Shown here in pieces: positions 1 through 64,000 of a stretch of 64,000 nt of DNA. The position numbers were made by a program, and so were the translations under genes. Source of the DNA: Sphingobacteriales bacterium 44-15 (GTDB lineage: Bacteria > Bacteroidota > Bacteroidia > Chitinophagales > Chitinophagaceae); contig MKWG01000002.1 in assembly GCA_001899685.1 (NCBI GenBank), positions 1 to 64,000 of the forward strand, read 5' to 3'. The notes under the pieces are model-generated. The model did not search any database, had not been told where the DNA came from, and saw nothing but the letters and a program-made list of their open reading frames with translations. Positions within the stretch are counted from its first letter, which is position 1. The number at the start of each line of letters is the position of its first letter.

Positions 1-21
1 AGAAGTTACGACAAAATAAAA

Positions 22-56
22 ACGGGACAAAAGTAGATTTTTCTACTTTGTCCCGT
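22..56 (-). terminator. Rho-independent terminator of tRNA-Pro
   Basis: An inverted repeat with arms of about 15 bp (ACGGGACAAA paired with TTTGTCCCGT, one bulged A) and a short T-rich loop lies 5 bp past the 3' end of the tRNA. On the minus strand it is followed by TTTTATTTT (positions 21-13). Stem, loop and U-tract fit an intrinsic terminator for the tRNA transcript. Confidence 0.85.
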
Positions 57-60
57 CAAG

Positions 61-134
61 TCGGGAGGACAGGATTCGAACCTGCGACCCCCTGGTCCCA
101 AACCAGGTATTCTACCGGGCTGAACTACCTCCCG
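61..134 (-). tRNA. tRNA-Pro (anticodon UGG)
   Basis: On the minus strand the 74 nt fold as a full cloverleaf. The acceptor stem is CGGGAGG with CCTCCCG and discriminator A. The anticodon stem is CCTGG/CCAGG around the loop TTTGGGA, giving anticodon TGG (proline). The T arm is GCAGG-TTCGAAT-CCTG. No CCA is encoded. A terminator follows directly, and a TAccTTTG box lies upstream, so it is transcribed alone. No integrase or att-like duplication was seen beside it. Confidence 0.97.
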
Positions 135-156
135 AACTGTTTCCTTGAAAGGGTGG

Positions 157-187
157 CAAAGGTAAAAGAATGACGGTGAATTGCCAA
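157..187 (-). promoter_or_regulatory. Bacteroidota-type promoter of tRNA-Pro
   Basis: Read on the minus strand, TACCTTTG (164-157) fits the Bacteroidota -7 box TAnnTTTG. A TTG triplet about 20 bp further upstream (187-185) can serve as the -33 element. The box lies 22 bp before the tRNA 5' end. Confidence 0.55.
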
Positions 188-244
188 AACGGGGGAAAAG
201 ATTTTTGGAGGGGCTGTGAGCTCATAGCCCATAGCTCAAAGCTC

Positions 245-1570
245 TCATCTTACCAGCTCACCTTTAAGCCGCAGCAGCTCTGTCTCTGCCAGCTTGGTAT
301 TATAGCGTGCCGCTATAAGACGGTCGTAAGCATCTTCGAGGCTTTTCTGCGCTTCGCGCAATTCAAGATAAGTAGATACCCCCAACCTGAATCTTTCGAG
401 CGCAATAGCAACATTTTCTTTCGCCAGCTCTATATTTTCTTCTTCTAACCGCAAAGCGCTTAGCTGGTATCTGTAATTATTATACCCAACTCTTACTGAC
501 ATATTTATCATATTCTTTTGCCGCGAAAGGCTGGTTTCGTTATAATCTATATTCAGCCTGGCCTGCTTTATTGAACGATTAACATTCATGTAATTCAATA
601 TCGGAACATTGGCAGTAAATCCAAAATTAAACCCGGTATTACGGTTGAAGATTGTCGAATATGGGTTAATAACGTTTCGTGTATCTGTTTTAGAAAACGT
701 ATATCCCGACCCGAAGGAAATAGTAGGCCATCTGGCGCCCTGAGCCTCCCGCAGCAACGTTTTGGAAATATCAACGTTCTTCGCGTATTGCTGTATAGTT
801 AAATTTGTCTGCTCAATATTATTTTGGATATCTTCTATATGATAACTGTCATTAATGGGGATACTATCAGTTACTTCATAAAATGCAGGCAGGCGCATAC
901 CCGTCAGTTGATTCAGCTCTTCCTTTGCCTGCTCCATTATCGTCTGTTGCTGCAGGTGTATTGCCTTTTGTGCATTCAAATCCACTTTTGCCTGAAGCAA
1001 TTCAGGTTTTGTACCCAGACCCACAGAAAGCTTTCTGTCAGCAAGCTTTACACGCTCCTCATTTATAGACATCTGCTCCTCTATGGCCTTCAGTTGCTGT
1101 TTCTGCCTTACAATAATATAATATGCATTAACGACTTCAGCAGTTGAATTAACAACCTGGTTTTTGAGGTTGATTTTTTCAAGATCAAACTGCTGATTAA
1201 GCCTGTCTCTTATTGCAAACATTTGCAATCCGTCAAATAATACCCAATTAAGATTTACAGCCGCATTCAAATTTATGTTCTGTACATCTTTTCCCGTCCT
1301 TGTGGAATGATCTACCAGCACCTGTTTTTGAGTAGAGGTATTTTGAGTTCTGGATACTATCCCGTTAACTGTAGGTAAAAAGCCGGCATAAATGTATTCT
1401 TTATCAATGGCAGCAGCAGCAGAATCGGTTTTTACCAGCAGGATATCATAATTGTTTCTCAGCGTGGCTGCTATAGCGTCCTGCAGCGTAACCAGTTGTT
1501 GCTGCGATCTGGCATTCGCCAGCATAAAAAAACATATTATCACAGATTGGATGATCCTTCTTCCTTGCAT
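245..1570 (-). CDS. TolC-family outer-membrane efflux channel
   Basis: A 441-residue protein with an N-terminal signal peptide (basic MQGRR, then hydrophobic to about residue 22). Two long helical/strand repeats typical of the outer-membrane efflux protein (OEP) family follow, rich in Gln/Glu/Asn coiled-coil segments (about 165-245 and 380-441), with a central barrel stretch (GSGYTFSKTD). The trimer forms the outer-membrane exit duct of a tripartite pump. It is the last gene of a minus-strand operon, starting 3 bp after the RND pump stop codon, so it should be co-translated with pump and adaptor. Length is normal for the family. The substrate cannot be read from the sequence. Confidence 0.93.
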   Translation of the reverse strand: MQGRRIIQSVIICFFMLANARSQQQLVTLQDAIAATLRNNYDILLVKTDSAAAAIDKEYIYAGFLPTVNGIVSRTQNTSTQKQVLVDHSTRTGKDVQNINLNAAVNLNWVLFDGLQMFAIRDRLNQQFDLEKINLKNQVVNSTAEVVNAYYIIVRQKQQLKAIEEQMSINEERVKLADRKLSVGLGTKPELLQAKVDLNAQKAIHLQQQTIMEQAKEELNQLTGMRLPAFYEVTDSIPINDSYHIEDIQNNIEQTNLTIQQYAKNVDISKTLLREAQGARWPTISFGSGYTFSKTDTRNVINPYSTIFNRNTGFNFGFTANVPILNYMNVNRSIKQARLNIDYNETSLSRQKNMINMSVRVGYNNYRYQLSALRLEEENIELAKENVAIALERFRLGVSTYLELREAQKSLEDAYDRLIAARYNTKLAETELLRLKGELVR

Positions 1571-1573
1571 ATA

Positions 1574-4500
1574 TCAGGCCCTTTTATCTTCCGTAAAATA
1601 TTCGTCAATGTGGCTTTCATGCTTTTTTGCCGATAAGAAACTATACACTGCCGGGATTACAAACAATGTAAGCACCAGCGAAAAAATAATCCCTCCCACG
1701 ATCACGATCCCCAGCGGTATACGGCTGGTGGAAGCGGCGCCTATAGACATGGCAATAGGCAGAGCTCCGAGCGACATGGCAAGGCTCGTCATTAAAATGG
1801 GGCGCAATCTCGCTACCGCAGCCTCTACAACTGCCCGTCCTTTCGTCATGCCGGCAATTTGCTTTTGATTGGCAAACTCAACAATAAGGATACCATTCTT
1901 GGTAACCAGCCCGATAAGCATGATCATACCTATCTGTGAGAATATGTTCAATGTTTGCCCGAATAAAGAAAGTGACAATACTGCCCCTGCAATGGCCAGC
2001 GGAACGGTGATCATGATAATGAACGGATCAATAAAGCTCTCAAACTGTGCTGCCAGCACCAGGTATATCAGCGCCAGCGCCAGTATGAACGCAAACATCG
2101 TATTGCCTGAGCTTTCCGCAAAATCACGGGAAGGACCTGACAGTGATGTAGCAAAGGTCTCGTCAAACAGCTTGTCTGCAATTTGCTGCATGGCCTGGAT
2201 GCCTTCGCCAAGCGTTCTTCCCGGGGCAAGTCCCGCAGAAACAGTTGCCGACTTATACCTGTTGAAATGATAAATAGTAGGAGGCGTGGTACCTTCCTTC
2301 ACGTTTACAAGATTATCCAGCGAGATACTTTCCCCCCGCATGTTGCGGATATAAATGTTGCGCAGATCTGTAGGTTCATTCCTGTCGTCGCGGGGCACCT
2401 GCCCGATCACCTGGTACTGCTTCCCGTCTTTGGTAAAATATCCCAGGCGGCGATTACTGTAAGCAAGTTGGAGCGCTTCGGATACTTCATCAATGCTCAC
2501 TCCCAGTGCGCTGGCCTTAAGGCGGTCAACCGTTACCGATAGTTCCGGCTTGTTGAATTTAAGATCAACATCTACTCCCTGGAACACAGGATTTTTATTG
2601 GCTTCATCAAGAAACTCCGGCAGCATCTCTGTGATCTTATCGAAATTGTTGTTCTGGATCACAAACTGCACCGGGAGCCCTGCACGGCGGTTTACCGATA
2701 TCGTTTGCTCCTGTATGGGAAATGCCCTGCCCTCGGTGTATTTCGGAAGGTTACGGCTTATCATTTCTACAATTTCCTGCTGCGACCTGGAACGTTCTTT
2801 GGGATCAACAAGCATAGCGCGCAAAAAACCCGTATTTACCGCTCCCCCTCCGGAATAACCCGGAGCAGTTACGGTAAGCGCAGTTTTTATCTCCGGAACA
2901 GAATCCATTACCAAAGTGGTAAGATGGTCAATGAACCTGTCGGTATATTCAAAAGAAGCGCCTTCCGGCGTGGTAACCTGCAGCCTGAACTGGCTACGGT
3001 CTTCCATAGGCGCTAACTCCGACTTCAGCCCGCCTCCTATCATCCATATTATAGCACCGCAGGCGGCAATAATAATGATCGCAAACCAGCGGAACTTCAT
3101 AAAGCTTTCCAGCAGCCTGTGGTAACCATTTTCCATTCCTTTAAAAAAAGGTTCTGTTACGCGGTAAAACCATCCGTGCTTATGCACATTCTTGGTCATC
3201 TTCACATTCAGTACCGGCGTCAGGGTAAGCGATACAAATGCTGATACCAGCACCGCTCCTGCCACCACTATCCCGAATTCGCGAAACAACCGCCCGACAA
3301 ATCCCTGCAAAAAAACTATAGGAAGAAATATTACTGCCAGCGTAATAGAGGTGGCAATAACGGCAAAATAGATCTCTCTGGAACCTTCCCGGGCCGCCTG
3401 CCATTTATTCATGCCCTGCTCCATTTTCTTATAAATGTTTTCCGTCACCACTATACCATCGTCCACCACCAGACCTGTAGCGAGCACTATACCTAATAAA
3501 CTGAGGACATTAATGGTAAAACCACTGAGGTACATAATAAAGAAAGCGGCGATAAGGGAAACCGGTATATCTATCAATGGACGGATAGCAATGATCCAGT
3601 CGCGGAAGAAAAAATAAATGATCAGCACCACCAGCACCACGGCAATAATGAGCGTTTCTTCCACTTCATTGATGGCCCGTTTAATAAATACGGTCTGATC
3701 AAGCGCTATATCAAGCTTAATATCGTCCGGGATCTCTTTTTTAAGCTGGTTGAACCTTTTATAGAACTCATCTGATATCGCTACATAGTTGGAACCCGGC
3801 TGTGGCACGAGCGCCAAAGCGATCATCGGAACGCCGTTCAGCTTCAGCACCGTTTCTTCATTCTCTGGTCCCAGCACTGCTTCGCCCACATCTTTAAGGC
3901 GTATAGTACTGCCCCCTGTACTTTTGATGATAATATTGTTGAACTCTTCTTCTGTCGTCAGCCGGCCGAAAGTACGTACGGTAAGCTCTGTATTGGAGCC
4001 GGCGATCTTGCCTGAGGGTAACTCCACATTTTCGCGGGTAAGCGCATCCTGCACATCCTGGAAAGTAAGCCCGTAAGCATTCAGCCTGGAAGGTTCAAAC
4101 CATATACGCATGGCGTATTTCTTCTCTCCCCATATTTGTATGCTGCTCACCCCCGGTATGGTCTGCAGTCTTTCCATTAGCACATTGGTGGCATACTCGG
4201 TTATCTGCAGCTGGTTGCGGGTGCTGCTCTGCACCGTCATGGAAATGATAGCATCGGAACTGGCATCGGCCTTAGTAACCACAGAAGGAGCGTCGAGATC
4301 TTTGGGAAGATTACGCTGTGCCTGGGATACCTTATCCCGCACATCATTAGCTGCCGCCTCCAGGTCAACACCGAGGTCAAATTCAACAGTAATATTGCTG
4401 GTGCCCTGGCTGCTGGAAGAAGTGATATTTTTAATCCCCGCTACGCCGTTAATAGATTTCTCAAGGGGTTCTGTGATCTGCGATTCAATAATATCCGCAT

Positions 4501-4663
4501 TAGCGCCTGCATAGCTGGTGCGCACATTGATAACAGGCGGATCGATAGCAGGATAATCTCTTACTCCCAAAAAGGTAAAACCAATGACGCCAAACACAAT
4601 GATCAAAATGCTTGACACCGTGGCCAGTACCGGCCGCCTCAGACTGAGCTCGGAAATATTCAT
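1574..4663 (-). CDS. RND efflux pump, inner-membrane proton/drug antiporter (AcrB/HAE1-like)
   Basis: 1029 residues with the full RND layout: TM1 at about 12-32, a large periplasmic loop, TM2-6 around 335-480, a second loop, and the last TM block around 850-1015. The proton-relay pair of TM4 is present (D401-D402 in GLVVDDGIVV), as is the GNTMFAF region opening the second TM half. This is the HAE1 (hydrophobe/amphiphile) type rather than the heavy-metal type, judging by the ELSLRRPVLA start. It exports small molecules from the periplasm or inner leaflet using the proton gradient. Its ATG overlaps the adaptor stop codon (TAATG), which indicates translational coupling. It is intact. Confidence 0.96.
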   Translation of the reverse strand: MNISELSLRRPVLATVSSILIIVFGVIGFTFLGVRDYPAIDPPVINVRTSYAGANADIIESQITEPLEKSINGVAGIKNITSSSSQGTSNITVEFDLGVDLEAAANDVRDKVSQAQRNLPKDLDAPSVVTKADASSDAIISMTVQSSTRNQLQITEYATNVLMERLQTIPGVSSIQIWGEKKYAMRIWFEPSRLNAYGLTFQDVQDALTRENVELPSGKIAGSNTELTVRTFGRLTTEEEFNNIIIKSTGGSTIRLKDVGEAVLGPENEETVLKLNGVPMIALALVPQPGSNYVAISDEFYKRFNQLKKEIPDDIKLDIALDQTVFIKRAINEVEETLIIAVVLVVLIIYFFFRDWIIAIRPLIDIPVSLIAAFFIMYLSGFTINVLSLLGIVLATGLVVDDGIVVTENIYKKMEQGMNKWQAAREGSREIYFAVIATSITLAVIFLPIVFLQGFVGRLFREFGIVVAGAVLVSAFVSLTLTPVLNVKMTKNVHKHGWFYRVTEPFFKGMENGYHRLLESFMKFRWFAIIIIAACGAIIWMIGGGLKSELAPMEDRSQFRLQVTTPEGASFEYTDRFIDHLTTLVMDSVPEIKTALTVTAPGYSGGGAVNTGFLRAMLVDPKERSRSQQEIVEMISRNLPKYTEGRAFPIQEQTISVNRRAGLPVQFVIQNNNFDKITEMLPEFLDEANKNPVFQGVDVDLKFNKPELSVTVDRLKASALGVSIDEVSEALQLAYSNRRLGYFTKDGKQYQVIGQVPRDDRNEPTDLRNIYIRNMRGESISLDNLVNVKEGTTPPTIYHFNRYKSATVSAGLAPGRTLGEGIQAMQQIADKLFDETFATSLSGPSRDFAESSGNTMFAFILALALIYLVLAAQFESFIDPFIIMITVPLAIAGAVLSLSLFGQTLNIFSQIGMIMLIGLVTKNGILIVEFANQKQIAGMTKGRAVVEAAVARLRPILMTSLAMSLGALPIAMSIGAASTSRIPLGIVIVGGIIFSLVLTLFVIPAVYSFLSAKKHESHIDEYFTEDKRA

Positions 4664-5703
4664 TAGTTTATTTTACTGAGTTTAACCTCGGAATTAGGTT
4701 TTATAGCCATAAGCCCGCTGATCAATACCGTATCGCCTATATTAACTCCCTGGATGATCTGGATATAGGAAGAATCTCTTATGCCTGTTGTCACCGGAAC
4801 AAATTGCGGGGCGCCGCCTTTATATAATATCACTTCTTTGCCCCTGCTCAACGGAATAATGGCCTGTGTGGGAACTATAATTGCATTATTATCCTTATCT
4901 ATATCAAGCGCTACTTTGGCAAATGCACCCGGTACCAGCAACGGGTGGTTGCCTTTTACCATTGCTTTCACTGTAAGGCTGCGCGTATTAGCATCAATAA
5001 AATACTCGGTGGCAAGCACAGTGGCATCAAAGTTTTTTTGAACACCATCAATATAAAATGATATTTTTTTCCCGGGAGTAAAATTGGTGCTGTACTTTTC
5101 CGGAACGGTAAACTCCAGCTTCAACTGGTCTACCTGGCGTATAGTGGCAATTATATCTGTGGGAGAAACATAAGCGCCAAGACTGATATTACGCAAACCA
5201 ATACGCCCGTTATACGGCGCTCTGATCTCTGTTTTGGTGATATTCACTTTTACCAGCGCTATATCCGCCTTATTATTATTGACCTGCAGTTCGCTCAGGT
5301 CTACATCCTGCTGGCTGATCCCCTGGATCTTTAGCAGCGCTTTATAGCGTTCTACTGTTTTTTCGTTGATCTCCAGTTGCACTTCCAGCTTTTTGAGCTG
5401 GGCCTGGAGATCATCATCAAAAAGCTTGGCGAGCAAAGCGCCTTTCTGCACATTGCTCCCTTCTTTAAAATAGATACCGACAACTCTTCCTGAAATTTCC
5501 GGGCGGATATCAGTTCCTTCAGCCGGGATCAGCGAACCGGCAACCTGTATATCTTCACTAAGGGCGAGGGTCTTGGCTATAAAAGCGTCTGCCTGAACAG
5601 TGCGACTTCGCGGGGCCGCAGGCTTGTCAGCAGTTTTTTCTTTCTTTTGGGTGCAGGCAAAAGCTAATACAGCAGCAATAGCCGAAATGTATAGATTTTT
5701 CAT
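4663..5703 (-). CDS. RND efflux periplasmic adaptor (membrane fusion protein)
   Basis: 346-residue lipoprotein: signal peptide with lipobox LAFAC (Cys17), barrel-sandwich segment around 60-90, alpha-helical hairpin about 100-150 (LKKLEVQLEINEKTVERYK), then the return lipoyl half (APYNGRIGLRNISLGAYV) and beta-barrel domains. It bridges the RND pump and the TolC channel encoded downstream. It is the first gene of the adaptor-pump-channel operon and overlaps the pump start. No local repressor gene adjoins it, so regulation is not visible here. Confidence 0.95.
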   Translation of the reverse strand: MKNLYISAIAAVLAFACTQKKEKTADKPAAPRSRTVQADAFIAKTLALSEDIQVAGSLIPAEGTDIRPEISGRVVGIYFKEGSNVQKGALLAKLFDDDLQAQLKKLEVQLEINEKTVERYKALLKIQGISQQDVDLSELQVNNNKADIALVKVNITKTEIRAPYNGRIGLRNISLGAYVSPTDIIATIRQVDQLKLEFTVPEKYSTNFTPGKKISFYIDGVQKNFDATVLATEYFIDANTRSLTVKAMVKGNHPLLVPGAFAKVALDIDKDNNAIIVPTQAIIPLSRGKEVILYKGGAPQFVPVTTGIRDSSYIQIIQGVNIGDTVLISGLMAIKPNSEVKLSKIN

Positions 5704-5801
5704 CGGCCACGAAGCTAATAAAATTTAAAGTTGGAACTTGATAATCGCGTTCTTTGTATACGTTAATTAATGTTAATTGTACAGGGAACAGGTATCTCAT
5801 C

Positions 5802-5957
5802 TTACCTTAGCGATAACGATACCCTTCCGCTGCGGGCGCTCACATTCACCGGTATTCCCCCGCCATTGAGCGTACCGGTCATGCTGTTATTATCGCCGGA
5901 AACGGAGCCGCCGCTGGTGGAAAGATCAATATCACCTTTGGAATCATTCAGTGCTTC
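5802..5957 (-). pseudogene. C-terminal remnant of a DUF4097-like beta-helix protein
   Basis: On the minus strand a frame ends at 5802 with about 50 residues of repetitive short-strand sequence (SKGDIDLSTSGGSVSG, GTLNGGGIPVNVSARSG, ending VSLSLR). This resembles the C-terminal end of DUF4097/adhesin-like proteins of Bacteroidota. Further upstream the same frame only runs antisense-out-of-frame through the 3' end of the adjacent permease, so no complete gene exists. A GC-rich hairpin (CCCCGATTGCGGGG, about 5961-5974) marks the junction. I read it as a deletion scar in which most of the gene was lost next to the permease array. The family assignment rests on pattern similarity only. Confidence 0.5.
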
Positions 5958-5983
5958 AATCCCCGATTGCGGGGAGAGGGGCT

Positions 5984-8395
5984 TTATTCCGTCCGCAACG
6001 CCTTCACCGGGTTTGCCACCGCCGCCCTTATTGCCCGGAAGCTCACCGTTATCAATGCGATCAGCAATGCCGACAATCCTGCCACCGCGAAGACCCACCA
6101 ACTAATATCAATCCTGTAGGCAAAGCTCTGAAGCCATTTGTTCATACCCCACCAGGCCACAGGAAATGCAATGAGCGAGGCGATCAATACCAGTTGCAGG
6201 AATTCTTTGGAAAGCATCTGTGTTACCTGTGTTACACTTGCGCCTAATACTTTCCTGATACCGATTTCTTTGGTACGCTGCTCCGCAGTATACGTTACCA
6301 GCCCAAACAAGCCAAGGCAGGCTACAAAGATGGTGAGCACGGCAAAGATGTTCAGGATGGTGGCTGTTTTCTGTTCTGCAGCATAGGTCTTATTGAAAAG
6401 ATCATCCATAAAAGCGTAAGCAAAGGGTTTTTCTGTATGATAGCTATCCCATTGCTTTTTCATGGCAGCCAGTAATCCTTTAATATCGGCAGTATTTATC
6501 TTAAAGATCAGTCCTCCCTGTGGCTCCAACGTCATATACAGCGGGCTGATGGCTTCATGCAGCGATCGGAAATTGAAATTTTTTACCACACCAATCACAT
6601 GATAAGGATAATGAGATCCCCTGGGGCTGTTTTGTATGACCACCGTTTTATCAAGAGCCAGTTCCGGCGTCCAGCCTAAAGCTTTTGCAGAAGTTTCATT
6701 GAGAATAATGGCAGAAGAATCTGTTTTGAATTCGTTCGAAAAATTCCTGCCCAAAAGCATCTTCATTCCCATTGTAGTGATGTATTGTTCATCTACTTCA
6801 TAGTTTACACCATTTACAATAGTTTTATCATTACCCTTTGGATAAGCCAGCGCATTATTATAGTTACTGGGACCGGCAGGCTTGTACGATGAAGAAGTCG
6901 CATTCACTATCCTGGGATCCCGCAACATCTGCTGTTTAAATACCTGCTCATTCTTACCTAAGATATATGAGTTGGGAATAGTAATGAGCTGGTTTTTATC
7001 ATAACCGATATCTTTATTTTGTATGAATCTCATCTGCTGGTATACCACTATAGTGCCGATGATCAGCGCAACAGATATGAAGAACTGGAATATTACCAGC
7101 GCGCTTCTCAATCCGAAGCTTTTATGAGTGGCGGTAAGCTTTCCTTTTAATACGGCAATAGGTTTAAATGAGGACAAATAAAATGCCGGGTAGATACCTG
7201 CCAGTAGTCCCACGATAAGGCTCAACGCTACGAATGACAATACAGGTTTTACAGTAATACCAAGATGCTTGTCTGAGATATCATTAAATACAGGAAGCAC
7301 AAGCTCCAGTAAAACAAAAGCAATAAGCAAAGCAAAGAAGGTGATCAACAGGGACTCCGATAAAAACTGCCCGATAAGCTGCATTTTCCCTGAACCGGCT
7401 ACTTTTCTTACACCAACTTCTTTAGCTCTTTTTGATGCTCCGGCAGTAGAGAGATTGATAAAATTGATGCAGGCAACTATCAGCATGAAAATAGCAACTC
7501 CTGCAAATATGTATACATAAGCTGCATTGCCGCCCGGTTCAAACTCATTGTTGGTGGCAGAGTGAAGGTGAATAGAAGTTAAAGGCTGTAATGCGAATCC
7601 AAAAGAATTACCTTTAGTTCTGAATTGCTCGAGGCTCATCCCCATCTGGCTTTGAATTTGCGGGCCCATATATTTGGCCACCATATCCGGGAAACGGGCT
7701 TCTATTTTTTTGAGATGAGTGCCGGGTTTCAGCAATAGGTAAGTGTAAAAATTGCCGCCCATCCATGAATCGGAAGCAGCGTATTTCCAGCCTGTCATAG
7801 ATCCAAACATGTCAAAATGAAAATGTGAATTGGCAGGTATGTCTTCCATGACGCCGGTTACTTTATAGAGTGTTGTATCATCCTCCATCGCCAGCATTTT
7901 GCCCAGAGCGTCTTCTCTACCAAAATATTTTTTTGCCGTTGATGTTGTAATCACCAGCGTATGCGGCTGCTGCAATGCAGTCCGCATATCGCCTTTTATC
8001 ATGGGCAATGTAAAAATGTGGAAGAAGTTAGGGTCAACGAATGCAAACCGGTCGTCTTTAAACACGGTATTATTGTACGTTATCCCGGGTGAGCCATAAG
8101 ATACCATCCGGGTAACGTCCTTCACTTCAGGAAAGTCCTTCTTCAATGTTGCTGCTACAGGCGCCATTACAATACATTCATTTATTTTCCCGCCATTGAT
8201 ATCTGCCTGGAAAATAATTCTTGCAATACTGTCCGCCTTCTTATTGAAACGGTCATAGCTCAGCTCGTCCTGCACATACAGCATAATGATAAAGCAGGTA
8301 GCTATACCAATAGCAAGACCCAAGACATTAATGAAAGAGAACAGTTTGTTCTTTTTCAGGTTCCGCCATGCGGTTTTGAAATAGTTTCTGAACAT
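5984..8395 (-). CDS. Two-module FtsX/MacB-like ABC permease (copy A)
   Basis: 803 residues. TM1 lies at about 19-42, a first MacB-PCD-like periplasmic domain at about 50-280, then TM2-4 (about 293-316, 347-369, 384-408). A second module follows with TM5 (about 430-451), a second periplasmic domain, and TM6-8 in the last 125 residues. Each half has the FtsX signature after its second TM: SKRAKEVGVRKVAGS and EQRTKEIGIRKVLGAS. It ends in NPVKALRTE, as do most copies here. There is no Walker A/B ATPase domain and no ATPase gene nearby. It is the second gene of the B-A pair, 280 bp after copy B and separated by the intergenic repeat. By analogy with MacB it could extrude peptides or lipids, or transmit force to the periplasm, but the substrate is unknown. 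Confidence 0.93.
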   Translation of the reverse strand: MFRNYFKTAWRNLKKNKLFSFINVLGLAIGIATCFIIMLYVQDELSYDRFNKKADSIARIIFQADINGGKINECIVMAPVAATLKKDFPEVKDVTRMVSYGSPGITYNNTVFKDDRFAFVDPNFFHIFTLPMIKGDMRTALQQPHTLVITTSTAKKYFGREDALGKMLAMEDDTTLYKVTGVMEDIPANSHFHFDMFGSMTGWKYAASDSWMGGNFYTYLLLKPGTHLKKIEARFPDMVAKYMGPQIQSQMGMSLEQFRTKGNSFGFALQPLTSIHLHSATNNEFEPGGNAAYVYIFAGVAIFMLIVACINFINLSTAGASKRAKEVGVRKVAGSGKMQLIGQFLSESLLITFFALLIAFVLLELVLPVFNDISDKHLGITVKPVLSFVALSLIVGLLAGIYPAFYLSSFKPIAVLKGKLTATHKSFGLRSALVIFQFFISVALIIGTIVVYQQMRFIQNKDIGYDKNQLITIPNSYILGKNEQVFKQQMLRDPRIVNATSSSYKPAGPSNYNNALAYPKGNDKTIVNGVNYEVDEQYITTMGMKMLLGRNFSNEFKTDSSAIILNETSAKALGWTPELALDKTVVIQNSPRGSHYPYHVIGVVKNFNFRSLHEAISPLYMTLEPQGGLIFKINTADIKGLLAAMKKQWDSYHTEKPFAYAFMDDLFNKTYAAEQKTATILNIFAVLTIFVACLGLFGLVTYTAEQRTKEIGIRKVLGASVTQVTQMLSKEFLQLVLIASLIAFPVAWWGMNKWLQSFAYRIDISWWVFAVAGLSALLIALITVSFRAIRAAVANPVKALRTE

Positions 8396-8418
8396 TTGAA
8401 ATTTGATATTTAAGATTA

Positions 8419-8675
8419 CCTCACCCTCTTATCCTTCTCCCTGTCTGCCGACAGGCAGGCAGAGAGAAGGACGGTGCTATATAACAATTACAAACTTTTA
8501 GTTCTTCCATATCAACTATTGTACAAAACCAGGCTTTCCGTTCCACATTTTTACACCTCCACTATTTTCCGGTTGCCTGCATTAGCAGGTTGCCCCTCTC
8601 ACCTTTAACTCATTGTGCCATGAATTTGGGCACCCCTCTCCACCACGTCCGCGTGGAGAGGATCCGGGGGTGAGG
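8419..8675 (-). repeat. Permease-linked intergenic repeat, copy 1 (B-A)
   Basis: Fills the gap between permeases B and A. On the plus strand it starts CCTCACCCTC, carries the palindrome CCTGTCTGCCGACAGGCAGG (8440-8459) and a conserved core around 8500-8545 (TTCTTCCATATCAACTATTG, then ACAAAACCAGGCTTT). It ends in a purine-rich GGGGGTGAGG that directly abuts the stop codon of copy B. Four other copies occupy equivalent sites at 12631, 15262, 53859 and 59161. Confidence 0.8.
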
Positions 8676-11060
8676 TTACTCCATTCTTAACGCTTTCACA
8701 GGGTTCTCCATTCCCGCTTTGATCGCTTTTATACTTACCGTTATCAACGCAATACCAAAAGTCATTAATGCCGCTAAAGCAAATACCCACCAGCTTACAG
8801 TTGTTTGGTAAGCAAAGTTTTGCAGCCACTTGTTCATAGCGTAATAGCCTGCAGGCAATGCAATGCAGGTAGCGATCAGCACAGGCTTTAACAGGTCTTT
8901 TGACAATAAAACCACTATGTCCTGCACAGATGAGCCCAGCACTTTTCTTACACCGATTTCTTTAAAGCGTTTAGTTGCAGTAAATGATGCCAGGCCGAAC
9001 AAACCAAGACAGGCAACAAAAATGGCAAGGCAGGCAAACACAGTCAATACGGCTTGCTGGCGCAGGTCTTTTTTATACATATCGTTGAACTGTTCATCCA
9101 GGAACTTATACTCCAGGGGATAGGCCGGCGCCACTTTACTGTATTCAGTTTTGATCAGGTCAACCCCCGATGGTATGCTACCCGGCTTCAGCTTTATTAA
9201 TATTACCCTCCTGTCTTCTGCAGGTGAAATGACCAATGGTTCAATATTTTGCTTTAATGTTTGAAAATTAAAATCATCCACCACACCTACAATCCTTCGC
9301 CTTGCACTATCACGCACCGTGTTCTGTATCCATTTGCCAACGGCTTGTTGCGGCGTCCATCCAAGCTTTGCCGCGGCGGTTTTATTGATCAGTACCGCAC
9401 CGGCCGTATCCGTTGGGAACTGCGCCGAAAAATCCCTGCCTGCCATGATCTTTAATCCCAGTGTTTTTACAAATTCAAAATCCGAAAATTCTGTTCTCGC
9501 GCTCCACCGCTCATTATGCCCTTCCACATCAAATATATTCCCGTCGAAAAAACCGCCCGGTTCGCCCGACATGCATGATACAGACTGAACAGCGCTCTGA
9601 TGCTGCAAACCGGTCGTAAAAACATTCATGTTCCGATAAATATCATTGTTGTCAATCGGAACAATCACTGTTTGCTCTTTATTGTAGCCCAACTGCTTAT
9701 TTTTTATATAACTCATTTGCCTGGTAATAATAATAGTACCAACAATAAGGAATACTGAAATGCTGAACTGCACTACCACCAATACCTGTCGGAATGATGT
9801 TCCGCTTTTAACCAGGTTCAATTTACCTTTTAATGCCTTCACCGGCGAAAAAGCGGATAAAACAAATGCAGGATAACTGCCTGCTAAAAATCCGACAACA
9901 AGGATAATGCCCACGGGAAATAACCAGGTGGATAATGTGTTCCGGGAGACAGTTAATGAATAGCCGAGCAAGCGGTCATACCAGGGCATTACCAGCAACA
10001 ATAAGCCCACAGCAAGTATGCAGGAAACGGCTGTAAGTAAAACAGATTCACCGATAAACTGCCATATAAGATTATTCCGTAAAGCTCCTAATACTTTGCG
10101 CAACCCGACTTCTTTTGAGCGCTCTGCCGCACGAATAGTGGAAAGGTTCATGAAATTGATGCAGGCGATCAAAAGTATAAGGATAGCAATAGAAAGAAAA
10201 ATATATACTACGGTTTTATCGCCGTGCTTAACCACACCGCCAAATTCAGCAGGCGTTTCAAAATAAATTTCTTTTAAAGGCGTAAGCGAAAGCGTCCAGT
10301 GAAACCCATATTTGCGCAGATCACTGCCTAAATATTTTTCAATGAAGCCGGGCAGTTGTTTTTCCACCCGAGCCTTCGTTATACCCGGCAACAGCTTTAT
10401 GTAAGTATAAATCCCATTATTAATCCAGGTAGTCATCCAGCTCTTGTCTTCATAATTTTCAAGTGGAATCACAAGGTCAAATTCAAGATGAGCGTTGGAA
10501 GGAACGTCTTTTGCGATGCCGGTAACTTTAAGAGGAATGTCCTTATCAAGCAAAACCGTTTTCCCGAAAGCGCTTTCAATATTCCCAAAATATTTCTTTG
10601 CAGTCGTTTCCGTCAGAACAATGCTATGGGAATCCTGCAGCACTGTTTCAGGATTACCCTTTATTAAGGGAAAAGAAAAAAAGGTAAAAAAATTACTATC
10701 CGCATCGATTATTTTCTTTTCATGAAAAGACCTGTTGCCGATAGTGATAAGATTATCATTTTGACTGATCCGTACAGTATTTTCAACCTGGCCTTTAAGA
10801 TCATTTAACAAAGCGGGAGCATACCTGCCGGATAAATACGCAACGTTTCTTGATTTCCCCTCATTCTCAAAGCCCCTCATCACACGATAAATACGGTCGC
10901 CATCTTTATGAAAATCATCCGCGCTGAATTCATTCATAATAAAAAGAAAGATCATCATGCAGACGGTAATGCCTATAGTCAACCCCAGTATATTGATGAA
11001 AGAAAAAATTTTACTCTTCATCAGATTCCGCCAGGCGGTTATAAAATAGTTTCTAAGCAT
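8676..11060 (-). CDS. Two-module FtsX/MacB-like ABC permease (copy B)
   Basis: 794 residues with the same order as the other copies: TM1 about 19-42, periplasmic domain, TM2-4, TM5, second periplasmic domain, three C-terminal TMs. FtsX signatures are ERSKEVGLRKVLGAL (module 1) and KRFKEIGVRKVLGSS (module 2); the C-terminus is NPVKALRME. No nucleotide-binding domain. It is the promoter-proximal gene of the B-A pair. The -24/-12 element at 11207-11222 and twin operators at 11273-11314 lie upstream. The start codon is preceded by the A/T-rich TCAAATCTCAA seen before most copies and no Shine-Dalgarno sequence. Confidence 0.93.
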   Translation of the reverse strand: MLRNYFITAWRNLMKSKIFSFINILGLTIGITVCMMIFLFIMNEFSADDFHKDGDRIYRVMRGFENEGKSRNVAYLSGRYAPALLNDLKGQVENTVRISQNDNLITIGNRSFHEKKIIDADSNFFTFFSFPLIKGNPETVLQDSHSIVLTETTAKKYFGNIESAFGKTVLLDKDIPLKVTGIAKDVPSNAHLEFDLVIPLENYEDKSWMTTWINNGIYTYIKLLPGITKARVEKQLPGFIEKYLGSDLRKYGFHWTLSLTPLKEIYFETPAEFGGVVKHGDKTVVYIFLSIAILILLIACINFMNLSTIRAAERSKEVGLRKVLGALRNNLIWQFIGESVLLTAVSCILAVGLLLLVMPWYDRLLGYSLTVSRNTLSTWLFPVGIILVVGFLAGSYPAFVLSAFSPVKALKGKLNLVKSGTSFRQVLVVVQFSISVFLIVGTIIITRQMSYIKNKQLGYNKEQTVIVPIDNNDIYRNMNVFTTGLQHQSAVQSVSCMSGEPGGFFDGNIFDVEGHNERWSARTEFSDFEFVKTLGLKIMAGRDFSAQFPTDTAGAVLINKTAAAKLGWTPQQAVGKWIQNTVRDSARRRIVGVVDDFNFQTLKQNIEPLVISPAEDRRVILIKLKPGSIPSGVDLIKTEYSKVAPAYPLEYKFLDEQFNDMYKKDLRQQAVLTVFACLAIFVACLGLFGLASFTATKRFKEIGVRKVLGSSVQDIVVLLSKDLLKPVLIATCIALPAGYYAMNKWLQNFAYQTTVSWWVFALAALMTFGIALITVSIKAIKAGMENPVKALRME

Positions 11061-11206
11061 TTGAGATTTGATATTTGAGATCTGAAATTGTTTTGGTGCG
11101 ACAGGTTTACAAATTCAAGCTTATCCCTGTCTATTTCCAGGCTTTTGGTCTATCCATCATGTGCTACACAAGCCAGACATTTTCAAAATCCTCTCTGCTT
11201 CCGGAA

Positions 11207-11222
11207 AGCAAGCCACATGCCA
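11207..11222 (-). promoter_or_regulatory. Sigma-54-type promoter of permease B
   Basis: Minus-strand TGGCATG-TGGC-TTGCT matches the sigma-54 consensus TGGCACG-N4-TTGCW with invariant GG at -24 and GC at -12 in correct spacing. It lies about 147 nt before the ATG. Of the five related promoters in the window this is the best match. Confidence 0.75.
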
Positions 11223-11272
11223 GCGTTCAACAAATTGAGAATCATGTTATTAAAAGCTTATTCCGCGACAAG

Positions 11273-11314
11273 GTGTGCGAAACCGAACGGGAAGTGTACG
11301 AAAGCGGACAGTAG
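11273..11314 (-). promoter_or_regulatory. Twin 21-bp operator (putative enhancer-binding-protein site) of permease B
   Basis: Plus-strand units GTGTGCGAAACCGAACGG and GTGTACGAAAGCGGACAG begin exactly 21 bp apart. Read towards the gene, the distal unit is the near-palindrome CTGTCCG-CTTT-CGTACAC. The pair starts 50 bp upstream of the -24 element, the usual location for activators of sigma-54 promoters. The same motif and distance recur at permeases D, E, G and I. Confidence 0.7.
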
Positions 11315-11342
11315 TATCTTCAGCCAGTCAGTGTCCGGGTAT

Positions 11343-12551
11343 TTAATGCAGGGATTTTAACGGCACAATAGCCAATTCACAGTGACGCTTATTTTCACCT
11401 TCAAAGCTTGCCGTATAAATTATATAGAGATCATCCCCGTGTTCCAGTACGCAGGGGTAGTGAGACAGTAGCGGGTTACCGGGGCCTGCTGATTGTACCT
11501 TGTAAATATTTGAAAAAGAAAATGGATTATTCCCGTCTTTTGATATCGCAATAGCAAGCACCTGCCTGTCCTCACTGCTTTGCGTCAGTTTTCCCGAAGG
11601 AACATAATTAAATACGATATACCCTCTACCATCGGTGAGCGTACCGGCGTAAAGCTTAGAAGGAATTGCCGTGAAATCATTTGACCCGGTCCTGATCCAG
11701 CTTTCGCCATAATCATTGCTGAAGAAAACATCAGGCTTATTACCAGGTCCATCCGCACGGGTAAAAGCATAAATATGTTTACCTTTTACAATAACAGTAG
11801 TTTCAGGGTATTGATCTTCCTGATATTCCTGTGGGAGCTTAACCACCCGCCATGATTTTTCTATACTATCGCCCGGGCTTATTAAAACCGCGGGTACCAG
11901 GGGAAGCTGCCCGCGAGAAGACGCAACTCTTCCGGACATTATCCAGTTACCGTTCTCCAGTTTAACAGGCGTACAATTCGGCAAAAACAAATCACCGGTT
12001 TCACCCAGCTCCTGCCAGCTTCTCTTTTTATCACTATACCTGTAAGTAGTCGTGTTTATGATACGGTCATGGCCTGTCATTTTTCCCACAAATGCATATA
12101 AATCGCCGTCAAAAGAAAGCATCTGTACCGGAACATAAAAAACACCCTTTTTCTCTTTATCCTCTGCAATCACTTCAGCCTTCGACCACGTTACTCCTCC
12201 ATCAAAGGATCTTCGTGCCCTGATGCAGGACTCATCCTCAATTTCTTCTTCAGGGCAGTTATACCACGCTGCAACCAATGCATCCTTATGATAAATTATC
12301 GCCGGGTCATGCAAAAATTTATATTCATCATTATCAGGCTCCACCAGGATATGCCTGATACCTTCAGGATAAACAAGCTGGTCAGCCTTTACCTTAATAC
12401 TTCCGGAAGCGTACAATGGCAAAGTGTCGCTTACAGTCATCTCCTTATTTTCGTATACCTGAGAAGCGTGTTTTGCATCAGGCTGACAACTTAAGTACAA
12501 TAAAGACAGTTCCAGGATACATAATACAGGAGCAAATGAAGGCATATACAA
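11343..12551 (-). CDS. BNR/Asp-box (sialidase-fold) lipoprotein
   Basis: 402 residues. A lipoprotein signal peptide with Cys22 (LLYLSC) predicts outer-membrane or periplasmic anchoring. Two clear Asp-box motifs (SFDGGVTWSKAE about residue 115, SNDYGESWIRTG about 283) indicate a sialidase-type beta-propeller. The protein is of exo-sialidase length, but I did not recognise an intact RIP motif with the usual arginine triad, so a non-sialidase glycan-binding or hydrolase role is possible. It lies on the same strand after permease C, beyond the intergenic repeat, and may be the last gene of the D-C transcription unit. An alternative start is the Met at 12545. Confidence 0.75.
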   Translation of the reverse strand: MYMPSFAPVLCILELSLLYLSCQPDAKHASQVYENKEMTVSDTLPLYASGSIKVKADQLVYPEGIRHILVEPDNDEYKFLHDPAIIYHKDALVAAWYNCPEEEIEDESCIRARRSFDGGVTWSKAEVIAEDKEKKGVFYVPVQMLSFDGDLYAFVGKMTGHDRIINTTTYRYSDKKRSWQELGETGDLFLPNCTPVKLENGNWIMSGRVASSRGQLPLVPAVLISPGDSIEKSWRVVKLPQEYQEDQYPETTVIVKGKHIYAFTRADGPGNKPDVFFSNDYGESWIRTGSNDFTAIPSKLYAGTLTDGRGYIVFNYVPSGKLTQSSEDRQVLAIAISKDGNNPFSFSNIYKVQSAGPGNPLLSHYPCVLEHGDDLYIIYTASFEGENKRHCELAIVPLKSLH

Positions 12552-12630
12552 GATATTTTAATGGAAATCATAAATATATTCCATTAGTAGGATACAGTTG
12601 TTCGATCAGATACTCATTTATAAGCTTAAA

Positions 12631-12873
12631 CCTCACCCTCTTTTCTCTCTCCCTGTCTGCCGACAGGCAGGCATGCAATAGAGAGGGACGGTACAACATA
12701 ACAATTCCAGGCTTTTGATTCTTCCATATCAACTATTGTACAAAACCAGGCTTTTTGTTTCTACACTTTCACATTCTCCCACTTCCCGGTTATTTTGAAT
12801 GCCAGCCCCTCCTCTTACATTTAATCAACAATCTTTAAAGTGAGGCGCCCGTGGAGAGGGACCGGGGGTGAGG
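12631..12873 (-). repeat. Permease-linked intergenic repeat, copy 2 (downstream of C)
   Basis: Begins CCTCACCCTC, carries the palindrome CCTGTCTGCCGACAGGCAGG (12652-12671) and the core TTCTTCCATATCAACTATTG (about 12720-12739) followed by ACAAAACCAGGCTTT. It ends GGGGGTGAGG one base before the stop codon of copy C. Unlike the other copies it is followed by the Asp-box lipoprotein instead of a permease. The 12552-12630 stretch holds nothing else I recognise. Confidence 0.78.
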
Positions 12874-12874
12874 T

Positions 12875-15244
12875 CTACTCTGTCCTCAGGCTCTTCACAG
12901 GATTATTGGTCGCTGCTTTAATGGATTGAAAGCTTACGGTGATAATTGTGATAAATAATGCTATCAATCCACTTAATACAAAAACACCGGCGCCAATGCT
13001 GATCCGGTAATCATAATCCTGCAACCAATGATATAAAAAATAAAAGGATACAGGCACAGCTATCAGGCAACTGATCAAAACCAATACAATAAAATCTTTT
13101 GACAATAACAGCCACACCTGCTGCACAGATGCTCCCAGTACTTTGCGAATGCCTATCTCTTTTGTGCGTTGTTCCGCCATATATGCCGCCAGGCCAAACA
13201 GGCCTAAACAGGAAATAAAAATGGCTAATACCGCAAAGAGGGCTGCAAGCTTTCCTATCAGTACTTCAAGATTAAATTTTGAAGCATATTGTTCATCCGA
13301 AAAAGCATAACTGTAGGGATATGCAGGCTCATATTTATTAAAAATGACAGTCAGCTGCTTAATAGCATCCTGCGTATGTATACCAGGCGACAGCCTGTAC
13401 ATTAAGTTGCCCTGGGGATCGGGCGAACATAAAAACATAGTAGGATCCGCGGTCTTGAACGGCGACAACATCAGCGCATCTTTCACCACACCTGCAATGG
13501 TCAATTGCCGGCCCTGCCAGTTGATCTTTTGCCCTAAAGGATTTTTTATGCGCAATCTTTTTATGGCTGCTTCATTAAATATTACGCTCGTAGTATCGTA
13601 AACACCTGAAAAATCTCTTCCTTCAGGTATACTCATTTCCATAGTTGTAAAATAATCACCGGATACGACTATGGTTCCCATCTCTACTGTTTCGCCGGGA
13701 TTTTTCCCGGGCCATTGGTCTACATCCGAATGCCACCAGACAGCCGTTGCAGGGCTTGTAGCCGTTGTCACAGACGATACAATACGCTTCTGTATCAATT
13801 CATTTTTTAATGCCGTAAATTTCTTATTCAGATCATCATTCATGTTGGTTACCATCAGCCTGTTCAGGCTATACCCTGTCGGTCTGCTCCTGGCATATTG
13901 TATTTGCTGGTAAATGATTACCGTACTTACGATCAAAGCAATGGAACAGCTAAACTGGATAATTACCAGCAATTTTCTTGATAAAGAGGACTTGCCGGAT
14001 GATATGGTTCCTTTTAAAACTGCCACAGGATTAAAAGAAGAAAGATAAAAGGCAGGCCGGCTGCCTGCAAGCAATGCCGTCAATAACAGGCAGCCCGTCA
14101 TGATCAACCAGAAATAAATATTATCAGCAGGCATTGTAATACTGTTTCCTGTTAATATGTTGAATGCAGGCAACGATACCCAGGCCATCAGCACTGCAAA
14201 AACAAAAGCTATAGCAGTAAGCAGGAATGCTTCCATCAGGAACTGCATTACAAGATCTTTTCTTTGTGAGCCGATCGCTTTTCGCACCCCCACCTCCCTT
14301 GCTCTTTTTTCTGAGCGTGCTGTTGTGAGATTGATGAAGTTAATACAGGCAATGACCAACACCAGCAAGCCGATGATAGAGAACATTCTCACATACAGCA
14401 GGAAGCCTTCAGTGTCTTTACCATTAATATAATTCGAATATAAATGCCAACGCTGCATAGGTTGAAGTGTAACATAAGAATTCATGGCATTTATATTGCC
14501 TTCTTCGGTATGCTCTATATCCCTGATCTTTGGAGCGATCTGTGCATAATCCACACCCGGCTGTAATTTCACGAAGATCTGCAGATTATTATTGCCATAG
14601 CTGCTTAACCCGTCAGTCCTGAATTGTGGGTTTACAGCATACAGGTACGTGCTGGGCACTATATAATTAAAGCTGAAGCTTGCATTGTCCGGCACATCCT
14701 GTATAATGCCGGTTACTTTAAGGTTATTTGCATTATCAAACCGGACAGTCTTATTCATAGCATCGTCGTTACCAAAAAGTGATTTTGCCAAAGACTGTGT
14801 GATCACAATGGAATAAGGGTCTTTAAACGCTGTGCCCGCATTGCCCTCTATAAACGGGTATTGAAAAATTTTGAAGAAATCCGGCCCGGAAATAGCACCG
14901 TTCACATATAGTTTTTTTTCGCCGGCTATCAGCCCGTGATGGTTTGACCAATCACTTTCAGCAACATATTCTATTTCCGGGACCTGGATACGCAATGCTT
15001 CTGCCAGTTTTAATGATGTGGTTTGAAAAGTAAGTGTGTCGCCATTGCCGTTGAAGTTTCGCTGTACCCTGTACACCGACTGGTAACCAGGCAGGAATTT
15101 GTCGAATGAATATTGATGGTATACCCATAAGCCGATCAATAATGCAACCGCCATCCCGATAGCAAGCCCCATAATATTCAGCACGCTGTACCCGATCGCC
15201 CGGGTGATATTCCGCCAGGCTGTTTTGAAATAGTTTTTTAACAT
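12875..15244 (-). CDS. Two-module FtsX/MacB-like ABC permease (copy C)
   Basis: 789 residues; TM1 about 19-42, large periplasmic domain, TM2-4 near 280-405, TM5 near 425, second periplasmic domain, and three C-terminal TMs. FtsX signatures are EKRAREVGVRKAIGSQ and EQRTKEIGIRKVLGAS; it ends NPVKSLRTE. No ATPase domain. Its N-terminus (TRAIGYSVLNIMGLAIGM) differs most from its neighbours. It is the second gene of the D-C pair, after repeat copy 3, and lacks its own sigma-54-like promoter. Confidence 0.93.
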   Translation of the reverse strand: MLKNYFKTAWRNITRAIGYSVLNIMGLAIGMAVALLIGLWVYHQYSFDKFLPGYQSVYRVQRNFNGNGDTLTFQTTSLKLAEALRIQVPEIEYVAESDWSNHHGLIAGEKKLYVNGAISGPDFFKIFQYPFIEGNAGTAFKDPYSIVITQSLAKSLFGNDDAMNKTVRFDNANNLKVTGIIQDVPDNASFSFNYIVPSTYLYAVNPQFRTDGLSSYGNNNLQIFVKLQPGVDYAQIAPKIRDIEHTEEGNINAMNSYVTLQPMQRWHLYSNYINGKDTEGFLLYVRMFSIIGLLVLVIACINFINLTTARSEKRAREVGVRKAIGSQRKDLVMQFLMEAFLLTAIAFVFAVLMAWVSLPAFNILTGNSITMPADNIYFWLIMTGCLLLTALLAGSRPAFYLSSFNPVAVLKGTISSGKSSLSRKLLVIIQFSCSIALIVSTVIIYQQIQYARSRPTGYSLNRLMVTNMNDDLNKKFTALKNELIQKRIVSSVTTATSPATAVWWHSDVDQWPGKNPGETVEMGTIVVSGDYFTTMEMSIPEGRDFSGVYDTTSVIFNEAAIKRLRIKNPLGQKINWQGRQLTIAGVVKDALMLSPFKTADPTMFLCSPDPQGNLMYRLSPGIHTQDAIKQLTVIFNKYEPAYPYSYAFSDEQYASKFNLEVLIGKLAALFAVLAIFISCLGLFGLAAYMAEQRTKEIGIRKVLGASVQQVWLLLSKDFIVLVLISCLIAVPVSFYFLYHWLQDYDYRISIGAGVFVLSGLIALFITIITVSFQSIKAATNNPVKSLRTE

Positions 15245-15261
15245 TTGAAATTTGAATTTAG

Positions 15262-15559
15262 ATTACCCTCTTTCCCTCTCTTCTTGCAAAGCCTGCCTGT
15301 CCGGTAGACAGGGGGAGGGAGCGGTACTACAGAACATATCTAATCTTTAAGTTCTTCCACATCAACATTTGAATAAATCCCGACAAGCCGCTTTACATTT
15401 TACAGGCTTTCACACTTTTCACATTTTCACATTTTTATATTTTACATCTCCTCTATTTTCTGGTTGCCCGCCTTAGCAGGTTGCCCCTCTTACCTTTAAT
15501 TCATGCGGCCCGGTGTTTAGGCGCCCCTCTCCACCGCGTGGAAGGGGCCAGGGGTGAGG
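15262..15559 (-). repeat. Permease-linked intergenic repeat, copy 3 (D-C)
   Basis: Related to copies 1 and 2 but diverged and longer. It has pyrimidine-rich ends, a degenerate palindrome (CCTGCCTGTCCGGTAGACAG), the core start AGTTCTTCCACATCAACATT, then a run of CACATTTT-type low-complexity sequence (about 15405-15445). The terminal AGGGGTGAGG abuts the stop codon of copy D. Confidence 0.72.
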
Positions 15560-17965
15560 TTACTCCGTCCTCAGGCTCTTCACCGGATTCATCATCGCTG
15601 CCCGCACTGCTTTTACGGCAACGGTCATGAACGCTATTAATAACCCCAGCAAACCAGCTATAACAAATACCCACCATCCGATATCAACGCGATAAGCAAA
15701 ATCCTGCAGCCATTTATTCATCATCACCCAGGCAATTGGCGTGGCGATCAGCATGGCTACAACAACCAGCTTCAGCAGGTCTTTTGCAAGCAACAGCACA
15801 ATACCACTTATACTGCTGCCCAGCACTTTGCGGATGCCGATCTCTTTACGGCGCTGCTCTGCCGTAAAGGTTATTAATCCAAACAAGCCCAGGCATGCAA
15901 TAATAATTGCCAGCACGGTAAACGTCATCAACAGCTTGCCCTGCATTTTTTCCGCACTGTACTGGCGGGAAAAATTTTCATCCAGAAAGCTATATTCAAA
16001 CGGGTTGACCGCATCAAACTGCCGGAAAACCGACCCGATATACTGCACTCCCGCGCTCATATTTTTACTGTTGAGCCGCACATATATATTATCCTTATCA
16101 TTGTCCTCAGGGGGCAGCTTTACGATTAAAGGTGCAATGACATGCTGCAGCGAATAAAAATTAAAATCCTTTATTACGCCCGCCACCTCATATATTTTCG
16201 GGTTACCTGCTGAGTCGGTTCCCATCCGGATCTTTTTTCCTAACGGTGTTTTCCAGCCTTCTTTCCTGGCAAGCGCTTCGTTGATCAATACTACTCTATC
16301 TTTATCAGTAGTCATTTCTTTAGAGAAATTCCTGCCGGCTGCCATCTTCACCTGCATGGTAGTAATAAAATCTTCATCCGCCAGCAATACCGTAGCCATC
16401 CTGTCCTTATCACCCATTCTGCCGTCCTTTTCTTCCGCCCTGTAATCTCTACCACCGAGATCATTATTGCCGATAGGATTGCCGGCAGCAGCTACGCTCT
16501 CTATAAACGGGCTTTTTAATAATGCAGCTTTTATCAGCGCTGTTTTATGCCGGGCATCCTGGTTACTTAAATGGAATGTCATCACCTGGTCTTTATTAAA
16601 GCCCAGGTCCTTGTTGCTGACGTACTGTAGTTGCCGGTAAATAATAAAGGAACCTGCGATCATGGCAATAGTGATCACAAACTGGAAGACCACCAGCGAC
16701 TGCCGGAACCTTATATTGCTATCATGTCTTCCTATCAATCCTTTCAGGGAAGGGATCAGCTTAAAGCCGGAAAGAAAGAAAGCAGGGTAAATACCGCTCA
16801 GGCATCCTGTTACCACCGCAAACCCCGTGCACAGCAGTACGGTTTGCACCGTTCCCGGCTGCCATATGCCTGTATCCTTACCGATAAAATGGAGGAACCA
16901 GGGCATGGACAGTTTTACCAGTGCCAGGGCAATCAGTGAAGCTATAAAAGTGATGAGCACAGACTCAGCTAAGAACATGACAGCTAATTGCAGACGGCTT
17001 GAACCGTTTACTTTGCGCACACCGATCTCTTTTACCCGTAATACCGACCGCGCAGTAGACAGATTCATATAGTTGATAGCAGCAATGATCAGTATCAGCA
17101 CGGCAATCAGTGAAAATGCAATAACATAACGCATGCTGCCATTGGGCGCTATTTCATATTCAAGGTTGGAATGAAGATGTATGGCAGTAAGCGGCTGCAG
17201 TTCCAACCGGTAGTTCACTTTGCCGGCCACCTTTTCCATAGCCGGCTTTAAGTATGTGTCATAAAAAGCAGGCAGCTTGGCATTCAGCTTTTCAATATCA
17301 GCAGCATTCTGCAGCAGAAGGTAGGTATAGAGATAAGAGTTCCCCCACTGGCTGTTATCGGTTGCGGGCATGCGGCGGATAGCGCTGAATGTAAAATGGG
17401 AATTGGCAGGAACATCATAAATTACGCCGGTGATAAGATTATTGTTATCGCTGCCGAAGGAAATCATTTTATTCATTGCTGCTGCCGGATCACCGAAAAT
17501 TTTACGGGCCAATGTTTGTGTAACAACAATAGAATGAGGCTCGTCAAGCGCATTATCATTACCACATAAAAAGGTATAGCTGAACACCCGGAAAAAGCTG
17601 CTGTCGGCAAAAAAAATATCATCCGCTTTGATGTGCTTTTCGCTATACGTAATGGTGCCTCCGCCTTCCGCATCCAACCGTACCGCTTCACGAACTTCAG
17701 GAAATGTATTTTTGAACGCCTGCGCAAATGGTGCAGAAGTCAATGGCAGATCAAAGCTGCCTCCACCCCAGGTTGCATGTTGCGCAATACGGTAAATACG
17801 ACCAGCATTGGCATGGTAACGGTCGTAGCTTAATTCATTGCTCACATACAACATGATGAGACAGCAGGCTGCCAGCCCGAGGGAGAGCCCGCCGATATTG
17901 ATGACAGAAAATGCCTTATTCCGTGTAAGATTTCGCCAGGCTGTTTTGAAATAATTTCTTAACAT
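15560..17965 (-). CDS. Two-module FtsX/MacB-like ABC permease (copy D)
   Basis: 801 residues; TM1 about 19-42, periplasmic domain, TM2-4 near 295-410, TM5 near 432-455, second periplasmic domain, three C-terminal TMs. FtsX signatures are LRVKEIGVRKVNGSS and EQRRKEIGIRKVLGSS; the end is NPVKSLRTE. No ATPase domain. First gene of the D-C pair; a sigma-54-like element (18057-18072) and twin operators (18122-18163) lie upstream. AAATTTCAA precedes the ATG in place of a Shine-Dalgarno sequence. Confidence 0.93.
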   Translation of the reverse strand: MLRNYFKTAWRNLTRNKAFSVINIGGLSLGLAACCLIMLYVSNELSYDRYHANAGRIYRIAQHATWGGGSFDLPLTSAPFAQAFKNTFPEVREAVRLDAEGGGTITYSEKHIKADDIFFADSSFFRVFSYTFLCGNDNALDEPHSIVVTQTLARKIFGDPAAAMNKMISFGSDNNNLITGVIYDVPANSHFTFSAIRRMPATDNSQWGNSYLYTYLLLQNAADIEKLNAKLPAFYDTYLKPAMEKVAGKVNYRLELQPLTAIHLHSNLEYEIAPNGSMRYVIAFSLIAVLILIIAAINYMNLSTARSVLRVKEIGVRKVNGSSRLQLAVMFLAESVLITFIASLIALALVKLSMPWFLHFIGKDTGIWQPGTVQTVLLCTGFAVVTGCLSGIYPAFFLSGFKLIPSLKGLIGRHDSNIRFRQSLVVFQFVITIAMIAGSFIIYRQLQYVSNKDLGFNKDQVMTFHLSNQDARHKTALIKAALLKSPFIESVAAAGNPIGNNDLGGRDYRAEEKDGRMGDKDRMATVLLADEDFITTMQVKMAAGRNFSKEMTTDKDRVVLINEALARKEGWKTPLGKKIRMGTDSAGNPKIYEVAGVIKDFNFYSLQHVIAPLIVKLPPEDNDKDNIYVRLNSKNMSAGVQYIGSVFRQFDAVNPFEYSFLDENFSRQYSAEKMQGKLLMTFTVLAIIIACLGLFGLITFTAEQRRKEIGIRKVLGSSISGIVLLLAKDLLKLVVVAMLIATPIAWVMMNKWLQDFAYRVDIGWWVFVIAGLLGLLIAFMTVAVKAVRAAMMNPVKSLRTE

Positions 17966-18056
17966 TTGAAATTTAAGATTTGAGATTGCTTTGATGCGAC
18001 AGGCTTTTCATTTTCAAATTCATATATTTTCAAATTTTCAAATCTGTATTATTCCA

Positions 18057-18072
18057 GTCAATAGATATGCCA
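18057..18072 (-). promoter_or_regulatory. Sigma-54-like promoter of permease D
   Basis: Minus-strand TGGCATA-TCTA-TTGAC. The -24 block matches the consensus fully; at -12 the usual GC is GA. It lies 92 nt before the ATG, with the operators 49 bp upstream. Confidence 0.55.
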
Positions 18073-18121
18073 TAGGAGAATATACTGATAATTAACCAGT
18101 TGTGGTTTATCACACCGACAT

Positions 18122-18163
18122 ACTGTACGGAATTGAACGTGCACTGTACGAAAACGGACAATA
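18122..18163 (-). promoter_or_regulatory. Twin 21-bp operator of permease D
   Basis: Plus-strand units ACTGTACGGAATTGAACGTG and ACTGTACGAAAACGGACAAT begin exactly 21 bp apart. Towards the gene the distal unit reads TTGTCCG-TTTT-CGTACAGT, the same near-palindrome as at permease B. Confidence 0.68.
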
Positions 18164-18241
18164 ATACAGGAAGGTTAAAGGATCAGGCAGGATAATGGTG
18201 GAGACGTGAGAGGTAAATGGTGAACAGGCAATGGTGAATAA

Positions 18242-18263
18242 GTGAGACGTCAGACGTCAGACG
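18242..18263. repeat. Three tandem copies of a 7-bp unit
   Basis: AGACGTC-AGACGTC-AGACGTG in the 17966-18320 gap, beside other low-complexity words (AATGGTGAA, GTGAGAGG) that recur at intergenic sites near 25582 and 32385. Apart from this and the permease D control elements, I see nothing in this gap. Confidence 0.6.
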
Positions 18264-18320
18264 TGAAAAGGCAAAGGCTAAAGGCGACAGGCTGACTTAT
18301 CACTTACCTCTTCCCTCTTA

Positions 18321-19331
18321 TCACTCATGATAACACGCTCCCAGCTCATTATTCTTTGTGTTGACAGCAGCATTGTACAGATCCATTGACCATATAGCGC
18401 CGGTACGGATGTCGGCAATATACATATCATATCCTCCTTTGCTTCCTGACCGGGTAGACGATAATAAAATATATTCCGGATCAACCGGGCAAGCATCAGA
18501 GTAGTCACCAGAAGGTTCATTAAAGGGCAGGGCAACGGGAGTTCTTGCATTTAAGTAACCCATATACAATTGGTCGTGATGATTGGCGAAGGAATACCAG
18601 CGGGTAAAAATGAAGCTGCTGTCGTTTATTGCAATGGGATAATAAGCATATATACCCGGGGCTGCAAAAACTGTTTTTACATTTTTATCTGCAATGTTAT
18701 AGCTGTAAATGGAAGATATATCATTTGTTTCCGCTGCATACAGGATATATTGATCATGATCGGCAAAATAAGGCATGGAAGCCTCTTGCTGCGCAACAAT
18801 ATATTGGGCAATGATATTTCCCAGAGTATCCATCCGCATTAGTTTGCCCTTACTTTTAAAAATGACGGATGCCCCGTCTGCAGAAAATTTTGGATCTTCA
18901 TTCCTGCTTTTAGTTAAAGCCTTCGTTAAGTTAACGGGTTGAGCAGTATCCCCGATCTCCCATATAAAAATATCCCACTGATCAGTTTCAGCGTCAACAC
19001 CCATAAATACGATCTTTTTCCCATCGGGCGAAAAATGGGCATTCATAGGATTACTGATACGCCATTGCGCGCTTAACACCGTATTGGTGTTGGTTGCAAA
19101 ATCATACAGCATGATCCTGGAATCATTACATTCATAGCACGAATAACTATGATAAACAAGCCTGCCACTGAGGGCAGGCTTGTTTTGTAAAGTATCGGCA
19201 GGTGGTTGATCCCCGGAATTTGCTTTCGTAGCTTTACTGCAGCTCATCGCTATCAAACCTGTCAGCAATAAACCGGCAGAGACCTTTCTGCCCATTAGTA
19301 AGGCTATGCGGTAATACTTCAGTATTATCAT
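18321..19331 (-). CDS. PD40/TolB-like beta-propeller lipoprotein of the SusCD operon
   Basis: 336 residues with a lipoprotein signal peptide (GLIAMSCSKA, Cys31). Repeats of the TolB/PD40 type follow, for example SPDGKKIVFMG (about 102-112) and SADGASVIFKS (about 149-159), predicting a six-bladed propeller on the outer surface or in the periplasm. Its ATG overlaps the SusD stop codon (ATGA), so it is translationally coupled to the SusC/SusD pair and probably acts with it in substrate capture. No catalytic motif was seen. Confidence 0.78.
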   Translation of the reverse strand: MIILKYYRIALLMGRKVSAGLLLTGLIAMSCSKATKANSGDQPPADTLQNKPALSGRLVYHSYSCYECNDSRIMLYDFATNTNTVLSAQWRISNPMNAHFSPDGKKIVFMGVDAETDQWDIFIWEIGDTAQPVNLTKALTKSRNEDPKFSADGASVIFKSKGKLMRMDTLGNIIAQYIVAQQEASMPYFADHDQYILYAAETNDISSIYSYNIADKNVKTVFAAPGIYAYYPIAINDSSFIFTRWYSFANHHDQLYMGYLNARTPVALPFNEPSGDYSDACPVDPEYILLSSTRSGSKGGYDMYIADIRTGAIWSMDLYNAAVNTKNNELGACYHE

Positions 19332-20881
19332 CAGTATCCTGCATTTTGTGTAAGGTTAGGATTAGCGTCAATTTCAACCTGTGGTATAGGTAATATCCAA
19401 CGCTGCTGTGTACAATGTGAGTAATCCATTTTCACAGGAGGACCTACTACACCATCTGCGCAGGTATAAGTATATTCATTCAATGCCTGCATAACGGTAG
19501 TGGCCACACCTGCTCTTACCAGGTCGTCCCAGCGATATCCTTCAAAGGCAAGCTCAAGCCGTCTTTCTAATAAGATAGCAGCTTTCATTTGTTCCTGCGA
19601 TCCACCGCTGACAGCAGGAAGCCCCACACGGCTTCTTATCAGGTTAACCGTAGTAGCTGCATCCGCCGGATGCCCGGTTTCATTCTGAGCTTCCGCTTTG
19701 AGCAAAATGATATCAGCCAGTCGTAGCAAATAAAAATCATCACCGCTTGACCAGCCGGCCGGATGCTTTTGCTTATAGTTGAAAGGAATGGCGGTATCAG
19801 GATCCTGACAGGGATTCCAGTTTTCATCTGCCCAACTGATGGGATCGCCGTTTGCATCTGTTTTCATAAAAATAATATTGGCATTCATCCTCACCTCGTC
19901 GCCGGCAGCTTCATAAGCCGCTACCAGGTCTTTTGAAGGCACACAGTATTTTTGCCAGCCGTCTTCGGGTGCTAAGAAAAGCTGCACACCCCAGCAGGCG
20001 GCGCTGGCGCTTCCTTCTTCATAAGGGATCTCCAGTATTGCTTCTGAATTAAAATCATGATCCCCGTCAAACACATCGGCATAGCTGCTCATCAACGCAT
20101 ATCCTTCCGGGCTGTTGATCACGGCATCACAATATTGCAATACCTTGCTGTAATCCCTGTCGCTTCTTTGCGCCCATACTTTGGCAAGCATGGCATTTGC
20201 CGCTCCTTTGGTTGCCCTTACTTTATTTACAGCAGGCGTATTTTCGGTGGCAGAGCCTGCCGCCCCCGCAAAATGATCAGGCAGGTTCTCCTGTGCGGTC
20301 TCCAGGTCGGCTACGATCTGGTCGTACACTTCTTTTTCAGTTGACCGTGGCTTCCTTGTTTTCCCGGGATCAGCTGTGTTGGATTCCAGCTCCAGCGGAA
20401 TACCGCCATACAATTTTACCAGTTGATAGTAGTGGAAGGCTCTCAAAAAGCTGGCTTCACCAATGATCTGTTGTCGCCTTTCTTCGGTAAGCGCAGGATC
20501 GGTCATTTCCGCGATCTTGGTGAGCAGGATATTGCAACGGGCTATCCCGCTGTAAAGCGCCTGCCAGTGTGCATAGCTATGGGTATTGGCCGGTGGAAGA
20601 ATAAACCGGTCGTAATCATAAAATGTTTCCTCATTATTACCACCAGGATAAGCGTTATCAGAACGCACATCACTGAGCATTACATTTTCCCACTGGTAAT
20701 AATCGCTGCCGTAAAACAGGTTGTAACATCCTGCGAGCGCATTCTCAATGTCGTTTGCCGTACCGTAAGAATTACCGGTAGTAAGCGCTGTTTGAGGATT
20801 ATCGTCCAGGAATTTTTTGCACGACACAAACGGCAGCAGGGCCAGCAGCACTATTATATATTGAAATGAATACTTTTTCAT
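19331..20881 (-). CDS. SusD/RagB-family outer-membrane nutrient-binding lipoprotein
   Basis: About 516 residues. I place the start at the ATG at 20881 (MKKYSFQY) because it opens a normal lipoprotein signal (LLPFVSCKKF) and lies 19 bp after the SusC stop codon; the longer frame upstream has no signal peptide. The mature protein starts with the SusD hallmark CKKFLDDNPQT, has TPR-like helices (NDIENALAGCYNLFYGSDYY) and the C-terminal RagB region (LRLADIILLKAEAQNE, LERRLELAFEGYRWDDLVRA). It is the lid subunit that binds substrate above the SusC channel. Substrate unknown: no glycoside hydrolase sits in this operon. Confidence 0.95.
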   Translation of the reverse strand: MKKYSFQYIIVLLALLPFVSCKKFLDDNPQTALTTGNSYGTANDIENALAGCYNLFYGSDYYQWENVMLSDVRSDNAYPGGNNEETFYDYDRFILPPANTHSYAHWQALYSGIARCNILLTKIAEMTDPALTEERRQQIIGEASFLRAFHYYQLVKLYGGIPLELESNTADPGKTRKPRSTEKEVYDQIVADLETAQENLPDHFAGAAGSATENTPAVNKVRATKGAANAMLAKVWAQRSDRDYSKVLQYCDAVINSPEGYALMSSYADVFDGDHDFNSEAILEIPYEEGSASAACWGVQLFLAPEDGWQKYCVPSKDLVAAYEAAGDEVRMNANIIFMKTDANGDPISWADENWNPCQDPDTAIPFNYKQKHPAGWSSGDDFYLLRLADIILLKAEAQNETGHPADAATTVNLIRSRVGLPAVSGGSQEQMKAAILLERRLELAFEGYRWDDLVRAGVATTVMQALNEYTYTCADGVVGPPVKMDYSHCTQQRWILPIPQVEIDANPNLTQNAGY

Positions 20882-20900
20882 ATTTGCTGTTTTATTCAGG

Positions 20901-23900
20901 TTAAAAGGAAAGGTTGATACCGATAATAAAATCCCTCGACTGGGGGTAAGTGCCATAGTCCACACCGGGCGCTGCATTCTGGTCGGTAGTGGAGCTGGAT
21001 TTCCCGCTGAAAGCGCTGAGCTCCGGATCAAAGCCTTTATACTTTGTGAAGGTGAGCAGGTTCTCGCTGGTGAGATAAACAAAACAACGGCTCATCCTGA
21101 TTTTATTGATCAGAGTTTCCGGCAGCTTATACCCGATGGTAAGCGACTTTAAACGCAGATAAGATCCATTTTCGACAAACCTTGTAGAAGGCAGTGAATT
21201 ATTCCAGTCATTGGGCGATACACCTGGTATATCTGTAATATCACCGGGGTTCTTCCATCTTCTTAATACATCAGTAGACTGGTTTACCGCAAGCGCCATA
21301 GACTCTGTAAGTATCCTGGTGGCATCCATTACTTTATTTCCGCTTACGCCCTGGAAGAAGATATCAAGCGAGAAGTTTTTCCAGGTAATGGAATTAGTAA
21401 ATCCATATGTAAACTTCGGGTTGGCATAACCGATAATGCCTACACTATCTGCTGATCCATCCGCAGCCTGGAGAAATATGATATTGCCGGTTGCGGGATC
21501 AACGCCCTGAGAGAATTTTCCATAAAATGAACCCAGCGGCTCTCCTTCTTTTACAAGGGCGGTATTATAGTCGGATCCCAGCACATTAATAGATCCTACC
21601 ACCAGTTGCGTGCCTACAATATTCAGCACCTTGTTCCTGTTGAAGGAGATATTAAAATCGCTGCTCCATTTAAAATTGTTATGTACTATATTTTTGGAAT
21701 TGAAAGAAAATTCAAAGCCTTTATTGTTGAGGCTGCCTGCATTCTGCCATGCGCTGCTATAGCCCGTGCTGGTAGGTATGGGTACTGCCAGCAGCATGTT
21801 GGTTGTTTTTTTATTATAATAATCAGCAGTAATTAATAGCCTGTTATGAAACAATCCCAGGTCTATACCTATGTCCACCTGTTTGGTCTTTTCCCAGGTA
21901 AGGTCAACATTTTCCAGCGAATTAGGCACATAAGCGGAATGAAGCTGGTTGTTGATGAGGTATTTTGAGCTGGTGGTATCCACAATACCAAATCTTGCAT
22001 TAGGCGGAACGGCATCATTACCCACCATACCCCAACCGGCACGCAGCTTCAGCTCTGAGATAAAGTTTTCATTTTTGCTAAAGAAATCTTCTTCTGATAT
22101 TCTCCAGCCAGCAGAGAAAGAGGGAAAGCTGCCCCATTTATGCCCGGGTGCAAACTTACCCGAACCATCACGACGGAAATTGGTAGTGAGATAATACTTC
22201 TCTTTATAATTGTAGTTGAGCCTTCCGATAAATGCCACGGAAGAAACCGGGTTGATCTCTTTCGTAGGAATAGCCTGCACAGCGCCACCGTCAACAGACT
22301 GGTCGCCCGGCTTGGCATTGCTGAAATTAACAGAAGTGCGGTACAGGTTATTGGTATTTTGCCTGGATATTATAAAGCCTGCAAGCGCTGCTATACTATG
22401 ATCTTTAATTTTTTTATTATAATTAATAGTATTCTCTGATATCCAGCTTGTGAATTTATACTTGTAATCCCAGGCTAACCCATGCATTGTCCTTCCATAC
22501 CTGGTTTGTACCGTATCCTGGAAAGCCGTATACCTGCTTTTTGAATCTTCAAATCCAAACAGGCTCTTCAATTTTAATCCTTTTATGACTTCAGCTTCTA
22601 TATACGCGTTGCCGCTGTAGCGGTTGCTTTTGTAAATGTGATCCGGCTGGTATACAGATGAAAGGGGATTTTCGAGATCATTCAAAAATGGACTTCTCGC
22701 ATACATCCTGGGGTCATCAAGATCGCGGAGACCTATTATCGGCACAGTAGTAAGCAGCCGGGCTATAACGCCGTTGGTATAGTTTTCAGGGATATCCCTG
22801 TCCTTCCAGTTGCTGTAGGCAAAGCTCACTCCCGCTTTCAAAAATTTTGTGATCTGCTGGTCAACATTCGCTTTTACAGTCGCCCTTTTCACACTGTTGT
22901 TCAGCACAATTCCATTCTGGTTCAGTACTGCTCCTGAAACGTAATAGGTAGTAGATTTTGTGCCTCCTGTAGCCGACAACTGGTAATTTTGGGAAAATGC
23001 TTTCCTGAACACTTCATCCTGCCAGTTGGTATTGGCGTTGTACTTATTCCAGTCGGTCGTTCTTCCCATTTCAGTGGCCAGGTCTTTAAACTGGGCGCTG
23101 TTCAATACATCCAGCTTTCTCCAGGGCTCAGATACGGTAAGCGAAGTATTGAACCCTAATTTCAGCTTCTGGTCTTTTCCTCTTTTAGTGGTTACCAATA
23201 CCACACCGTTGGCGCCACGGTTACCATAGATAGCTGCAGAAGATGCATCTTTAAGTATGGTAATATTTTCAATATCGGAAGGATTGATATCGTTGATGCC
23301 TTCCATCGGCACACCGTCCACTATATACAAGGGGTCACTACCGGCAGTAATAGAAGATGTTCCCCTGATGCGAATGGAAAATCCTGCCTGCGGCTGGCCG
23401 GAGGAACGAACTACCTGCACACCCGCTGCTTTACCTTCGATGGAATAACCAAACTGTGAATTGCTGCGGTTATCCAGGTCTTTTGAGGAAATGGTTGCCA
23501 GGCTTCCGGTAACATCCTTCTTTTTTTGTGAGCCATAGCCTACTACCACTACTTCGTTCAGCTCGCTTTCCTTCTTCTTTAAAACGATCTGAAGGGAAGA
23601 CTGGTTTTTAGCAACAGTGATCTCTTTTGTTTCGTAGTCAACAAAAGACACAACAAGCACAATCTCATTCTGTGGCACATTCAATACAAAGCTGCCGTCG
23701 GGGGCTGTGCTGGTACCCGCATCACTGCCTTTTACACGAACGGATGCCCCGGCAAGAGGGTTGCCATTAGCATCAGTGACCTTTCCCGATATCCGGAGGC
23801 TTACGGTTTGCCGGGAGGCGGCATCAACTGCCTTTACAATAATGGTTTTGTCAATAATGGCATAGGAGAAAGGCTGGTTTTCAAAACAGGCCTTCAATAC

Positions 23901-24185
23901 CTCTTCAAGGGGCGCATCTTTGAAGTGAATGCTGATACGGTTAAAAAACTGCATCTGGCTCTCGGTATACAGGAATGAGTAGCCCGTTTGCTGTTTAATA
24001 AGCCTGAATGCTTTCTCCAGCGAAGTATTACGCCCGGAAATTGTGACCATTTGGCCGAATCCCGTTGCCGATGCAGTGAGGCATCCGGAGATCATCAGAA
24101 TCGCAAGCAGTTTCATAATTCGCCATGTTTTGGTAAAAAGGAGCCCATCGTCAGCAGGTACTCCTTTCAGCGTCTGTAATTTCAT
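20901..24185 (-). CDS. SusC/RagA-family TonB-dependent transporter with N-terminal STN domain
   Basis: 1094 residues. In order: signal peptide (about 24-42), STN domain (about 50-115, with AFRLIKQQTGYSFLYTESQ), carboxypeptidase-regulatory-like beta-sandwich (about 128-205), TonB-box/plug region with VVVVGYGSQKKKDVTGS (about 215-230) and VDGVPM, then a 22-strand barrel to the C-terminus ending IIGINLSF. The STN domain is typical of transporters that signal substrate occupancy to a FecR-type anti-sigma factor, and such a factor lies directly upstream. It imports large substrates through the outer membrane using TonB energy, with SusD downstream. Confidence 0.96.
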   Translation of the reverse strand: MKLQTLKGVPADDGLLFTKTWRIMKLLAILMISGCLTASATGFGQMVTISGRNTSLEKAFRLIKQQTGYSFLYTESQMQFFNRISIHFKDAPLEEVLKACFENQPFSYAIIDKTIIVKAVDAASRQTVSLRISGKVTDANGNPLAGASVRVKGSDAGTSTAPDGSFVLNVPQNEIVLVVSFVDYETKEITVAKNQSSLQIVLKKKESELNEVVVVGYGSQKKKDVTGSLATISSKDLDNRSNSQFGYSIEGKAAGVQVVRSSGQPQAGFSIRIRGTSSITAGSDPLYIVDGVPMEGINDINPSDIENITILKDASSAAIYGNRGANGVVLVTTKRGKDQKLKLGFNTSLTVSEPWRKLDVLNSAQFKDLATEMGRTTDWNKYNANTNWQDEVFRKAFSQNYQLSATGGTKSTTYYVSGAVLNQNGIVLNNSVKRATVKANVDQQITKFLKAGVSFAYSNWKDRDIPENYTNGVIARLLTTVPIIGLRDLDDPRMYARSPFLNDLENPLSSVYQPDHIYKSNRYSGNAYIEAEVIKGLKLKSLFGFEDSKSRYTAFQDTVQTRYGRTMHGLAWDYKYKFTSWISENTINYNKKIKDHSIAALAGFIISRQNTNNLYRTSVNFSNAKPGDQSVDGGAVQAIPTKEINPVSSVAFIGRLNYNYKEKYYLTTNFRRDGSGKFAPGHKWGSFPSFSAGWRISEEDFFSKNENFISELKLRAGWGMVGNDAVPPNARFGIVDTTSSKYLINNQLHSAYVPNSLENVDLTWEKTKQVDIGIDLGLFHNRLLITADYYNKKTTNMLLAVPIPTSTGYSSAWQNAGSLNNKGFEFSFNSKNIVHNNFKWSSDFNISFNRNKVLNIVGTQLVVGSINVLGSDYNTALVKEGEPLGSFYGKFSQGVDPATGNIIFLQAADGSADSVGIIGYANPKFTYGFTNSITWKNFSLDIFFQGVSGNKVMDATRILTESMALAVNQSTDVLRRWKNPGDITDIPGVSPNDWNNSLPSTRFVENGSYLRLKSLTIGYKLPETLINKIRMSRCFVYLTSENLLTFTKYKGFDPELSAFSGKSSSTTDQNAAPGVDYGTYPQSRDFIIGINLSF

Positions 24186-24371
24186 ACATTTGTACAGTTT
24201 GGGTTTAATAATAAGCAGTCTTGCCAGATTTGCTTTTGTTATAGATCCTTACGTCCGCCGCTTCGTCTCGCACACGGAGCGGCTTTGTTATAGCTATCAG
24301 CTTTCAGCCATGAGCTATCAGCCATCAGGTTTCAGGGATTGAACTGATACCTAAAAGCTGACTGCTGATAG
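24186..24371 (-). other. FecR-SusC intergenic region with a hairpin and dispersed words
   Basis: Holds a GC-rich inverted repeat on the minus strand (GCCGCT near 24285 with AGCGGC near 24258, around CCGTGTGCGAGACGA), and a cluster of the short words CTATCAGC/TCAGCCAT (about 24293-24370) that recur in other gaps. No U-tract follows the hairpin, so it is more likely an RNA stabiliser or attenuator than a terminator. Confidence 0.4.
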
Positions 24372-25562
24372 CTATTTATACACTTCAATCATATTTCCAA
24401 TAGTTTTAAAATGAACACTTCCCGTGGTTTCAAGCATATTGAGCACGCCGGATATATTACTGTCCCGCGGGATATCGCCATACAAATTTTCTTTAATGGC
24501 ATCATTAAAACGAATATCTACGTCATACCACCTGCTGATCTGCCGCATGGCTGTGTATATATCTGTTCCATTAAAGCTGAATATGCCGTTTTTCCAGGCC
24601 ATCACCTGTTCAATATCCGCATTTGGATTGATGTGAATATTGTCCCCTACCTGCGCCTGCTCACCCGGTTTTAACAGCACCGTATTATTTTCTTTAGAAA
24701 TCCTTACGCCGCCTTCCAGTAAGGTTACACGCAGGGCGGGCTCATCTGTATATGCATTTACGTTAAAGTGCGTGCCGGTTACCTGCACGGTGGCGCCATT
24801 TGACTGTACGATAAACGGTTTCTCCGCATCTTTGGCTACTTCAAAATATACTTCGCCTTTCATCTCCACTTCCCTTTGCCCGGCAGTAAAAGCAACCGGA
24901 TAACGGATCTCGCTTTCTGCATTCAACCATACTTTTGTGCCATCACTGAGTGTTAACTGTATTACCTTGCTTCCGCGGGGATTGGCAAGTGTATTGAAAC
25001 GCATTTCAGGCGTTGGCTCCTCATCACTTGTATATACGATTTGACCATCAGCAGTTTTTTGAACTGAGGTTTCTCCCTGCAGCGCAGTCGTTCCAATAAT
25101 AAGGCTATCTACCAGTATGCGCTTTCCGTTCTGCAGTGTGATAGTAGCTTTTGAAATAGCAGGCGCGGGGATATCTGTTGCAGTTATTGCCGGCGTATGG
25201 ACTGCCTCAGTATCTTTACCGGAAAAATTGATAAAAAACAGTGCGGCGCCTGCAATAGCCACCAGCGTAACAGCAGCAGCTACCCAGTACTTCCACCTGG
25301 AAGGTCGCTGTATGGGGATAGTATCTGCCGGTTCTCCGTAAACAGACCGGATCTTTTCCCATCCTGCCTCAGCATCATAGCCATACATTTTTTCCAGTTC
25401 CTGCCGCACATAGCCGGTATCTGTCAATCTGGAGAACAGTGCCTGGTTTTGAGGAGAGGTCTGCAGCCATGCATCCAGATCCTGCTGCTCCGCCTGCGTA
25501 AGCTTATTGCCTTCAAGATGCTTTATAATAAGCGCCGAAACCTTGCTAAGGGGATTGTCCAT
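24372..25562 (-). CDS. FecR-type transmembrane anti-sigma factor
   Basis: 396 residues: a cytoplasmic N-terminal domain (1-85) that would bind the sigma factor, one TM helix (about 87-108, YWVAAAVTLVAIAGAALFFI), a periplasmic FecR domain (about 185-275, with LSDGTKVWLNAESEIRYP and GEVYFEVAKD), and a C-terminal DUF4974/STN-like domain (about 325-394, FNGTDIYTAMRQISRWYDV). It holds the ECF sigma factor inactive until the SusC STN domain signals. It lies between the sigma factor gene upstream and SusC downstream on the same strand. Confidence 0.95.
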   Translation of the reverse strand: MDNPLSKVSALIIKHLEGNKLTQAEQQDLDAWLQTSPQNQALFSRLTDTGYVRQELEKMYGYDAEAGWEKIRSVYGEPADTIPIQRPSRWKYWVAAAVTLVAIAGAALFFINFSGKDTEAVHTPAITATDIPAPAISKATITLQNGKRILVDSLIIGTTALQGETSVQKTADGQIVYTSDEEPTPEMRFNTLANPRGSKVIQLTLSDGTKVWLNAESEIRYPVAFTAGQREVEMKGEVYFEVAKDAEKPFIVQSNGATVQVTGTHFNVNAYTDEPALRVTLLEGGVRISKENNTVLLKPGEQAQVGDNIHINPNADIEQVMAWKNGIFSFNGTDIYTAMRQISRWYDVDIRFNDAIKENLYGDIPRDSNISGVLNMLETTGSVHFKTIGNMIEVYK

Positions 25563-25581
25563 ATTTATGTAAGTATAGTGA

Positions 25582-25625
25582 ATGGTGAATAGTCAATGGT
25601 GAATTCCCCATTGCCTATTCACCAT
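25582..25625. repeat. 17-bp-arm hairpin between sigma factor and FecR genes
   Basis: ATGGTGAATAG (25582-25592) pairs with CTATTCACCAT (25615-25625), and inside it CAATGG pairs with CCATTG around an 8-nt loop, giving a near-perfect stem of about 17 bp. It sits in the 155-bp gap between the sigma factor stop and the FecR start, where it could attenuate read-through. There is no T-tract on either side. The unit AATGGTGAA(T) also occurs near 18210-18235. Confidence 0.6.
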
Positions 25626-25717
25626 ATACACGAACAGGACTGATTTTTTCCCACGCGGATGGAGAGATTTTTCTGAATCTTAAAACGGAGTTGTAAATGC
25701 AGGAATAAAATGTATGC

Positions 25718-26311
25718 TTATAAGCTCCCCGCGGCGCCCAGTATAGCCGCCAGCAACGGTAGCATTCCTCTTTGCAAAAAGGCCTTTCGCAACAGTTGTA
25801 TCGCCTTTCCTTTCTGGTTTAATACTGTTTTAGTGGAAATATTAAGCCGCAATGCAGCCTGATCGGTGGTAAGCCGTTGGAAAAATAATAACTTGAACAC
25901 CTCAGCACATTGAGGCGGGAGGTTTTCTATCTCCCGGTAAAGCGCTGCCAGCACTTCTGCATTTATAATATCAGTATCATCAGGGGAGATAGCCTGCTCT
26001 GACAGGTATACTATTTCATCATGCGAGCGCTCGTGGCGTTTTTGCTTTCTCAGGTGATCAATGCATGCATTCCGGGTAGCGGTATACAAAAATGATCTTA
26101 TTTCCCCGATAGTTTGAAAATCTTCACGCTTCTTCAATAATTTAAGAAAGCTTTCCACTACTATATCTTCTGCCTCCTGCCGCTGATGTGCTATAGTTTC
26201 CGCGTAATAACATAATGGTCGGTAAAATATATCATAAAGCTGCCTCGTCGCCGCGGCATCCTGCCGGCGGAACTTTTCAATAATATTATGGCTGTCTGAA
26301 GCAGATATCAT
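25718..26311 (-). CDS. ECF-type RNA polymerase sigma-70 factor
   Basis: About 197 residues from the ATG at 26311 (MISASDSHN); the longer frame from 26347 adds 12 residues unlike this family. Region 2 is at about 15-85 (LYDIFYRPLCYYAE, EAEDIVVESFLKLLKK, SFLYTATRNACIDHLRK) and region 4 at about 125-180 (LPPQCAEVFKLLFFQ, TDQAALRLNISTKTVLNQ). It matches the Bacteroidota ECF group paired with FecR and SusC. It probably directs transcription of the downstream FecR-SusC-SusD-PD40 genes when the matching substrate is present. Confidence 0.95.
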   Translation of the reverse strand: MISASDSHNIIEKFRRQDAAATRQLYDIFYRPLCYYAETIAHQRQEAEDIVVESFLKLLKKREDFQTIGEIRSFLYTATRNACIDHLRKQKRHERSHDEIVYLSEQAISPDDTDIINAEVLAALYREIENLPPQCAEVFKLLFFQRLTTDQAALRLNISTKTVLNQKGKAIQLLRKAFLQRGMLPLLAAILGAAGSL

Positions 26312-26456
26312 ATGGCTGCCGGTGCAATAAAAGCATTGGCAGCCCAATTATAAATAAATTCAGGTAACCCGGCGTAATATTTTTATCCCGGGATTGGGGG
26401 TATTTCAAATTGGCCGGACAGGCGCCTGCATAACATGGGATATACTTATTTGATTG

Positions 26457-26575
26457 CTTTGTGGTCTTTGCCTGCCCGATCTGAAGATCATTCAGGCGGG
26501 CGAAAAACCTGACTGCCGTCAGGCAGGCTTTGTATTTCCTTTGCGGTAAAATTTAACCGCAAAGAGCGCAAAGGA
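26457..26575. repeat. Dispersed ~115-bp palindromic repeat, copy 1
   Basis: From CTTTGTGGTCTTTGCCTGCC to the GCGGTAAAATTTAACCGC palindrome, this stretch is nearly identical to 51245-51365. It contains the inverted pair GCCTGCCCGA / GGCGGGC, the palindrome CTGACTGCCGTCAGGCAG (26509-26526) and an A/T-centred palindrome TTGCGGTAAAATTTAACCGC. It lies in the 26312-26703 gap, where I see no other feature. Confidence 0.75.
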
Positions 26576-26703
26576 ATTACGCAAAGGGGCGCAAAACCAG
26601 GGTTAAAGGGGTATATAATTTTCTGTAAGCAACTTTGTATATTCTTTGTACATGTTGGGGTTAAATGTATTTTCGGGGATTATAAATCATCGAAATCGGC
26701 TGT

Positions 26704-27960
26704 ATGGAAAACTATGGTATTGTTTTGATCTTAATGGCAGTAGTGATCGGGCTTTCCGCCTGGTCGGAAAAAATCAAAATCCCCTATCCTGTTGTATTGG
26801 TGATAGGCGGGGTAATTCTGGGTTGTATCCCTTCCATGCCGCCGGTGGAGATCGATCCCGAGATCGTATTGCTGTTGTTCCTTCCTCCGCTTTTGTATGA
26901 CGCTGCTTTTAATATTTCCTTCAAGAGCTTCAGGAACAATCTTAATACCATCAGCACGCTTGCCATAGGACTCGTATTTCTTACAGCCGCCGGCATCGCG
27001 GTATTGACATATTATATTATCCCGGGAATGACATGGTCCCTCTCCTTTGTACTGGGCTCCATACTTGCAGCTACAGATGCCGTGGCGGCCATCAGCATTA
27101 CCAAAAACCTGGGGCTGTCTCATACTACCACCACCATTCTTGAAGGCGAGAGCCTTATAAATGATGCCTCGGCGCTGGTAGCTTACCGTTTTGCCGTAGC
27201 CGCCGTTGCAGGTTCGGGTTTTGTTTTATGGAAAGCCGGCCTGATATTCTGGCTATTGATCATCGGAGGAGTTGGCATAGGCATAGTCATGAGCAAAGTG
27301 TTAGGCTTTGTTTTACGGTCAAGCCGGCACAGCCACCTGGCGGTACTGAGCTTTTTGCTGCTTGCTCCTTTTGTTACTTATCTTATTGCAGAGATGGCGC
27401 ATGTGTCGGGCGTAATTGCAGTGGTAACGATGGGGTTGGGTATCTCCCGGCTGAGCAGCAGGGTATTCCCGGATTTCATAAAAACCCAATCTAAAACCAT
27501 TTGGGACATTGTGGGATTTTTGCTGAACGGTTTAATATTTATCCTGCTCGGGCTGGAATTACCTGTTGTTTTGAAAACCATAGACAATTCCCTGATACTT
27601 CCCTATATCGGTTATGCTTTTCTGATCACCATTGTGGCCCTCCTCATACGTATGGTCAGGATCTTTATGCAGCGGCGCAACCTAGAAAGGGCATATCATT
27701 CAAAAAAAGGAAAAATAGCAGAAGACGCATTACTATCCATTCAGGAATGCCTGATCATCAGTTGGTCGGGCATGCGTGGCATCGTATCCCTGGCTATGGC
27801 AATAGGCTTGCCCAAATTTGCTGAAAGCGGCGTGCCATTCCCCATGCGCAGCACTATTATCTTCCTGGCTACTATTGTAGTGCTTATTACTATTGTCGGG
27901 CAGGGGCTTATCCTGCCTGTCATTGTAAAAAGAAATACGGTCAATGATCAGACCCGGTAG
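26704..27960 (+). CDS. CPA1-family Na+/H+ antiporter (NhaP-like)
   Basis: 418 residues with 11-12 predicted TM helices. It carries the CPA1 signatures FLPPLLYDAAFNI (about 59-71), the unwound-helix motif ATDAVAAISI (about 123-132) and EGESLINDASALVAY (about 147-161, including the ND pair). It exchanges cytoplasmic Na+ or K+ for H+ in the inner membrane. It is shorter than the usual ~520-residue bacterial NhaP because it stops soon after the last TM and lacks a long C-terminal regulatory tail. It stands alone; neighbours are unrelated. Confidence 0.93.
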   Translation: MENYGIVLILMAVVIGLSAWSEKIKIPYPVVLVIGGVILGCIPSMPPVEIDPEIVLLLFLPPLLYDAAFNISFKSFRNNLNTISTLAIGLVFLTAAGIAVLTYYIIPGMTWSLSFVLGSILAATDAVAAISITKNLGLSHTTTTILEGESLINDASALVAYRFAVAAVAGSGFVLWKAGLIFWLLIIGGVGIGIVMSKVLGFVLRSSRHSHLAVLSFLLLAPFVTYLIAEMAHVSGVIAVVTMGLGISRLSSRVFPDFIKTQSKTIWDIVGFLLNGLIFILLGLELPVVLKTIDNSLILPYIGYAFLITIVALLIRMVRIFMQRRNLERAYHSKKGKIAEDALLSIQECLIISWSGMRGIVSLAMAIGLPKFAESGVPFPMRSTIIFLATIVVLITIVGQGLILPVIVKRNTVNDQTR

Positions 27961-28058
27961 CAGCTGTAAACTTATCATGTAAGGTGTAGGGTGAAGGTAT
28001 AGGCTGTAAGGCCTTACAGGTTGCAAGTTACAGGTTACAGGTTGCCAGCCTCAGTCCA

Positions 28059-28100
28059 CTGTATCAAAAACGTACAGTTCCTGTATCAAAAACGAACTGT
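28059..28100 (+). promoter_or_regulatory. Twin ~22-bp operator of permease E
   Basis: Units CTGTATCAAAAACGTACAG (28059-28077) and CTGTATCAAAAACGAACTG (28081-28099) start 22 bp apart. They share the CTGT...CGTACAG frame of the operators at permeases B, D, G and I but have ATCAAAAA in the middle. The pair ends 51 bp before the -24 element. Just upstream (about 28017-28047) are short tandem ACAGGTT words. Confidence 0.6.
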
Positions 28101-28151
28101 TTCGTATAAAATTTTCACTCCACTATATTGTAAATCAATCACTCATAAAAC

Positions 28152-28167
28152 AGGCATCATTTTAGTT
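28152..28167 (+). promoter_or_regulatory. Weak sigma-54-like promoter of permease E
   Basis: AGGCATC-ATTT-TAGTT keeps GGCAT of the -24 block at exactly the distance from the operators seen at the other four loci. The -12 block is poor (TAG instead of TTGC). It lies 143 nt before the ATG. A hairpin GCTATGAG/CTCATAGC (28251-28272) lies in the leader. The remainder of the 27961-28309 gap holds nothing I recognise. Confidence 0.4.
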
Positions 28168-28309
28168 CTTTCTTGAAGTGTATAAAAAGTCAACAGGTCC
28201 GTAACATACCAGAAAATAAAACGTATAACATGTAGTACTTTGAGCTATCGGCTATGAGTTACAAGCTCATAGCTGATGGCTTATAGCCCATACCTTACAA
28301 CTACCACAC

Positions 28310-30697
28310 ATGATAAAAAATCTCCTGCTCGTCGCCCTCCGCAATTTTAAGAGAGATAAATGGTACAGCCTGCTGAATATCCTTGGCCTTACCATTGGGA
28401 TAACCTTTGGCTTGTTCCTGATCTTTTATATCAAAGATGAGCTGAGCTATGACAGGTATCATAAAAAGGCGGACAGGATATTCCGCATCAATTCCATCAT
28501 CAAAGAAGCGGACAGGGATACCATGCGCTGGGCAATAGCGCCCTTTCCTTTAGGCCCTGCCGTGGCAAAAGATTATCCTGAAGTGGAAGAAGCCGTAAGG
28601 TTTGTGGGCAGCGGGCGGACTATGTTCAAAAATGGCGATCTGAGGTTATATGAAGACAAGGTTTTTTTCGCCGACAGCAATGTATTTCGCGTATTCACCT
28701 GCCCCTTCATTGAAGGTAACCCCGAAACAGCATTGAAAGCCCCTAATAGTATTGTGATCTCGGAATCATCCGCCATTAAATTTTTCGGGCGTAATAAAAC
28801 GTACCTGGGCAAGACGCTGGAAAATGTAAACGGGAAAGTATATAATGTGACCGGCGTGATGAAGGATGTGCCCAAGAACTCGCATTTCATCTTTAATATT
28901 TTAGCCTCAAGAAGCACATTGCCGGCAGATTTTGGCAATAACTGGGGCAATTTTGATTACTATACCTACGTATTGCTCAGACCGGGAACAACGGCTGCTG
29001 CGTTCGACCAGAAGATGAAGCCGATGTATGACAAATACCTCGCTTCTATTTTTGCCAAATACAATATTAAGATCAGGTTTAGCGCACAACCAATTACCGC
29101 TATTCATCTGCATTCCGATACAGCCAATGAGCCGGAAGAGCTGGGAAGCATGTCCTATATCTATATCTTTTCGGCTGTAGCATTTTTTATGTTGCTGATC
29201 GCCTGCATCAACTATATGAACCTGACCACCGCCAGGTCGGCAAGAAGAGCAAAGGAAATAGGGATAAGAAAAGTGACCGGCTCTTCCAAATTGCAACTGG
29301 TATCCCAGTTTCTTATTGAGTCAACACTTACTGCAGTTTTTGCCCTGCTGCTCAGCATCGGGTTGATCGCCGCCTTTCTTCCCATGTTCAATTCCCTGTC
29401 GGGAAAGTATATCAGCTTTGGGTCAATGTTCAGGCCGGATACCATCGTTATACTCCTGGCTGTAATTGTATTTGTGGGCATGGTAGGAGGCAGCTATCCT
29501 GCATTCTATTTATCAAGGTTCAACCCCGTAAATGTGTTGAAAGGCAGCCTGTCCAAGGGCTCGAGCAATGTTAATCTGAGAAAAGCCCTGGTGGTGATAC
29601 AATTTTCCATATCCATGATCATGCTTATCTGCACATGGGTGGTATACGGGCAGCTCAGGTACCTGAGGAATAAAGACCTTGGCTTTGACAAAGCACAGGT
29701 GCTGACGGCAATGGCCGTTACGGACAGGGATATACGAAGCTCTGTGCTTTCCTTTAAAAATGAAATACGCAACAATCCCAAAGTGCTTTCGGTAAGCACC
29801 GCCAGCTCCGTGCCGGGACAAGGTATCAGCTTTAATTTATTTTCCGTTCAATCAAAAGACGGATATGTAGACAAGGGCGTGGATGTGTATGCCATTGATG
29901 AAGATTACCTGAAAACACTGGGGATCAAAATGGCAAAAGGCAGGAATTTTTCTGGTATCTCCGACACGCTGCACAGCATCCTGGTAAATGAAAAAATGGT
30001 GCAGGAATTCGGGTGGGGCGACAACCCTGTCGGTAAAAGGGTAAAATATCCCGGTGATACATCAGGCTATTATCTTGAAGTGGTAGGCGTGGTAAAAGAT
30101 TTTAACCAGAAATCGCTGTACAATCCCATTACCCCTTTGATCCTGTTATATTCCCGCAATAATAATCTTATCCAGCTTAAGCTGAATACAGCGGATATTT
30201 CTTCCACGGTTGCAGGTATAGAACAGACCTGGAAAAAATTTTTCCCCGATATGCCTTTCCAGTATACTTTTCTCGACCAGGATTTTGATTCGCAATATGC
30301 AGCGGATCAAAAACGCGGGCAAATATTTACGGCTTTCTCCGTGCTTACCATACTGATCACCTGCCTCGGACTTCTGGGTCTTATTGCCTATACTACAGAA
30401 CAGAGGCAGAAAGAGATCAGCATCCGCAAAGTGATGGGAGCAAGTGTCAGGCAGATCATCCCACTGGTAATAAAGAATTTTGTTGCGCTGGTGGGGTTGT
30501 CATGCATTATCGCTTTCCCTGTCGCCGGATATTTCATGGCAAAATGGCTGAAGGTCTTTCCCTATAACACGGGGCTGAGCATAGCGCCATTCATCCTCTC
30601 AGCGTTAGTAGTGCTGTTTATAACGATGCTTACGGTTATCTTTCATACCCTGCGGGCGGCGGTGGCCAATCCCGTCAGGGCATTACGAACAGAGTGA
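28310..30697 (+). CDS. Two-module FtsX/MacB-like ABC permease (copy E)
   Basis: 795 residues and the only copy on the plus strand. TM1 at about 19-42, periplasmic domain, TM2-4 near 285-400, TM5 near 430, second periplasmic domain, three C-terminal TMs. FtsX signatures are RRAKEIGIRKVTGSS and EQRQKEISIRKVMGAS; end NPVRALRTE. No ATPase domain. It is unpaired: no second permease or intergenic repeat follows, but it has the same operator and promoter layout upstream as the paired copies. Confidence 0.93.
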   Translation: MIKNLLLVALRNFKRDKWYSLLNILGLTIGITFGLFLIFYIKDELSYDRYHKKADRIFRINSIIKEADRDTMRWAIAPFPLGPAVAKDYPEVEEAVRFVGSGRTMFKNGDLRLYEDKVFFADSNVFRVFTCPFIEGNPETALKAPNSIVISESSAIKFFGRNKTYLGKTLENVNGKVYNVTGVMKDVPKNSHFIFNILASRSTLPADFGNNWGNFDYYTYVLLRPGTTAAAFDQKMKPMYDKYLASIFAKYNIKIRFSAQPITAIHLHSDTANEPEELGSMSYIYIFSAVAFFMLLIACINYMNLTTARSARRAKEIGIRKVTGSSKLQLVSQFLIESTLTAVFALLLSIGLIAAFLPMFNSLSGKYISFGSMFRPDTIVILLAVIVFVGMVGGSYPAFYLSRFNPVNVLKGSLSKGSSNVNLRKALVVIQFSISMIMLICTWVVYGQLRYLRNKDLGFDKAQVLTAMAVTDRDIRSSVLSFKNEIRNNPKVLSVSTASSVPGQGISFNLFSVQSKDGYVDKGVDVYAIDEDYLKTLGIKMAKGRNFSGISDTLHSILVNEKMVQEFGWGDNPVGKRVKYPGDTSGYYLEVVGVVKDFNQKSLYNPITPLILLYSRNNNLIQLKLNTADISSTVAGIEQTWKKFFPDMPFQYTFLDQDFDSQYAADQKRGQIFTAFSVLTILITCLGLLGLIAYTTEQRQKEISIRKVMGASVRQIIPLVIKNFVALVGLSCIIAFPVAGYFMAKWLKVFPYNTGLSIAPFILSALVVLFITMLTVIFHTLRAAVANPVRALRTE

Positions 30698-31092
30698 TAG
30701 AATTTTATCGAAGGATATGTCTCTCCTGCCGCAACATACATTCAATTCAGATCTTCATGCGGACAGGCTTGCAGTAGGTGAGCGTATGAAGTATTTGCTT
30801 AATTGAAGTGTCTCGAAAACTACAAACTCATCAACACTCTTACCCGTCTTTGTTCTCCCGACCTTTGGTTGGGATCGCAGTGACGCAAAAGGGTTTTGAA
30901 TTTACAACCGGCACCAGAGTAAAGTATGCAATTACTCAACCATTCGCCTTTGCGATCCCGCCAGCAGGTTGCATTTAATTTAATGCATGTTACGGCGGGA
31001 GAAGCAGTCTCCAAGCGACATTAGTAATAATTTGAAAATGGAAATACTTTCCTTACCTTCAAAACCATCTACCACCTTTAAACCAAACGCTG
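30698..31092. other. 395-bp intergenic region without a recognised gene
   Basis: I see no convincing ORF, RNA or terminator here. There is a loose inverted repeat (CTTCTCCCGCCGTAAC complement at about 30992-31006 with GGGATCGC/GCGATCCCGCC words near 30870 and 30955) of the kind found in other gaps of this window. Confidence 0.3.
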
Positions 31093-32373
31093 ATGACTTT
31101 ACAAAACCGCAGGCATTTTATCAAAAACAGCAGCATGGCTGCTCTCGGGCTGACCATTGCTCCTTCATTAAAGCGCATTGCACCGAGCGACAAGCTGCGG
31201 ATAGCGCATATCGGTTTGGGAGGAATGGGCAACCAGCACATGAAGTGGTTTGCAGGTTTACCGGAGGTAGATATCGTAGCCTTATGCGATGTGGATGAGC
31301 ATCACCTCAAAGACACAAAAAACAAACTGAAAGAACTTCGCCCCGACGGGCCGAAAATTAAAACTTACGGAGACTTCAGGCGTATACTCGACCGCAAAGA
31401 TATTGACGCCATCACCTGCGCCACGCCCGATCACTGGCATGCCACCATTGCAGCGCTTGCCTTCCAGGCGGGCAAAGATGTGTATGGAGAAAAACCTTTG
31501 TCGTATGATGCCGGTGAAGGAAAAATAATGCTGGAAAACATGAACCGCTACAACCGCATTTTCCAGATGGGCACCCAGATCCATGCAGGAGATAATTATC
31601 ACAGGGTGGTTGAGCTGGTGAGGTCGGGGCAGCTTGGGAAGATCCATACCGTTCGTTTATGGAAAACGGGAGCACCGCCTGAGCTGAAAGAAACGGAAGT
31701 GGCTCCTGTCCCTTCTTATCTCAACTGGGATATGTGGCTTGGCCCGGCTCCTTACACTGATTATGTGCCTGCAAAATGTCATTTCACCTACCGGTATTTT
31801 TTAGATTATTCCGGCGGCGTGTTTGCCGACTTCTGGTGTCATATCGCTGATGTTGTATTCTGGAGCCTTGACCCCAAAGGCTTAAAAAGTATTAATGCCA
31901 AAGGTGAAAAAGCAGACGGCATAGCAGATACCCCCAAGTGGCTGGATGTTGCTTATGAATTTGAAGATCTGAAAATATTATGGAGCAGCACGCCGCCCGA
32001 TGTGCCCGGCGCAGCGGGAAAAGGCATTGGCGCCTACTTTGAAGGGGACAAAGGCACATTGCTCTGCGACTATAATAGCCGCTCTATAGTGATTGATGGC
32101 GAAACGCTCACGGATATTGATTATGTGCCTATGTCAATTGGGCGCTCTCCCGGCCACCAGCAAAATTTTGTTGACTCCGTAAAAAACAGGACGCAACCCG
32201 AATCTAACCTGACATATGCAAGGCAGCTCACTTTACCTATGCACCTCGGGATGATCTCTTACAGGTTGTCGAAGCCCCTTCAGTGGAATGCAGCGAATGA
32301 GCAGTTTGTGGATGATGCCGCTGCCAATGCTCTGCTGCATAGGGAGGCGAGAGGGAAATGGAAACTGATTTGA
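31093..32373 (+). CDS. Tat-exported Gfo/Idh/MocA-family oxidoreductase
   Basis: 426 residues. The N-terminus NRRHFIKNSS with a following hydrophobic stretch (to about 26) is a twin-arginine signal, common for this family in Bacteroidota. The Rossmann motif IGLGGMGNQHM is at 40-50 and the EKP motif at 133-135 (GEKPLSYDAG), followed by the GFO/IDH C-terminal domain (about 150-400, with DYSGGVFADFWCHIADVVFWSL). It probably oxidises or reduces a sugar or sugar-like substrate with NAD(P) in the periplasm. It has no obvious operon partner, and the substrate is not deducible. Confidence 0.9.
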   Translation: MTLQNRRHFIKNSSMAALGLTIAPSLKRIAPSDKLRIAHIGLGGMGNQHMKWFAGLPEVDIVALCDVDEHHLKDTKNKLKELRPDGPKIKTYGDFRRILDRKDIDAITCATPDHWHATIAALAFQAGKDVYGEKPLSYDAGEGKIMLENMNRYNRIFQMGTQIHAGDNYHRVVELVRSGQLGKIHTVRLWKTGAPPELKETEVAPVPSYLNWDMWLGPAPYTDYVPAKCHFTYRYFLDYSGGVFADFWCHIADVVFWSLDPKGLKSINAKGEKADGIADTPKWLDVAYEFEDLKILWSSTPPDVPGAAGKGIGAYFEGDKGTLLCDYNSRSIVIDGETLTDIDYVPMSIGRSPGHQQNFVDSVKNRTQPESNLTYARQLTLPMHLGMISYRLSKPLQWNAANEQFVDDAAANALLHREARGKWKLI

Positions 32374-32795
32374 GGCAGTGAGAAGTGAGAGGTGAAACGT
32401 GAGAAAATAGGCGTGAAACACTCATTATTCGCTAACAATAATTTTGGGTTACCAGCTACAGGATCTCTGTTGATCGTTCCTTGCGCCTGCCCCGATGAAT
32501 ATCGTGGGGCGCACTCTTGTACTGCAGGAATACTGATCAGCAATTCACGTGGAAGTATATGTATTATCCAAGCCCGGACAGCTGGGGGGACTCGTGTACA
32601 AACGTTTATAAATGCTTATCTCCGGATAATGAAAGTTACATTTACGCAATGACAATACAAAATCTACAACATTAAGCGGTTGATTTTCAATGTTGGGAAA
32701 TCGCGGTTAATAGCATAAATTTATGTGTATAGCTGCTATACGCACTTCAATTGTTGGAGAACGTAGCGTCAATGCTCCCATTAGCAGCAAATACA
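32374..32795. other. 422-bp intergenic region
   Basis: Contains GTGAGAAGTGAGAGGTGAA low-complexity words next to the oxidoreductase stop and a more A/T-rich stretch from about 32640. The palindromic TATAGCTGCTATA (about 32736-32748) is the only distinctive motif. No gene seen. Confidence 0.3.
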
Positions 32796-33390
32796 ATGAG
32801 GTCCCTACTATTAATAGCAACAATTTTAGGGGGACAAATTACTTTTGGACAAAATTCCAAAGACACAACTATTACAAAATGGGCATTGGATAGTTTAAGG
32901 TTTCAACTTTGGCAGGAATCTGGGACAATAAATTCTATGCATTGGGCTTACAAACTAAAAGCTCATACTTACAACATGGACACAGTTTCTGCAGGCAATG
33001 ACTAACAATTAATCCTAGAAACAAGGACAAAAAATAATTTATCAAGAATTAATTAAGTTCCGCCGACCTCCAACAAAGTCAGAGTATTGTGAACAAGAAA
33101 CAGTTAAGAGGTATTTCAACAAACAAGGAAAAATTGTCTATATAGAGTATTGGGACAACTTTTGCTACAACAACAACGAGAAAGATGATGATATTAAATA
33201 TTTTGAAGCCGAGTTGGCAAAGCAAGAGAGAATAATTTATGATAGCTTAAATCACATAATCAAACGACTAACATACGAATATCAAAGTTTCAAAGAAGGT
33301 TTAACAATACAAACTATTTACTTTTACACTGACAAAGGCGAGCAAATTCAAAGCATCAATAAAATTAGCCGCTATGACTTTTGGGAATAG
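32796..33390 (+). pseudogene. Frameshifted gene for an exported hypothetical protein
   Basis: The 5' part from the ATG at 32796 encodes a signal peptide (MRSLLLIATILGGQITFGQ) and about 50 more residues, ending at a stop at 33003-33005. About 20 bases later a second open frame continues without its own start codon to the stop at 33388-33390. It encodes about 120 residues rich in Tyr, Lys, Glu (RYFNKQGKIVYIEYWDNF, IQTIYFYTDKGEQIQSI). Codon usage and A/T content are the same in both parts, which suggests one gene broken by an indel near 33000-33030. I do not recognise the family. Confidence 0.5.
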
Positions 33391-33535
33391 GCGCATCATC
33401 TGCTACATTCCGTTTGGCAATATAGCGGGGCAACGAATATATGCTCGGCTTTTGTTTGTTCCTTTTATCTGCAGTCCCGGCCGGAGGTTATAAATTGAGC
33501 TGTAGCATTAACAATGAACTTTTAAAATCTTTATC

Positions 33536-34078
33536 GTGTTTTTTAAAGGTGAATCCATAGACGGGAGCTTTTCTTCTTATCTGCAACAGCTTGAACTCAT
33601 TGCTTTTTTTGCCGGCTTTCCTATGCTGTACGCGGCAGCCTCAGTTATATCGGGAAGCTCTTTATCCAGGAACAAATACGGAACAAAACTCGTTTCCTTT
33701 TTACCTTACAGCTACGCCCTGGTCGCAACTTTATATTTCGGACTTCAGATCAGGACACAATACGACTATTATTCACCGGGAATTACTTCGGGACAATTCC
33801 ATCTGCCGTTAACAGTCATATGGGGACTGCTTGCAAATTTATTCTGGATACCCGCTCTGGCTAAAAAGCCTGTTTTAAGCCTGCTGCACAGTTCGATCTT
33901 TTTCTTCCCTGTAGTTAAAGATATCTTCCTTCAAATAACAACAAATGAAGTTGACAGGAATATAGTAAGTAATGATATGAAACTTTATACGCTCAGTCTT
34001 ATAATAAATATTGCTGCACTTGCTGTTGTATTCCTGGTATCCTTTCTTTACCGGTGGTTCAGCAGGAATAAAGAATAG
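33536..34078 (+). CDS. Hypothetical four- to five-TM membrane protein
   Basis: 180 residues starting with GTG. Hydrophobic segments lie at about 18-38, 52-70, 90-105, 118-135 and 152-172 (LIINIAALAVVFLVSFLYRWF), with a basic C-terminus SRNKE. No family recognised. It stands 154 bp before the YceI lipoprotein gene on the same strand and may or may not belong to that operon. An upstream in-frame ATG was not found, so GTG is the best start. Confidence 0.6.
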   Translation: MFFKGESIDGSFSSYLQQLELIAFFAGFPMLYAAASVISGSSLSRNKYGTKLVSFLPYSYALVATLYFGLQIRTQYDYYSPGITSGQFHLPLTVIWGLLANLFWIPALAKKPVLSLLHSSIFFFPVVKDIFLQITTNEVDRNIVSNDMKLYTLSLIINIAALAVVFLVSFLYRWFSRNKE

Positions 34079-34232
34079 CAGACTGACTCAGCATTGTCCA
34101 TTGCTCAATCCCCCGCATCTGCCCGATATGATAAAGATCAGTTTATCTTTTGACCGCCCTCATAGCGTGGCTTCATTTTCTATTGCAATTTTATAGAGTC
34201 AAATACATAAAGTTTTATCAAACCGCAATTAT

Positions 34233-35024
34233 ATGAAACTGCTTAGTAACAGGCTGATGATGATAGTTATAATCATTATTAGCGTAATAGGGTACATCGT
34301 TAGTTGTACCCGTGATAATGATTTAATCGTTCCAATTCAAACCACCAAGCCTCCCATTATTAATCATGGCAACGCCGTGCTTCTTCCCGGCAGCATGACC
34401 GCAGGAGATACCAGCCAGTGGAAATTTGATAAAGTACACTCCGGTGTACTATGGTCCACCAATTATGTTGGCGCGGCGGGTTTGCTTACTGGCCGCTTCA
34501 ACCAGTTCGGCATCCATGATGTTACTGATGCTAAAATGCAAAATTATTCCACAACAGGCCAGCCATTGCTGGACACTTCATGGGCATTTTATGAAAATGA
34601 GCCCTCCAAAACTTATTTCAGCGGCTATGTCCAAATCAATACATCTAATACCGGAGAGCCCGGAAGAGACGCGGGATGTTATATTTCTACAATGGGCACA
34701 ACGGCTATCATTACAGGTACACAGAACCTTACAGCTACTAACATAGCTAAAATAAAAACAACAGAAGTAACATTTGATACAGAAAGCAATGACTACATCG
34801 TAAAACTTAACCTTACGTGGAAAGGAACCCTCCCCGAGCCGCTTACCAAATCATTAATCGGCAGGCTAAAATATATCCCAAGGGCAACGCCTCAAACCGG
34901 AGGCTATGATGTTTTCGGGCTGCAACTAAGCTTCCAGTTCAACTGCCGGGATTATGGCATTACCAGCACCAATATATCCGACAAGGTGGATATTGTAGTC
35001 AATGCTAATTTCAATAACAAGTAA
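34233..35024 (+). CDS. YceI-like-domain lipoprotein
   Basis: 263 residues with a lipoprotein signal peptide (VIGYIVSCTRDN, Cys25). The region WKFDKVHSGVLWSTNYVGAA (about 62-82) and LLTGRFNQFGI resemble the opening of the YceI lipocalin-like fold, which binds isoprenoid quinones or amphiphiles in some members. It opens a plus-strand cluster with a CX4CH lipoprotein, a DUF5777 barrel, a cytochrome c and an FeS/NrfD pair, so a role in periplasmic redox chemistry or quinone handling is plausible. That role is inferred from context. Confidence 0.7.
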   Translation: MKLLSNRLMMIVIIIISVIGYIVSCTRDNDLIVPIQTTKPPIINHGNAVLLPGSMTAGDTSQWKFDKVHSGVLWSTNYVGAAGLLTGRFNQFGIHDVTDAKMQNYSTTGQPLLDTSWAFYENEPSKTYFSGYVQINTSNTGEPGRDAGCYISTMGTTAIITGTQNLTATNIAKIKTTEVTFDTESNDYIVKLNLTWKGTLPEPLTKSLIGRLKYIPRATPQTGGYDVFGLQLSFQFNCRDYGITSTNISDKVDIVVNANFNNK

Positions 35025-35034
35025 ATTCTTAACT

Positions 35035-35418
35035 ATGAAACGTCCTGCAGTATGGGCCATTCTGCTGATGGCTACCATTATTGGATTAGGCAGTTGCTAT
35101 AAAGATATTATTAAACCCGAACTGGCCTCTAATACTGAAGGGCCCCCGCAACCGGTTAGTTTTAAGAATGAACTGGCGCCTTTATTCAATTCAAGCTGTG
35201 CACTTGCAGGTTGTCATGTTTCCGGTGGTCATCACCCTTATATGAATACAGATATTTCGTACCAGCAAATTGTGAATGGAGGTTTTGTAAATACCGATTT
35301 CCCAAAAGAAAGTATTCTTTATAAAATGATCAATACCGAAATGGCGCAGTATATACCTTCTGCATCAGACAGGCAAAAAGTGTATGACTGGATAAGAAAC
35401 GGAGCCCCCAATAATTAG
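35035..35418 (+). CDS. Cytochrome-like lipoprotein with CX4CH motif
   Basis: 127 residues from the ATG at 35035, chosen because it opens a lipoprotein signal (IIGLGSCYK, Cys21); it lies 10 bp after the YceI stop. CALAGCH (55-61) is a CX4CH motif, an accepted variant heme c attachment site, in the context LAPLFNSSC...GCH that resembles the start of PSCyt-type cytochrome domains. GAPNN at the end and YDWIRNG fit this family. It may be a monoheme cytochrome anchored to a membrane. Heme attachment with four spacers needs biochemical proof. Confidence 0.65.
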   Translation: MKRPAVWAILLMATIIGLGSCYKDIIKPELASNTEGPPQPVSFKNELAPLFNSSCALAGCHVSGGHHPYMNTDISYQQIVNGGFVNTDFPKESILYKMINTEMAQYIPSASDRQKVYDWIRNGAPNN

Positions 35419-35440
35419 GAGCATTTTAAACAGCATTATC

Positions 35441-36475
35441 ATGAAGCAAAACATACATATCCCGAAACACTACATCATGGTATTATCAATGATGATGAGC
35501 ATATTGTTGTTCAACCGGGGAACCGGCATGGCGCAGAATGACAGTACGGCAAACGTCGAAGAGAATCCTGCAGAAAAGGCACCCGTGAAACGAAAACCAA
35601 GACCGGTAAAGAATACGTTTGAAAGTATCTGGCTTATCGACAATCAAACCGTTTTGGTGCCGGTGAAAGGAACGTTTGAAATGGATATCCAGCACCGTTT
35701 TGGCAGCGTCCAGAAAGGTTATGAAGATTTCTGGGGATTATTCGCGCCATCCAATATCAGGATCGGTTTTAATTATTCGCCGGTCAACAGGTTGTACGCC
35801 GGGTTCGGATTCACCAAAACCACTGCGGCGATACTGCCAGAGCAGGGACCATCTTCTGTTTCAGGTCCATTATGGGATGGAAGTCTGAAGTATTCCATCA
35901 TCACCCAAACGAGGGGAAAGTATCCTGTTAGTATAAGCTATTATGTCAATGCAGCATACAATACTAAAAAAGATAAAGAGCATGATATTTTCCGGTATTA
36001 TTCCGACAGGCTGTCTTATTTCCACCAGATACTGATCGCGAGAAAGATAACCGAAAAATTATCGGTACAGGTGGCGCCAAGCCTCTCTCATCAGAACGTT
36101 GTAAATGGCTATTTTAAGCAGCTTAATGATACGACGGCTGAGATAAAGCCTGATATGCAGTTTAATCATTTTGCCGTCGCCCTGTCTGCAAGATATAAAC
36201 TAACAACCGCCACATCCCTGATCGTTAATTATGACCAGCCTCTTTCCAAACATACTTTGCATAATCCCAACCCTAACTTTTCTTTTGGATTTGAGTTCGT
36301 TACCAGCAACCATGCTTTCCAGTTATTTGCCACCAACTATTATTACCTGGTGCCCCAGTTCAACAATTTATATAATACCAATGCGCCGTTCAATTATACG
36401 GATGCCCAGGATAATAAGATTAAAGGAGGAAAATTCCTGATAGGATTTAATATTACCCGGCTATGGAATTATTAA
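35441..36475 (+). CDS. DUF5777-like outer-membrane beta-barrel protein
   Basis: 344 residues; a signal peptide (to about 32, ending TGMAQN), a Pro/Lys-rich linker (EKAPVKRKPRPVKN), then the DUF5777 hallmark TFESIWLIDNQTV and IQHRFGSVQKGYEDFWG, and amphipathic strands up to the C-terminal aromatic NITRLWNY, as in outer-membrane barrels. Proteins of this kind are often encoded next to YceI and cytochrome-like lipoproteins in Bacteroidota, as here. It may form an outer-membrane conduit or anchor for the periplasmic redox proteins; this function is inferred. Confidence 0.75.
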   Translation: MKQNIHIPKHYIMVLSMMMSILLFNRGTGMAQNDSTANVEENPAEKAPVKRKPRPVKNTFESIWLIDNQTVLVPVKGTFEMDIQHRFGSVQKGYEDFWGLFAPSNIRIGFNYSPVNRLYAGFGFTKTTAAILPEQGPSSVSGPLWDGSLKYSIITQTRGKYPVSISYYVNAAYNTKKDKEHDIFRYYSDRLSYFHQILIARKITEKLSVQVAPSLSHQNVVNGYFKQLNDTTAEIKPDMQFNHFAVALSARYKLTTATSLIVNYDQPLSKHTLHNPNPNFSFGFEFVTSNHAFQLFATNYYYLVPQFNNLYNTNAPFNYTDAQDNKIKGGKFLIGFNITRLWNY

Positions 36476-36494
36476 TGTAAACCGGAAAAAATGA

Positions 36495-37010
36495 ATGACA
36501 AGACAGAAGAAATATTTCAACGCGCTGTTAGTTGGCTTAACGGTATTATTAGCCTGTTTCGATCCCGGGGAAAAGAAGGAAGCTACTCCTGCTGAGGTTA
36601 AAAAGGCGGCACATCGCAATACAAAACCTCCTGCGACTTATAATAAAACCGTTGAGATAAGTTTACCTTCAGCCGTTTTTTTTGGCCTTGATGCTGTGCA
36701 GGAAGAAAAGATGAAATCGGTAGTTACAGACACCAATGTATTCAAAAGTATTATGCATGATTGTTTTTATCAGAAGAGAAATGCCAGGATGGTTTTAAAA
36801 AAATACTATCCGCGGGTAAAGATCCTTGAAGTTAAGAATGCCAGATACCTGTTATTTAAAAAGCCGGAAGGGAGCGAACGTATAGACTTAAATGAGAAGA
36901 GCGACCCCTGTGGTCTTTTTCTGTTTGATGGGCGACAGCCGCCCAGGCTGGTTGATATGATGAACATTGACAGCGAGCTTGGGTTTTATTTTAAAATGAC
37001 AAAAGAATGA
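36495..37010 (+). CDS. Hypothetical lipoprotein of the redox cluster
   Basis: 171 residues with a lipoprotein signal (LTVLLACFDP, Cys21) and a Lys/Glu/Pro-rich linker (24-50), then a compact domain with VFFGLDAVQEEKMKSVV and SDPCGLFLFDG. No family recognised. It lies 20 bp after the DUF5777 gene on the same strand, so it is probably co-transcribed. An in-frame start 4 bp upstream (36491) is out of register, so 36495 is used. Confidence 0.65.
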   Translation: MTRQKKYFNALLVGLTVLLACFDPGEKKEATPAEVKKAAHRNTKPPATYNKTVEISLPSAVFFGLDAVQEEKMKSVVTDTNVFKSIMHDCFYQKRNARMVLKKYYPRVKILEVKNARYLLFKKPEGSERIDLNEKSDPCGLFLFDGRQPPRLVDMMNIDSELGFYFKMTKE

Positions 37011-37122
37011 CAAAAATCATCCCACTCACGCCCAAATATCATTAACGGAATGTCACAGTGAAAGTAACTTGAAATCGCAATCGGCACCTCAAATTAATAC
37101 ACAAACTTAAAAAGAACGAGCA

Positions 37123-37527
37123 ATGAAATTACCAGTTATTGTACTTGCAGGCACAATTTTCCTGGGCATGTTATTATCAGCCTTCAGGATATCTCAGCAA
37201 GAGCCCTGGGCGGTCCCGGACAATTACAAGAAAATGAAAAATCCCCTCGCGTCTGATGCAACTTCCATTGCTGATGGAAAGGCATTATACGCCACTCATT
37301 GCAAATCATGTCATGGATCTAAAGGTTTGGGCGATGGCAGCAAGGCCGCACAATTGAAAACAAGCCCCGGTGATTTTTCAGCCTCCGCTTTCCAATCTCA
37401 AAGCGATGGCAGTATTTTCTACAAGACGTCCGAAGGGCGCAGTGATATGCCCTCTTTCAAAAAGAAATTACCCGATGAGGAAGACAGATGGGCGCTTGTG
37501 AATTACCTGAGAACCTTAAAAAAATAG
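37123..37527 (+). CDS. Monoheme cytochrome c
   Basis: 134 residues: N-terminal membrane anchor or signal (about 4-22, VIVLAGTIFLGMLLSAF), heme-binding CKSCH at 60-64 and a likely axial Met109 in SDMPSFKK, followed by the C-terminal helix RWALVNYLRTLKK. It is a small class I cytochrome of the cytochrome cbb3/NirM type that would shuttle electrons in the periplasm. It lies 112 bp after the lipoprotein gene and 2 bp before the small membrane protein gene, in the same operon as FeS and NrfD subunits. Confidence 0.92.
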   Translation: MKLPVIVLAGTIFLGMLLSAFRISQQEPWAVPDNYKKMKNPLASDATSIADGKALYATHCKSCHGSKGLGDGSKAAQLKTSPGDFSASAFQSQSDGSIFYKTSEGRSDMPSFKKKLPDEEDRWALVNYLRTLKK

Positions 37528-37529
37528 TC

Positions 37530-37793
37530 ATGCAACAAGCCCCGGGAAGGTATTCCAGGAAGAAGGTATTGTTATGGGCTGCGGCTCTTTTCTCAGCCCT
37601 GCCTTTGATTGGTCTTTTCTCTTCAAAGAGTAAAAAACAGGATAAGACCAATAATGAGACGGTGATCATGCTTTCGGAAGATGGAAGCCTGGTAGAAGTA
37701 GATAAGAAACTGCTGGCAGGGCCTGGTGAAAAGATAAGTAATGAAGAACTGCGGCGATGGATAAAAAATAAACCGCTGTCTGATGGAAAATAA
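37530..37793 (+). CDS. Small single-TM protein of the FeS/NrfD operon
   Basis: 87 residues from the ATG at 37530, 2 bp after the cytochrome stop. It has a basic start (PGRYSRKK), one TM (about 10-27, VLLWAAALFSALPLIGLF) and a hydrophilic tail with ETVIMLSEDGSLVEVDKKLL. That tail motif resembles EKVKLLSVKGEVIEVDRAFL near the N-terminus of the next protein, the FeS subunit. The gene overlaps the FeS gene by 11 bp. It may be a docking or assembly partner; the family is not recognised. Confidence 0.7.
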   Translation: MQQAPGRYSRKKVLLWAAALFSALPLIGLFSSKSKKQDKTNNETVIMLSEDGSLVEVDKKLLAGPGEKISNEELRRWIKNKPLSDGK

Positions 37794-38715
37794 AAAAACT
37801 TCGAGAAGAGAATTTCTTGCCGCCACAATCCTTGCATCCGCAGGTATGGCCGGCTGCGATGGTGAAAATAGCCCGTTTACCCCGGAAACTGAAGTAGCAT
37901 TGACAGGTGAGAAAGTAAAATTACTATCCGTAAAAGGGGAAGTGATTGAAGTAGACAGGGCCTTTTTAAAACCAGTCCCTGATCTTCCCAGGTTAACCAA
38001 TAGTGAAGAAAGAAAAGGAATACCCGGAAAGAAATTTGTAATGGTAATTGACCTGGCACGTTGCAAAAATTTAAAGAAGTGCCAGCAGGCATGCAACCAT
38101 ATGCACTATCTGCATCCGGGACAAAGCTGGATAAAGGTACATTCCATGCAGGATGGGGAACATACAGCCCCTTACTGGCAACCTACAACCTGTATGCATT
38201 GCGATGAACCACCCTGCGTAAAGGTTTGCCCGGTTGATGCAACCTTCAAAAGGCAGGATGGAATTGTAGCCATAGACAGCAACAGGTGTATTGGCTGCCG
38301 GTTTTGCATGGCAGCGTGCCCATATTCAACACGGGTATTTAATTGGGAAACGCCTGCTCTGCCCGAAGAAGTAGCGAAACAGCATTATTCCATCGAAACC
38401 AGCGTACCACAAAAAAGGGGAACAGTCGGCAAATGTGATTTCTGCCCGGATATGGTCAGAAAAGGGGAATTGCCGCACTGCGTATCTGCATGCCCGAACG
38501 GAGTGTTCATGTTTGGAGACATGAACGAAGATACCGTCACCAATGGAGCGGACACATTCCGCTTCAGCGAGTTAATAAAAGACAAAGCGGGCTATCGTTT
38601 AATGGAAGATCTCGGAACAAAACCCAGCGTGTATTACCTGCCACCCGTCAACCGCAACTTCCCTTTCGAATCAGGATTGGAAAACCAGAACCTTAACGAT
38701 CATGACCACCATTAA
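37783..38715 (+). CDS. Tat-exported 4Fe-4S electron-transfer subunit (NrfC/HybA-like)
   Basis: 310 residues. Twin-arginine start TSRREFLAAT with a lipobox-like AGMAGC (Cys25). Cysteine clusters: C94 and C100/C104 (ARCKNLKKCQQAC), C137-C140-C145-C149 (CMHCDEPPCVKVCP), C169-C172-C175-C179 (CIGCRFCMAACP), and C218-C221-C233-C237 (CDFCP...CVSACP). These can hold three to four 4Fe-4S clusters as in NrfC, DmsB and HybA. It passes electrons between the quinone-linked NrfD protein downstream (overlap 14 bp) and a periplasmic partner, perhaps the cytochrome c. No molybdopterin subunit lies in the window. Confidence 0.93.
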   Translation: MENKKTSRREFLAATILASAGMAGCDGENSPFTPETEVALTGEKVKLLSVKGEVIEVDRAFLKPVPDLPRLTNSEERKGIPGKKFVMVIDLARCKNLKKCQQACNHMHYLHPGQSWIKVHSMQDGEHTAPYWQPTTCMHCDEPPCVKVCPVDATFKRQDGIVAIDSNRCIGCRFCMAACPYSTRVFNWETPALPEEVAKQHYSIETSVPQKRGTVGKCDFCPDMVRKGELPHCVSACPNGVFMFGDMNEDTVTNGADTFRFSELIKDKAGYRLMEDLGTKPSVYYLPPVNRNFPFESGLENQNLNDHDHH

Positions 38716-40021
38716 TATTGCCGATACAACACCTGTTCCTGCTGAACAAATAGCAAAAGATCTTCTTCCCCAAAAATTCGGCAGAAGGGGAATGATCTGG
38801 ACATCAGTGTTGATACTGTTGTTTTTGACAGGCATTATTGCGTATTTCCGCCAACTCAGGCAGGGGCTTGTGGTAACCAGCATGAGAGATTATGTATCCT
38901 GGGGTATCTATATTTCTAATTTTGTATTCTTTGTTGCCATCAGCCTGGTAGGATCATTGATTACGGCGGTATTCAGGCTTGCCAATGTAAAATGGGCAAC
39001 TCCTCTTACCAGGATCGCGGAAATCATTGCTGTATCAGCCATCGTTTTTGCAGCGCTGATCATCATAGTGGACATGGGCCGCCCGGAAAGAATGCTGAAC
39101 CTTTTCATCTATGGAAGAATACAATCGCCCATTATGTGGGATGTAATTGTGATCAGCACTTATTTCGTCATCAGCTTACTGCTACTCTATCTTCCCCTGT
39201 TGCCCGATCTCAGGATACTCATCAACTCAAAAGCGCCCCAATGGTTAAAAAGATTATACCGTTTCCAGGGTTCTTTCTGGAAAGGAACAGCCGAACAATT
39301 TAAAATCAGCGAAAGGTCAATTACTATTCTTTGCATTGCCATCATACCTGTTGCTTTCAGCATACATACTGTTACTTCATGGTTGTTTGCCACAACATAC
39401 CGGCCGGGATGGGACAGTACTAACTTTGGCGCTTATTTTATTTCAGGGGCCTTTCTTGTAGGCTCCGGGGCGGTAGTGGTTGCCATGTATGTCTTCAGAA
39501 AATATTATCACCTTGAGAAATATATTACTGAAATGCATTTCGAAAAAATGGGCAGGGTGGTAGTGTTGCTTTGCCTGTTATATCTGTATTTTAATATCAA
39601 CGAATACATGGTCCCGGCTTTTAAAATGAAAAAGCCGGAAGAGGCTCATTTGGGAGGGCTATTCACCGGCGAATTTGCCCCTATGTTTTGGTTTGCGATA
39701 GTTGTTGGTATGATCATACCCATTATTATACTATTGTTTAAAAAGGGAAGAAAGCCGCTTCCTATGTTCATTACGGGGATTATGATAGTAGTGGGCGCAT
39801 GGTTCAAGCGTTACCTGATTGTCACGCCTACGCTGCTGCACCCGTTTTTGCCAATGAGTGATGTGCCTGCTGCTTATCGGCATTATTTCCCCAGTTGGGA
39901 AGAGTGGGCGATCACCATTGGTTCTCTGGCGGGAGCATTGCTCGTGATGACTTTTTTTGTAAGGATATACCCAATCATTCCTATTCAAGAAACGATAAGC
40001 GAAAGTCATGAAGAAGAATAA
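38702..40021 (+). CDS. NrfD/PsrC-family membrane quinol-interacting subunit
   Basis: 439 residues with about nine to ten TM helices (for example 33-52, 67-92, 108-128, 150-175, 205-228, 240-262). It matches the NrfD/PsrC family by the segment VDMGRPERM and by its size. These proteins exchange electrons with menaquinone in the inner membrane and hold an FeS partner on the outer face. Its start overlaps the FeS gene and its stop overlaps the next gene, so the trio is translationally coupled. Longer than NrfD (~320), closer to the type in alternative complex III and related modules. Confidence 0.93.
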   Translation: MTTINIADTTPVPAEQIAKDLLPQKFGRRGMIWTSVLILLFLTGIIAYFRQLRQGLVVTSMRDYVSWGIYISNFVFFVAISLVGSLITAVFRLANVKWATPLTRIAEIIAVSAIVFAALIIIVDMGRPERMLNLFIYGRIQSPIMWDVIVISTYFVISLLLLYLPLLPDLRILINSKAPQWLKRLYRFQGSFWKGTAEQFKISERSITILCIAIIPVAFSIHTVTSWLFATTYRPGWDSTNFGAYFISGAFLVGSGAVVVAMYVFRKYYHLEKYITEMHFEKMGRVVVLLCLLYLYFNINEYMVPAFKMKKPEEAHLGGLFTGEFAPMFWFAIVVGMIIPIIILLFKKGRKPLPMFITGIMIVVGAWFKRYLIVTPTLLHPFLPMSDVPAAYRHYFPSWEEWAITIGSLAGALLVMTFFVRIYPIIPIQETISESHEEE

Positions 40022-40886
40022 ATATATTTTGTTGTTATCCCTTTTTGTGCTGGCATACGTTCAGCAAGCTGCGGCCCAGGAGAAGGAGGTAGTTAAAGAA
40101 ATGGTAAGACTGAAATATTACAACGACAGTAACAGGGTGCAGTATCTCCTTATAGAAAGCTTATTGCGAAAAGGAAATAATGTAGCGCCGCAGCAAAACA
40201 AAGCCTACGAGCTGTATCTCGACAGCAAGGACAACAGCAGCCTTATTGCAAAAGTGGTCACCGATGAGGCTGGCAGGGCAAAAAGCTTTTTACCGCCTTC
40301 GCTGAAAGATGCCTGGGATGCCGGTGCACAGCATACTTTTATTGCTGTTGAACCGGGAGAGGAAGATGCGAAAACAGAGCTTGAAGTGGCAAAGGCGAAG
40401 ATCAGCATTGATACAACTTCTGATGAAGGAACAAGAAGTATAACTGTTGAAGTGCAGAAATATGAAAGCGGCAAATGGCTGCCTGCGCCAGAAGTAGAGC
40501 TGAAAGTAGGCATTCAACGGCTTGGCGCTGTGCTTAGTGCAGGCGAAGAAGAGACTTATACTACCGACTCAAGCGGAACAGTAACGGTTGAGTTTAAAAA
40601 AGACAGTTTGCCCGGCGATGAAAAAGGTAATATAGTACTGGCGGCAAAAGCAGAAGATAACGACCAGTTCGGCAACCTGCTTATTACAAAAACCGTTCCC
40701 TGGGGGGAAAAAGTTAAACCAGACGACAGTTTCTTTCACCAGCGTGCGCTCTGGGCAACAAAATTCCATACTCCGATATGGCTGTTATTCATGGCATACT
40801 CAATAGTAATAGGTGTTTGGGCAACAATCATTTACCTCATATTTCAGATCATTAAGATTAAAAAGACAGGGCAGTCAGTGAGTTAA
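40008..40886 (+). CDS. Membrane-anchored periplasmic protein of the FeS/NrfD operon
   Basis: 292 residues: signal peptide (to about 23, LAYVQQAAAQ), a periplasmic region of beta-sandwich character (about 30-235, with two Ig-like stretches such as ITVEVQKYESGKWLPAPEVE), and a C-terminal TM (about 258-282, IWLLFMAYSIVIGVWATII) with a basic tail KIKKTG. No known family. The 14-bp overlap with the NrfD gene argues that it belongs to the complex, perhaps as a scaffold. It ends the operon. Confidence 0.7.
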   Translation: MKKNKYILLLSLFVLAYVQQAAAQEKEVVKEMVRLKYYNDSNRVQYLLIESLLRKGNNVAPQQNKAYELYLDSKDNSSLIAKVVTDEAGRAKSFLPPSLKDAWDAGAQHTFIAVEPGEEDAKTELEVAKAKISIDTTSDEGTRSITVEVQKYESGKWLPAPEVELKVGIQRLGAVLSAGEEETYTTDSSGTVTVEFKKDSLPGDEKGNIVLAAKAEDNDQFGNLLITKTVPWGEKVKPDDSFFHQRALWATKFHTPIWLLFMAYSIVIGVWATIIYLIFQIIKIKKTGQSVS

Positions 40887-40899
40887 TAGCAGAAACAGC

Positions 40900-41196
40900 T
40901 TGCAACCGACAAACATTCAGATATTCAATTTTTCATTAACTTATAATTCCAGAAGAACGACAGAAATAAATACTTCGATCGTTGACGGTTATGTTGGCCT
41001 TTTAGATAATCTGAGTACTGACAACAAACTTGACCTTATATCTAAGTTGACCGCTTCGGTTAAGACTGACTTGACCAACAAAAAATCCTCATTCAAAAAA
41101 GCCTTTGATGCTTTTGACTCAAAAAAATCTGCCGAAGAAATTATTGAAGAAATACGTAACAGTAGAGTTTCTACCAGACAAATTGAAGCCTTTTGA
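40900..41196 (+). CDS. Antitoxin-like protein of a VapBC/PIN-type module, start uncertain
   Basis: 98 residues from a TTG start. The core TEINTSIVDGYVGLLDNLST and the C-terminal EEIRNSRVSTRQIEAF are helical and acidic, as in small antitoxins. The stop codon overlaps the start of a PIN-domain toxin frame. No ATG exists in a sensible place: ACG at the codon where similar proteins would begin suggests a lost start (T to C). I therefore regard the gene as possibly inactive. The pairing with PIN is the main support for the call. Confidence 0.5.
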   Translation: MQPTNIQIFNFSLTYNSRRTTEINTSIVDGYVGLLDNLSTDNKLDLISKLTASVKTDLTNKKSSFKKAFDAFDSKKSAEEIIEEIRNSRVSTRQIEAF

Positions 41197-41595
41197 AAAA
41201 ATATCTCATTGACACCAATATTGCCATCTTTTACATGAAGGGCAAGTTTGACCTTGAAGCAAAGTTTGACAAAGTAACTGCGGACGATTGCTTTATTTCT
41301 GAAATGACTTTGGCTGAACATAAATTTGGTGTTGAAAAAAGCGAGAAGCCAGAAAGAATAAAAAAGCTTTAGACAACTTTTTAACGGGCATACAAATACT
41401 TCCCATTTTCCATTCGCTGGACTTGTATGCAAAAGAAAAAGCACGACTACAAAAAGCAGGAACACCAGTTGATGACTTTGATCTTTTAATTAGCGTGACT
41501 GCTGTAATGCATAAGTTGATAATGGTTACCAACAACACAAATCATTTCAAACGTATTCGCTGAATAAATTGGAAGATTGGACGAAAGCAGAATAG
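41193..41595 (+). pseudogene. PIN-domain (VapC-like) toxin, broken by two frameshifts
   Basis: Starting at TTG 41193 the frame reads KKYLIDTNIAIFYMKG, a PIN-domain opening with the acidic active-site Asp (DTN), and continues through SEMTLAEHKFGVEKS. At about 41365 a one-base loss in an A-rich run ends it at a TAG. The next frame resumes the domain (KALDNFLTGIQILPIF, GTPVDDFDLLISVTAV, VTNNTNHFKRI) with its later acidic residues. A second shift near 41560 leads to the final LNKLEDWTKAE. The pieces together form a complete PIN protein of about 134 residues; as it stands the gene is dead. Confidence 0.75.
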
Positions 41596-41596
41596 C

Positions 41597-41753
41597 ACAA
41601 ACGTACAATATAGGGCGTTTGGCCCTGGCTTTGTACAATTTCTTTCAACACACTGAAATTTCACAGAACCGGCAAAAGCGTTCCACACTTGAAAACCTAA
41701 TTGAGATAGCTGAACAACAAATCAGGATAGGTAAATTTTTCAGGCTGCTTTAA
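41597..41753 (+). pseudogene. Short C-terminal protein remnant
   Basis: An open stretch without start codon encodes about 50 residues (AQTYNIGRLALALYNFF, QKRSTLENLIEIAEQQI, ending GKFFRLL) up to a TAA at 41751. Composition looks like coding sequence and it is directly downstream of the dead toxin. I do not recognise the family; it may be the tail of a deleted gene. Confidence 0.3.
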
Positions 41754-41786
41754 AAAAATCACAGAAAAAACTTGCGAAACCGAAAA

Positions 41787-41806
41787 GTTGCATATATATT
41801 TGCAAC
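41787..41806 (+). promoter_or_regulatory. Palindromic operator overlapping the ArsR-family gene promoter
   Basis: GTTGCATATATATTTGCAAC has perfect 6-bp arms (GTTGCA/TGCAAC). It encloses the Bacteroidota -7 box TATATTTG (41795-41802), 35 bp before the ATG of the ArsR-like regulator. A repressor bound here would block its own promoter, which fits autoregulation. Confidence 0.6.
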
Positions 41807-41836
41807 CAATCAGTTTCTTTAAATAATAACTACAAA

Positions 41837-42157
41837 ATGAGAAGAGATGTTTTCCAGGCCATAGCCGACCCGACAAGGCGGGCTATCATCGCCTTAATTG
41901 CATTGCAGGCAATGACACCAAACGCCATTGCCGAAAACTTCAATACTACAAGACAGGCTGTTTCAAAACACCTTCGCATTTTAACGGAATGCGAATTGGT
42001 AAAACAGGAGCAACAGGGCAGGGAGATCTATTACTCACTTGAAATTGAAAAGATGAAGGAGATTGACAACTGGCTTAGCCAATACAGGAAAATCTGGGAA
42101 ACCAGGTTCAAGCAGCTTGACAATGTATTATCAACAATCAAAAAACAAAAAAAATGA
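41837..42157 (+). CDS. ArsR-family winged-helix transcription regulator
   Basis: 106 residues. The winged helix covers about 8-80: [37 protein letters not shown] (recognition helix), [14 protein letters not shown] (wing). No cysteine-pair metal site of classical ArsR, so it belongs to the group linked to SRPBCC enzymes or binding proteins. The stop overlaps the start of the SRPBCC gene (ATGA), the usual two-gene operon. The palindrome at 41787 is its likely operator. Confidence 0.93.
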
Positions 42158-42651
42158 GCAATAACCTTCTATTTGATTTCACCGTTGACAAATCAAGAAA
42201 GACAGTATACATCAACAGGGAATTTGATGCCGGGCTTTCGCTGGTATGGGACGCTTTTACCAAACAGGCGCTGCTGGATCAATGGCTGGCGCCCAAACCC
42301 TGGTCGTGCAAAACGAAATACATGGATTTCAAAGTTGGCGGTAAAAGATTGTATGCCATGGTAAGTCCGGAAGGACAGGAGCGTTGGGGAATCCAGGAAT
42401 ACACTTCCATTACTCCGAAAACCAACTTTAAAATGTATAATGCTTTTTCGGATGAAGAGGGGAACCCCGAATTGCCGGGCTCTGAATGGGATCATACTTT
42501 CAGCGAACAAAACGGAAGAACCAAAGTGAGTATCACTATTTATAATGAATCCCTTGACAGGTTGGAAAGGATACTTGATGGCTTCACACAGGGAATGAAA
42601 ATGTCATTGGGCAACCTGGAGGATCTACTGGCAACATTATCCAAAAAATAG
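42154..42651 (+). CDS. SRPBCC/AHSA1-domain protein
   Basis: 165 residues covering one Aha1/START-like fold: [20 protein letters not shown] (about 13-32), [35 protein letters not shown] and the C-terminal long helix [23 protein letters not shown]. The fold forms a hydrophobic ligand cavity. Co-translated with the ArsR-family regulator, a common arrangement in which the ligand and role are usually unknown. Confidence 0.92.
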
Positions 42652-42711
42652 TACCGCTTTGGCTTTACCATTTTGGCAGTCTCTCTCAATAAGGCATTCT
42701 ATAGGTGGTTC

Positions 42712-42815
42712 CGGGCGCATTTTAAATTTTCGCACCATTTCTCCCCTCTCTGCTGCGCGGAGAGGGGATTGCAGGGGTGAAGGAAATATGTGCCGCGAAA
42801 ATCTGAAATGCGCCC
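42712..42815. mobile_element. MITE-like inverted-repeat element, copy 1
   Basis: A 104-bp element with terminal inverted repeats of about 22 bp (left GGGCGCATTTTAAATTTTCG; right end reads GGGCGCATTTCAGATTTTCG on the other strand). It is flanked by 7-bp direct repeats GTGGTTC at 42705-42711 and 42816-42822. The interior contains a CCCCTCTC...GAGAGGGG hairpin and GGGGTGAAGG, resembling the ends of the permease-linked repeats. Two relatives lie at 45822 and 48694. Confidence 0.75.
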
Positions 42816-43002
42816 GTGGTTCTCAGTGCAGGAATGTTGTTTTTTGTATTTTAGTTTGCTAAAAACAACCATTACGTTAGGTTTGGAACGCCTGGTTCAA
42901 ATATCCTGACAGGAACACTCTTTCACTAACGGAACAATGAAGTCTATAGACAACAACGACAGCCATCAGCAGGCAGTAATCCTAACAACCGAAAATGCTT
43001 GC

Positions 43003-43010
43003 TAACTTTG
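43003..43010 (+). promoter_or_regulatory. Bacteroidota -7 box of the Crp/Fnr-family gene
   Basis: TAACTTTG fits TAnnTTTG and lies only 4 bp before the ATG, predicting an almost leaderless mRNA. The 42823-43002 stretch upstream holds nothing else recognised. Confidence 0.45.
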
Positions 43011-43014
43011 TAAG

Positions 43015-43590
43015 ATGCACGGCCAGCTATTACAACTCATATCTCAAAAGATAACACTTTCCGACAACGACAGGGAATTGTGCTTGCAGTATTTTGAACC
43101 TGTGCTTTTCCCGAAAAACCAAATCATTGAGAAAGAAGGCAGCATTCCAAAATATCTGTATTTTGTAATATCCGGTTTTGTACGCCTGTTCCATTATAAC
43201 GACAATGGCGATGAGGTGACAACACATATCAATTGTCCTCCCGGCTTCATTACGTCTTATTCTGATTTTATCAACCAAATCAAATCGAACGAGAATGTAG
43301 AATGCATCACAGGATGTGAGCTGTTGAGAATAACAAAAGCGGACGTAGTGCTGCTGACACAGCAAAGCGCCGCGTTCAGGGATTTCAGCATTTCGGTTTT
43401 TCAACAATCGCTTGCATATAACGAAACCCGCTCAAAAGAATTGGCAACACTCACTGCAGAGCAGCGCTACCAAAAGCTCCTTGAAAATTATCCGGACATC
43501 CTGCATAACGTTCCCCTGCAATATATCGCTTCGTTTTTGGGAATGAACCCTAAAAGCCTGAGCAGGATCCGGAAAGGGATCATTAAGTAA
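43015..43590 (+). CDS. Crp/Fnr-family regulator (cyclic-nucleotide-binding fold)
   Basis: 191 residues. Cupin-type cyclic-nucleotide-binding fold at about 20-115 (LFPKNQIIEKEGSIPKYLYF, VISGFVRLFHYNDNGDE) and a helical C-terminal region (about 145-191) with YIASFLGMNPKSLSRIRK, a helix-turn-helix motif as in the Bacteroidota Crp/Fnr group. No cysteine cluster for oxygen sensing is visible. It is followed 63 bp later by an epimerase-type gene on the same strand, a likely target or operon partner. Confidence 0.92.
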   Translation: MHGQLLQLISQKITLSDNDRELCLQYFEPVLFPKNQIIEKEGSIPKYLYFVISGFVRLFHYNDNGDEVTTHINCPPGFITSYSDFINQIKSNENVECITGCELLRITKADVVLLTQQSAAFRDFSISVFQQSLAYNETRSKELATLTAEQRYQKLLENYPDILHNVPLQYIASFLGMNPKSLSRIRKGIIK

Positions 43591-43653
43591 CATTTGTGAA
43601 GTGCAGGCTCATCCGGAATTTTAAATTTTGTGCCGTAATTAAAACATCAAAAT

Positions 43654-44664
43654 ATGGCACAGAAAAATTTAGCGTTGGTTACCGGTGCAAACGGGCATCT
43701 TGGCAACAACCTGGTGAGATTGCTTATCAGCAAAGGTATTCCTGTCCGGGCTTCTGTTCGTAACACAGACAAAGGGCCTTTTTGCGGGGTGGATTGTGAA
43801 GTGGTGCATGCCGACATCACCGACAAGCAATCATTGATAAGCGCTTTGCAGGGCGTGGAAATATTATATGCTGCCGGCGCAGCATTCAGGCTCTGGGCGA
43901 AAGACCCGAAAAAAGAAATCTATGATGTGAACCTGGCAGGCACAAAAAATACTGTTGAGGCAGCAGCCGAAGCAGGTGTAAAACGCATTGTATATGTAAG
44001 TTCAATAGCTGCATTGAGTTATTCAAAACTTCCTGCAAAAGAAAGCTACGGTTACAATCCCGACCGCAGGGATATGTATTACAATTCAAAAAATGACGGG
44101 GAAAAGCTCGCATTTGAACTGGCAAAAAAGCATAATATCGAATTAGTTTCTGTGCTACCCTCCGCAATGATCGGAAGTGAAGCGTTTGCACCCCTTAATG
44201 TTTCATACAACATTATCAGTCTGATTCTGAAAAAAGCAATTCCCGTTGAAACCAACATTACGCTGAACTGGATTGATGTGAAAGACGTAGCCGAAGGCTG
44301 CTACTTAGCCGCAACAAAAGGCAGAAATGGCGAACGCTATATTTTAGCAAACGAAAAATGCATGTCTATCAAACAGACAACAAAAATTGCACAGGAACTT
44401 TTCCCTGAACTGCACATTAAAATGCCGGTTGCGGTACCTAAGCCGGTATTGTTTGCTATTGCGTGGCTCATGGAGGCAGTAAGCAAAATAAATGGCAAAG
44501 CCCCCTTGCTTTCCACCAAAGCAGTTGCGATGTTTTCAGGACTGCAACAAAACTTTGACATTTCAAAAGCCCATACAGAGTTAGGTTTCAGACCCAAAGA
44601 CACAACACAAGCCGTAAGGGAAGCAATGTGCTATTTATATGAGAACGGAGATCGCTTTAAGTAA
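43654..44664 (+). CDS. NAD(P)-dependent epimerase/reductase (extended SDR, dihydroflavonol-reductase-like)
   Basis: 336 residues. Nucleotide-binding motif VTGANGHLGNNL (9-20, GxxGxxG), DVNLAGTKNTVEAA (about 91-104) and catalytic Y142xxxK146 (YYNSK) with an upstream Ser in VSSIAALS. The length and motif order fit the extended SDR class of 3-beta-HSD/DFR-like enzymes that reduce carbonyls or epimerise sugars. The substrate is not readable. It follows the Crp/Fnr-family gene. Confidence 0.9.
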   Translation: MAQKNLALVTGANGHLGNNLVRLLISKGIPVRASVRNTDKGPFCGVDCEVVHADITDKQSLISALQGVEILYAAGAAFRLWAKDPKKEIYDVNLAGTKNTVEAAAEAGVKRIVYVSSIAALSYSKLPAKESYGYNPDRRDMYYNSKNDGEKLAFELAKKHNIELVSVLPSAMIGSEAFAPLNVSYNIISLILKKAIPVETNITLNWIDVKDVAEGCYLAATKGRNGERYILANEKCMSIKQTTKIAQELFPELHIKMPVAVPKPVLFAIAWLMEAVSKINGKAPLLSTKAVAMFSGLQQNFDISKAHTELGFRPKDTTQAVREAMCYLYENGDRFK

Positions 44665-44832
44665 CCTGTAGTACTTATTAGTTTCCGGTTGGCGCCACCT
44701 GTCTGATAGTTCGGAAAGATTGCCCAATCAGTCTGCTTAATTTCACCGGGGCCGGGCTAAAAGAAAAAATCTTAATTACACTTTGTAATTCAAAGCACTT
44801 TTTATACTTTTAAGCCATAACTTTCTATCATC

Positions 44833-44913
44833 ATGAAAAATAAACCAGGGAAAACCAGCGGTTTACTAGCCGGTATACTATTAGGGTCTCTTACAAAAAA
44901 ATCAACAGTATGA
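44833..44913 (+). CDS. Possible 26-residue leader peptide or remnant
   Basis: ATG at 44833 opens MKNKPGKTSGLLAGILLGSL... ending at a TGA (44911-44913) that overlaps the ATG of the next gene (ATGA). The short hydrophobic centre could be a truncated membrane protein, or a leader whose translation couples the next gene. There is no homology I can name. Confidence 0.3.
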   Translation: MKNKPGKTSGLLAGILLGSLTKKSTV

Positions 44914-45245
44914 AGATTTCAGTAACAAAATTTATTATTGTCTTCCTCATTTCAGCATTTGCCTTTCAATTTATCTCTAACTCAGTGCTGGGACCTGAAG
45001 TGCGGCTTTTTCCCGCGGACGGTGAGTGGTTCCCGGGAAACGGGTCGCCAATAGCCTGGAAGGGTACTTTAGCCATCATAGTATATCCTGTCAAATTTAT
45101 TTTGATCAGGCCGCTGTCTTTTTTAGGTAAAGATCCTGACCCGGTGCCCCCTGTTCTGCTTGTTGCCTTTGCTGTCTACTGGACAGCCATGGCATTGGTG
45201 CTTTATTATATTCTCAGAAAAATAAACATTCTTAAAGAAAAATGA
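44910..45245 (+). CDS. Small hypothetical membrane protein
   Basis: 111 residues with TM segments at about 5-27 (FIIVFLISAFAFQFISN), 50-70 (WKGTLAIIVYPVKFILIRPL) and 78-102 (VPPVLLVAFAVYWTAMALVLYYIL), and a basic end. No family recognised. The gene is intact by length and hydrophobic pattern and is preceded by the overlapping short frame. It lies among decayed genes. Confidence 0.55.
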   Translation: MKISVTKFIIVFLISAFAFQFISNSVLGPEVRLFPADGEWFPGNGSPIAWKGTLAIIVYPVKFILIRPLSFLGKDPDPVPPVLLVAFAVYWTAMALVLYYILRKINILKEK

Positions 45246-45278
45246 TCTTTAAAAGGGTTACGTTATGAATAAACATCT

Positions 45279-45425
45279 ATGAGCAGACTGGAAGAAATAT
45301 ACTATGAAGCGAAGTCTGACAAATGGCTTAAGCGGTTTGCTGTTTTTTGTCGCATTTCCCTGGCAGCAGGCTTTATTCCGGCAGGCTACGTTAAAATCAT
45401 GGGTGAACGTTTTGCAGCTGGCTAC
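45279..45425 (+). pseudogene. 5' fragment of a DoxX-family membrane protein gene
   Basis: The first 49 codons (MSRLEEIYYEAKSDKWLK, then VFCRISLAAGFIPAGYVKIMG) look like the N-terminus and first TM of a DoxX-like protein. After GERFAAGY the similarity stops and the frame ends about 14 codons later. From here the sequence belongs to a nucleotidyltransferase in another frame. So the gene is truncated by a junction at about 45415-45428. Confidence 0.6.
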
Positions 45426-45705
45426 ATACATCAAGGACACATTAAAGAAAATCAAGTCAATATTAGCTGACAAATATCACGTCAGCACTATCGGATTGTT
45501 TGGTTCTGTTGTTCGGGATGACTACTCTCCGGCTTCGAGCGACATTGACATTATCGTTGACTTTTCAAGACCTATAGGTATAGAATTTGTTGACCTGGCT
45601 AACTATCTTGAGAAAATTCTTAACAAAAAAGTTGACCTCGTTTCCAAAAGGGGGATTAAAAGCAAGTACTTTGCTCACATAGAACCGGAAATTGTCTATG
45701 TCTAA
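45403..45705 (+). CDS. MNT-type nucleotidyltransferase (antitoxin of a HEPN/MNT module)
   Basis: About 100 residues from GTG 45403; the longer frame from 45304 would be translated out of register from the DoxX fragment and is unlikely. The minimal nucleotidyltransferase motif GLFGSVVRDDYSP...SSDIDIIVDF is complete: GS, then the DxD pair. Proteins of this type modify and neutralise a HEPN toxin. The stop codon overlaps the start of a HEPN-like frame that is truncated after about seven codons. The 5' end lies inside the junction with the DoxX fragment, so its native start may be lost. Confidence 0.75.
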   Translation: MNVLQLATYIKDTLKKIKSILADKYHVSTIGLFGSVVRDDYSPASSDIDIIVDFSRPIGIEFVDLANYLEKILNKKVDLVSKRGIKSKYFAHIEPEIVYV

Positions 45706-45755
45706 AAGAGACGACAGTAAGGCGGCTTGCGTTTATTTTAACCATCGTTTTTGAT
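45698..45755 (+). pseudogene. 5' stub of a HEPN toxin gene
   Basis: ATG at 45698 overlaps the nucleotidyltransferase stop, as is typical for MNT/HEPN pairs, and the frame starts MSKRDDS, like many HEPN partners. After this the sequence (KAACVYFNHRF, stop near 45755) no longer resembles HEPN and no RxxxxH motif appears. The toxin was deleted, leaving its antitoxin alone. Confidence 0.5.
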
Positions 45756-45821
45756 AGTGCCCAATCGAGAATTAATTATTTTCATTACCAAAATTTCAAA
45801 CTGAGGCACTACCCAATATTG

Positions 45822-45898
45822 GGAGCGCATTTCAATTTTTCGCAGGCGGGAACATGCAACGGATTGAAATCCCATGCAAAAAATTGAAATACGCCTCT
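45822..45898. mobile_element. MITE-like inverted-repeat element, copy 2
   Basis: A 77-bp element, the shortest of the three, with arms GAGCGCATTTCAATTTTTCG and (other strand) GAGGCGTATTTCAATTTTTT. It can fold as one long hairpin. It is flanked by direct repeats AATATTG at 45815-45821 and 45899-45905. It lies 90 bp upstream of the MgtA-type gene and may affect its expression. Confidence 0.75.
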
Positions 45899-45988
45899 AA
45901 TATTGCGATTTAAAATTATATTACCAAAACTCACTACTTTTAGCATTATATCCGTTATCAATATTCTCTTCCTTAACATCATCAAAGC

Positions 45989-48550
45989 ATGCTTCACACG
46001 GCACAGCATTCTCCGGCAAATACTCCTTTCTGGGCCATGACCGAAGCAGAAGCTATTGCAAAAGCCGGCAGCTCCGTGAGTGGGATAAGCCCGGAGGAGG
46101 CGGCAGAACGTTTAAGCAATGAAGGCAGCAATGCGCCTTCAGCAAAAAATACAAGCGCCTGGCTCTTATTCTGGCGACAGCTCAACAACCCGCTCACCCT
46201 GTTGCTGCTGGGTGCGGCATTGCTTTCGCTAATGCTGCACGATACCACCAACAGCTATATCATATTTTTAATAGTTTTTATCAGCAGCGTATTAGGCTAC
46301 TGGCAGGAAAAGGGCGCGTCGGATGCGGTGAAGACCTTACTGAAAATGGTAAAGACTACCTGTACTGTTCGCCGCGGGCAGGATATGGAAGTGACCGTGG
46401 ATGCGCTGGTGCGGGGAGATATGGTGGTGCTGTCTGCGGGATCCGTTATCCCGGCAGACTGCTATATCCTGCAGTCCAATGAACTATTCGTGGATGAAGC
46501 CGCCTTTACGGGTGAGACCTTCCCCGTACAAAAGTCGCCGGGTATTAAAGAAGCTTCTGCAAGACTGTCGGAGCGTACCAATGCTGTATTCATGGGTTCG
46601 CATGTGGTAAGCGGCAAAGGATTAGGACTTGTAATGCATACCGGCAGGGATACGGAGTTTGGGAAAATATCGGCAAGCCTGGCAAGAAAAACACCTGAAA
46701 CAGATTTTGAAAGAGGTATCCGGCAGTTTGGTTACCTGCTGATGAGCATCACCATGCTGCTGGTGCTGGTCATCTTTGCCATCAATGTATTCCTGCATAA
46801 GCCGGTGCTGGATTCTTTTATGTTCTCGCTGGCGCTCGCAGTAGGTCTAACTCCCCAGTTGCTTCCCGCCATCATCAGCGTTAATCTCTCCCGGGGAGCC
46901 AAACGTATGGCGGAGCAGCAGGTGATCGTCAAAAAACTTTCCTCCATTGAAAATTTCGGGAGCATGACAGTGCTTTGCTCCGACAAAACCGGTACGCTCA
47001 CCGAAGGAAAAGTAACCGTAAAAGACTATATAGATGCCTCCGGCAATCCATCGGAGCATGTACGGTTGTACGCCTGCCTGAATGCGGCTTTGCAGCAGGG
47101 CTTTCGCAATCCCGTGGACGCTGCCCTTATGGCTATACAACCGGATACGATCCACTCCTATCGCCTTGCCGGTGAGATACCCTACGACTTTGTGCGCAAG
47201 CGGCTGACAACCGTGGTGACCAATGATAAGGAGGAAACCATCATGATCACCAAAGGCGCCTTCCTGCATGTGCTGGAAACCTGCACCGATATAGAACAGG
47301 CAAACGGCACACGTATTCCCGTGGCAGCAGGCAAACAGACCTTGATGAAGCTGTATGAAGAAGCTTCCTCAAAAGGATTCCGCGTGCTTGGGGTAGCCTG
47401 CAAATCGCTGCAGCCCGGTGAAGCATATAGTCGTGAACAGGAAACCGGAATGAGCTTTGCCGGCTTTGTAAGCCTTTTCGATCCACCCAAAGCCAATATC
47501 GCAAATACCATTGCCAGCCTTAATACAATGGGCATTGCCATAAAGGTGATCACCGGTGACAATCGCCTGGTAGCATCGGCGCTGATGAAACAGATAGGCT
47601 ATCCTGACCCTAAAATACTGACCGGGAAGGAAATGAAAGAAATGAGCCCGGCAGCTTTATTGCACGATATACCGATCACCGATGTGTTTGCAGAAGTGGA
47701 GCCTAATCAAAAAGAGCGGATCATCGAAACACTGCGCAAAAAAAAGCAGGTGGTGGGCTTTATGGGCGACGGCATCAATGATGCAGCGGCATTACACACT
47801 GCAGATGTAGGTATTTCCGTAGACACCGCTGTAGACGTGGCCAAAGAAGCGGCAGACATCATCCTGCTGAACCCCGACCTGGATGTGCTGCGGGCAGGTG
47901 TGGCGGAAGGCCGCACTACTTTTGCCAATACCATGAAATATATTTTTATGGCAACGAGCGCTAATTTCGGGAATATGTTCAGCATGGCAGGAGCATCGCT
48001 TTTCTTACCTTTTTTACCGCTCTTACCCAAGCAGATCTTACTGACCAACCTGCTGACAGACTTACCGGAAATGACCATCGCCACCGACCGAGTAGACGAT
48101 GCACAAACCCTGCGGCCGGCATCCTGGGACTTTTCCTTTATCAGAAAATTTATGATCGTCTTCGGGCTATTGAGCTCTGCATTTGACTACTTCACTTTCT
48201 GGGTATTACTAAAAGTATTGCATGCCGATGAGCATATCTTTCAAACCGGCTGGTTCGTGGAATCGGTAGTATCCGCTTCGCTGATCGTATTTATAGTGCG
48301 CACCCGGCTGTCGGTATTCAAAAGCAAGCCTTCATGGGCGCTTACCAGGGCCAACCTGCTGGTAATAATAGCGGTGCTGGCATTGCCATTCCTTCCTGTA
48401 TCTGCACTGATGGGCTTTCAGCCGTTGCCGCCCCGCTTTTACGGATACCTGCTGCTTATTGTTGCTGCGTACCTGTGCACGGCAGAGATCACAAAGAAAA
48501 TTTTCTACAGCTATTTAAAAAAGAAACAGAACAGGGTTATCGGGCTATAG
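45989..48550 (+). CDS. mgtA: Magnesium-transporting P-type ATPase (MgtA-like, P3B)
   Basis: 853 residues. N-terminal cation-ATPase segment (about 15-55), actuator motif TGET (174-177), M4 ion-binding motif VGLTPQLLPAIISVN (about 285-299), phosphorylation site D332 in SDKTGTLTEG, hinge motif GDGINDAAAL (about 593-602) and six C-terminal TMs. GLTPQLLP in M4 and the overall length match MgtA/MgtB rather than Ca or heavy-metal pumps. It imports Mg2+ into the cytoplasm using ATP. Upstream I found no recognisable Mg2+-sensing leader. A MITE-like element sits 90 bp before the start. Confidence 0.93.
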   Translation: MLHTAQHSPANTPFWAMTEAEAIAKAGSSVSGISPEEAAERLSNEGSNAPSAKNTSAWLLFWRQLNNPLTLLLLGAALLSLMLHDTTNSYIIFLIVFISSVLGYWQEKGASDAVKTLLKMVKTTCTVRRGQDMEVTVDALVRGDMVVLSAGSVIPADCYILQSNELFVDEAAFTGETFPVQKSPGIKEASARLSERTNAVFMGSHVVSGKGLGLVMHTGRDTEFGKISASLARKTPETDFERGIRQFGYLLMSITMLLVLVIFAINVFLHKPVLDSFMFSLALAVGLTPQLLPAIISVNLSRGAKRMAEQQVIVKKLSSIENFGSMTVLCSDKTGTLTEGKVTVKDYIDASGNPSEHVRLYACLNAALQQGFRNPVDAALMAIQPDTIHSYRLAGEIPYDFVRKRLTTVVTNDKEETIMITKGAFLHVLETCTDIEQANGTRIPVAAGKQTLMKLYEEASSKGFRVLGVACKSLQPGEAYSREQETGMSFAGFVSLFDPPKANIANTIASLNTMGIAIKVITGDNRLVASALMKQIGYPDPKILTGKEMKEMSPAALLHDIPITDVFAEVEPNQKERIIETLRKKKQVVGFMGDGINDAAALHTADVGISVDTAVDVAKEAADIILLNPDLDVLRAGVAEGRTTFANTMKYIFMATSANFGNMFSMAGASLFLPFLPLLPKQILLTNLLTDLPEMTIATDRVDDAQTLRPASWDFSFIRKFMIVFGLLSSAFDYFTFWVLLKVLHADEHIFQTGWFVESVVSASLIVFIVRTRLSVFKSKPSWALTRANLLVIIAVLALPFLPVSALMGFQPLPPRFYGYLLLIVAAYLCTAEITKKIFYSYLKKKQNRVIGL

Positions 48551-48693
48551 TGCAAATATTTCTACCAATTGTGTAACAAGTTCTTCAATGCGGAAGAGAT
48601 GTCTTCCCGGATTTAGGGTCATCCGGTTAATAAAATTATATCCCTTGCCGGCATGCTTTTTTTATGTTGTAAAACTGGTCGTCAAAACTGTGT

Positions 48694-48806
48694 GGGGCGT
48701 ATTTTAATTTTTCGCAGGCAGGTGGCTTTCAGCCATCAGCGATTACTCTTGTGCGTGTCTCACCGACCGGAAAGTTGTGCATAAAGCAAAAAATTGAAAT
48801 ACGCCC
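48694..48806. mobile_element. MITE-like inverted-repeat element, copy 3
   Basis: A 113-bp element with arms GGGCGTATTTTAATTTTTCG and (other strand) GGGCGTATTTCAATTTTTTG. It is flanked by ACTGTGT at 48687-48693 and 48807-48813 (the match extends to nine bases, ACTGTGTGG, if two end bases are counted). The interior includes the word CTTTCAGCCATCAGC, seen in other gaps. It ends 42 bp before the SDR gene. Nothing else is recognised in 48551-48693. Confidence 0.78.
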
Positions 48807-48848
48807 ACTGTGTGGCAGCACATTTTTATTATTTATAAATTTTACAAT

Positions 48849-49712
48849 ATGCAAAAATCTAATTCGCTAAGACCATTAAGACCGGAACAAACCATAAGGA
48901 GGAAGCAGGGACAGGAAATGGCCATGCAGCCACAGCCGCAGTCTTTCCGTAAAAAGACAGACCGGAAACTGGAAGGAAAAGTAGCTATTGTTACCGGGGG
49001 TGATAGCGGTATCGGACGGGCTGTGGCAATCGCCTTTGCCCAGGAAGGCGCAAAAGTGTCCATAATATATAAAGCGGATGACATTGAAGCTGAAGAAACA
49101 CAACGTATCATTGAACAGGAAGACGGCTCCTGCTTTTTGCTTAAGCTCGATATCACTTCAAAAAAGAATTGCATCCGCATTATTGACGAAACAGTGGCCC
49201 ATTTCGGCAAACTTGACATATTAGTCAATAACGCCGGTGTCCAGTTTCCCGAAACCAAATTATCCCACATAACCGAAGAACATCTCCGGCTTACGTTTGA
49301 CACTAACTTTTTTGCACAGTTCTATCTTATACAGGCGGCAGAAAAACAACTGGAAGATGACGGCAGCATCATTAATACTACTTCTGTGACAGCATATCGC
49401 GGCAGCAAAGGGCTGGTTGATTATTCGGCCACAAAGGGGGCGATTGTGTCCATGACCCGATCATTGAGCGCTTATTTTGCAGACAGGGGTATCCGCGTTA
49501 ATGCAGTGGCCCCGGGCCCGATATGGACACCTCTTATTCCAACTACTTTCCCCCGGGAAAAAGTTGCATCCTTTGGCTCCGATGTTCCTTTGAAAAGGGC
49601 TGGTGAACCTGCAGAAGTAGCACCCTGTTACGTGTTCCTTGCAAGTGACGACAGCAGTTATATAACCGGACAGGTACTGCATCCCAACGGCGGAGAAATT
49701 GTGAACGGGTAA
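48849..49712 (+). CDS. Short-chain dehydrogenase/reductase (YhdF/YghA-like)
   Basis: About 287 residues from the ATG at 48849. A 40-residue basic, Gln-rich N-terminal extension (QPQPQSFRKKTDRK) precedes the Rossmann fold, as in the general-stress SDR group. Motifs: TGGDSGIG (49-56), NNAG in LDILVNNAGV, catalytic Ser in TTSVTAY, YSATK, and a C-terminal HPNGGEIV. It reduces aldehydes or ketones with NAD(P)H. Its upstream sequence is mostly the MITE-like element, which may carry part of its promoter. Nei follows 26 bp later. Confidence 0.92.
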   Translation: MQKSNSLRPLRPEQTIRRKQGQEMAMQPQPQSFRKKTDRKLEGKVAIVTGGDSGIGRAVAIAFAQEGAKVSIIYKADDIEAEETQRIIEQEDGSCFLLKLDITSKKNCIRIIDETVAHFGKLDILVNNAGVQFPETKLSHITEEHLRLTFDTNFFAQFYLIQAAEKQLEDDGSIINTTSVTAYRGSKGLVDYSATKGAIVSMTRSLSAYFADRGIRVNAVAPGPIWTPLIPTTFPREKVASFGSDVPLKRAGEPAEVAPCYVFLASDDSSYITGQVLHPNGGEIVNG

Positions 49713-49738
49713 ATAATATCCAGTTAAATAGATACACA

Positions 49739-50476
49739 ATGCCTGAAGGTCCCAGCATCATCATTTTAAAAGAAGCAGTACAGCAGTTTAAAGGCAAAAA
49801 AATAACGGATGTTTCCGAGAATGCAAGCGTTGACATCGGTTCCTTCAAAGGTCAAAAGGTCAGGGATATCAGGAGTTGGGGAAAACAGTTCTTTATTTGT
49901 CTTGAAAAAAACACAATACGCATTCATTTTCTGCTGTTCGGGTCTTATAGTATAAATGAGCAAACCAAACCGGATAAAAGCCTCCGGCTGGGGCTCTTTT
50001 TTCCTAACGGAGCCCTATATTTTTATACCTGTTCCGTGAAGATCATCCAGGCTGACCTGGATGCTTTATACGACTGGGAAGCCGATGTGATGAGTGATAT
50101 ATGGGATGCATCGCGGGCAAGAGAAAAATTAAAAGCAATGCCCGGAACGATGGTATGCGATGCCCTGCTGGATCAGAAAGTATTTTCAGGTGTAGGCAAT
50201 ATTATAAAAAACGAGGTGCTGTACCGTATTATGCTCCATCCTGAAACAAGGGTAGGCAAAATCCCGCCCAAAAAGATCAGCGAGCTGATCAGGGAAACCA
50301 GGAATTACAGTTTTGATTTTTTAAACTGGAAGAAAGCATATGAGCTGAAAAAACACTGGCTTGCGCACACTAAAAAAACATGCCCGCGATGTAACCTTCC
50401 CTTCATAAAAAAATATTGCGGTAAAACCCATAGAAGAAGTTTTTTTTGTGAGAATTGCCAGGTAAAGTATGATTAG
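49739..50476 (+). CDS. Endonuclease VIII-like DNA glycosylase (Nei/Fpg family)
   Basis: 245 residues. The mature N-terminus PEGPSI has the catalytic Pro and Glu of the family, the H2TH region is GVGNIIKNEVLYRI (about 155-170), and the C-terminal zinc finger is CPRCNLPF...CENCQ (about 217-241). The PEGP start fits Nei rather than Fpg (PELP). It removes oxidised bases and cleaves the DNA backbone. It lies 26 bp after the SDR gene and is convergent with the DUF72 gene across an 18-bp gap. Confidence 0.92.
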   Translation: MPEGPSIIILKEAVQQFKGKKITDVSENASVDIGSFKGQKVRDIRSWGKQFFICLEKNTIRIHFLLFGSYSINEQTKPDKSLRLGLFFPNGALYFYTCSVKIIQADLDALYDWEADVMSDIWDASRAREKLKAMPGTMVCDALLDQKVFSGVGNIIKNEVLYRIMLHPETRVGKIPPKKISELIRETRNYSFDFLNWKKAYELKKHWLAHTKKTCPRCNLPFIKKYCGKTHRRSFFCENCQVKYD

Positions 50477-50494
50477 TTGCCGTGGGAGAAACAC

Positions 50495-51235
50495 TCAGGT
50501 TCCATTGTTATGTACATATTCCTTGACCCATTTTGCATTTTCAATAGCAGCCATGGAAGCCGTATTATTAAAATACAGGAATGCTTCTTCTATATTTTTA
50601 TTTTTCAGCAGGCTATCCGCCACTTCTTTTAAAAACAGGTGTTGATAAACGGAATAATATAACTTGGGCACCCCATGGAACCGGTAATAGGCTATTGCAC
50701 CATTCACAACGACCTTGTCCGGGAGCGCCGGATAGCTGACACCACTGAAAATTATTTTATTTGCTTCAAGCGCTTCAAATACTTCCCGCCGCCACCAGCC
50801 GGCATTACGGAATTCTACTGCATTATACACTTCTGTGCGAAGGCTTTGAACTATACGGTCAAGCTTTTCAACACTATAAGTAAAAGAAGGCGGAAGCTGG
50901 AACAATACCACACCCAGCTTTTCTTTCAAACCTTTTTGCACCGTATCGTAAAAATCATTGAGGAGACTTTCACACTCATTGAATTGTTTATAATGGGTAA
51001 TTAACCTGGGAGCCTTTACAGCAAAGCTGAAATCTGACGGGCTACGTTCGTGCCAGTCTTCCAGTACCGCCAATCGCGGAAAACGGTAAAATGTGACATT
51101 CAGTTCGAGGGTATTGAATTGTGAGCTATAAAATTCAAACCATCTTTTTTGAGGAAGCTTTTCAGGGTAAAACTTATGCTTCCATTCCCGGTAATGAAAG
51201 CCGGAACACCCGATATGCCATTTTATTGCTTTCAT
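50495..51235 (-). CDS. DUF72-family protein (TIM-barrel)
   Basis: 246 residues covering the whole DUF72 domain: HIGCSGFHYREWKHKFYP (about 7-24), FNTLELNVTFYRFP, KAPRLITHYK, VLFQLPPSFTYSVEKLDR, VEFRNAGWW and YYRFHG. The function of the family is unknown; its fold is a TIM barrel. It is encoded opposite to Nei and has no clear operon partner. A dispersed repeat lies upstream. Confidence 0.92.
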   Translation of the reverse strand: MKAIKWHIGCSGFHYREWKHKFYPEKLPQKRWFEFYSSQFNTLELNVTFYRFPRLAVLEDWHERSPSDFSFAVKAPRLITHYKQFNECESLLNDFYDTVQKGLKEKLGVVLFQLPPSFTYSVEKLDRIVQSLRTEVYNAVEFRNAGWWRREVFEALEANKIIFSGVSYPALPDKVVVNGAIAYYRFHGVPKLYYSVYQHLFLKEVADSLLKNKNIEEAFLYFNNTASMAAIENAKWVKEYVHNNGT

Positions 51236-51244
51236 ATTGAATTT

Positions 51245-51365
51245 CTTTGTGGTCTTTGCCTGCCCGATCTGAAGATCATTCAGGCGGGCGAAAAACCTGA
51301 CTGCCGACAGGCAGGCTTTGTATTTCCTTTGCGGTTATTTTTACCGCAAAGAGCGCTAAGAATTA
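51245..51365. repeat. Dispersed ~115-bp palindromic repeat, copy 2
   Basis: Nearly identical to 26457-26575: same CTTTGTGGTCTTTGCCTGCC start, palindrome CTGACTGCCGACAGGCAG and the GCGGTTATTTTTACCGC-type centre. It then continues with words GCGCTAAG and a second GCCCGCCTGAATGA / TCGGGCAGGC pair to about 51405. Both copies lie immediately upstream (5') of a gene but are not next to insertion-sequence ends. Confidence 0.75.
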
Positions 51366-51456
51366 CGCCCGCCTGAATGACTAGTCGGGCAGGCAAAGAG
51401 CGCTAAGCCGTACTACTACTCTTCAAAAGAGAGGCCAGGTTTACAGGAGAAAAATA

Positions 51457-53835
51457 CTATTCGGTACGTAATGACTGTACCGGGTTGCTCAGGGCAGCTT
51501 TAATGCTTTGATAGCTTACCGTGATCAATGCAATGACGACAGTGATTAATCCTGCTAATACAAACACCCACCACTCTATATTTATTTTATACGCAAAATG
51601 CTCCAGCCATTTATGCATGGCAAACCAGGCAACAGGAAAGGCAATGAGCATGGCAATGACCACCAGCCGCACAAAGCTGCCCGAAAACATAGCCACAATT
51701 CCCGGCACGGAAGCGCCTAACACTTTTCGAACACCAATCTCTTTAGTACGTTGTGCGGCTGTAAATGTGGCTAACCCGAATAAGCCGAGGCAGGAAATAA
51801 ATATCGCCAGGAAAGCAAAGCAATCGGACAACCGGCTTACTACTGTTTCGCTCCTGTATAATTTTGCAAATTCAAGGTCGGAGAACTGATACGTAAAAGG
51901 GAATTGGGGATTGATCTCCTTAGATAACTTTTCCAATCCCGCAAGCACTTGCCTGGTGTTACCGTTTTTAACCCTTACAAGAATATTGCCCCAGGGCCAT
52001 TTTTCACTTAGTCGTATAATAAGCGGCTCTATTGACTGGTGCATGGAATTGAAATGAAAGTCTTTCAACACGCCTATAATTGTTCCGGATTGACGCCCCC
52101 ATACGACTGTTTTGCCTACCGGGTCATCAAAGCCCATTTTCTTCACGGCAGCCTCATTTACCAGGAAGCCTGTGGAATCAGCGCCAAACTGCGGTGAAAA
52201 ATCCCTGCCGGCTTTCAACTGCAGCTTCATCGTTTTTACAAAATCATATCCCACTACTCCGTCTGCAAAAGAGATAGCTGCATTGGGATCCTTACCGGGC
52301 CAGCTTATATCGTCAACATGATGCTCAATTTCAGTAGGTGAATTTCTCATCTTTGAAATATCCTGTACACCCGGCAAACCGAGTGCTCTTTCTTTAAACG
52401 TATTGTAATGAGCGATCAGCTCCCCTTCTATAGGTATATATACAAGATTATCCCGGTCGTAACCCAGGTTTTTCGTTTGTATATAATTCATCTGCCGGGA
52501 TATGACTGCCACGGCTACGATCAGGATGATGGAAAGCGTGAATTGAAACACCACAAGCCCCTGGCGCAACAACATGCCGCGGCTGCCTGTTTTCATTGGG
52601 CCTTTTAAAACCTTTACCGGGTTGAGCGAAGAAAGGAATAGCGCCGGGTAGCTGCCTGCCGTCGCGCCTGTTAATATTACCAATGCGGCAATAGCTGCCC
52701 AGAACAACGGCTGGCTAACGGGCAGGGATAGCTGCTTACCGCTGAGCGCATTGAAAGCAGGCATCAACACAGCCACGCAGGCTAATGCAATAAGTATGGC
52801 AATCAGGGTAAGCATCACGGCTTCACCCATAAACTGCTTTACCAGTGAAGAACGCTGAGCCCCTACTACCTTACGAAGCCCTACTTCTTTGGCCCGCTTT
52901 GCCGCCTGTGCGGTAGCGAGGTTCATAAAATTGATACAGGCGATCAGCAGCACAAAGATCCCAATAATAGTGAACAGGTTCACATATTCGATCCGTCCGC
53001 CACCAGGATAACCATTTTCAAAAACACTATGCAGGTATACCTGTGAATAAGGTTGCAATCCGACTTCTATCTTTGATCCTTCCGATTTCTGTTGATACCT
53101 GTATATAAAATCCCTGATCTTAGCTTCTGTTGTCATGGGATCAGCACCTGCACGCAATTGTACAAAGCTTACAGGGTCTGTGTTGCCCCAGTTGTTCACC
53201 CACTGGTTCTGCTGTACAAAATCGTTCCATGTTCGCAGGAAATCAAATTGCCGGGAGGCGTTTGCCGGCACATCATCAAATACAGCAGTGATCTTCAATG
53301 ATTCCTTGTTATCAAAAAGAATAATCTTACCATAAGCATTTTCCGGGCTGTCAAAAAAAGCTTCCGCCATTTTCCCGGAGATCGCTATGGCGCCGGGTTC
53401 GCTGAGCGCCGTTGCAGCATTTCCCTGCAGCAGCCGGTAAGAGAACATAGTAAAAAAATCAGTTCCCGCAAAATATCCTTTCTGCTTGATCACTTTATCA
53501 CCCGCTTCAAAGGTATTGCTGGCGCCGGGGGCCGCAGCAATTTCAAGTCCGGCCGCATATTGTATTTCCGGTATTACCCGCTTTAATTCCCCTGCCAACA
53601 GCCCTTGTGTGGAATAACCGGCATCCACTCTCCCATCGCGATACCATCGCTCATATACCTGGTACAACTGCCTGGAATTTTTATGAAAGCCGTCAACAGC
53701 TTTCTCATCCTGTATCCACAACATAATGAGCAGGCTGCTCGTCAGGCCGAGCGCCAGTCCTGAAATATTGATGATGGAGAAAGCTTTGTTGCGAAGCAGG
53801 TTTCTCCAGGCGGTTTTAAAATAATTTTTTAGCAT
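51457..53835 (-). CDS. Two-module FtsX/MacB-like ABC permease (copy F)
   Basis: 792 residues; TM1 about 19-42, periplasmic domain, TM2-4 near 282-405, TM5 near 425-445, second periplasmic domain, three C-terminal TMs. FtsX signatures are KRAKEVGLRKVVGAQ and AQRTKEIGVRKVLGAS; end NPVQSLRTE. No ATPase domain. Second gene of the G-F pair, after intergenic repeat copy 4; it lacks a sigma-54-like promoter of its own. Confidence 0.93.
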   Translation of the reverse strand: MLKNYFKTAWRNLLRNKAFSIINISGLALGLTSSLLIMLWIQDEKAVDGFHKNSRQLYQVYERWYRDGRVDAGYSTQGLLAGELKRVIPEIQYAAGLEIAAAPGASNTFEAGDKVIKQKGYFAGTDFFTMFSYRLLQGNAATALSEPGAIAISGKMAEAFFDSPENAYGKIILFDNKESLKITAVFDDVPANASRQFDFLRTWNDFVQQNQWVNNWGNTDPVSFVQLRAGADPMTTEAKIRDFIYRYQQKSEGSKIEVGLQPYSQVYLHSVFENGYPGGGRIEYVNLFTIIGIFVLLIACINFMNLATAQAAKRAKEVGLRKVVGAQRSSLVKQFMGEAVMLTLIAILIALACVAVLMPAFNALSGKQLSLPVSQPLFWAAIAALVILTGATAGSYPALFLSSLNPVKVLKGPMKTGSRGMLLRQGLVVFQFTLSIILIVAVAVISRQMNYIQTKNLGYDRDNLVYIPIEGELIAHYNTFKERALGLPGVQDISKMRNSPTEIEHHVDDISWPGKDPNAAISFADGVVGYDFVKTMKLQLKAGRDFSPQFGADSTGFLVNEAAVKKMGFDDPVGKTVVWGRQSGTIIGVLKDFHFNSMHQSIEPLIIRLSEKWPWGNILVRVKNGNTRQVLAGLEKLSKEINPQFPFTYQFSDLEFAKLYRSETVVSRLSDCFAFLAIFISCLGLFGLATFTAAQRTKEIGVRKVLGASVPGIVAMFSGSFVRLVVIAMLIAFPVAWFAMHKWLEHFAYKINIEWWVFVLAGLITVVIALITVSYQSIKAALSNPVQSLRTE

Positions 53836-53858
53836 TTGAGATTTGAATTTAAGATTTA

Positions 53859-54083
53859 CCTCTCCCTCTTATCCCTCTCCATGCAATGGAGAGGGACGGT
53901 ACTGAATTACAAACGTTTAGTTCTTCCACATCAACTATTGCACAAAACCAGGCTTTTCGTTCCACACTTCCACATTCACCCATTTCCCGGTTGCCTTAAA
54001 CGTCAGCCTCTCTCTTACATTTAATCAACACTCTTTAAAGTGAGGCACCCCTCTCCACTCCGTGGAGAGGGGCTGGGGTGAGG
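53859..54083 (-). repeat. Permease-linked intergenic repeat, copy 4 (G-F)
   Basis: Pyrimidine-rich start (CCTCTCCCTCTTATCCCTCT), core TTCTTCCACATCAACTATTG followed by ACAAAACCAGGCTTT (about 53922-53957), and a CCCCTCTCCACTCCGTGGAG hairpin end with GGGGTGAGG abutting the stop codon of copy G. It lacks the CTGTCTGCCGACAGG palindrome of copies 1 and 2. Confidence 0.78.
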
Positions 54084-56489
54084 TCATTCCGTTCTCAATG
54101 CCTTCACCGGGTTCGACACCGCTGCAGCAATAGCCTTATATGCCACAGACAACCATGCAATGCCCAGGGATATCAACAGTGCCCCGATAAAAAACCCCGC
54201 GCTGAGCTGTATGCGATAATGAAAGTCGTTCAGCCAGGCGGTCATAAAATACCATGCAGCAGGGAATGCTATGAAAAAAGAAATAACAATAAGCACTGTA
54301 AATTCTTTGGAAAACATATACACTATGCTGCTCACTGATGCGCCCAGCACTTTCCGTATGCCCACTTCTTTTGTTTTTTGCACGGCCATAAAAGATACCA
54401 GCCCATACAGGCCCAGGCAGGCAATGAAAACAGCCAGCCCGGCAAAAATTTTATACAGCAGTGCCAGTTGACTGTCCTGCTTATAAAACTCATTGATGCT
54501 CTCATCAAGAAAAGATGCGGTGTAAGCATATTCAGGGAAATGAGCATTGTATACCTTTTCCACCTCAGCCTGCGTCTTTGCAAGATTAGCAGAATGAAGC
54601 TTAAGCCCCACCCGCTCATATACCGGCTTATACGGCACGATGAACATCGGCTTGACTTCCGAGCGCAGGGAGCTTGCTTTAAAATCTTTTACTACACCTG
54701 TAATGAGATTCCAGTTGCCGCCACCAAGACGCAATGTTTTACCAACGGCATCCGCGGGATCCTGCATGCCCAGCATGTGCAGCATTGCTTCGTTGATCAG
54801 CCCCGCCCTGGTAGTATCACTCGGTTCATAGTTCCTGCCGGCAGCCAGTTGCAGCCCGAAAGTGTTGAGATAACCGGTATCGGCAAACTTGAGATGGACC
54901 TGGAACTTTTCATCAGGGCGATGGTCAAAAGCAAAATTGGTAGACCAGTTGTTGTCAGAAGCGGGTGGATCAGAGGTAAACGAAATATTCTCCACGCCGG
55001 GAATTTTTTTAAGGTCTTTCCCAAATGCATACTGCTTTGACATGCTGCTGCTGTCTATGCTGATATTGAGCATCAGCACAGCGTCTTTATTGAACCCAAG
55101 ATCGGCATTGCGGATAAAATCCATCTGGCTGACGGCAACGATCGTTCCGATGATCAGCATCTGGGATATGGCAAATTGCAGCACTACAAGGCCTCGGCGC
55201 AGGCTGATGCCGCCCACTTTTGCCGACATCACTTTATTCTTTAACGCCGTGATCGGATTGAAGCCTGACATGCTTAGAGAAGGATAAATACCGGCAAGGA
55301 AAGTTACTGCCAGCCCTATGAGCGCCAGCAATAAAATATTTGTAACGGAGAAAAGATGGATCTCTTCCTGCATGGAAACGATATGCTTCACGAACGGCAC
55401 GCTGAGCCGTGCAATGATCAGCGCCAGTATAACGGCAACAGCTACCAGCAGTCCTGTTTCGCCCATGATCTGCCAGAACAATTTCCTCCGGTTGCTGCCC
55501 AATACTTTCCGGATACCCATTTCTTTAGACCTGGTGATGGATTGCGCGGTGGACAAATTGATAAAATTGATGCAGGCCATCAGCAGGATGAAAACACCTA
55601 TTAATGACAGCGTCCATAAGGTTGTCTTGCCGGTACGGTGATCGCCGAATGTTTCAAAGCGGGTATCAAAATGTATATCCGGTAACGGCTGCAGGAAGTT
55701 TGTCTTACCCAGCCCATTTCCTTTTCTCTTTTTATAATGTTCCTCTGCAAATGCAATAAGCTGTTTATTGACAGCCCCGGGCAACTGACCGGCAGGTAAC
55801 AATGCGTAGATCTGGTGGGTGCTCGAAGTATTGCCCCAGTCATCATTATAATTGTAGAGGTCAGGATTGCGCTTCACCGTTTCCATGGATACCGCCACCT
55901 TCACGGGATAGTCTGTATTTACCGGCAGGTTGTCAATAATACCGCTCACCTTTAAAGACAGTTGATTATCCAGCTTCAGCAATTTACCGACAGGTGAAAC
56001 CCCTTTACCAAAATATTTTTCAGCCGTTTCTTTTGACAACACTACAGCACCCGGCTGTGCAAGCGCTTCGGGTGAACCGGACAACCAGTGAAAATTAAAA
56101 ATGGAGAAGAACCCCGGGTCTGCAAAAAATATTCCAACCTTTTCAATTATCTTTTTATCATTACCTCCCGGCATAGGCACTGTCACCTGACTCCCGTATG
56201 CACCATGCAGGGAACCAAATGTTGCCTGCGGGAATTTTACGCGAAGCGCTTCCAGGGCAGGCACGGGAATACCGGCATTGTAGGTAACCCCGTCTTCAAA
56301 CCTGTCGGAGGTGACCACACGATATATATTGTTATAATTCTTTTGAAAGGTATCGTAGCTCAGCTCATACCGCACCACGATAAAAAGCAGCATTGCCGCC
56401 GCTATACCAATCGCCAGCCCGGTAATATTGATAAAGGAAAAGCTCTTATTACGCCATAAATTCCTCCATCCTGTTTTCAGGTTCGTCAT
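54084..56489 (-). CDS. Two-module FtsX/MacB-like ABC permease (copy G)
   Basis: 801 residues; starts MTNLKTGWRNLWRNKSFS without the NYFK of its neighbours. TM1 about 18-38, periplasmic domain, TM2-4 near 295-410, TM5 near 435, second periplasmic domain, three C-terminal TMs. FtsX signatures are TRSKEMGIRKVLGSN and VQKTKEVGIRKVLGAS; end NPVKALRTE. No ATPase domain. First gene of the G-F pair, with a sigma-54-like promoter only 28 nt before the ATG and a single perfect palindromic operator further upstream. Confidence 0.93.
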   Translation of the reverse strand: MTNLKTGWRNLWRNKSFSFINITGLAIGIAAAMLLFIVVRYELSYDTFQKNYNNIYRVVTSDRFEDGVTYNAGIPVPALEALRVKFPQATFGSLHGAYGSQVTVPMPGGNDKKIIEKVGIFFADPGFFSIFNFHWLSGSPEALAQPGAVVLSKETAEKYFGKGVSPVGKLLKLDNQLSLKVSGIIDNLPVNTDYPVKVAVSMETVKRNPDLYNYNDDWGNTSSTHQIYALLPAGQLPGAVNKQLIAFAEEHYKKRKGNGLGKTNFLQPLPDIHFDTRFETFGDHRTGKTTLWTLSLIGVFILLMACINFINLSTAQSITRSKEMGIRKVLGSNRRKLFWQIMGETGLLVAVAVILALIIARLSVPFVKHIVSMQEEIHLFSVTNILLLALIGLAVTFLAGIYPSLSMSGFNPITALKNKVMSAKVGGISLRRGLVVLQFAISQMLIIGTIVAVSQMDFIRNADLGFNKDAVLMLNISIDSSSMSKQYAFGKDLKKIPGVENISFTSDPPASDNNWSTNFAFDHRPDEKFQVHLKFADTGYLNTFGLQLAAGRNYEPSDTTRAGLINEAMLHMLGMQDPADAVGKTLRLGGGNWNLITGVVKDFKASSLRSEVKPMFIVPYKPVYERVGLKLHSANLAKTQAEVEKVYNAHFPEYAYTASFLDESINEFYKQDSQLALLYKIFAGLAVFIACLGLYGLVSFMAVQKTKEVGIRKVLGASVSSIVYMFSKEFTVLIVISFFIAFPAAWYFMTAWLNDFHYRIQLSAGFFIGALLISLGIAWLSVAYKAIAAAVSNPVKALRTE

Positions 56490-56516
56490 AATACATTATT
56501 TTAACCGCTGAGGCAG

Positions 56517-56532
56517 CACAACAGCCATGCCA
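56517..56532 (-). promoter_or_regulatory. Sigma-54-like promoter of permease G
   Basis: Minus-strand TGGCATG-GCTG-TTGTG: the -24 block is identical to that of permease B, the -12 block has GT instead of GC. It lies 28 nt before the ATG and 51 bp below the operator. Confidence 0.58.
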
Positions 56533-56583
56533 GAAGCTAATTAACTGACATTCAAGCAATACAGAGAAATAAATTGCTTCAGC

Positions 56584-56601
56584 CTGTCCGAATACGGACA
56601 G
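56584..56601. promoter_or_regulatory. Perfect palindromic operator of permease G
   Basis: CTGTCCGAATACGGACAG has two exact 7-bp arms around a 4-bp centre. It defines the half-site (CTGTCCG) of the operator family found at the other permeases. No second unit 21 bp away could be found here. Confidence 0.68.
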
Positions 56602-56658
56602 TAAGTTGTTCATCAGCGAACATAGGACTGCTTTCCATTTTCAAATTAGCTCATTTTC

Positions 56659-56676
56659 ATCCCGCAGTTGCGGGAT
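56659..56676 (-). terminator. Hairpin after permease H, possible terminator
   Basis: ATCCCGCAGTTGCGGGAT is a perfect palindrome 5 bp past the stop codon of copy H. A similar but broken sequence (CATCCCGGAGTTGCG) lies after copy J near 62008. No strong U-tract follows, so termination efficiency is uncertain. Confidence 0.45.
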
Positions 56677-56681
56677 CAAAT

Positions 56682-59099
56682 TCATTCGCTCCTCAATGCT
56701 TTTACCGGGTTTACCACCGCCGCTTTAAAACATTGTGCAGCAATCAACACAGATGCGGTTATAAAAACAAACATGCATACCATCAAATAAGGAAGTGCAT
56801 TTTGCTGTATCCTGTACGCATAATTTTCAAGCCACTTATTGGTGATAATATATGCAAGCGGGCAGGCAATAATGGATGCCATAAATATCAGCAACGCATA
56901 ATCTTTTATAAACAACAATAAAATATTTTTTACATCAGCGCCAAGCACTTTGCGCATTGCAATCTCTTTATTACGTTTAGCGAGTGTAAATGCCACTACT
57001 CCAAATATGCCGAGAAAAACAATAACAAGATTTAATGCTGTGGCAATATCAGTTGCCGTCTTTAATTGTAGTTCAGACTTATATAGTGATTGAAACTGGT
57101 TGTCCATAAAAGTATATTCAAAAGGCGCTTCCGGTAACAGTTCCTCCCATTTCTTTTTTATTGCTTCAACTGCTTCGGAAAAATTATCAGTACCTATTTT
57201 TACATTCATGTAACGATAAGCCAATGCATCATCCATGTTAACAATTACCACCGGCTCTATGCTTTGTTGCAAACTTGAATAATTATAATCCCCGACAATG
57301 CCGGCAACAGTAAGCGGCGGGTTTCCGACGGGTTGTTTTATTTGCCTGCCTACAGCAAATGATGCGGAAGAAAATCCCAATGCTTTAGCAGCCGATTCAT
57401 TCAACACAATCTGGTTGGGAATAAATGAACCGGATTGGCTGAAGAATGAACCTGCAATCATTTTTAACCCGAAAGTTTTTGCATATGCTTCATCGGCTGT
57501 AAAAGCCGTAAGCACAAGTGGGTTATTATTTTTATCAGTCTGCGGGAACAAAGTGATTTGCCCGGGCGGTTTTCTTGTTGGTATTTCAAATGATAATGAC
57601 GCAGCCTTTACCTCGGGCATCCGTAATAATTGCTGCCTTACATCTTTCATGCGCTGTACGCCAACAGCATCCCATCGTTTTGGATAAGCTTCAACGATAA
57701 GCAATTGCTCTTTGTTATACCCAAGGTCTTTTGCAAAGATATACGACATCTGCTTTGAAACATTTAACGCGCCGATGAAAACAATAATCGCCAGACTGAA
57801 TTGAACAATCAGCAATATCTTTCTTAATACCAATCCTCCTTTTGCCGAATCAATTTTCCCTTTTACAGCATTCACCGTATTAGATGCGCTCAGCACAAAC
57901 GCAGGATAAATTCCCGCAATAAAACCAATAAATAAAAGGAAAGCGATGAATGCAGCTGTGTTTGTTGCATCAAAATGAATGATAGAGACTAACGTTGTAT
58001 TTAATACTTCGGAGAACAAATTCCGCAGCAGTTCATAAAGCGCAGCAGAAATAATGGCAGCAACAAAAGTCAGCAACAACGCTTCTGAAATAAATTGTAA
58101 TACAAGCTGTGTGCGAACGCTGCCGAAAACTTTCCGCAACCCAATTTCTTTTAAGCGATACGATGATGTACCGATATTGATGTTTACAAAATTGATAATG
58201 GCCATTACTAAAATAAATGCAGCAATGAATGAAAGCGCCGTTATCATTTTTTGCACAGCACTGTTATTCTCTTTCAAATAATAATCTTTAACCGGTGCTA
58301 ATTCCACTTCAAGGTTATCCTGCGTGTTTTTATCGGTATATTTGGCAAGTATCTGCTTAAACGGCTGCGCCATTTGCTGCGGTGTAACGCCGGGCTTTAA
58401 CTGAAGCCTGCCCACTTCATAAGCGCCGCCATTCCATCCTTCTGCTGGGTCGCCGCCGCCGTAATAACTATTTCCGATTGTTGGTACAAATATGTTGTAA
58501 TCAGTCCCTATTACTCCTGTTGCGGAATTTTTCGGAATATCTTTCAGTACGGCAGAAACTGTATATTGCTGTGTTATTCCACTCCTTGTAGTCAACATAC
58601 TGAACGATTTTCCAATCGCATCTTTTGCTCCAAAGAATTTTTGTGCAATGTTTTCTGTAATAACCGCCGAACTTATATTTGTAAACGCTTTGTTTTTATC
58701 GCCATACAAAACAGGAAAGCCATACATTGTTACCAATGTTGTATCACCAATAGCAATATCTTCTTTAAAATGATTATTGCCCACCGATACAACATTTGAA
58801 ACAGGATTAAAGCGATAATAATTTTCAACGAGGGTTGGATATTCCTCTTTCATTGCTTTGGCCAAAGGGCCAAGAGTGGTTATATCCATACCCATTTCTT
58901 TCACTTTCCATTTGCTCTTAATGATGTACTGATCGCTAACGTTCTTAATATGGCTGTTCACACTTTTCTGGCTTACAATATAAACGCCGATGATCATAGA
59001 AAAAGTAATACCAATCGCAAGGCAAAAAATATTGATCACTGAAAACAGTTTATGCCTCGTGAGATGGCGGACAGCTATTTTGAAATAGTTTTTAAACAT
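56682..59099 (-). CDS. Two-module FtsX/MacB-like ABC permease (copy H, divergent)
   Basis: 805 residues with the shared layout: TM1 about 19-42, periplasmic domain, TM2-4 near 285-400, TM5 near 425, second periplasmic domain, three C-terminal TMs. It is the most divergent copy. The usual ACINFMNL is AIINFVNINI, the FtsX signatures are YRLKEIGLRKVFGSV and KRNKEIAMRKVLGAD, and ACLGLFGL is VFLGIFGV. It is also visibly richer in A/T codons than copies A-G. It ends NPVKALRSE. Second gene of the I-H pair, after repeat copy 5. No ATPase domain. Confidence 0.92.
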   Translation of the reverse strand: MFKNYFKIAVRHLTRHKLFSVINIFCLAIGITFSMIIGVYIVSQKSVNSHIKNVSDQYIIKSKWKVKEMGMDITTLGPLAKAMKEEYPTLVENYYRFNPVSNVVSVGNNHFKEDIAIGDTTLVTMYGFPVLYGDKNKAFTNISSAVITENIAQKFFGAKDAIGKSFSMLTTRSGITQQYTVSAVLKDIPKNSATGVIGTDYNIFVPTIGNSYYGGGDPAEGWNGGAYEVGRLQLKPGVTPQQMAQPFKQILAKYTDKNTQDNLEVELAPVKDYYLKENNSAVQKMITALSFIAAFILVMAIINFVNINIGTSSYRLKEIGLRKVFGSVRTQLVLQFISEALLLTFVAAIISAALYELLRNLFSEVLNTTLVSIIHFDATNTAAFIAFLLFIGFIAGIYPAFVLSASNTVNAVKGKIDSAKGGLVLRKILLIVQFSLAIIVFIGALNVSKQMSYIFAKDLGYNKEQLLIVEAYPKRWDAVGVQRMKDVRQQLLRMPEVKAASLSFEIPTRKPPGQITLFPQTDKNNNPLVLTAFTADEAYAKTFGLKMIAGSFFSQSGSFIPNQIVLNESAAKALGFSSASFAVGRQIKQPVGNPPLTVAGIVGDYNYSSLQQSIEPVVIVNMDDALAYRYMNVKIGTDNFSEAVEAIKKKWEELLPEAPFEYTFMDNQFQSLYKSELQLKTATDIATALNLVIVFLGIFGVVAFTLAKRNKEIAMRKVLGADVKNILLLFIKDYALLIFMASIIACPLAYIITNKWLENYAYRIQQNALPYLMVCMFVFITASVLIAAQCFKAAVVNPVKALRSE

Positions 59100-59160
59100 T
59101 TAAAAATTGAAATTTAAGATTTGAAATCGCTTTGGTGCCGCAGGTTTTACATTTTCAAGC

Positions 59161-59348
59161 CTATTTTCTCATCTTCTTCTCCCTCTCCTTATCCCGAACG
59201 TTCGGAAGCGAGGGAGCGGTACTACAGAATATATCCAATCTTCAGGTTCTTTCACACTTGAATGCCAGGTTGCCCCTCTCGCCTTTCTCTCGGCCAGTCA
59301 TGAACTCAGGCACTCCTCTCCGCTGTGCGGAGAGGGGTGGGGGTGAGG
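59161..59348 (-). repeat. Permease-linked intergenic repeat, copy 5 (I-H), shortened
   Basis: Has the pyrimidine-rich start (CTTCTTCTCCCTCTCCTTAT), GCGGTACTACAGAATATATC, a deletion in the core (only GGTTCTTTCACACTTGAATG remains) and the terminal CCTCTCCGCTGTGCGGAGAG hairpin with GGGGGTGAGG abutting the stop codon of copy I. Confidence 0.7.
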
Positions 59349-61727
59349 TCATTCTGCCCTCAAACTCCTTACCGGATTCGCCATCGCCGCTTTTACAGAT
59401 TGAAAGCTGATAGTAATTAAGGCAATCAGTATGGCTGAAATACCAGCTACTAAAAATATCCACCAACTTATCTCAATCCTGTATTGATAATGCTGCAACC
59501 AGCTATGCATTATCCACCATGCAATCGGAAATGCAATGAGCCATGCAACAGCAACCAGCTTTATAAAATCTTTTGATAGTAATGCAGTGATGCCTGTAAC
59601 ACTTGCACCCAATACTTTACGAACACCAATTTCTTTTGTTCTGCGTTCTGCTGTATAGGCAGATAATCCAAACAAACCCAAACAGGAAATAAAAATGGCA
59701 AGCGATGCAAAAATTTTTGCAAGGCTGCTGATAAGTGTTTCCAGAGAAAACATATTATTAAACTGATCGTCTACAAACTGGTAAGTAAAGGGGTATGCAG
59801 GGTTATCTTTCTTTAATACATTTTGTATTTGCGTTAATGCTGTTTCTACATTCGCCTGTTTTTTTAAACGCACATACATTTTTGTAGTGTTTTCCGGACT
59901 GGAATAAAAAAACATTACAGGGTCAGGCTTGCCATACATATCACCATACACATAATCATTTACTACGCCCACTACTTCCGCGCGCATGCCACTGTTATCA
60001 CCTTCAAAGTGCAATGATTTTCCGATTGCACTGCCCTTACCCATCAGCCTTTCCAATGTTTGCGTAATTACTATATAAATAGTTTTATTATTAATGGCGC
60101 TGTCTGTTTCCTGCAAATCTCTTCCTTCCAAAAGTTTTATTCCTGATGTATTAAAAAAACCAGGTGTTACATATCGTTGTGATATTAATATTTGTGCGGC
60201 GGTTGCTTTGCCGTCCCATGTTAAGCCGCCGGTATTATTACCGCCATATAATGTTGTATGATCTGCAAGCGTCGCGCTTTCTACTGAACCTGTTTGCAAA
60301 AGATCCTGTTTAATCGCATCATAATTTTTTGCCATATTGCCCGTCATATCTATCTGCAGTAAGTTATTTTTATTAAAGCCGAGATCCCTGCTTTTTACAT
60401 GTTGTATTTGCTGATAAATGATGATAACGCTTATAATTAGAACAATGGAAATAGTGAATTGCAGCACCACTAATCCTTTGCGTATAAAGGCTGCGCTGCT
60501 GTTTTTTAATTGCATCCCTTTTAATACAAATACAGGATTGAAAGAGGATAAGTACAGTGAAGGATAGCTGGCAGCAACTAACCCGCAAATAAATGTTATT
60601 GCAAGTAATGCTATAATGTGAACCGGATTGTTTAAACCTAAAGAAAGATGTTTTACTACCAAAGTATTAAATGCAGGTAAAACCAATGCAATAATAATTA
60701 CAGCGAGTATTGTTGCGATAAATGATAATAGCAATGCTTCTCCAATAAATTGCGCAACAAGATTTTTTCGTGCAGCGCCCAGCACTTTTTTTACGCCAAC
60801 TTCTTTTGCGCGTTTGGTGCTTCTTGCTGTCGCCATGTTCATAAAGTTGATACAGGCTATCAGCAAAATGATCCATGCAATGGCAGAAAATAAACGCACA
60901 TAAGTAATGCCGCCACCACCGGTTTGCACGCCGTTATCAAATTGGTCGCGCAAGTGCCAGTCGTTCATGCTAAACAAAAATGGCCGGGCAATAGAAGTAG
61001 GTTCTTTTTGCTGAATAAAGTTGTATAGCAATTTATTTACTGATGCAGCACTTACACCGGGCTTTAATTCAATGTACGTGCTCAATGAATTGTTTCCCCA
61101 TTTATGCAGGTAATCATTTGCATCGTAAAAAACTTGAAAAGGAGCTACCCATTCTAATTGCATTGAAGAATTTCCAGGAATATCTTTCAGTACGCCGGTA
61201 ACAACATAATCGTGATCATTGTTAATTCTCACAGTTTTACCGATCACATTTTCATCATTGCCAAAAAACTTCTTTGATGTTTTTTCTGTTATAACAATTG
61301 AATACAATTGCCTGAAAGCCGTTGCAGCATTACCCTGCACAAACGGCAATGTAAACATGCTGAACAATGAAGGCTCAGCATATTTGCCTGATGCGTACAT
61401 TGATCTATCGCCAATGCTAAAAAGAAATGGCATAGCACCTTCTGATGTTCTGCATGTGTTTGCAATACCCGGGATTTCTGCCTGCATTGCCGGCGCTAAC
61501 AATCCCGGTGTTGAATAAAATGTTGCTGTATAGGTATCATACTTCTGATTTTCTCTTACAAAATACAATTGATCTTTTTTTGTATTGAACTGATCATAGC
61601 TCACTTCATCTTCCACCCATAAAAAAATTAAACCGGCACAGGCAATACCAATTGCCAAACCAAAAATGTTGAGAAAACTGTAGCTTTTATTTTTCCAGAG
61701 ATTCCTGCTGATTGTTTTAAATGACAT
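59349..61727 (-). CDS. Two-module FtsX/MacB-like ABC permease (copy I)
   Basis: 792 residues; start MSFKTISRNLWKNKSYSF. TM1 about 17-38, periplasmic domain, TM2-4 near 280-400, TM5 near 425-445, second periplasmic domain, three C-terminal TMs. FtsX signatures are KRAKEVGVKKVLGAA and ERRTKEIGVRKVLGAS; end NPVRSLRAE. A/T-rich codon use, like H and J. First gene of the I-H pair, with a sigma-54-like promoter at 61815 and twin operators at 61882. No ATPase domain. Confidence 0.93.
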   Translation of the reverse strand: MSFKTISRNLWKNKSYSFLNIFGLAIGIACAGLIFLWVEDEVSYDQFNTKKDQLYFVRENQKYDTYTATFYSTPGLLAPAMQAEIPGIANTCRTSEGAMPFLFSIGDRSMYASGKYAEPSLFSMFTLPFVQGNAATAFRQLYSIVITEKTSKKFFGNDENVIGKTVRINNDHDYVVTGVLKDIPGNSSMQLEWVAPFQVFYDANDYLHKWGNNSLSTYIELKPGVSAASVNKLLYNFIQQKEPTSIARPFLFSMNDWHLRDQFDNGVQTGGGGITYVRLFSAIAWIILLIACINFMNMATARSTKRAKEVGVKKVLGAARKNLVAQFIGEALLLSFIATILAVIIIALVLPAFNTLVVKHLSLGLNNPVHIIALLAITFICGLVAASYPSLYLSSFNPVFVLKGMQLKNSSAAFIRKGLVVLQFTISIVLIISVIIIYQQIQHVKSRDLGFNKNNLLQIDMTGNMAKNYDAIKQDLLQTGSVESATLADHTTLYGGNNTGGLTWDGKATAAQILISQRYVTPGFFNTSGIKLLEGRDLQETDSAINNKTIYIVITQTLERLMGKGSAIGKSLHFEGDNSGMRAEVVGVVNDYVYGDMYGKPDPVMFFYSSPENTTKMYVRLKKQANVETALTQIQNVLKKDNPAYPFTYQFVDDQFNNMFSLETLISSLAKIFASLAIFISCLGLFGLSAYTAERRTKEIGVRKVLGASVTGITALLSKDFIKLVAVAWLIAFPIAWWIMHSWLQHYQYRIEISWWIFLVAGISAILIALITISFQSVKAAMANPVRSLRAE

Positions 61728-61814
61728 CTTTAATGGTTTATTGTTTCGGGTTTCAAGACGTGCCCGCTGACGGCTTATGGCTCATAGCTGATTACTGAAA
61801 GCCCATAGCCTGGT

Positions 61815-61830
61815 ACCAATAGTTATACCA
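61815..61830 (-). promoter_or_regulatory. Weak sigma-54-like promoter of permease I
   Basis: Minus-strand TGGTATA-ACTA-TTGGT keeps TGG and TTG in the right spacing, but -24 is TGGTA and -12 ends GG. It lies 88 nt before the ATG, at the same distance from its operators as at the other loci. The leader (about 61770-61812) carries CTATGGGCT/AGCTATGAGCC words also found before permease E. Confidence 0.45.
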
Positions 61831-61881
61831 ACATACTAAGTAGCTTGGAATCAACAACTTACCGTCATGCATAGTATCAGA

Positions 61882-61923
61882 GGTGTACGAAAAAGGACAG
61901 CTATTGCACGATAACGGACAGGC
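61882..61923 (-). promoter_or_regulatory. Twin 21-bp operator of permease I
   Basis: Plus-strand units GGTGTACGAAAAAGGACAGC and ATTGCACGATAACGGACAGG start exactly 21 bp apart; towards the gene the distal unit reads CTGTCCG-TTAT-CGTGCA. The 61924-62112 remainder holds a CATCCCGGAGTTGCG word after copy J and nothing else recognised. Confidence 0.68.
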
Positions 61924-62112
61924 GTGGAAATGCCGGCTGGTTATTTGAAGCCACTGAACAAGATTTCAAATTTGAGAGCGAAATTCATTTCAATTACCCC
62001 ATTTTCATCCCGGAGTTGCGCATATGCACCTGGGCGGGAGCTCATTTTCAAATTCACATCATTCCGTTCACAAAATTTTCACTCCGATATACATGCAGAG
62101 TCTTTGCACTAC

Positions 62113-64000
62113 TCACTCCGTTCGCAATGCTTTGACCGGGTTGGCTATGGCTGCTTTAATGGATTGGAAGCTGATGGTAATAATTGTGATAAGTAAAACT
62201 AAAATCCCTGCAATCAAAAACACGGAAAGCCTAACAGGGATGCGATAGGCAAAGCCCTGCAACCAGCTATTCATCAGCCACCATGAAACCGGAAATGCAA
62301 CCAGTAAGGCAATAATTACCAGCTTTAAAAAGTCTTTTGACAACATGGTAGTAATATTTACCACAGAGGCACCGATTACCTTTCTTACACCAATTTCTTT
62401 TTTTCTTTTTTGGGCGGTGAATGCAGCTAAACCAAACAAGCCCAAACAGGAAATGACAATAGCAAAGCCTGCAAAATATTTTGAGAGGATGGCAACACGT
62501 TCTTCTGAAGAATACAATGCCTGGTATTGTTCATCCAAAAATGTATAATCAAAAGATAAGCCTTTATGGAAGGATGTAAATAGTTTTTGAATCTGTGCAA
62601 TGGTTTGCTTTTCTGTGCCTGCTTTTATTCTTACCGCGATATTGGGGCCAACGGGGAATATCCGGAAAAAGCAGGGCTTGACCGTTTGATACAGGGATTC
62701 AAAATTGAAATCCTCCGCCACGCCGACTATGGTAGGCATCATGCCCCAATACATAACCTTTTTGCCAACAGGATCTTTTATTCCCATCGCTTTTATAGCA
62801 GACTCGTTAAAGATGATCTCATTATTTTGGCTGGCATTGTCAGAAAAGCTGCGCCCTTCTTTTATTTTGATGTCCATTGTTTGTAAAAAACCATTGCCTA
62901 TTTCAAGATTCGCGAACGTTATATCTTTTAAAGGGGCTTTCCCCTTCCATTCAAAACCGCCTATACCGCCATGATCACCCAGCAAGTTATGAGAATGACT
63001 CCCGGCGCTTACAACACCACTGATATTCTTTATTTCATTCACAAAGGATATAGCGCTGTTTAAGCTTATTGAATCATTTGCCAACGGAATAGTAAAGTCA
63101 ATAACATTATCCCGGTTGTAACCAAGATTTTTTGTTTGTATAAAATTCATCTGTCTGTAAACGGTAATAACAGCAACGATGGCAATCACCGATAAAGTGA
63201 ATTGAAACACTACCAACCCTTTTCGTACCCATAGTTCACTTTCGAAAGTTTTTAATTTACCTTTTAAGACCAGTGCCGGCTTAAACCCTGAGATATATAA
63301 TGCAGGGTAACTGCCGGCAATAAACCCCGTGAACAATGTTATGCATAAAACAGAAAATATAAGCGTTGCACTGAAATGAACAATAAGCACCTTACCTGTA
63401 ATAGAATTGAACGCAGGTAGTAAAAGTATTATCAGTACAATGGCAAAAAATAATGACAAAAAGCTCATTAAAACAGATTCGCCAAGGTATTGTATTATTA
63501 ACGTTCCCCTACCAGCCCCCATCGATTTTCTAATGCCCGTTTCTTTTATCCTGACCGCTGCTTTTGCTGTAGAAAGATTCATAAAATTGATACAGGCAAT
63601 TGCCAGTAAAAAGGAAGCGATGATGGCAAACAGCCTGACATATTCAATGCGGCCGCCAACCCATACGCCATCTTTATATTGCGCATATAAATACTGGTCT
63701 GAGAATCTTCTGATGAATAAGGTTTTGCCGGAACGCTGTTCTTTAGTATCTATAAAATTTTTTATTTTTTTATTAAAGGCAGGAATGTCTGTTCCTTTCT
63801 TTAATAAGAGATAGGTTTTCGGGTCACTATTGCCCCATTTCAGCATGCCCGGCCTTTTCTCAACAAAGAGGTCAAAGTTGAAAAGCACATCAAATCTTTC
63901 AGAAGCATTGACAGGATTTTTTTTAAATATTCCGGTTATCAAATAAGGACCGCTAAATTCATGCAGGTTCCAGTTAATTGTTTTGCCCACAACATTTTTT
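62113..64000 (-). CDS. Two-module FtsX/MacB-like ABC permease (copy J, 5' end outside window)
   Basis: The frame is open to the window edge, so the first TM and part of the first periplasmic domain are missing (about 628 codons seen; the family is about 795). The visible part starts in the first periplasmic domain (NVVGKTINWNLHEFSG), then TM2-4, TM5, second periplasmic domain and three C-terminal TMs. FtsX signatures are VRIKETGIRKSMGAG and KRKKEIGVRKVIGAS; end NPVKALRTE. A/T-rich like H and I. Whether it has its own promoter or is the second gene of a pair lies outside this window. Confidence 0.9.
   Translation of the reverse strand, partial: KNVVGKTINWNLHEFSGPYLITGIFKKNPVNASERFDVLFNFDLFVEKRPGMLKWGNSDPKTYLLLKKGTDIPAFNKKIKNFIDTKEQRSGKTLFIRRFSDQYLYAQYKDGVWVGGRIEYVRLFAIIASFLLAIACINFMNLSTAKAAVRIKETGIRKSMGAGRGTLIIQYLGESVLMSFLSLFFAIVLIILLLPAFNSITGKVLIVHFSATLIFSVLCITLFTGFIAGSYPALYISGFKPALVLKGKLKTFESELWVRKGLVVFQFTLSVIAIVAVITVYRQMNFIQTKNLGYNRDNVIDFTIPLANDSISLNSAISFVNEIKNISGVVSAGSHSHNLLGDHGGIGGFEWKGKAPLKDITFANLEIGNGFLQTMDIKIKEGRSFSDNASQNNEIIFNESAIKAMGIKDPVGKKVMYWGMMPTIVGVAEDFNFESLYQTVKPCFFRIFPVGPNIAVRIKAGTEKQTIAQIQKLFTSFHKGLSFDYTFLDEQYQALYSSEERVAILSKYFAGFAIVISCLGLFGLAAFTAQKRKKEIGVRKVIGASVVNITTMLSKDFLKLVIIALLVAFPVSWWLMNSWLQGFAYRIPVRLSVFLIAGILVLLITIITISFQSIKAAIANPVKALRTE

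Follow-up and report, generated by a model that had tools for sequence, protein, structure and literature searches.

Permeases of the COG0577 class are enriched for sigma-54 promoters in Bacteroidia according to a computational study, in which this is called first evidence (PMC12316311, 2025). That study and the present work meet in the permease class and the sigma factor, which were linked there from promoter matrices, and its accessible part names no activator, operator, IHF-like site or adaptor-TolC regulon. In Flavobacterium psychrophilum, sigma-54 transcription starts have been mapped to genes that serve protein quality control, gliding and envelope stress, and the word permease is absent from the main text of that report as far as it is accessible (PMC9723704). 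No account of the activator, the operator or the regulon described below was found in the open-licence literature; the link between sigma-54 and the permease class is therefore already known, while these three appear to be new. The first-pass annotation, which knew of no description of this regulon, is qualified in this one point by the enrichment reported in PMC12316311.

Regulons of the NtrBC, ZraSR and AtoSC type resemble the present one in a regulator with receiver, AAA+ and Fis-type helix-turn-helix (HTH) domains, a tandem operator, a -24/-12 promoter and, at part of the promoters, a possible IHF-like site. They differ in that the regulon here appears to comprise a whole tripartite exporter with many permeases, and the GAFTGA loop of the NtrC family is mostly GAFTDA; none of the 25 NCBIfam matches listed for the regulator reaches its cut-off. 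In comparison with MacAB-TolC, the adaptor resembles MacA, scoring above the TIGR01730 cut-off (121.6 vs 94.9), the permease resembles the membrane part of MacB and a TolC-type channel is present, whereas the permease here is duplicated (about 800 aa) and lacks an ATPase domain, the ATPase is a separate gene, and there are many permeases. The best NCBIfam matches are ADOP (TIGR03434) for the permease and, from the darobactin exporter DarBCD, DarD for the ATPase and DarC for the adaptor. All stay below the curated cut-offs: permease B for ADOP (319.5 vs 622.3 bits) and for DarB (160.5 vs 700), the ATPase for DarD (302.8 vs 375) and the adaptor for DarC (165.2 vs 450). In Bce-type peptide-sensing modules, FtsX-type permeases go with a kinase that has two transmembrane (TM) helices and hardly any periplasmic loop. 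The kinase described here likewise has two TM helices and a very short loop and is linked to FtsX-type permeases, and by analogy we infer that it may work as a Bce-type kinase does, although its partner regulator is a sigma-54 enhancer-binding protein (EBP) and not of the OmpR type.

The window, meaning the whole stretch of DNA analysed, is the first 64 kb of contig C2 in a genome (G000) of 6.0 Mb in 46 contigs. Ten permeases, each about 800 aa long and with stretches of MacB_PCD and FtsX type, lie in it, the last of them (J) running across the window end; these we take to be of the COG0577 class, and 14 of the same kind are present in the whole genome. No ATPase domain (ABC_tran) was found in the seven window permeases searched against Pfam, and the ATPase-permease fusion of MacB proper was absent from the permeases scanned. 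Five of the window permeases, B, D, E, G and I, bear a promoter of the kind described here (Table 1). These are very probably sigma-54 promoters of one dispersed regulon, the predicted products of which would form a MacAB-TolC-like export machine. Directly 3′ of B, D, G and I, and in the same orientation, come permeases A, C, F and H, which have no operator; the intergenic distances are 248-315 nt, so that each pair could be one transcription unit. Permeases J, K, L and M sit farther along the contig, after the adaptor and ATPase genes. The permease array also holds an ECF sigma factor (25718-26347), a FecR anti-sigma factor (24372-25562) and a SusC/SusD pair (20901-24185 and 19331-21082). A related, repeat-like block, CCTCACCCC...GGAGAGGGG, opens the gaps upstream of A, C, F and H and, in a shortened form, the gap upstream of a BNR gene (gaps 8396-8675, 12552-12874, 15245-15559, 53836-54083 and 59100-59348); it was not seen where the gaps of B, D, E, G and I begin. 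Several upstream pairs among A, C, F, H, K and L have common stretches at 66-93% identity.

Table 1. Permease genes and promoter elements of the window, with regulon members and the candidate activator elsewhere in the genome. Positions without a contig are those of the window; R1 and R2 are the promoter models described in the text.
Feature	Position	Strand	Remarks
Permease A	5984-8395	-	downstream of B, operator-less
Permease B	8676-11060	-	MacB_PCD and FtsX, 794 aa, without ATPase domain
-24/-12 sigma-54-like element of B	11207-11222	-	TGGCATGTGGCTTGCT
IHF-like site of B	11228-11240	-	8/9 positions, 18 nt before -24 box
Tandem operator of B	11273-11290 and 11294-11311	-	18-bp units, period 21; R1 E 1.7e-15
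Permease C	12875-15244	-	downstream of D, operator-less
Permease D	15560-17965	-	801 aa
-24/-12 element of D	18057-18072	-	TGGCATATCTATTGAC
IHF-like site of D, weak	18078-18090	-	7/9, 18 nt before -24 box
Tandem operator of D	18123-18140 and 18144-18161	-	period 21; R1 E 2.2e-12
Tandem operator of E	28059-28077 and 28081-28099	+	variant TGTATC-N5 units, period 22; R2 E 1.9e-13
IHF-like site of E	28133-28145	+	8/9, 19 nt before -24 box
-24/-12 element of E, weak	28152-28167	+	AGGCATCATTTTAGTT
Permease E	28310-30697	+	795 aa
Permease F	51457-53835	-	downstream of G, operator-less
Permease G	54084-56489	-	801 aa
-24/-12 element of G	56517-56532	-	TGGCATGGCTGTTGTG
Operator of G	56584-56601 (perfect) and 56606-56623 (degenerate)	-	period 22; R1 E 3.6e-9
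Permease H	56682-59099	-	downstream of I, operator-less
Permease I	59349-61727	-	792 aa
-24/-12 element of I, weak	61815-61830	-	TGGTATAACTATTGGT
Tandem operator of I	61883-61900 and 61904-61921	-	period 21; R1 E 2.8e-11
HlyD/MacA-like adaptor, ABC ATPase next	C2, about 75.5 kb		regulon promoter in front
Permease with regulon promoter	C11		outside the window
Second ABC ATPase, then TolC-type protein	C37, promoter at 301 kb		OEP match 3.9e-49
136-aa secreted-looking protein	G000:C37:286943-287353 (L259 6943-7353)		behind the promoter at C37:287 kb
Candidate activator, NtrC-family response regulator	G000:C6:136462-137817		kinase adjoins; receiver, AAA+, Fis-type HTH

The sites of all five permeases were found where the first-pass annotation had placed them, and the same periods were measured for the doubled units of B, D and I (21 bp) and of E (22 bp). 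The operator of G, which had been described as single, has a degenerate second unit 22 bp upstream of the perfect one. The form CTGTCCG-N4-CGKACAG, given for all five, fails at E, where the units read CTGTATC-N5-CGTACAG and CTGTATC-N5-CGAACTG. Among the -24/-12 elements B fits best and matches the full consensus, as had been noted; E and I are indeed weak at -12 (TTAG and TTGG), yet they are also off at -24, with AGGCA at E, which departs at the first base, and TGGTA at I. From the end of the proximal unit to the -24 box there are 51 nt at B and D, 52 at G and 53 at E and I; units, periods and spacings were confirmed by a PWM scan trained on these same sites and by a score set by hand after the sites had been seen. 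Tandem sites two helical turns apart upstream of the -24 box are the layout of NtrC-type activators, and the present sites follow it with a period of 21-22 bp and a spacing of 50-54 nt.

Within the window, the pattern of the first-pass annotation with up to three mismatches has 28 matches, strands counted separately, vs 3.1 ± 2.1 in 100 shuffles, and these include unrelated ones (8441, 12653). Scanned for the -24/-12 element by itself, the window has so many matches that this search was discarded as stand-alone evidence. A genome-wide scan for the palindrome, which the annotation had proposed, showed no over-representation of the word. The exact core TGTNCGN4CGNACA has three sites in the genome vs six for a reversed control pattern, and with two mismatches 123 sites per strand vs 160; since the control counts are at least as high, single units are not over-represented as words, and the three exact sites all precede permeases (B, D and G). 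What is over-represented, and gives the signal, is the whole promoter, with its two units, their spacing and the -24/-12 element. One candidate member, C27:138751, 5 kb away from an EBP gene, was dropped as it has no real second unit.

Two sequence-only promoter models were built from alignments containing no sequence of this genome: R1 from 27 permease promoters (A1) and R2 from 38 adaptor promoters (A2). The 27 were drawn from 35, omitting L122 (a near copy), L165 (within a gene, and probably a false operator) and six Pontibacter, Rufibacter or Pedobacter promoters with divergent operators; the 38 were picked by hand from 55 so as to thin near copies. A sigma-54 promoter carries GG and GC about 10 bp apart in its -24/-12 element, and the sites fit this form. 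The GG of the -24 element is invariant in both alignments, which is partly built in, as the training promoters were chosen for a -24 match at 50-54 nt, and the -12 element is looser, mostly TTG or TTT. Together the models identify at least nine promoters in the 6.0-Mb genome, each with E ≤ 1.8e-8 in at least one model, and the first unrelated sites follow at E of about 0.16-0.5, other weak matches being opposite-strand echoes. Scoring covered 150 of 1756 and 150 of 2047 candidates from the first look, so that weak members of the regulon may have escaped.

The nine promoters precede the five window permeases, the permease on C11, the adaptor-ATPase genes, the second ATPase gene with the TolC-type gene, and the gene for a small secreted protein. 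Beyond the window, R1 gave E values of 5.4e-9 (C11), 5.9e-8 (adaptor), 7.0e-8 (C37:287505) and 3.5e-7 (C37:301250), and R2 gave 1.8e-18 (adaptor), 1.8e-9 (C37:301231), 1.8e-8 (C37:287506) and 4.7e-7 (C11). On the window permeases, R2 scored B at 1.3e-6, D at 9.6e-6 and G at 1.4e-4, besides its strong match at E. In the whole-genome scans R1 misses E, and I is not among the matches listed for R2. The regulon thus includes the permeases from which it was first read, and is wider, extending to the adaptor, two ATPases, the TolC-type protein and the small secreted protein; the predicted parts of a MacAB-TolC-like system, namely adaptor, FtsX/MacB permease, ATPase and TolC channel, are all encoded in the genome. 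The 136-aa protein begins with a signal-like stretch and matches a filamin-type domain weakly, below the Pfam cut-off, and relatives of it stand behind three promoter matches in other genomes.

The genome has one rpoN gene and five strong EBP genes, on contigs C3, C6, C15, C17 and C27. The C6 regulator is the likely activator, as judged from gene neighbourhood and co-occurrence, and the comparative data support the proposal of the first-pass annotation that a dispersed regulon of ATPase-less permeases answers to one EBP encoded outside the window, with C6 as the candidate. In the relative G015 the adaptor gene and an ortholog (74%) of the C6 EBP gene have the tandem operator between them, and the kinase gene comes after the EBP gene. 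The neighbourhoods of the best 80 of 582 relatives of the C6 EBP, all in named loci, contain an adaptor gene in 62, an ATPase-like gene in 62, a permease gene in 69 and a kinase gene in 78 of the 80, with neighbours labelled by best BLAST match, weak ATPase matches included and some contigs short. These loci span Chitinophagaceae, Mucilaginibacter, Pedobacter, Pontibacter, Rufibacter, Cesiribacter and one Flavobacteriaceae record, and the closest named-genome matches to the regulator are from Chitinophagaceae (Terrimonas, Niastella). Neither in this genome nor in Terrimonas NS-102 (L138) are pump genes found beside the EBP-kinase pair. The expectation that the activator gene would adjoin the same palindrome holds in many relatives and fails in G000, where the two are unlinked and the 600 nt at the start of the regulator gene have no strong operator (best score 22.3).

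Across 38 genomes including G000, the promoter is present in all 15 carriers of the regulator (E ≤ 1e-120) and in one of 23 non-carriers (15/0 vs 1/22; Fisher 1e-9, uncorrected for kinship). The exception, G010, is 88% complete and has a promoter match with no regulator at the cut-off. At E ≤ 1e-150 the regulator is matched in 34 of 296 genomes of the phylum, down to 52% identity, a set that may include paralogs. The GAFTGA loop reads GAFTDA in 67, GAYTDA in 10 and GSFTGA in 3 of the 80 orthologs, and two of the other four EBPs of this genome also vary at this position (GAFTNA, GSFTSA). That a different EBP, on C3, C15, C17 or C27, drives real sigma-54 promoters here is improbable. There are five strong EBP genes to choose from, and the neighbourhood and co-occurrence on which C6 was assigned were tested for the C6 EBP alone, but most of the 80 loci have the C6-type regulator gene next to genes for adaptor, ATPase and permeases, the operator in many of these lies between regulator and adaptor, in front of the latter, regulator and promoter agree in 37 of the 38 genomes, and 74 of the 80 orthologs keep the recognition helix TRTALYRRL without change. 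As for the kinase, hydropathy alone predicts two TM segments separated by 2-11 residues in each of the 79 orthologs, four of which have a further hydrophobic window; the kinase therefore seems to be without a periplasmic sensor domain.

The layout was also measured in the loci fetched, by first choosing the operator with the highest score and then, at any distance in the next 150 nt, the -24/-12 match that scored best. Strong operators (score ≥ 30) precede 40 of 185 permeases, 62 of 64 adaptors and 4 of 686 other genes, and the best -24/-12 match falls at 50-54 nt for 38 of the 40, 56 of the 62 and one of the four. Since the permease loci of the relatives were fetched by matches to the tandem pattern (the adaptor loci nearly all by regulator homology), the operator rate is biased and the spacing is not. 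A separate reading of 65 regulator-adjacent regions found an operator in 63, with the -24 box at 51-54 nt in 54 of these; E-type units (spacers 5,5), the form of most adaptor promoters elsewhere, occur in 44 of the 63. It is very unlikely that the permeases are driven by sigma-A housekeeping promoters of the TAnnTTTG type with the palindrome as a repressor operator: palindromes near -85/-106 could also be sites for a repressor acting from a distance, but a -24/-12 match stands 50-54 nt past 94 of the 102 strong permease and adaptor operators, and the operator is linked to an EBP gene. In Pontibacter and Rufibacter (L205, L206, L209, L213, L216, L217) the operator arms are shifted (GTGCGAAATCGCAC-like), with the same period and spacing, and the recognition helix there is still TRTALYRRL or nearly so.

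The tandem pattern alone has 92 matches in the 38 genomes vs 42 for the reversed control, so that about half are due to chance; several of the places fetched with it are unrelated to permeases. R2 at E ≤ 1e-4 gave 90 matches in 15 relatives, of which G015 had contributed one training sequence, its adaptor match thus not being held out, and others possibly overlap with the named training genomes. By exact coordinates, the first gene behind the 90 matches is a permease in 55 cases, a second-type ATPase in 13, an adaptor in 12, a small secreted protein in three and another gene in seven; relocation by own score (68 of the 90 relocated) gave 54, 13, 12, 3 and 7, with one match lacking a gene. In two relatives (L314, L317) the first gene behind the promoter encodes a 91-98 aa protein (MYEFQSICRKKIA...), and in two (L290, L303) a 502-aa secreted-looking protein lies more than 500 nt behind a match with a poor -24/-12 element, which may be a false match.

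Least probable of all is that the upstream likeness is a relic of duplication, an ancestral block copied along with permease paralogs and now without function: the permeases are paralogs in one array, the B and D upstream regions match over 51 bp (74.5%) and some other upstream pairs share blocks, but pairwise identity among the six permeases of this genome that have an operator is only 25-39%, unrelated genes (adaptor, second ATPase with TolC, small secreted protein) have the same promoter in front, and E differs in its operator letters from an 86% relative in G004 while the layout is kept. On a tree of 82 permeases, the operator state needs at least 20 changes, close to the 22.3 found on average after shuffling, and 76 of 500 shuffles were as low; the operator is thus not tied to a single permease lineage, a result weakened in that the set is enriched for operators.

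The spacer between operator and -24 box was scored against the IHF consensus WATCAANNNNTTR, which has nine specified positions. In other genomes, 15 of the 32 permease promoters and 15 of the 55 adaptor promoters (30 of 87 overall) have a match at 8-9 positions, vs 6.8% and 7.5% of shuffled spacers, and of the matches at seven or more positions 14 of 26 (permease) and 22 of 35 (adaptor) start 18-19 nt before the -24 box. Three of seven G000 promoters have a match at eight positions, and the site is poor at G and I. An IHF-like site between operator and -24 element is suggested, with a moderate match count, and the genome has two genes of the HU/IHF family.

If these are sigma-54 promoters of one regulon, the following course of events can be proposed. 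The membrane kinase, with its two TM helices and almost no periplasmic loop, would phosphorylate the C6 regulator, which would bind the two operator units two helical turns apart; the DNA may be bent by an IHF/HU-type protein, and at the -24/-12 box the activator would open the sigma-54 form of RNA polymerase. The adaptor, the ATPases and the channel in the outer membrane would in this way be common to the many permeases that lack an ATPase domain. Judging from the families involved, the likeliest guess for what is exported or sensed is envelope-active peptides or antibiotics. More tentatively, and by analogy with Bce modules, it is conceivable, if rather doubtful, that one pump serves many permeases, the kinase reading the state of the permeases in the membrane and switching on both the shared parts and exchangeable orphan permeases, each with its own substrate.

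The regulon names probable partners for lone permeases of about 800 aa, namely an adaptor, two ATPases and a TolC-type channel, as well as a probable activator and its kinase, and the promoter model finds members in whole genomes. Both the function of the permeases and the target of a Bacteroidota EBP become directly testable. If one pump does serve many permeases, the orphan duplicated permeases of Bacteroidota would gain their missing partners.
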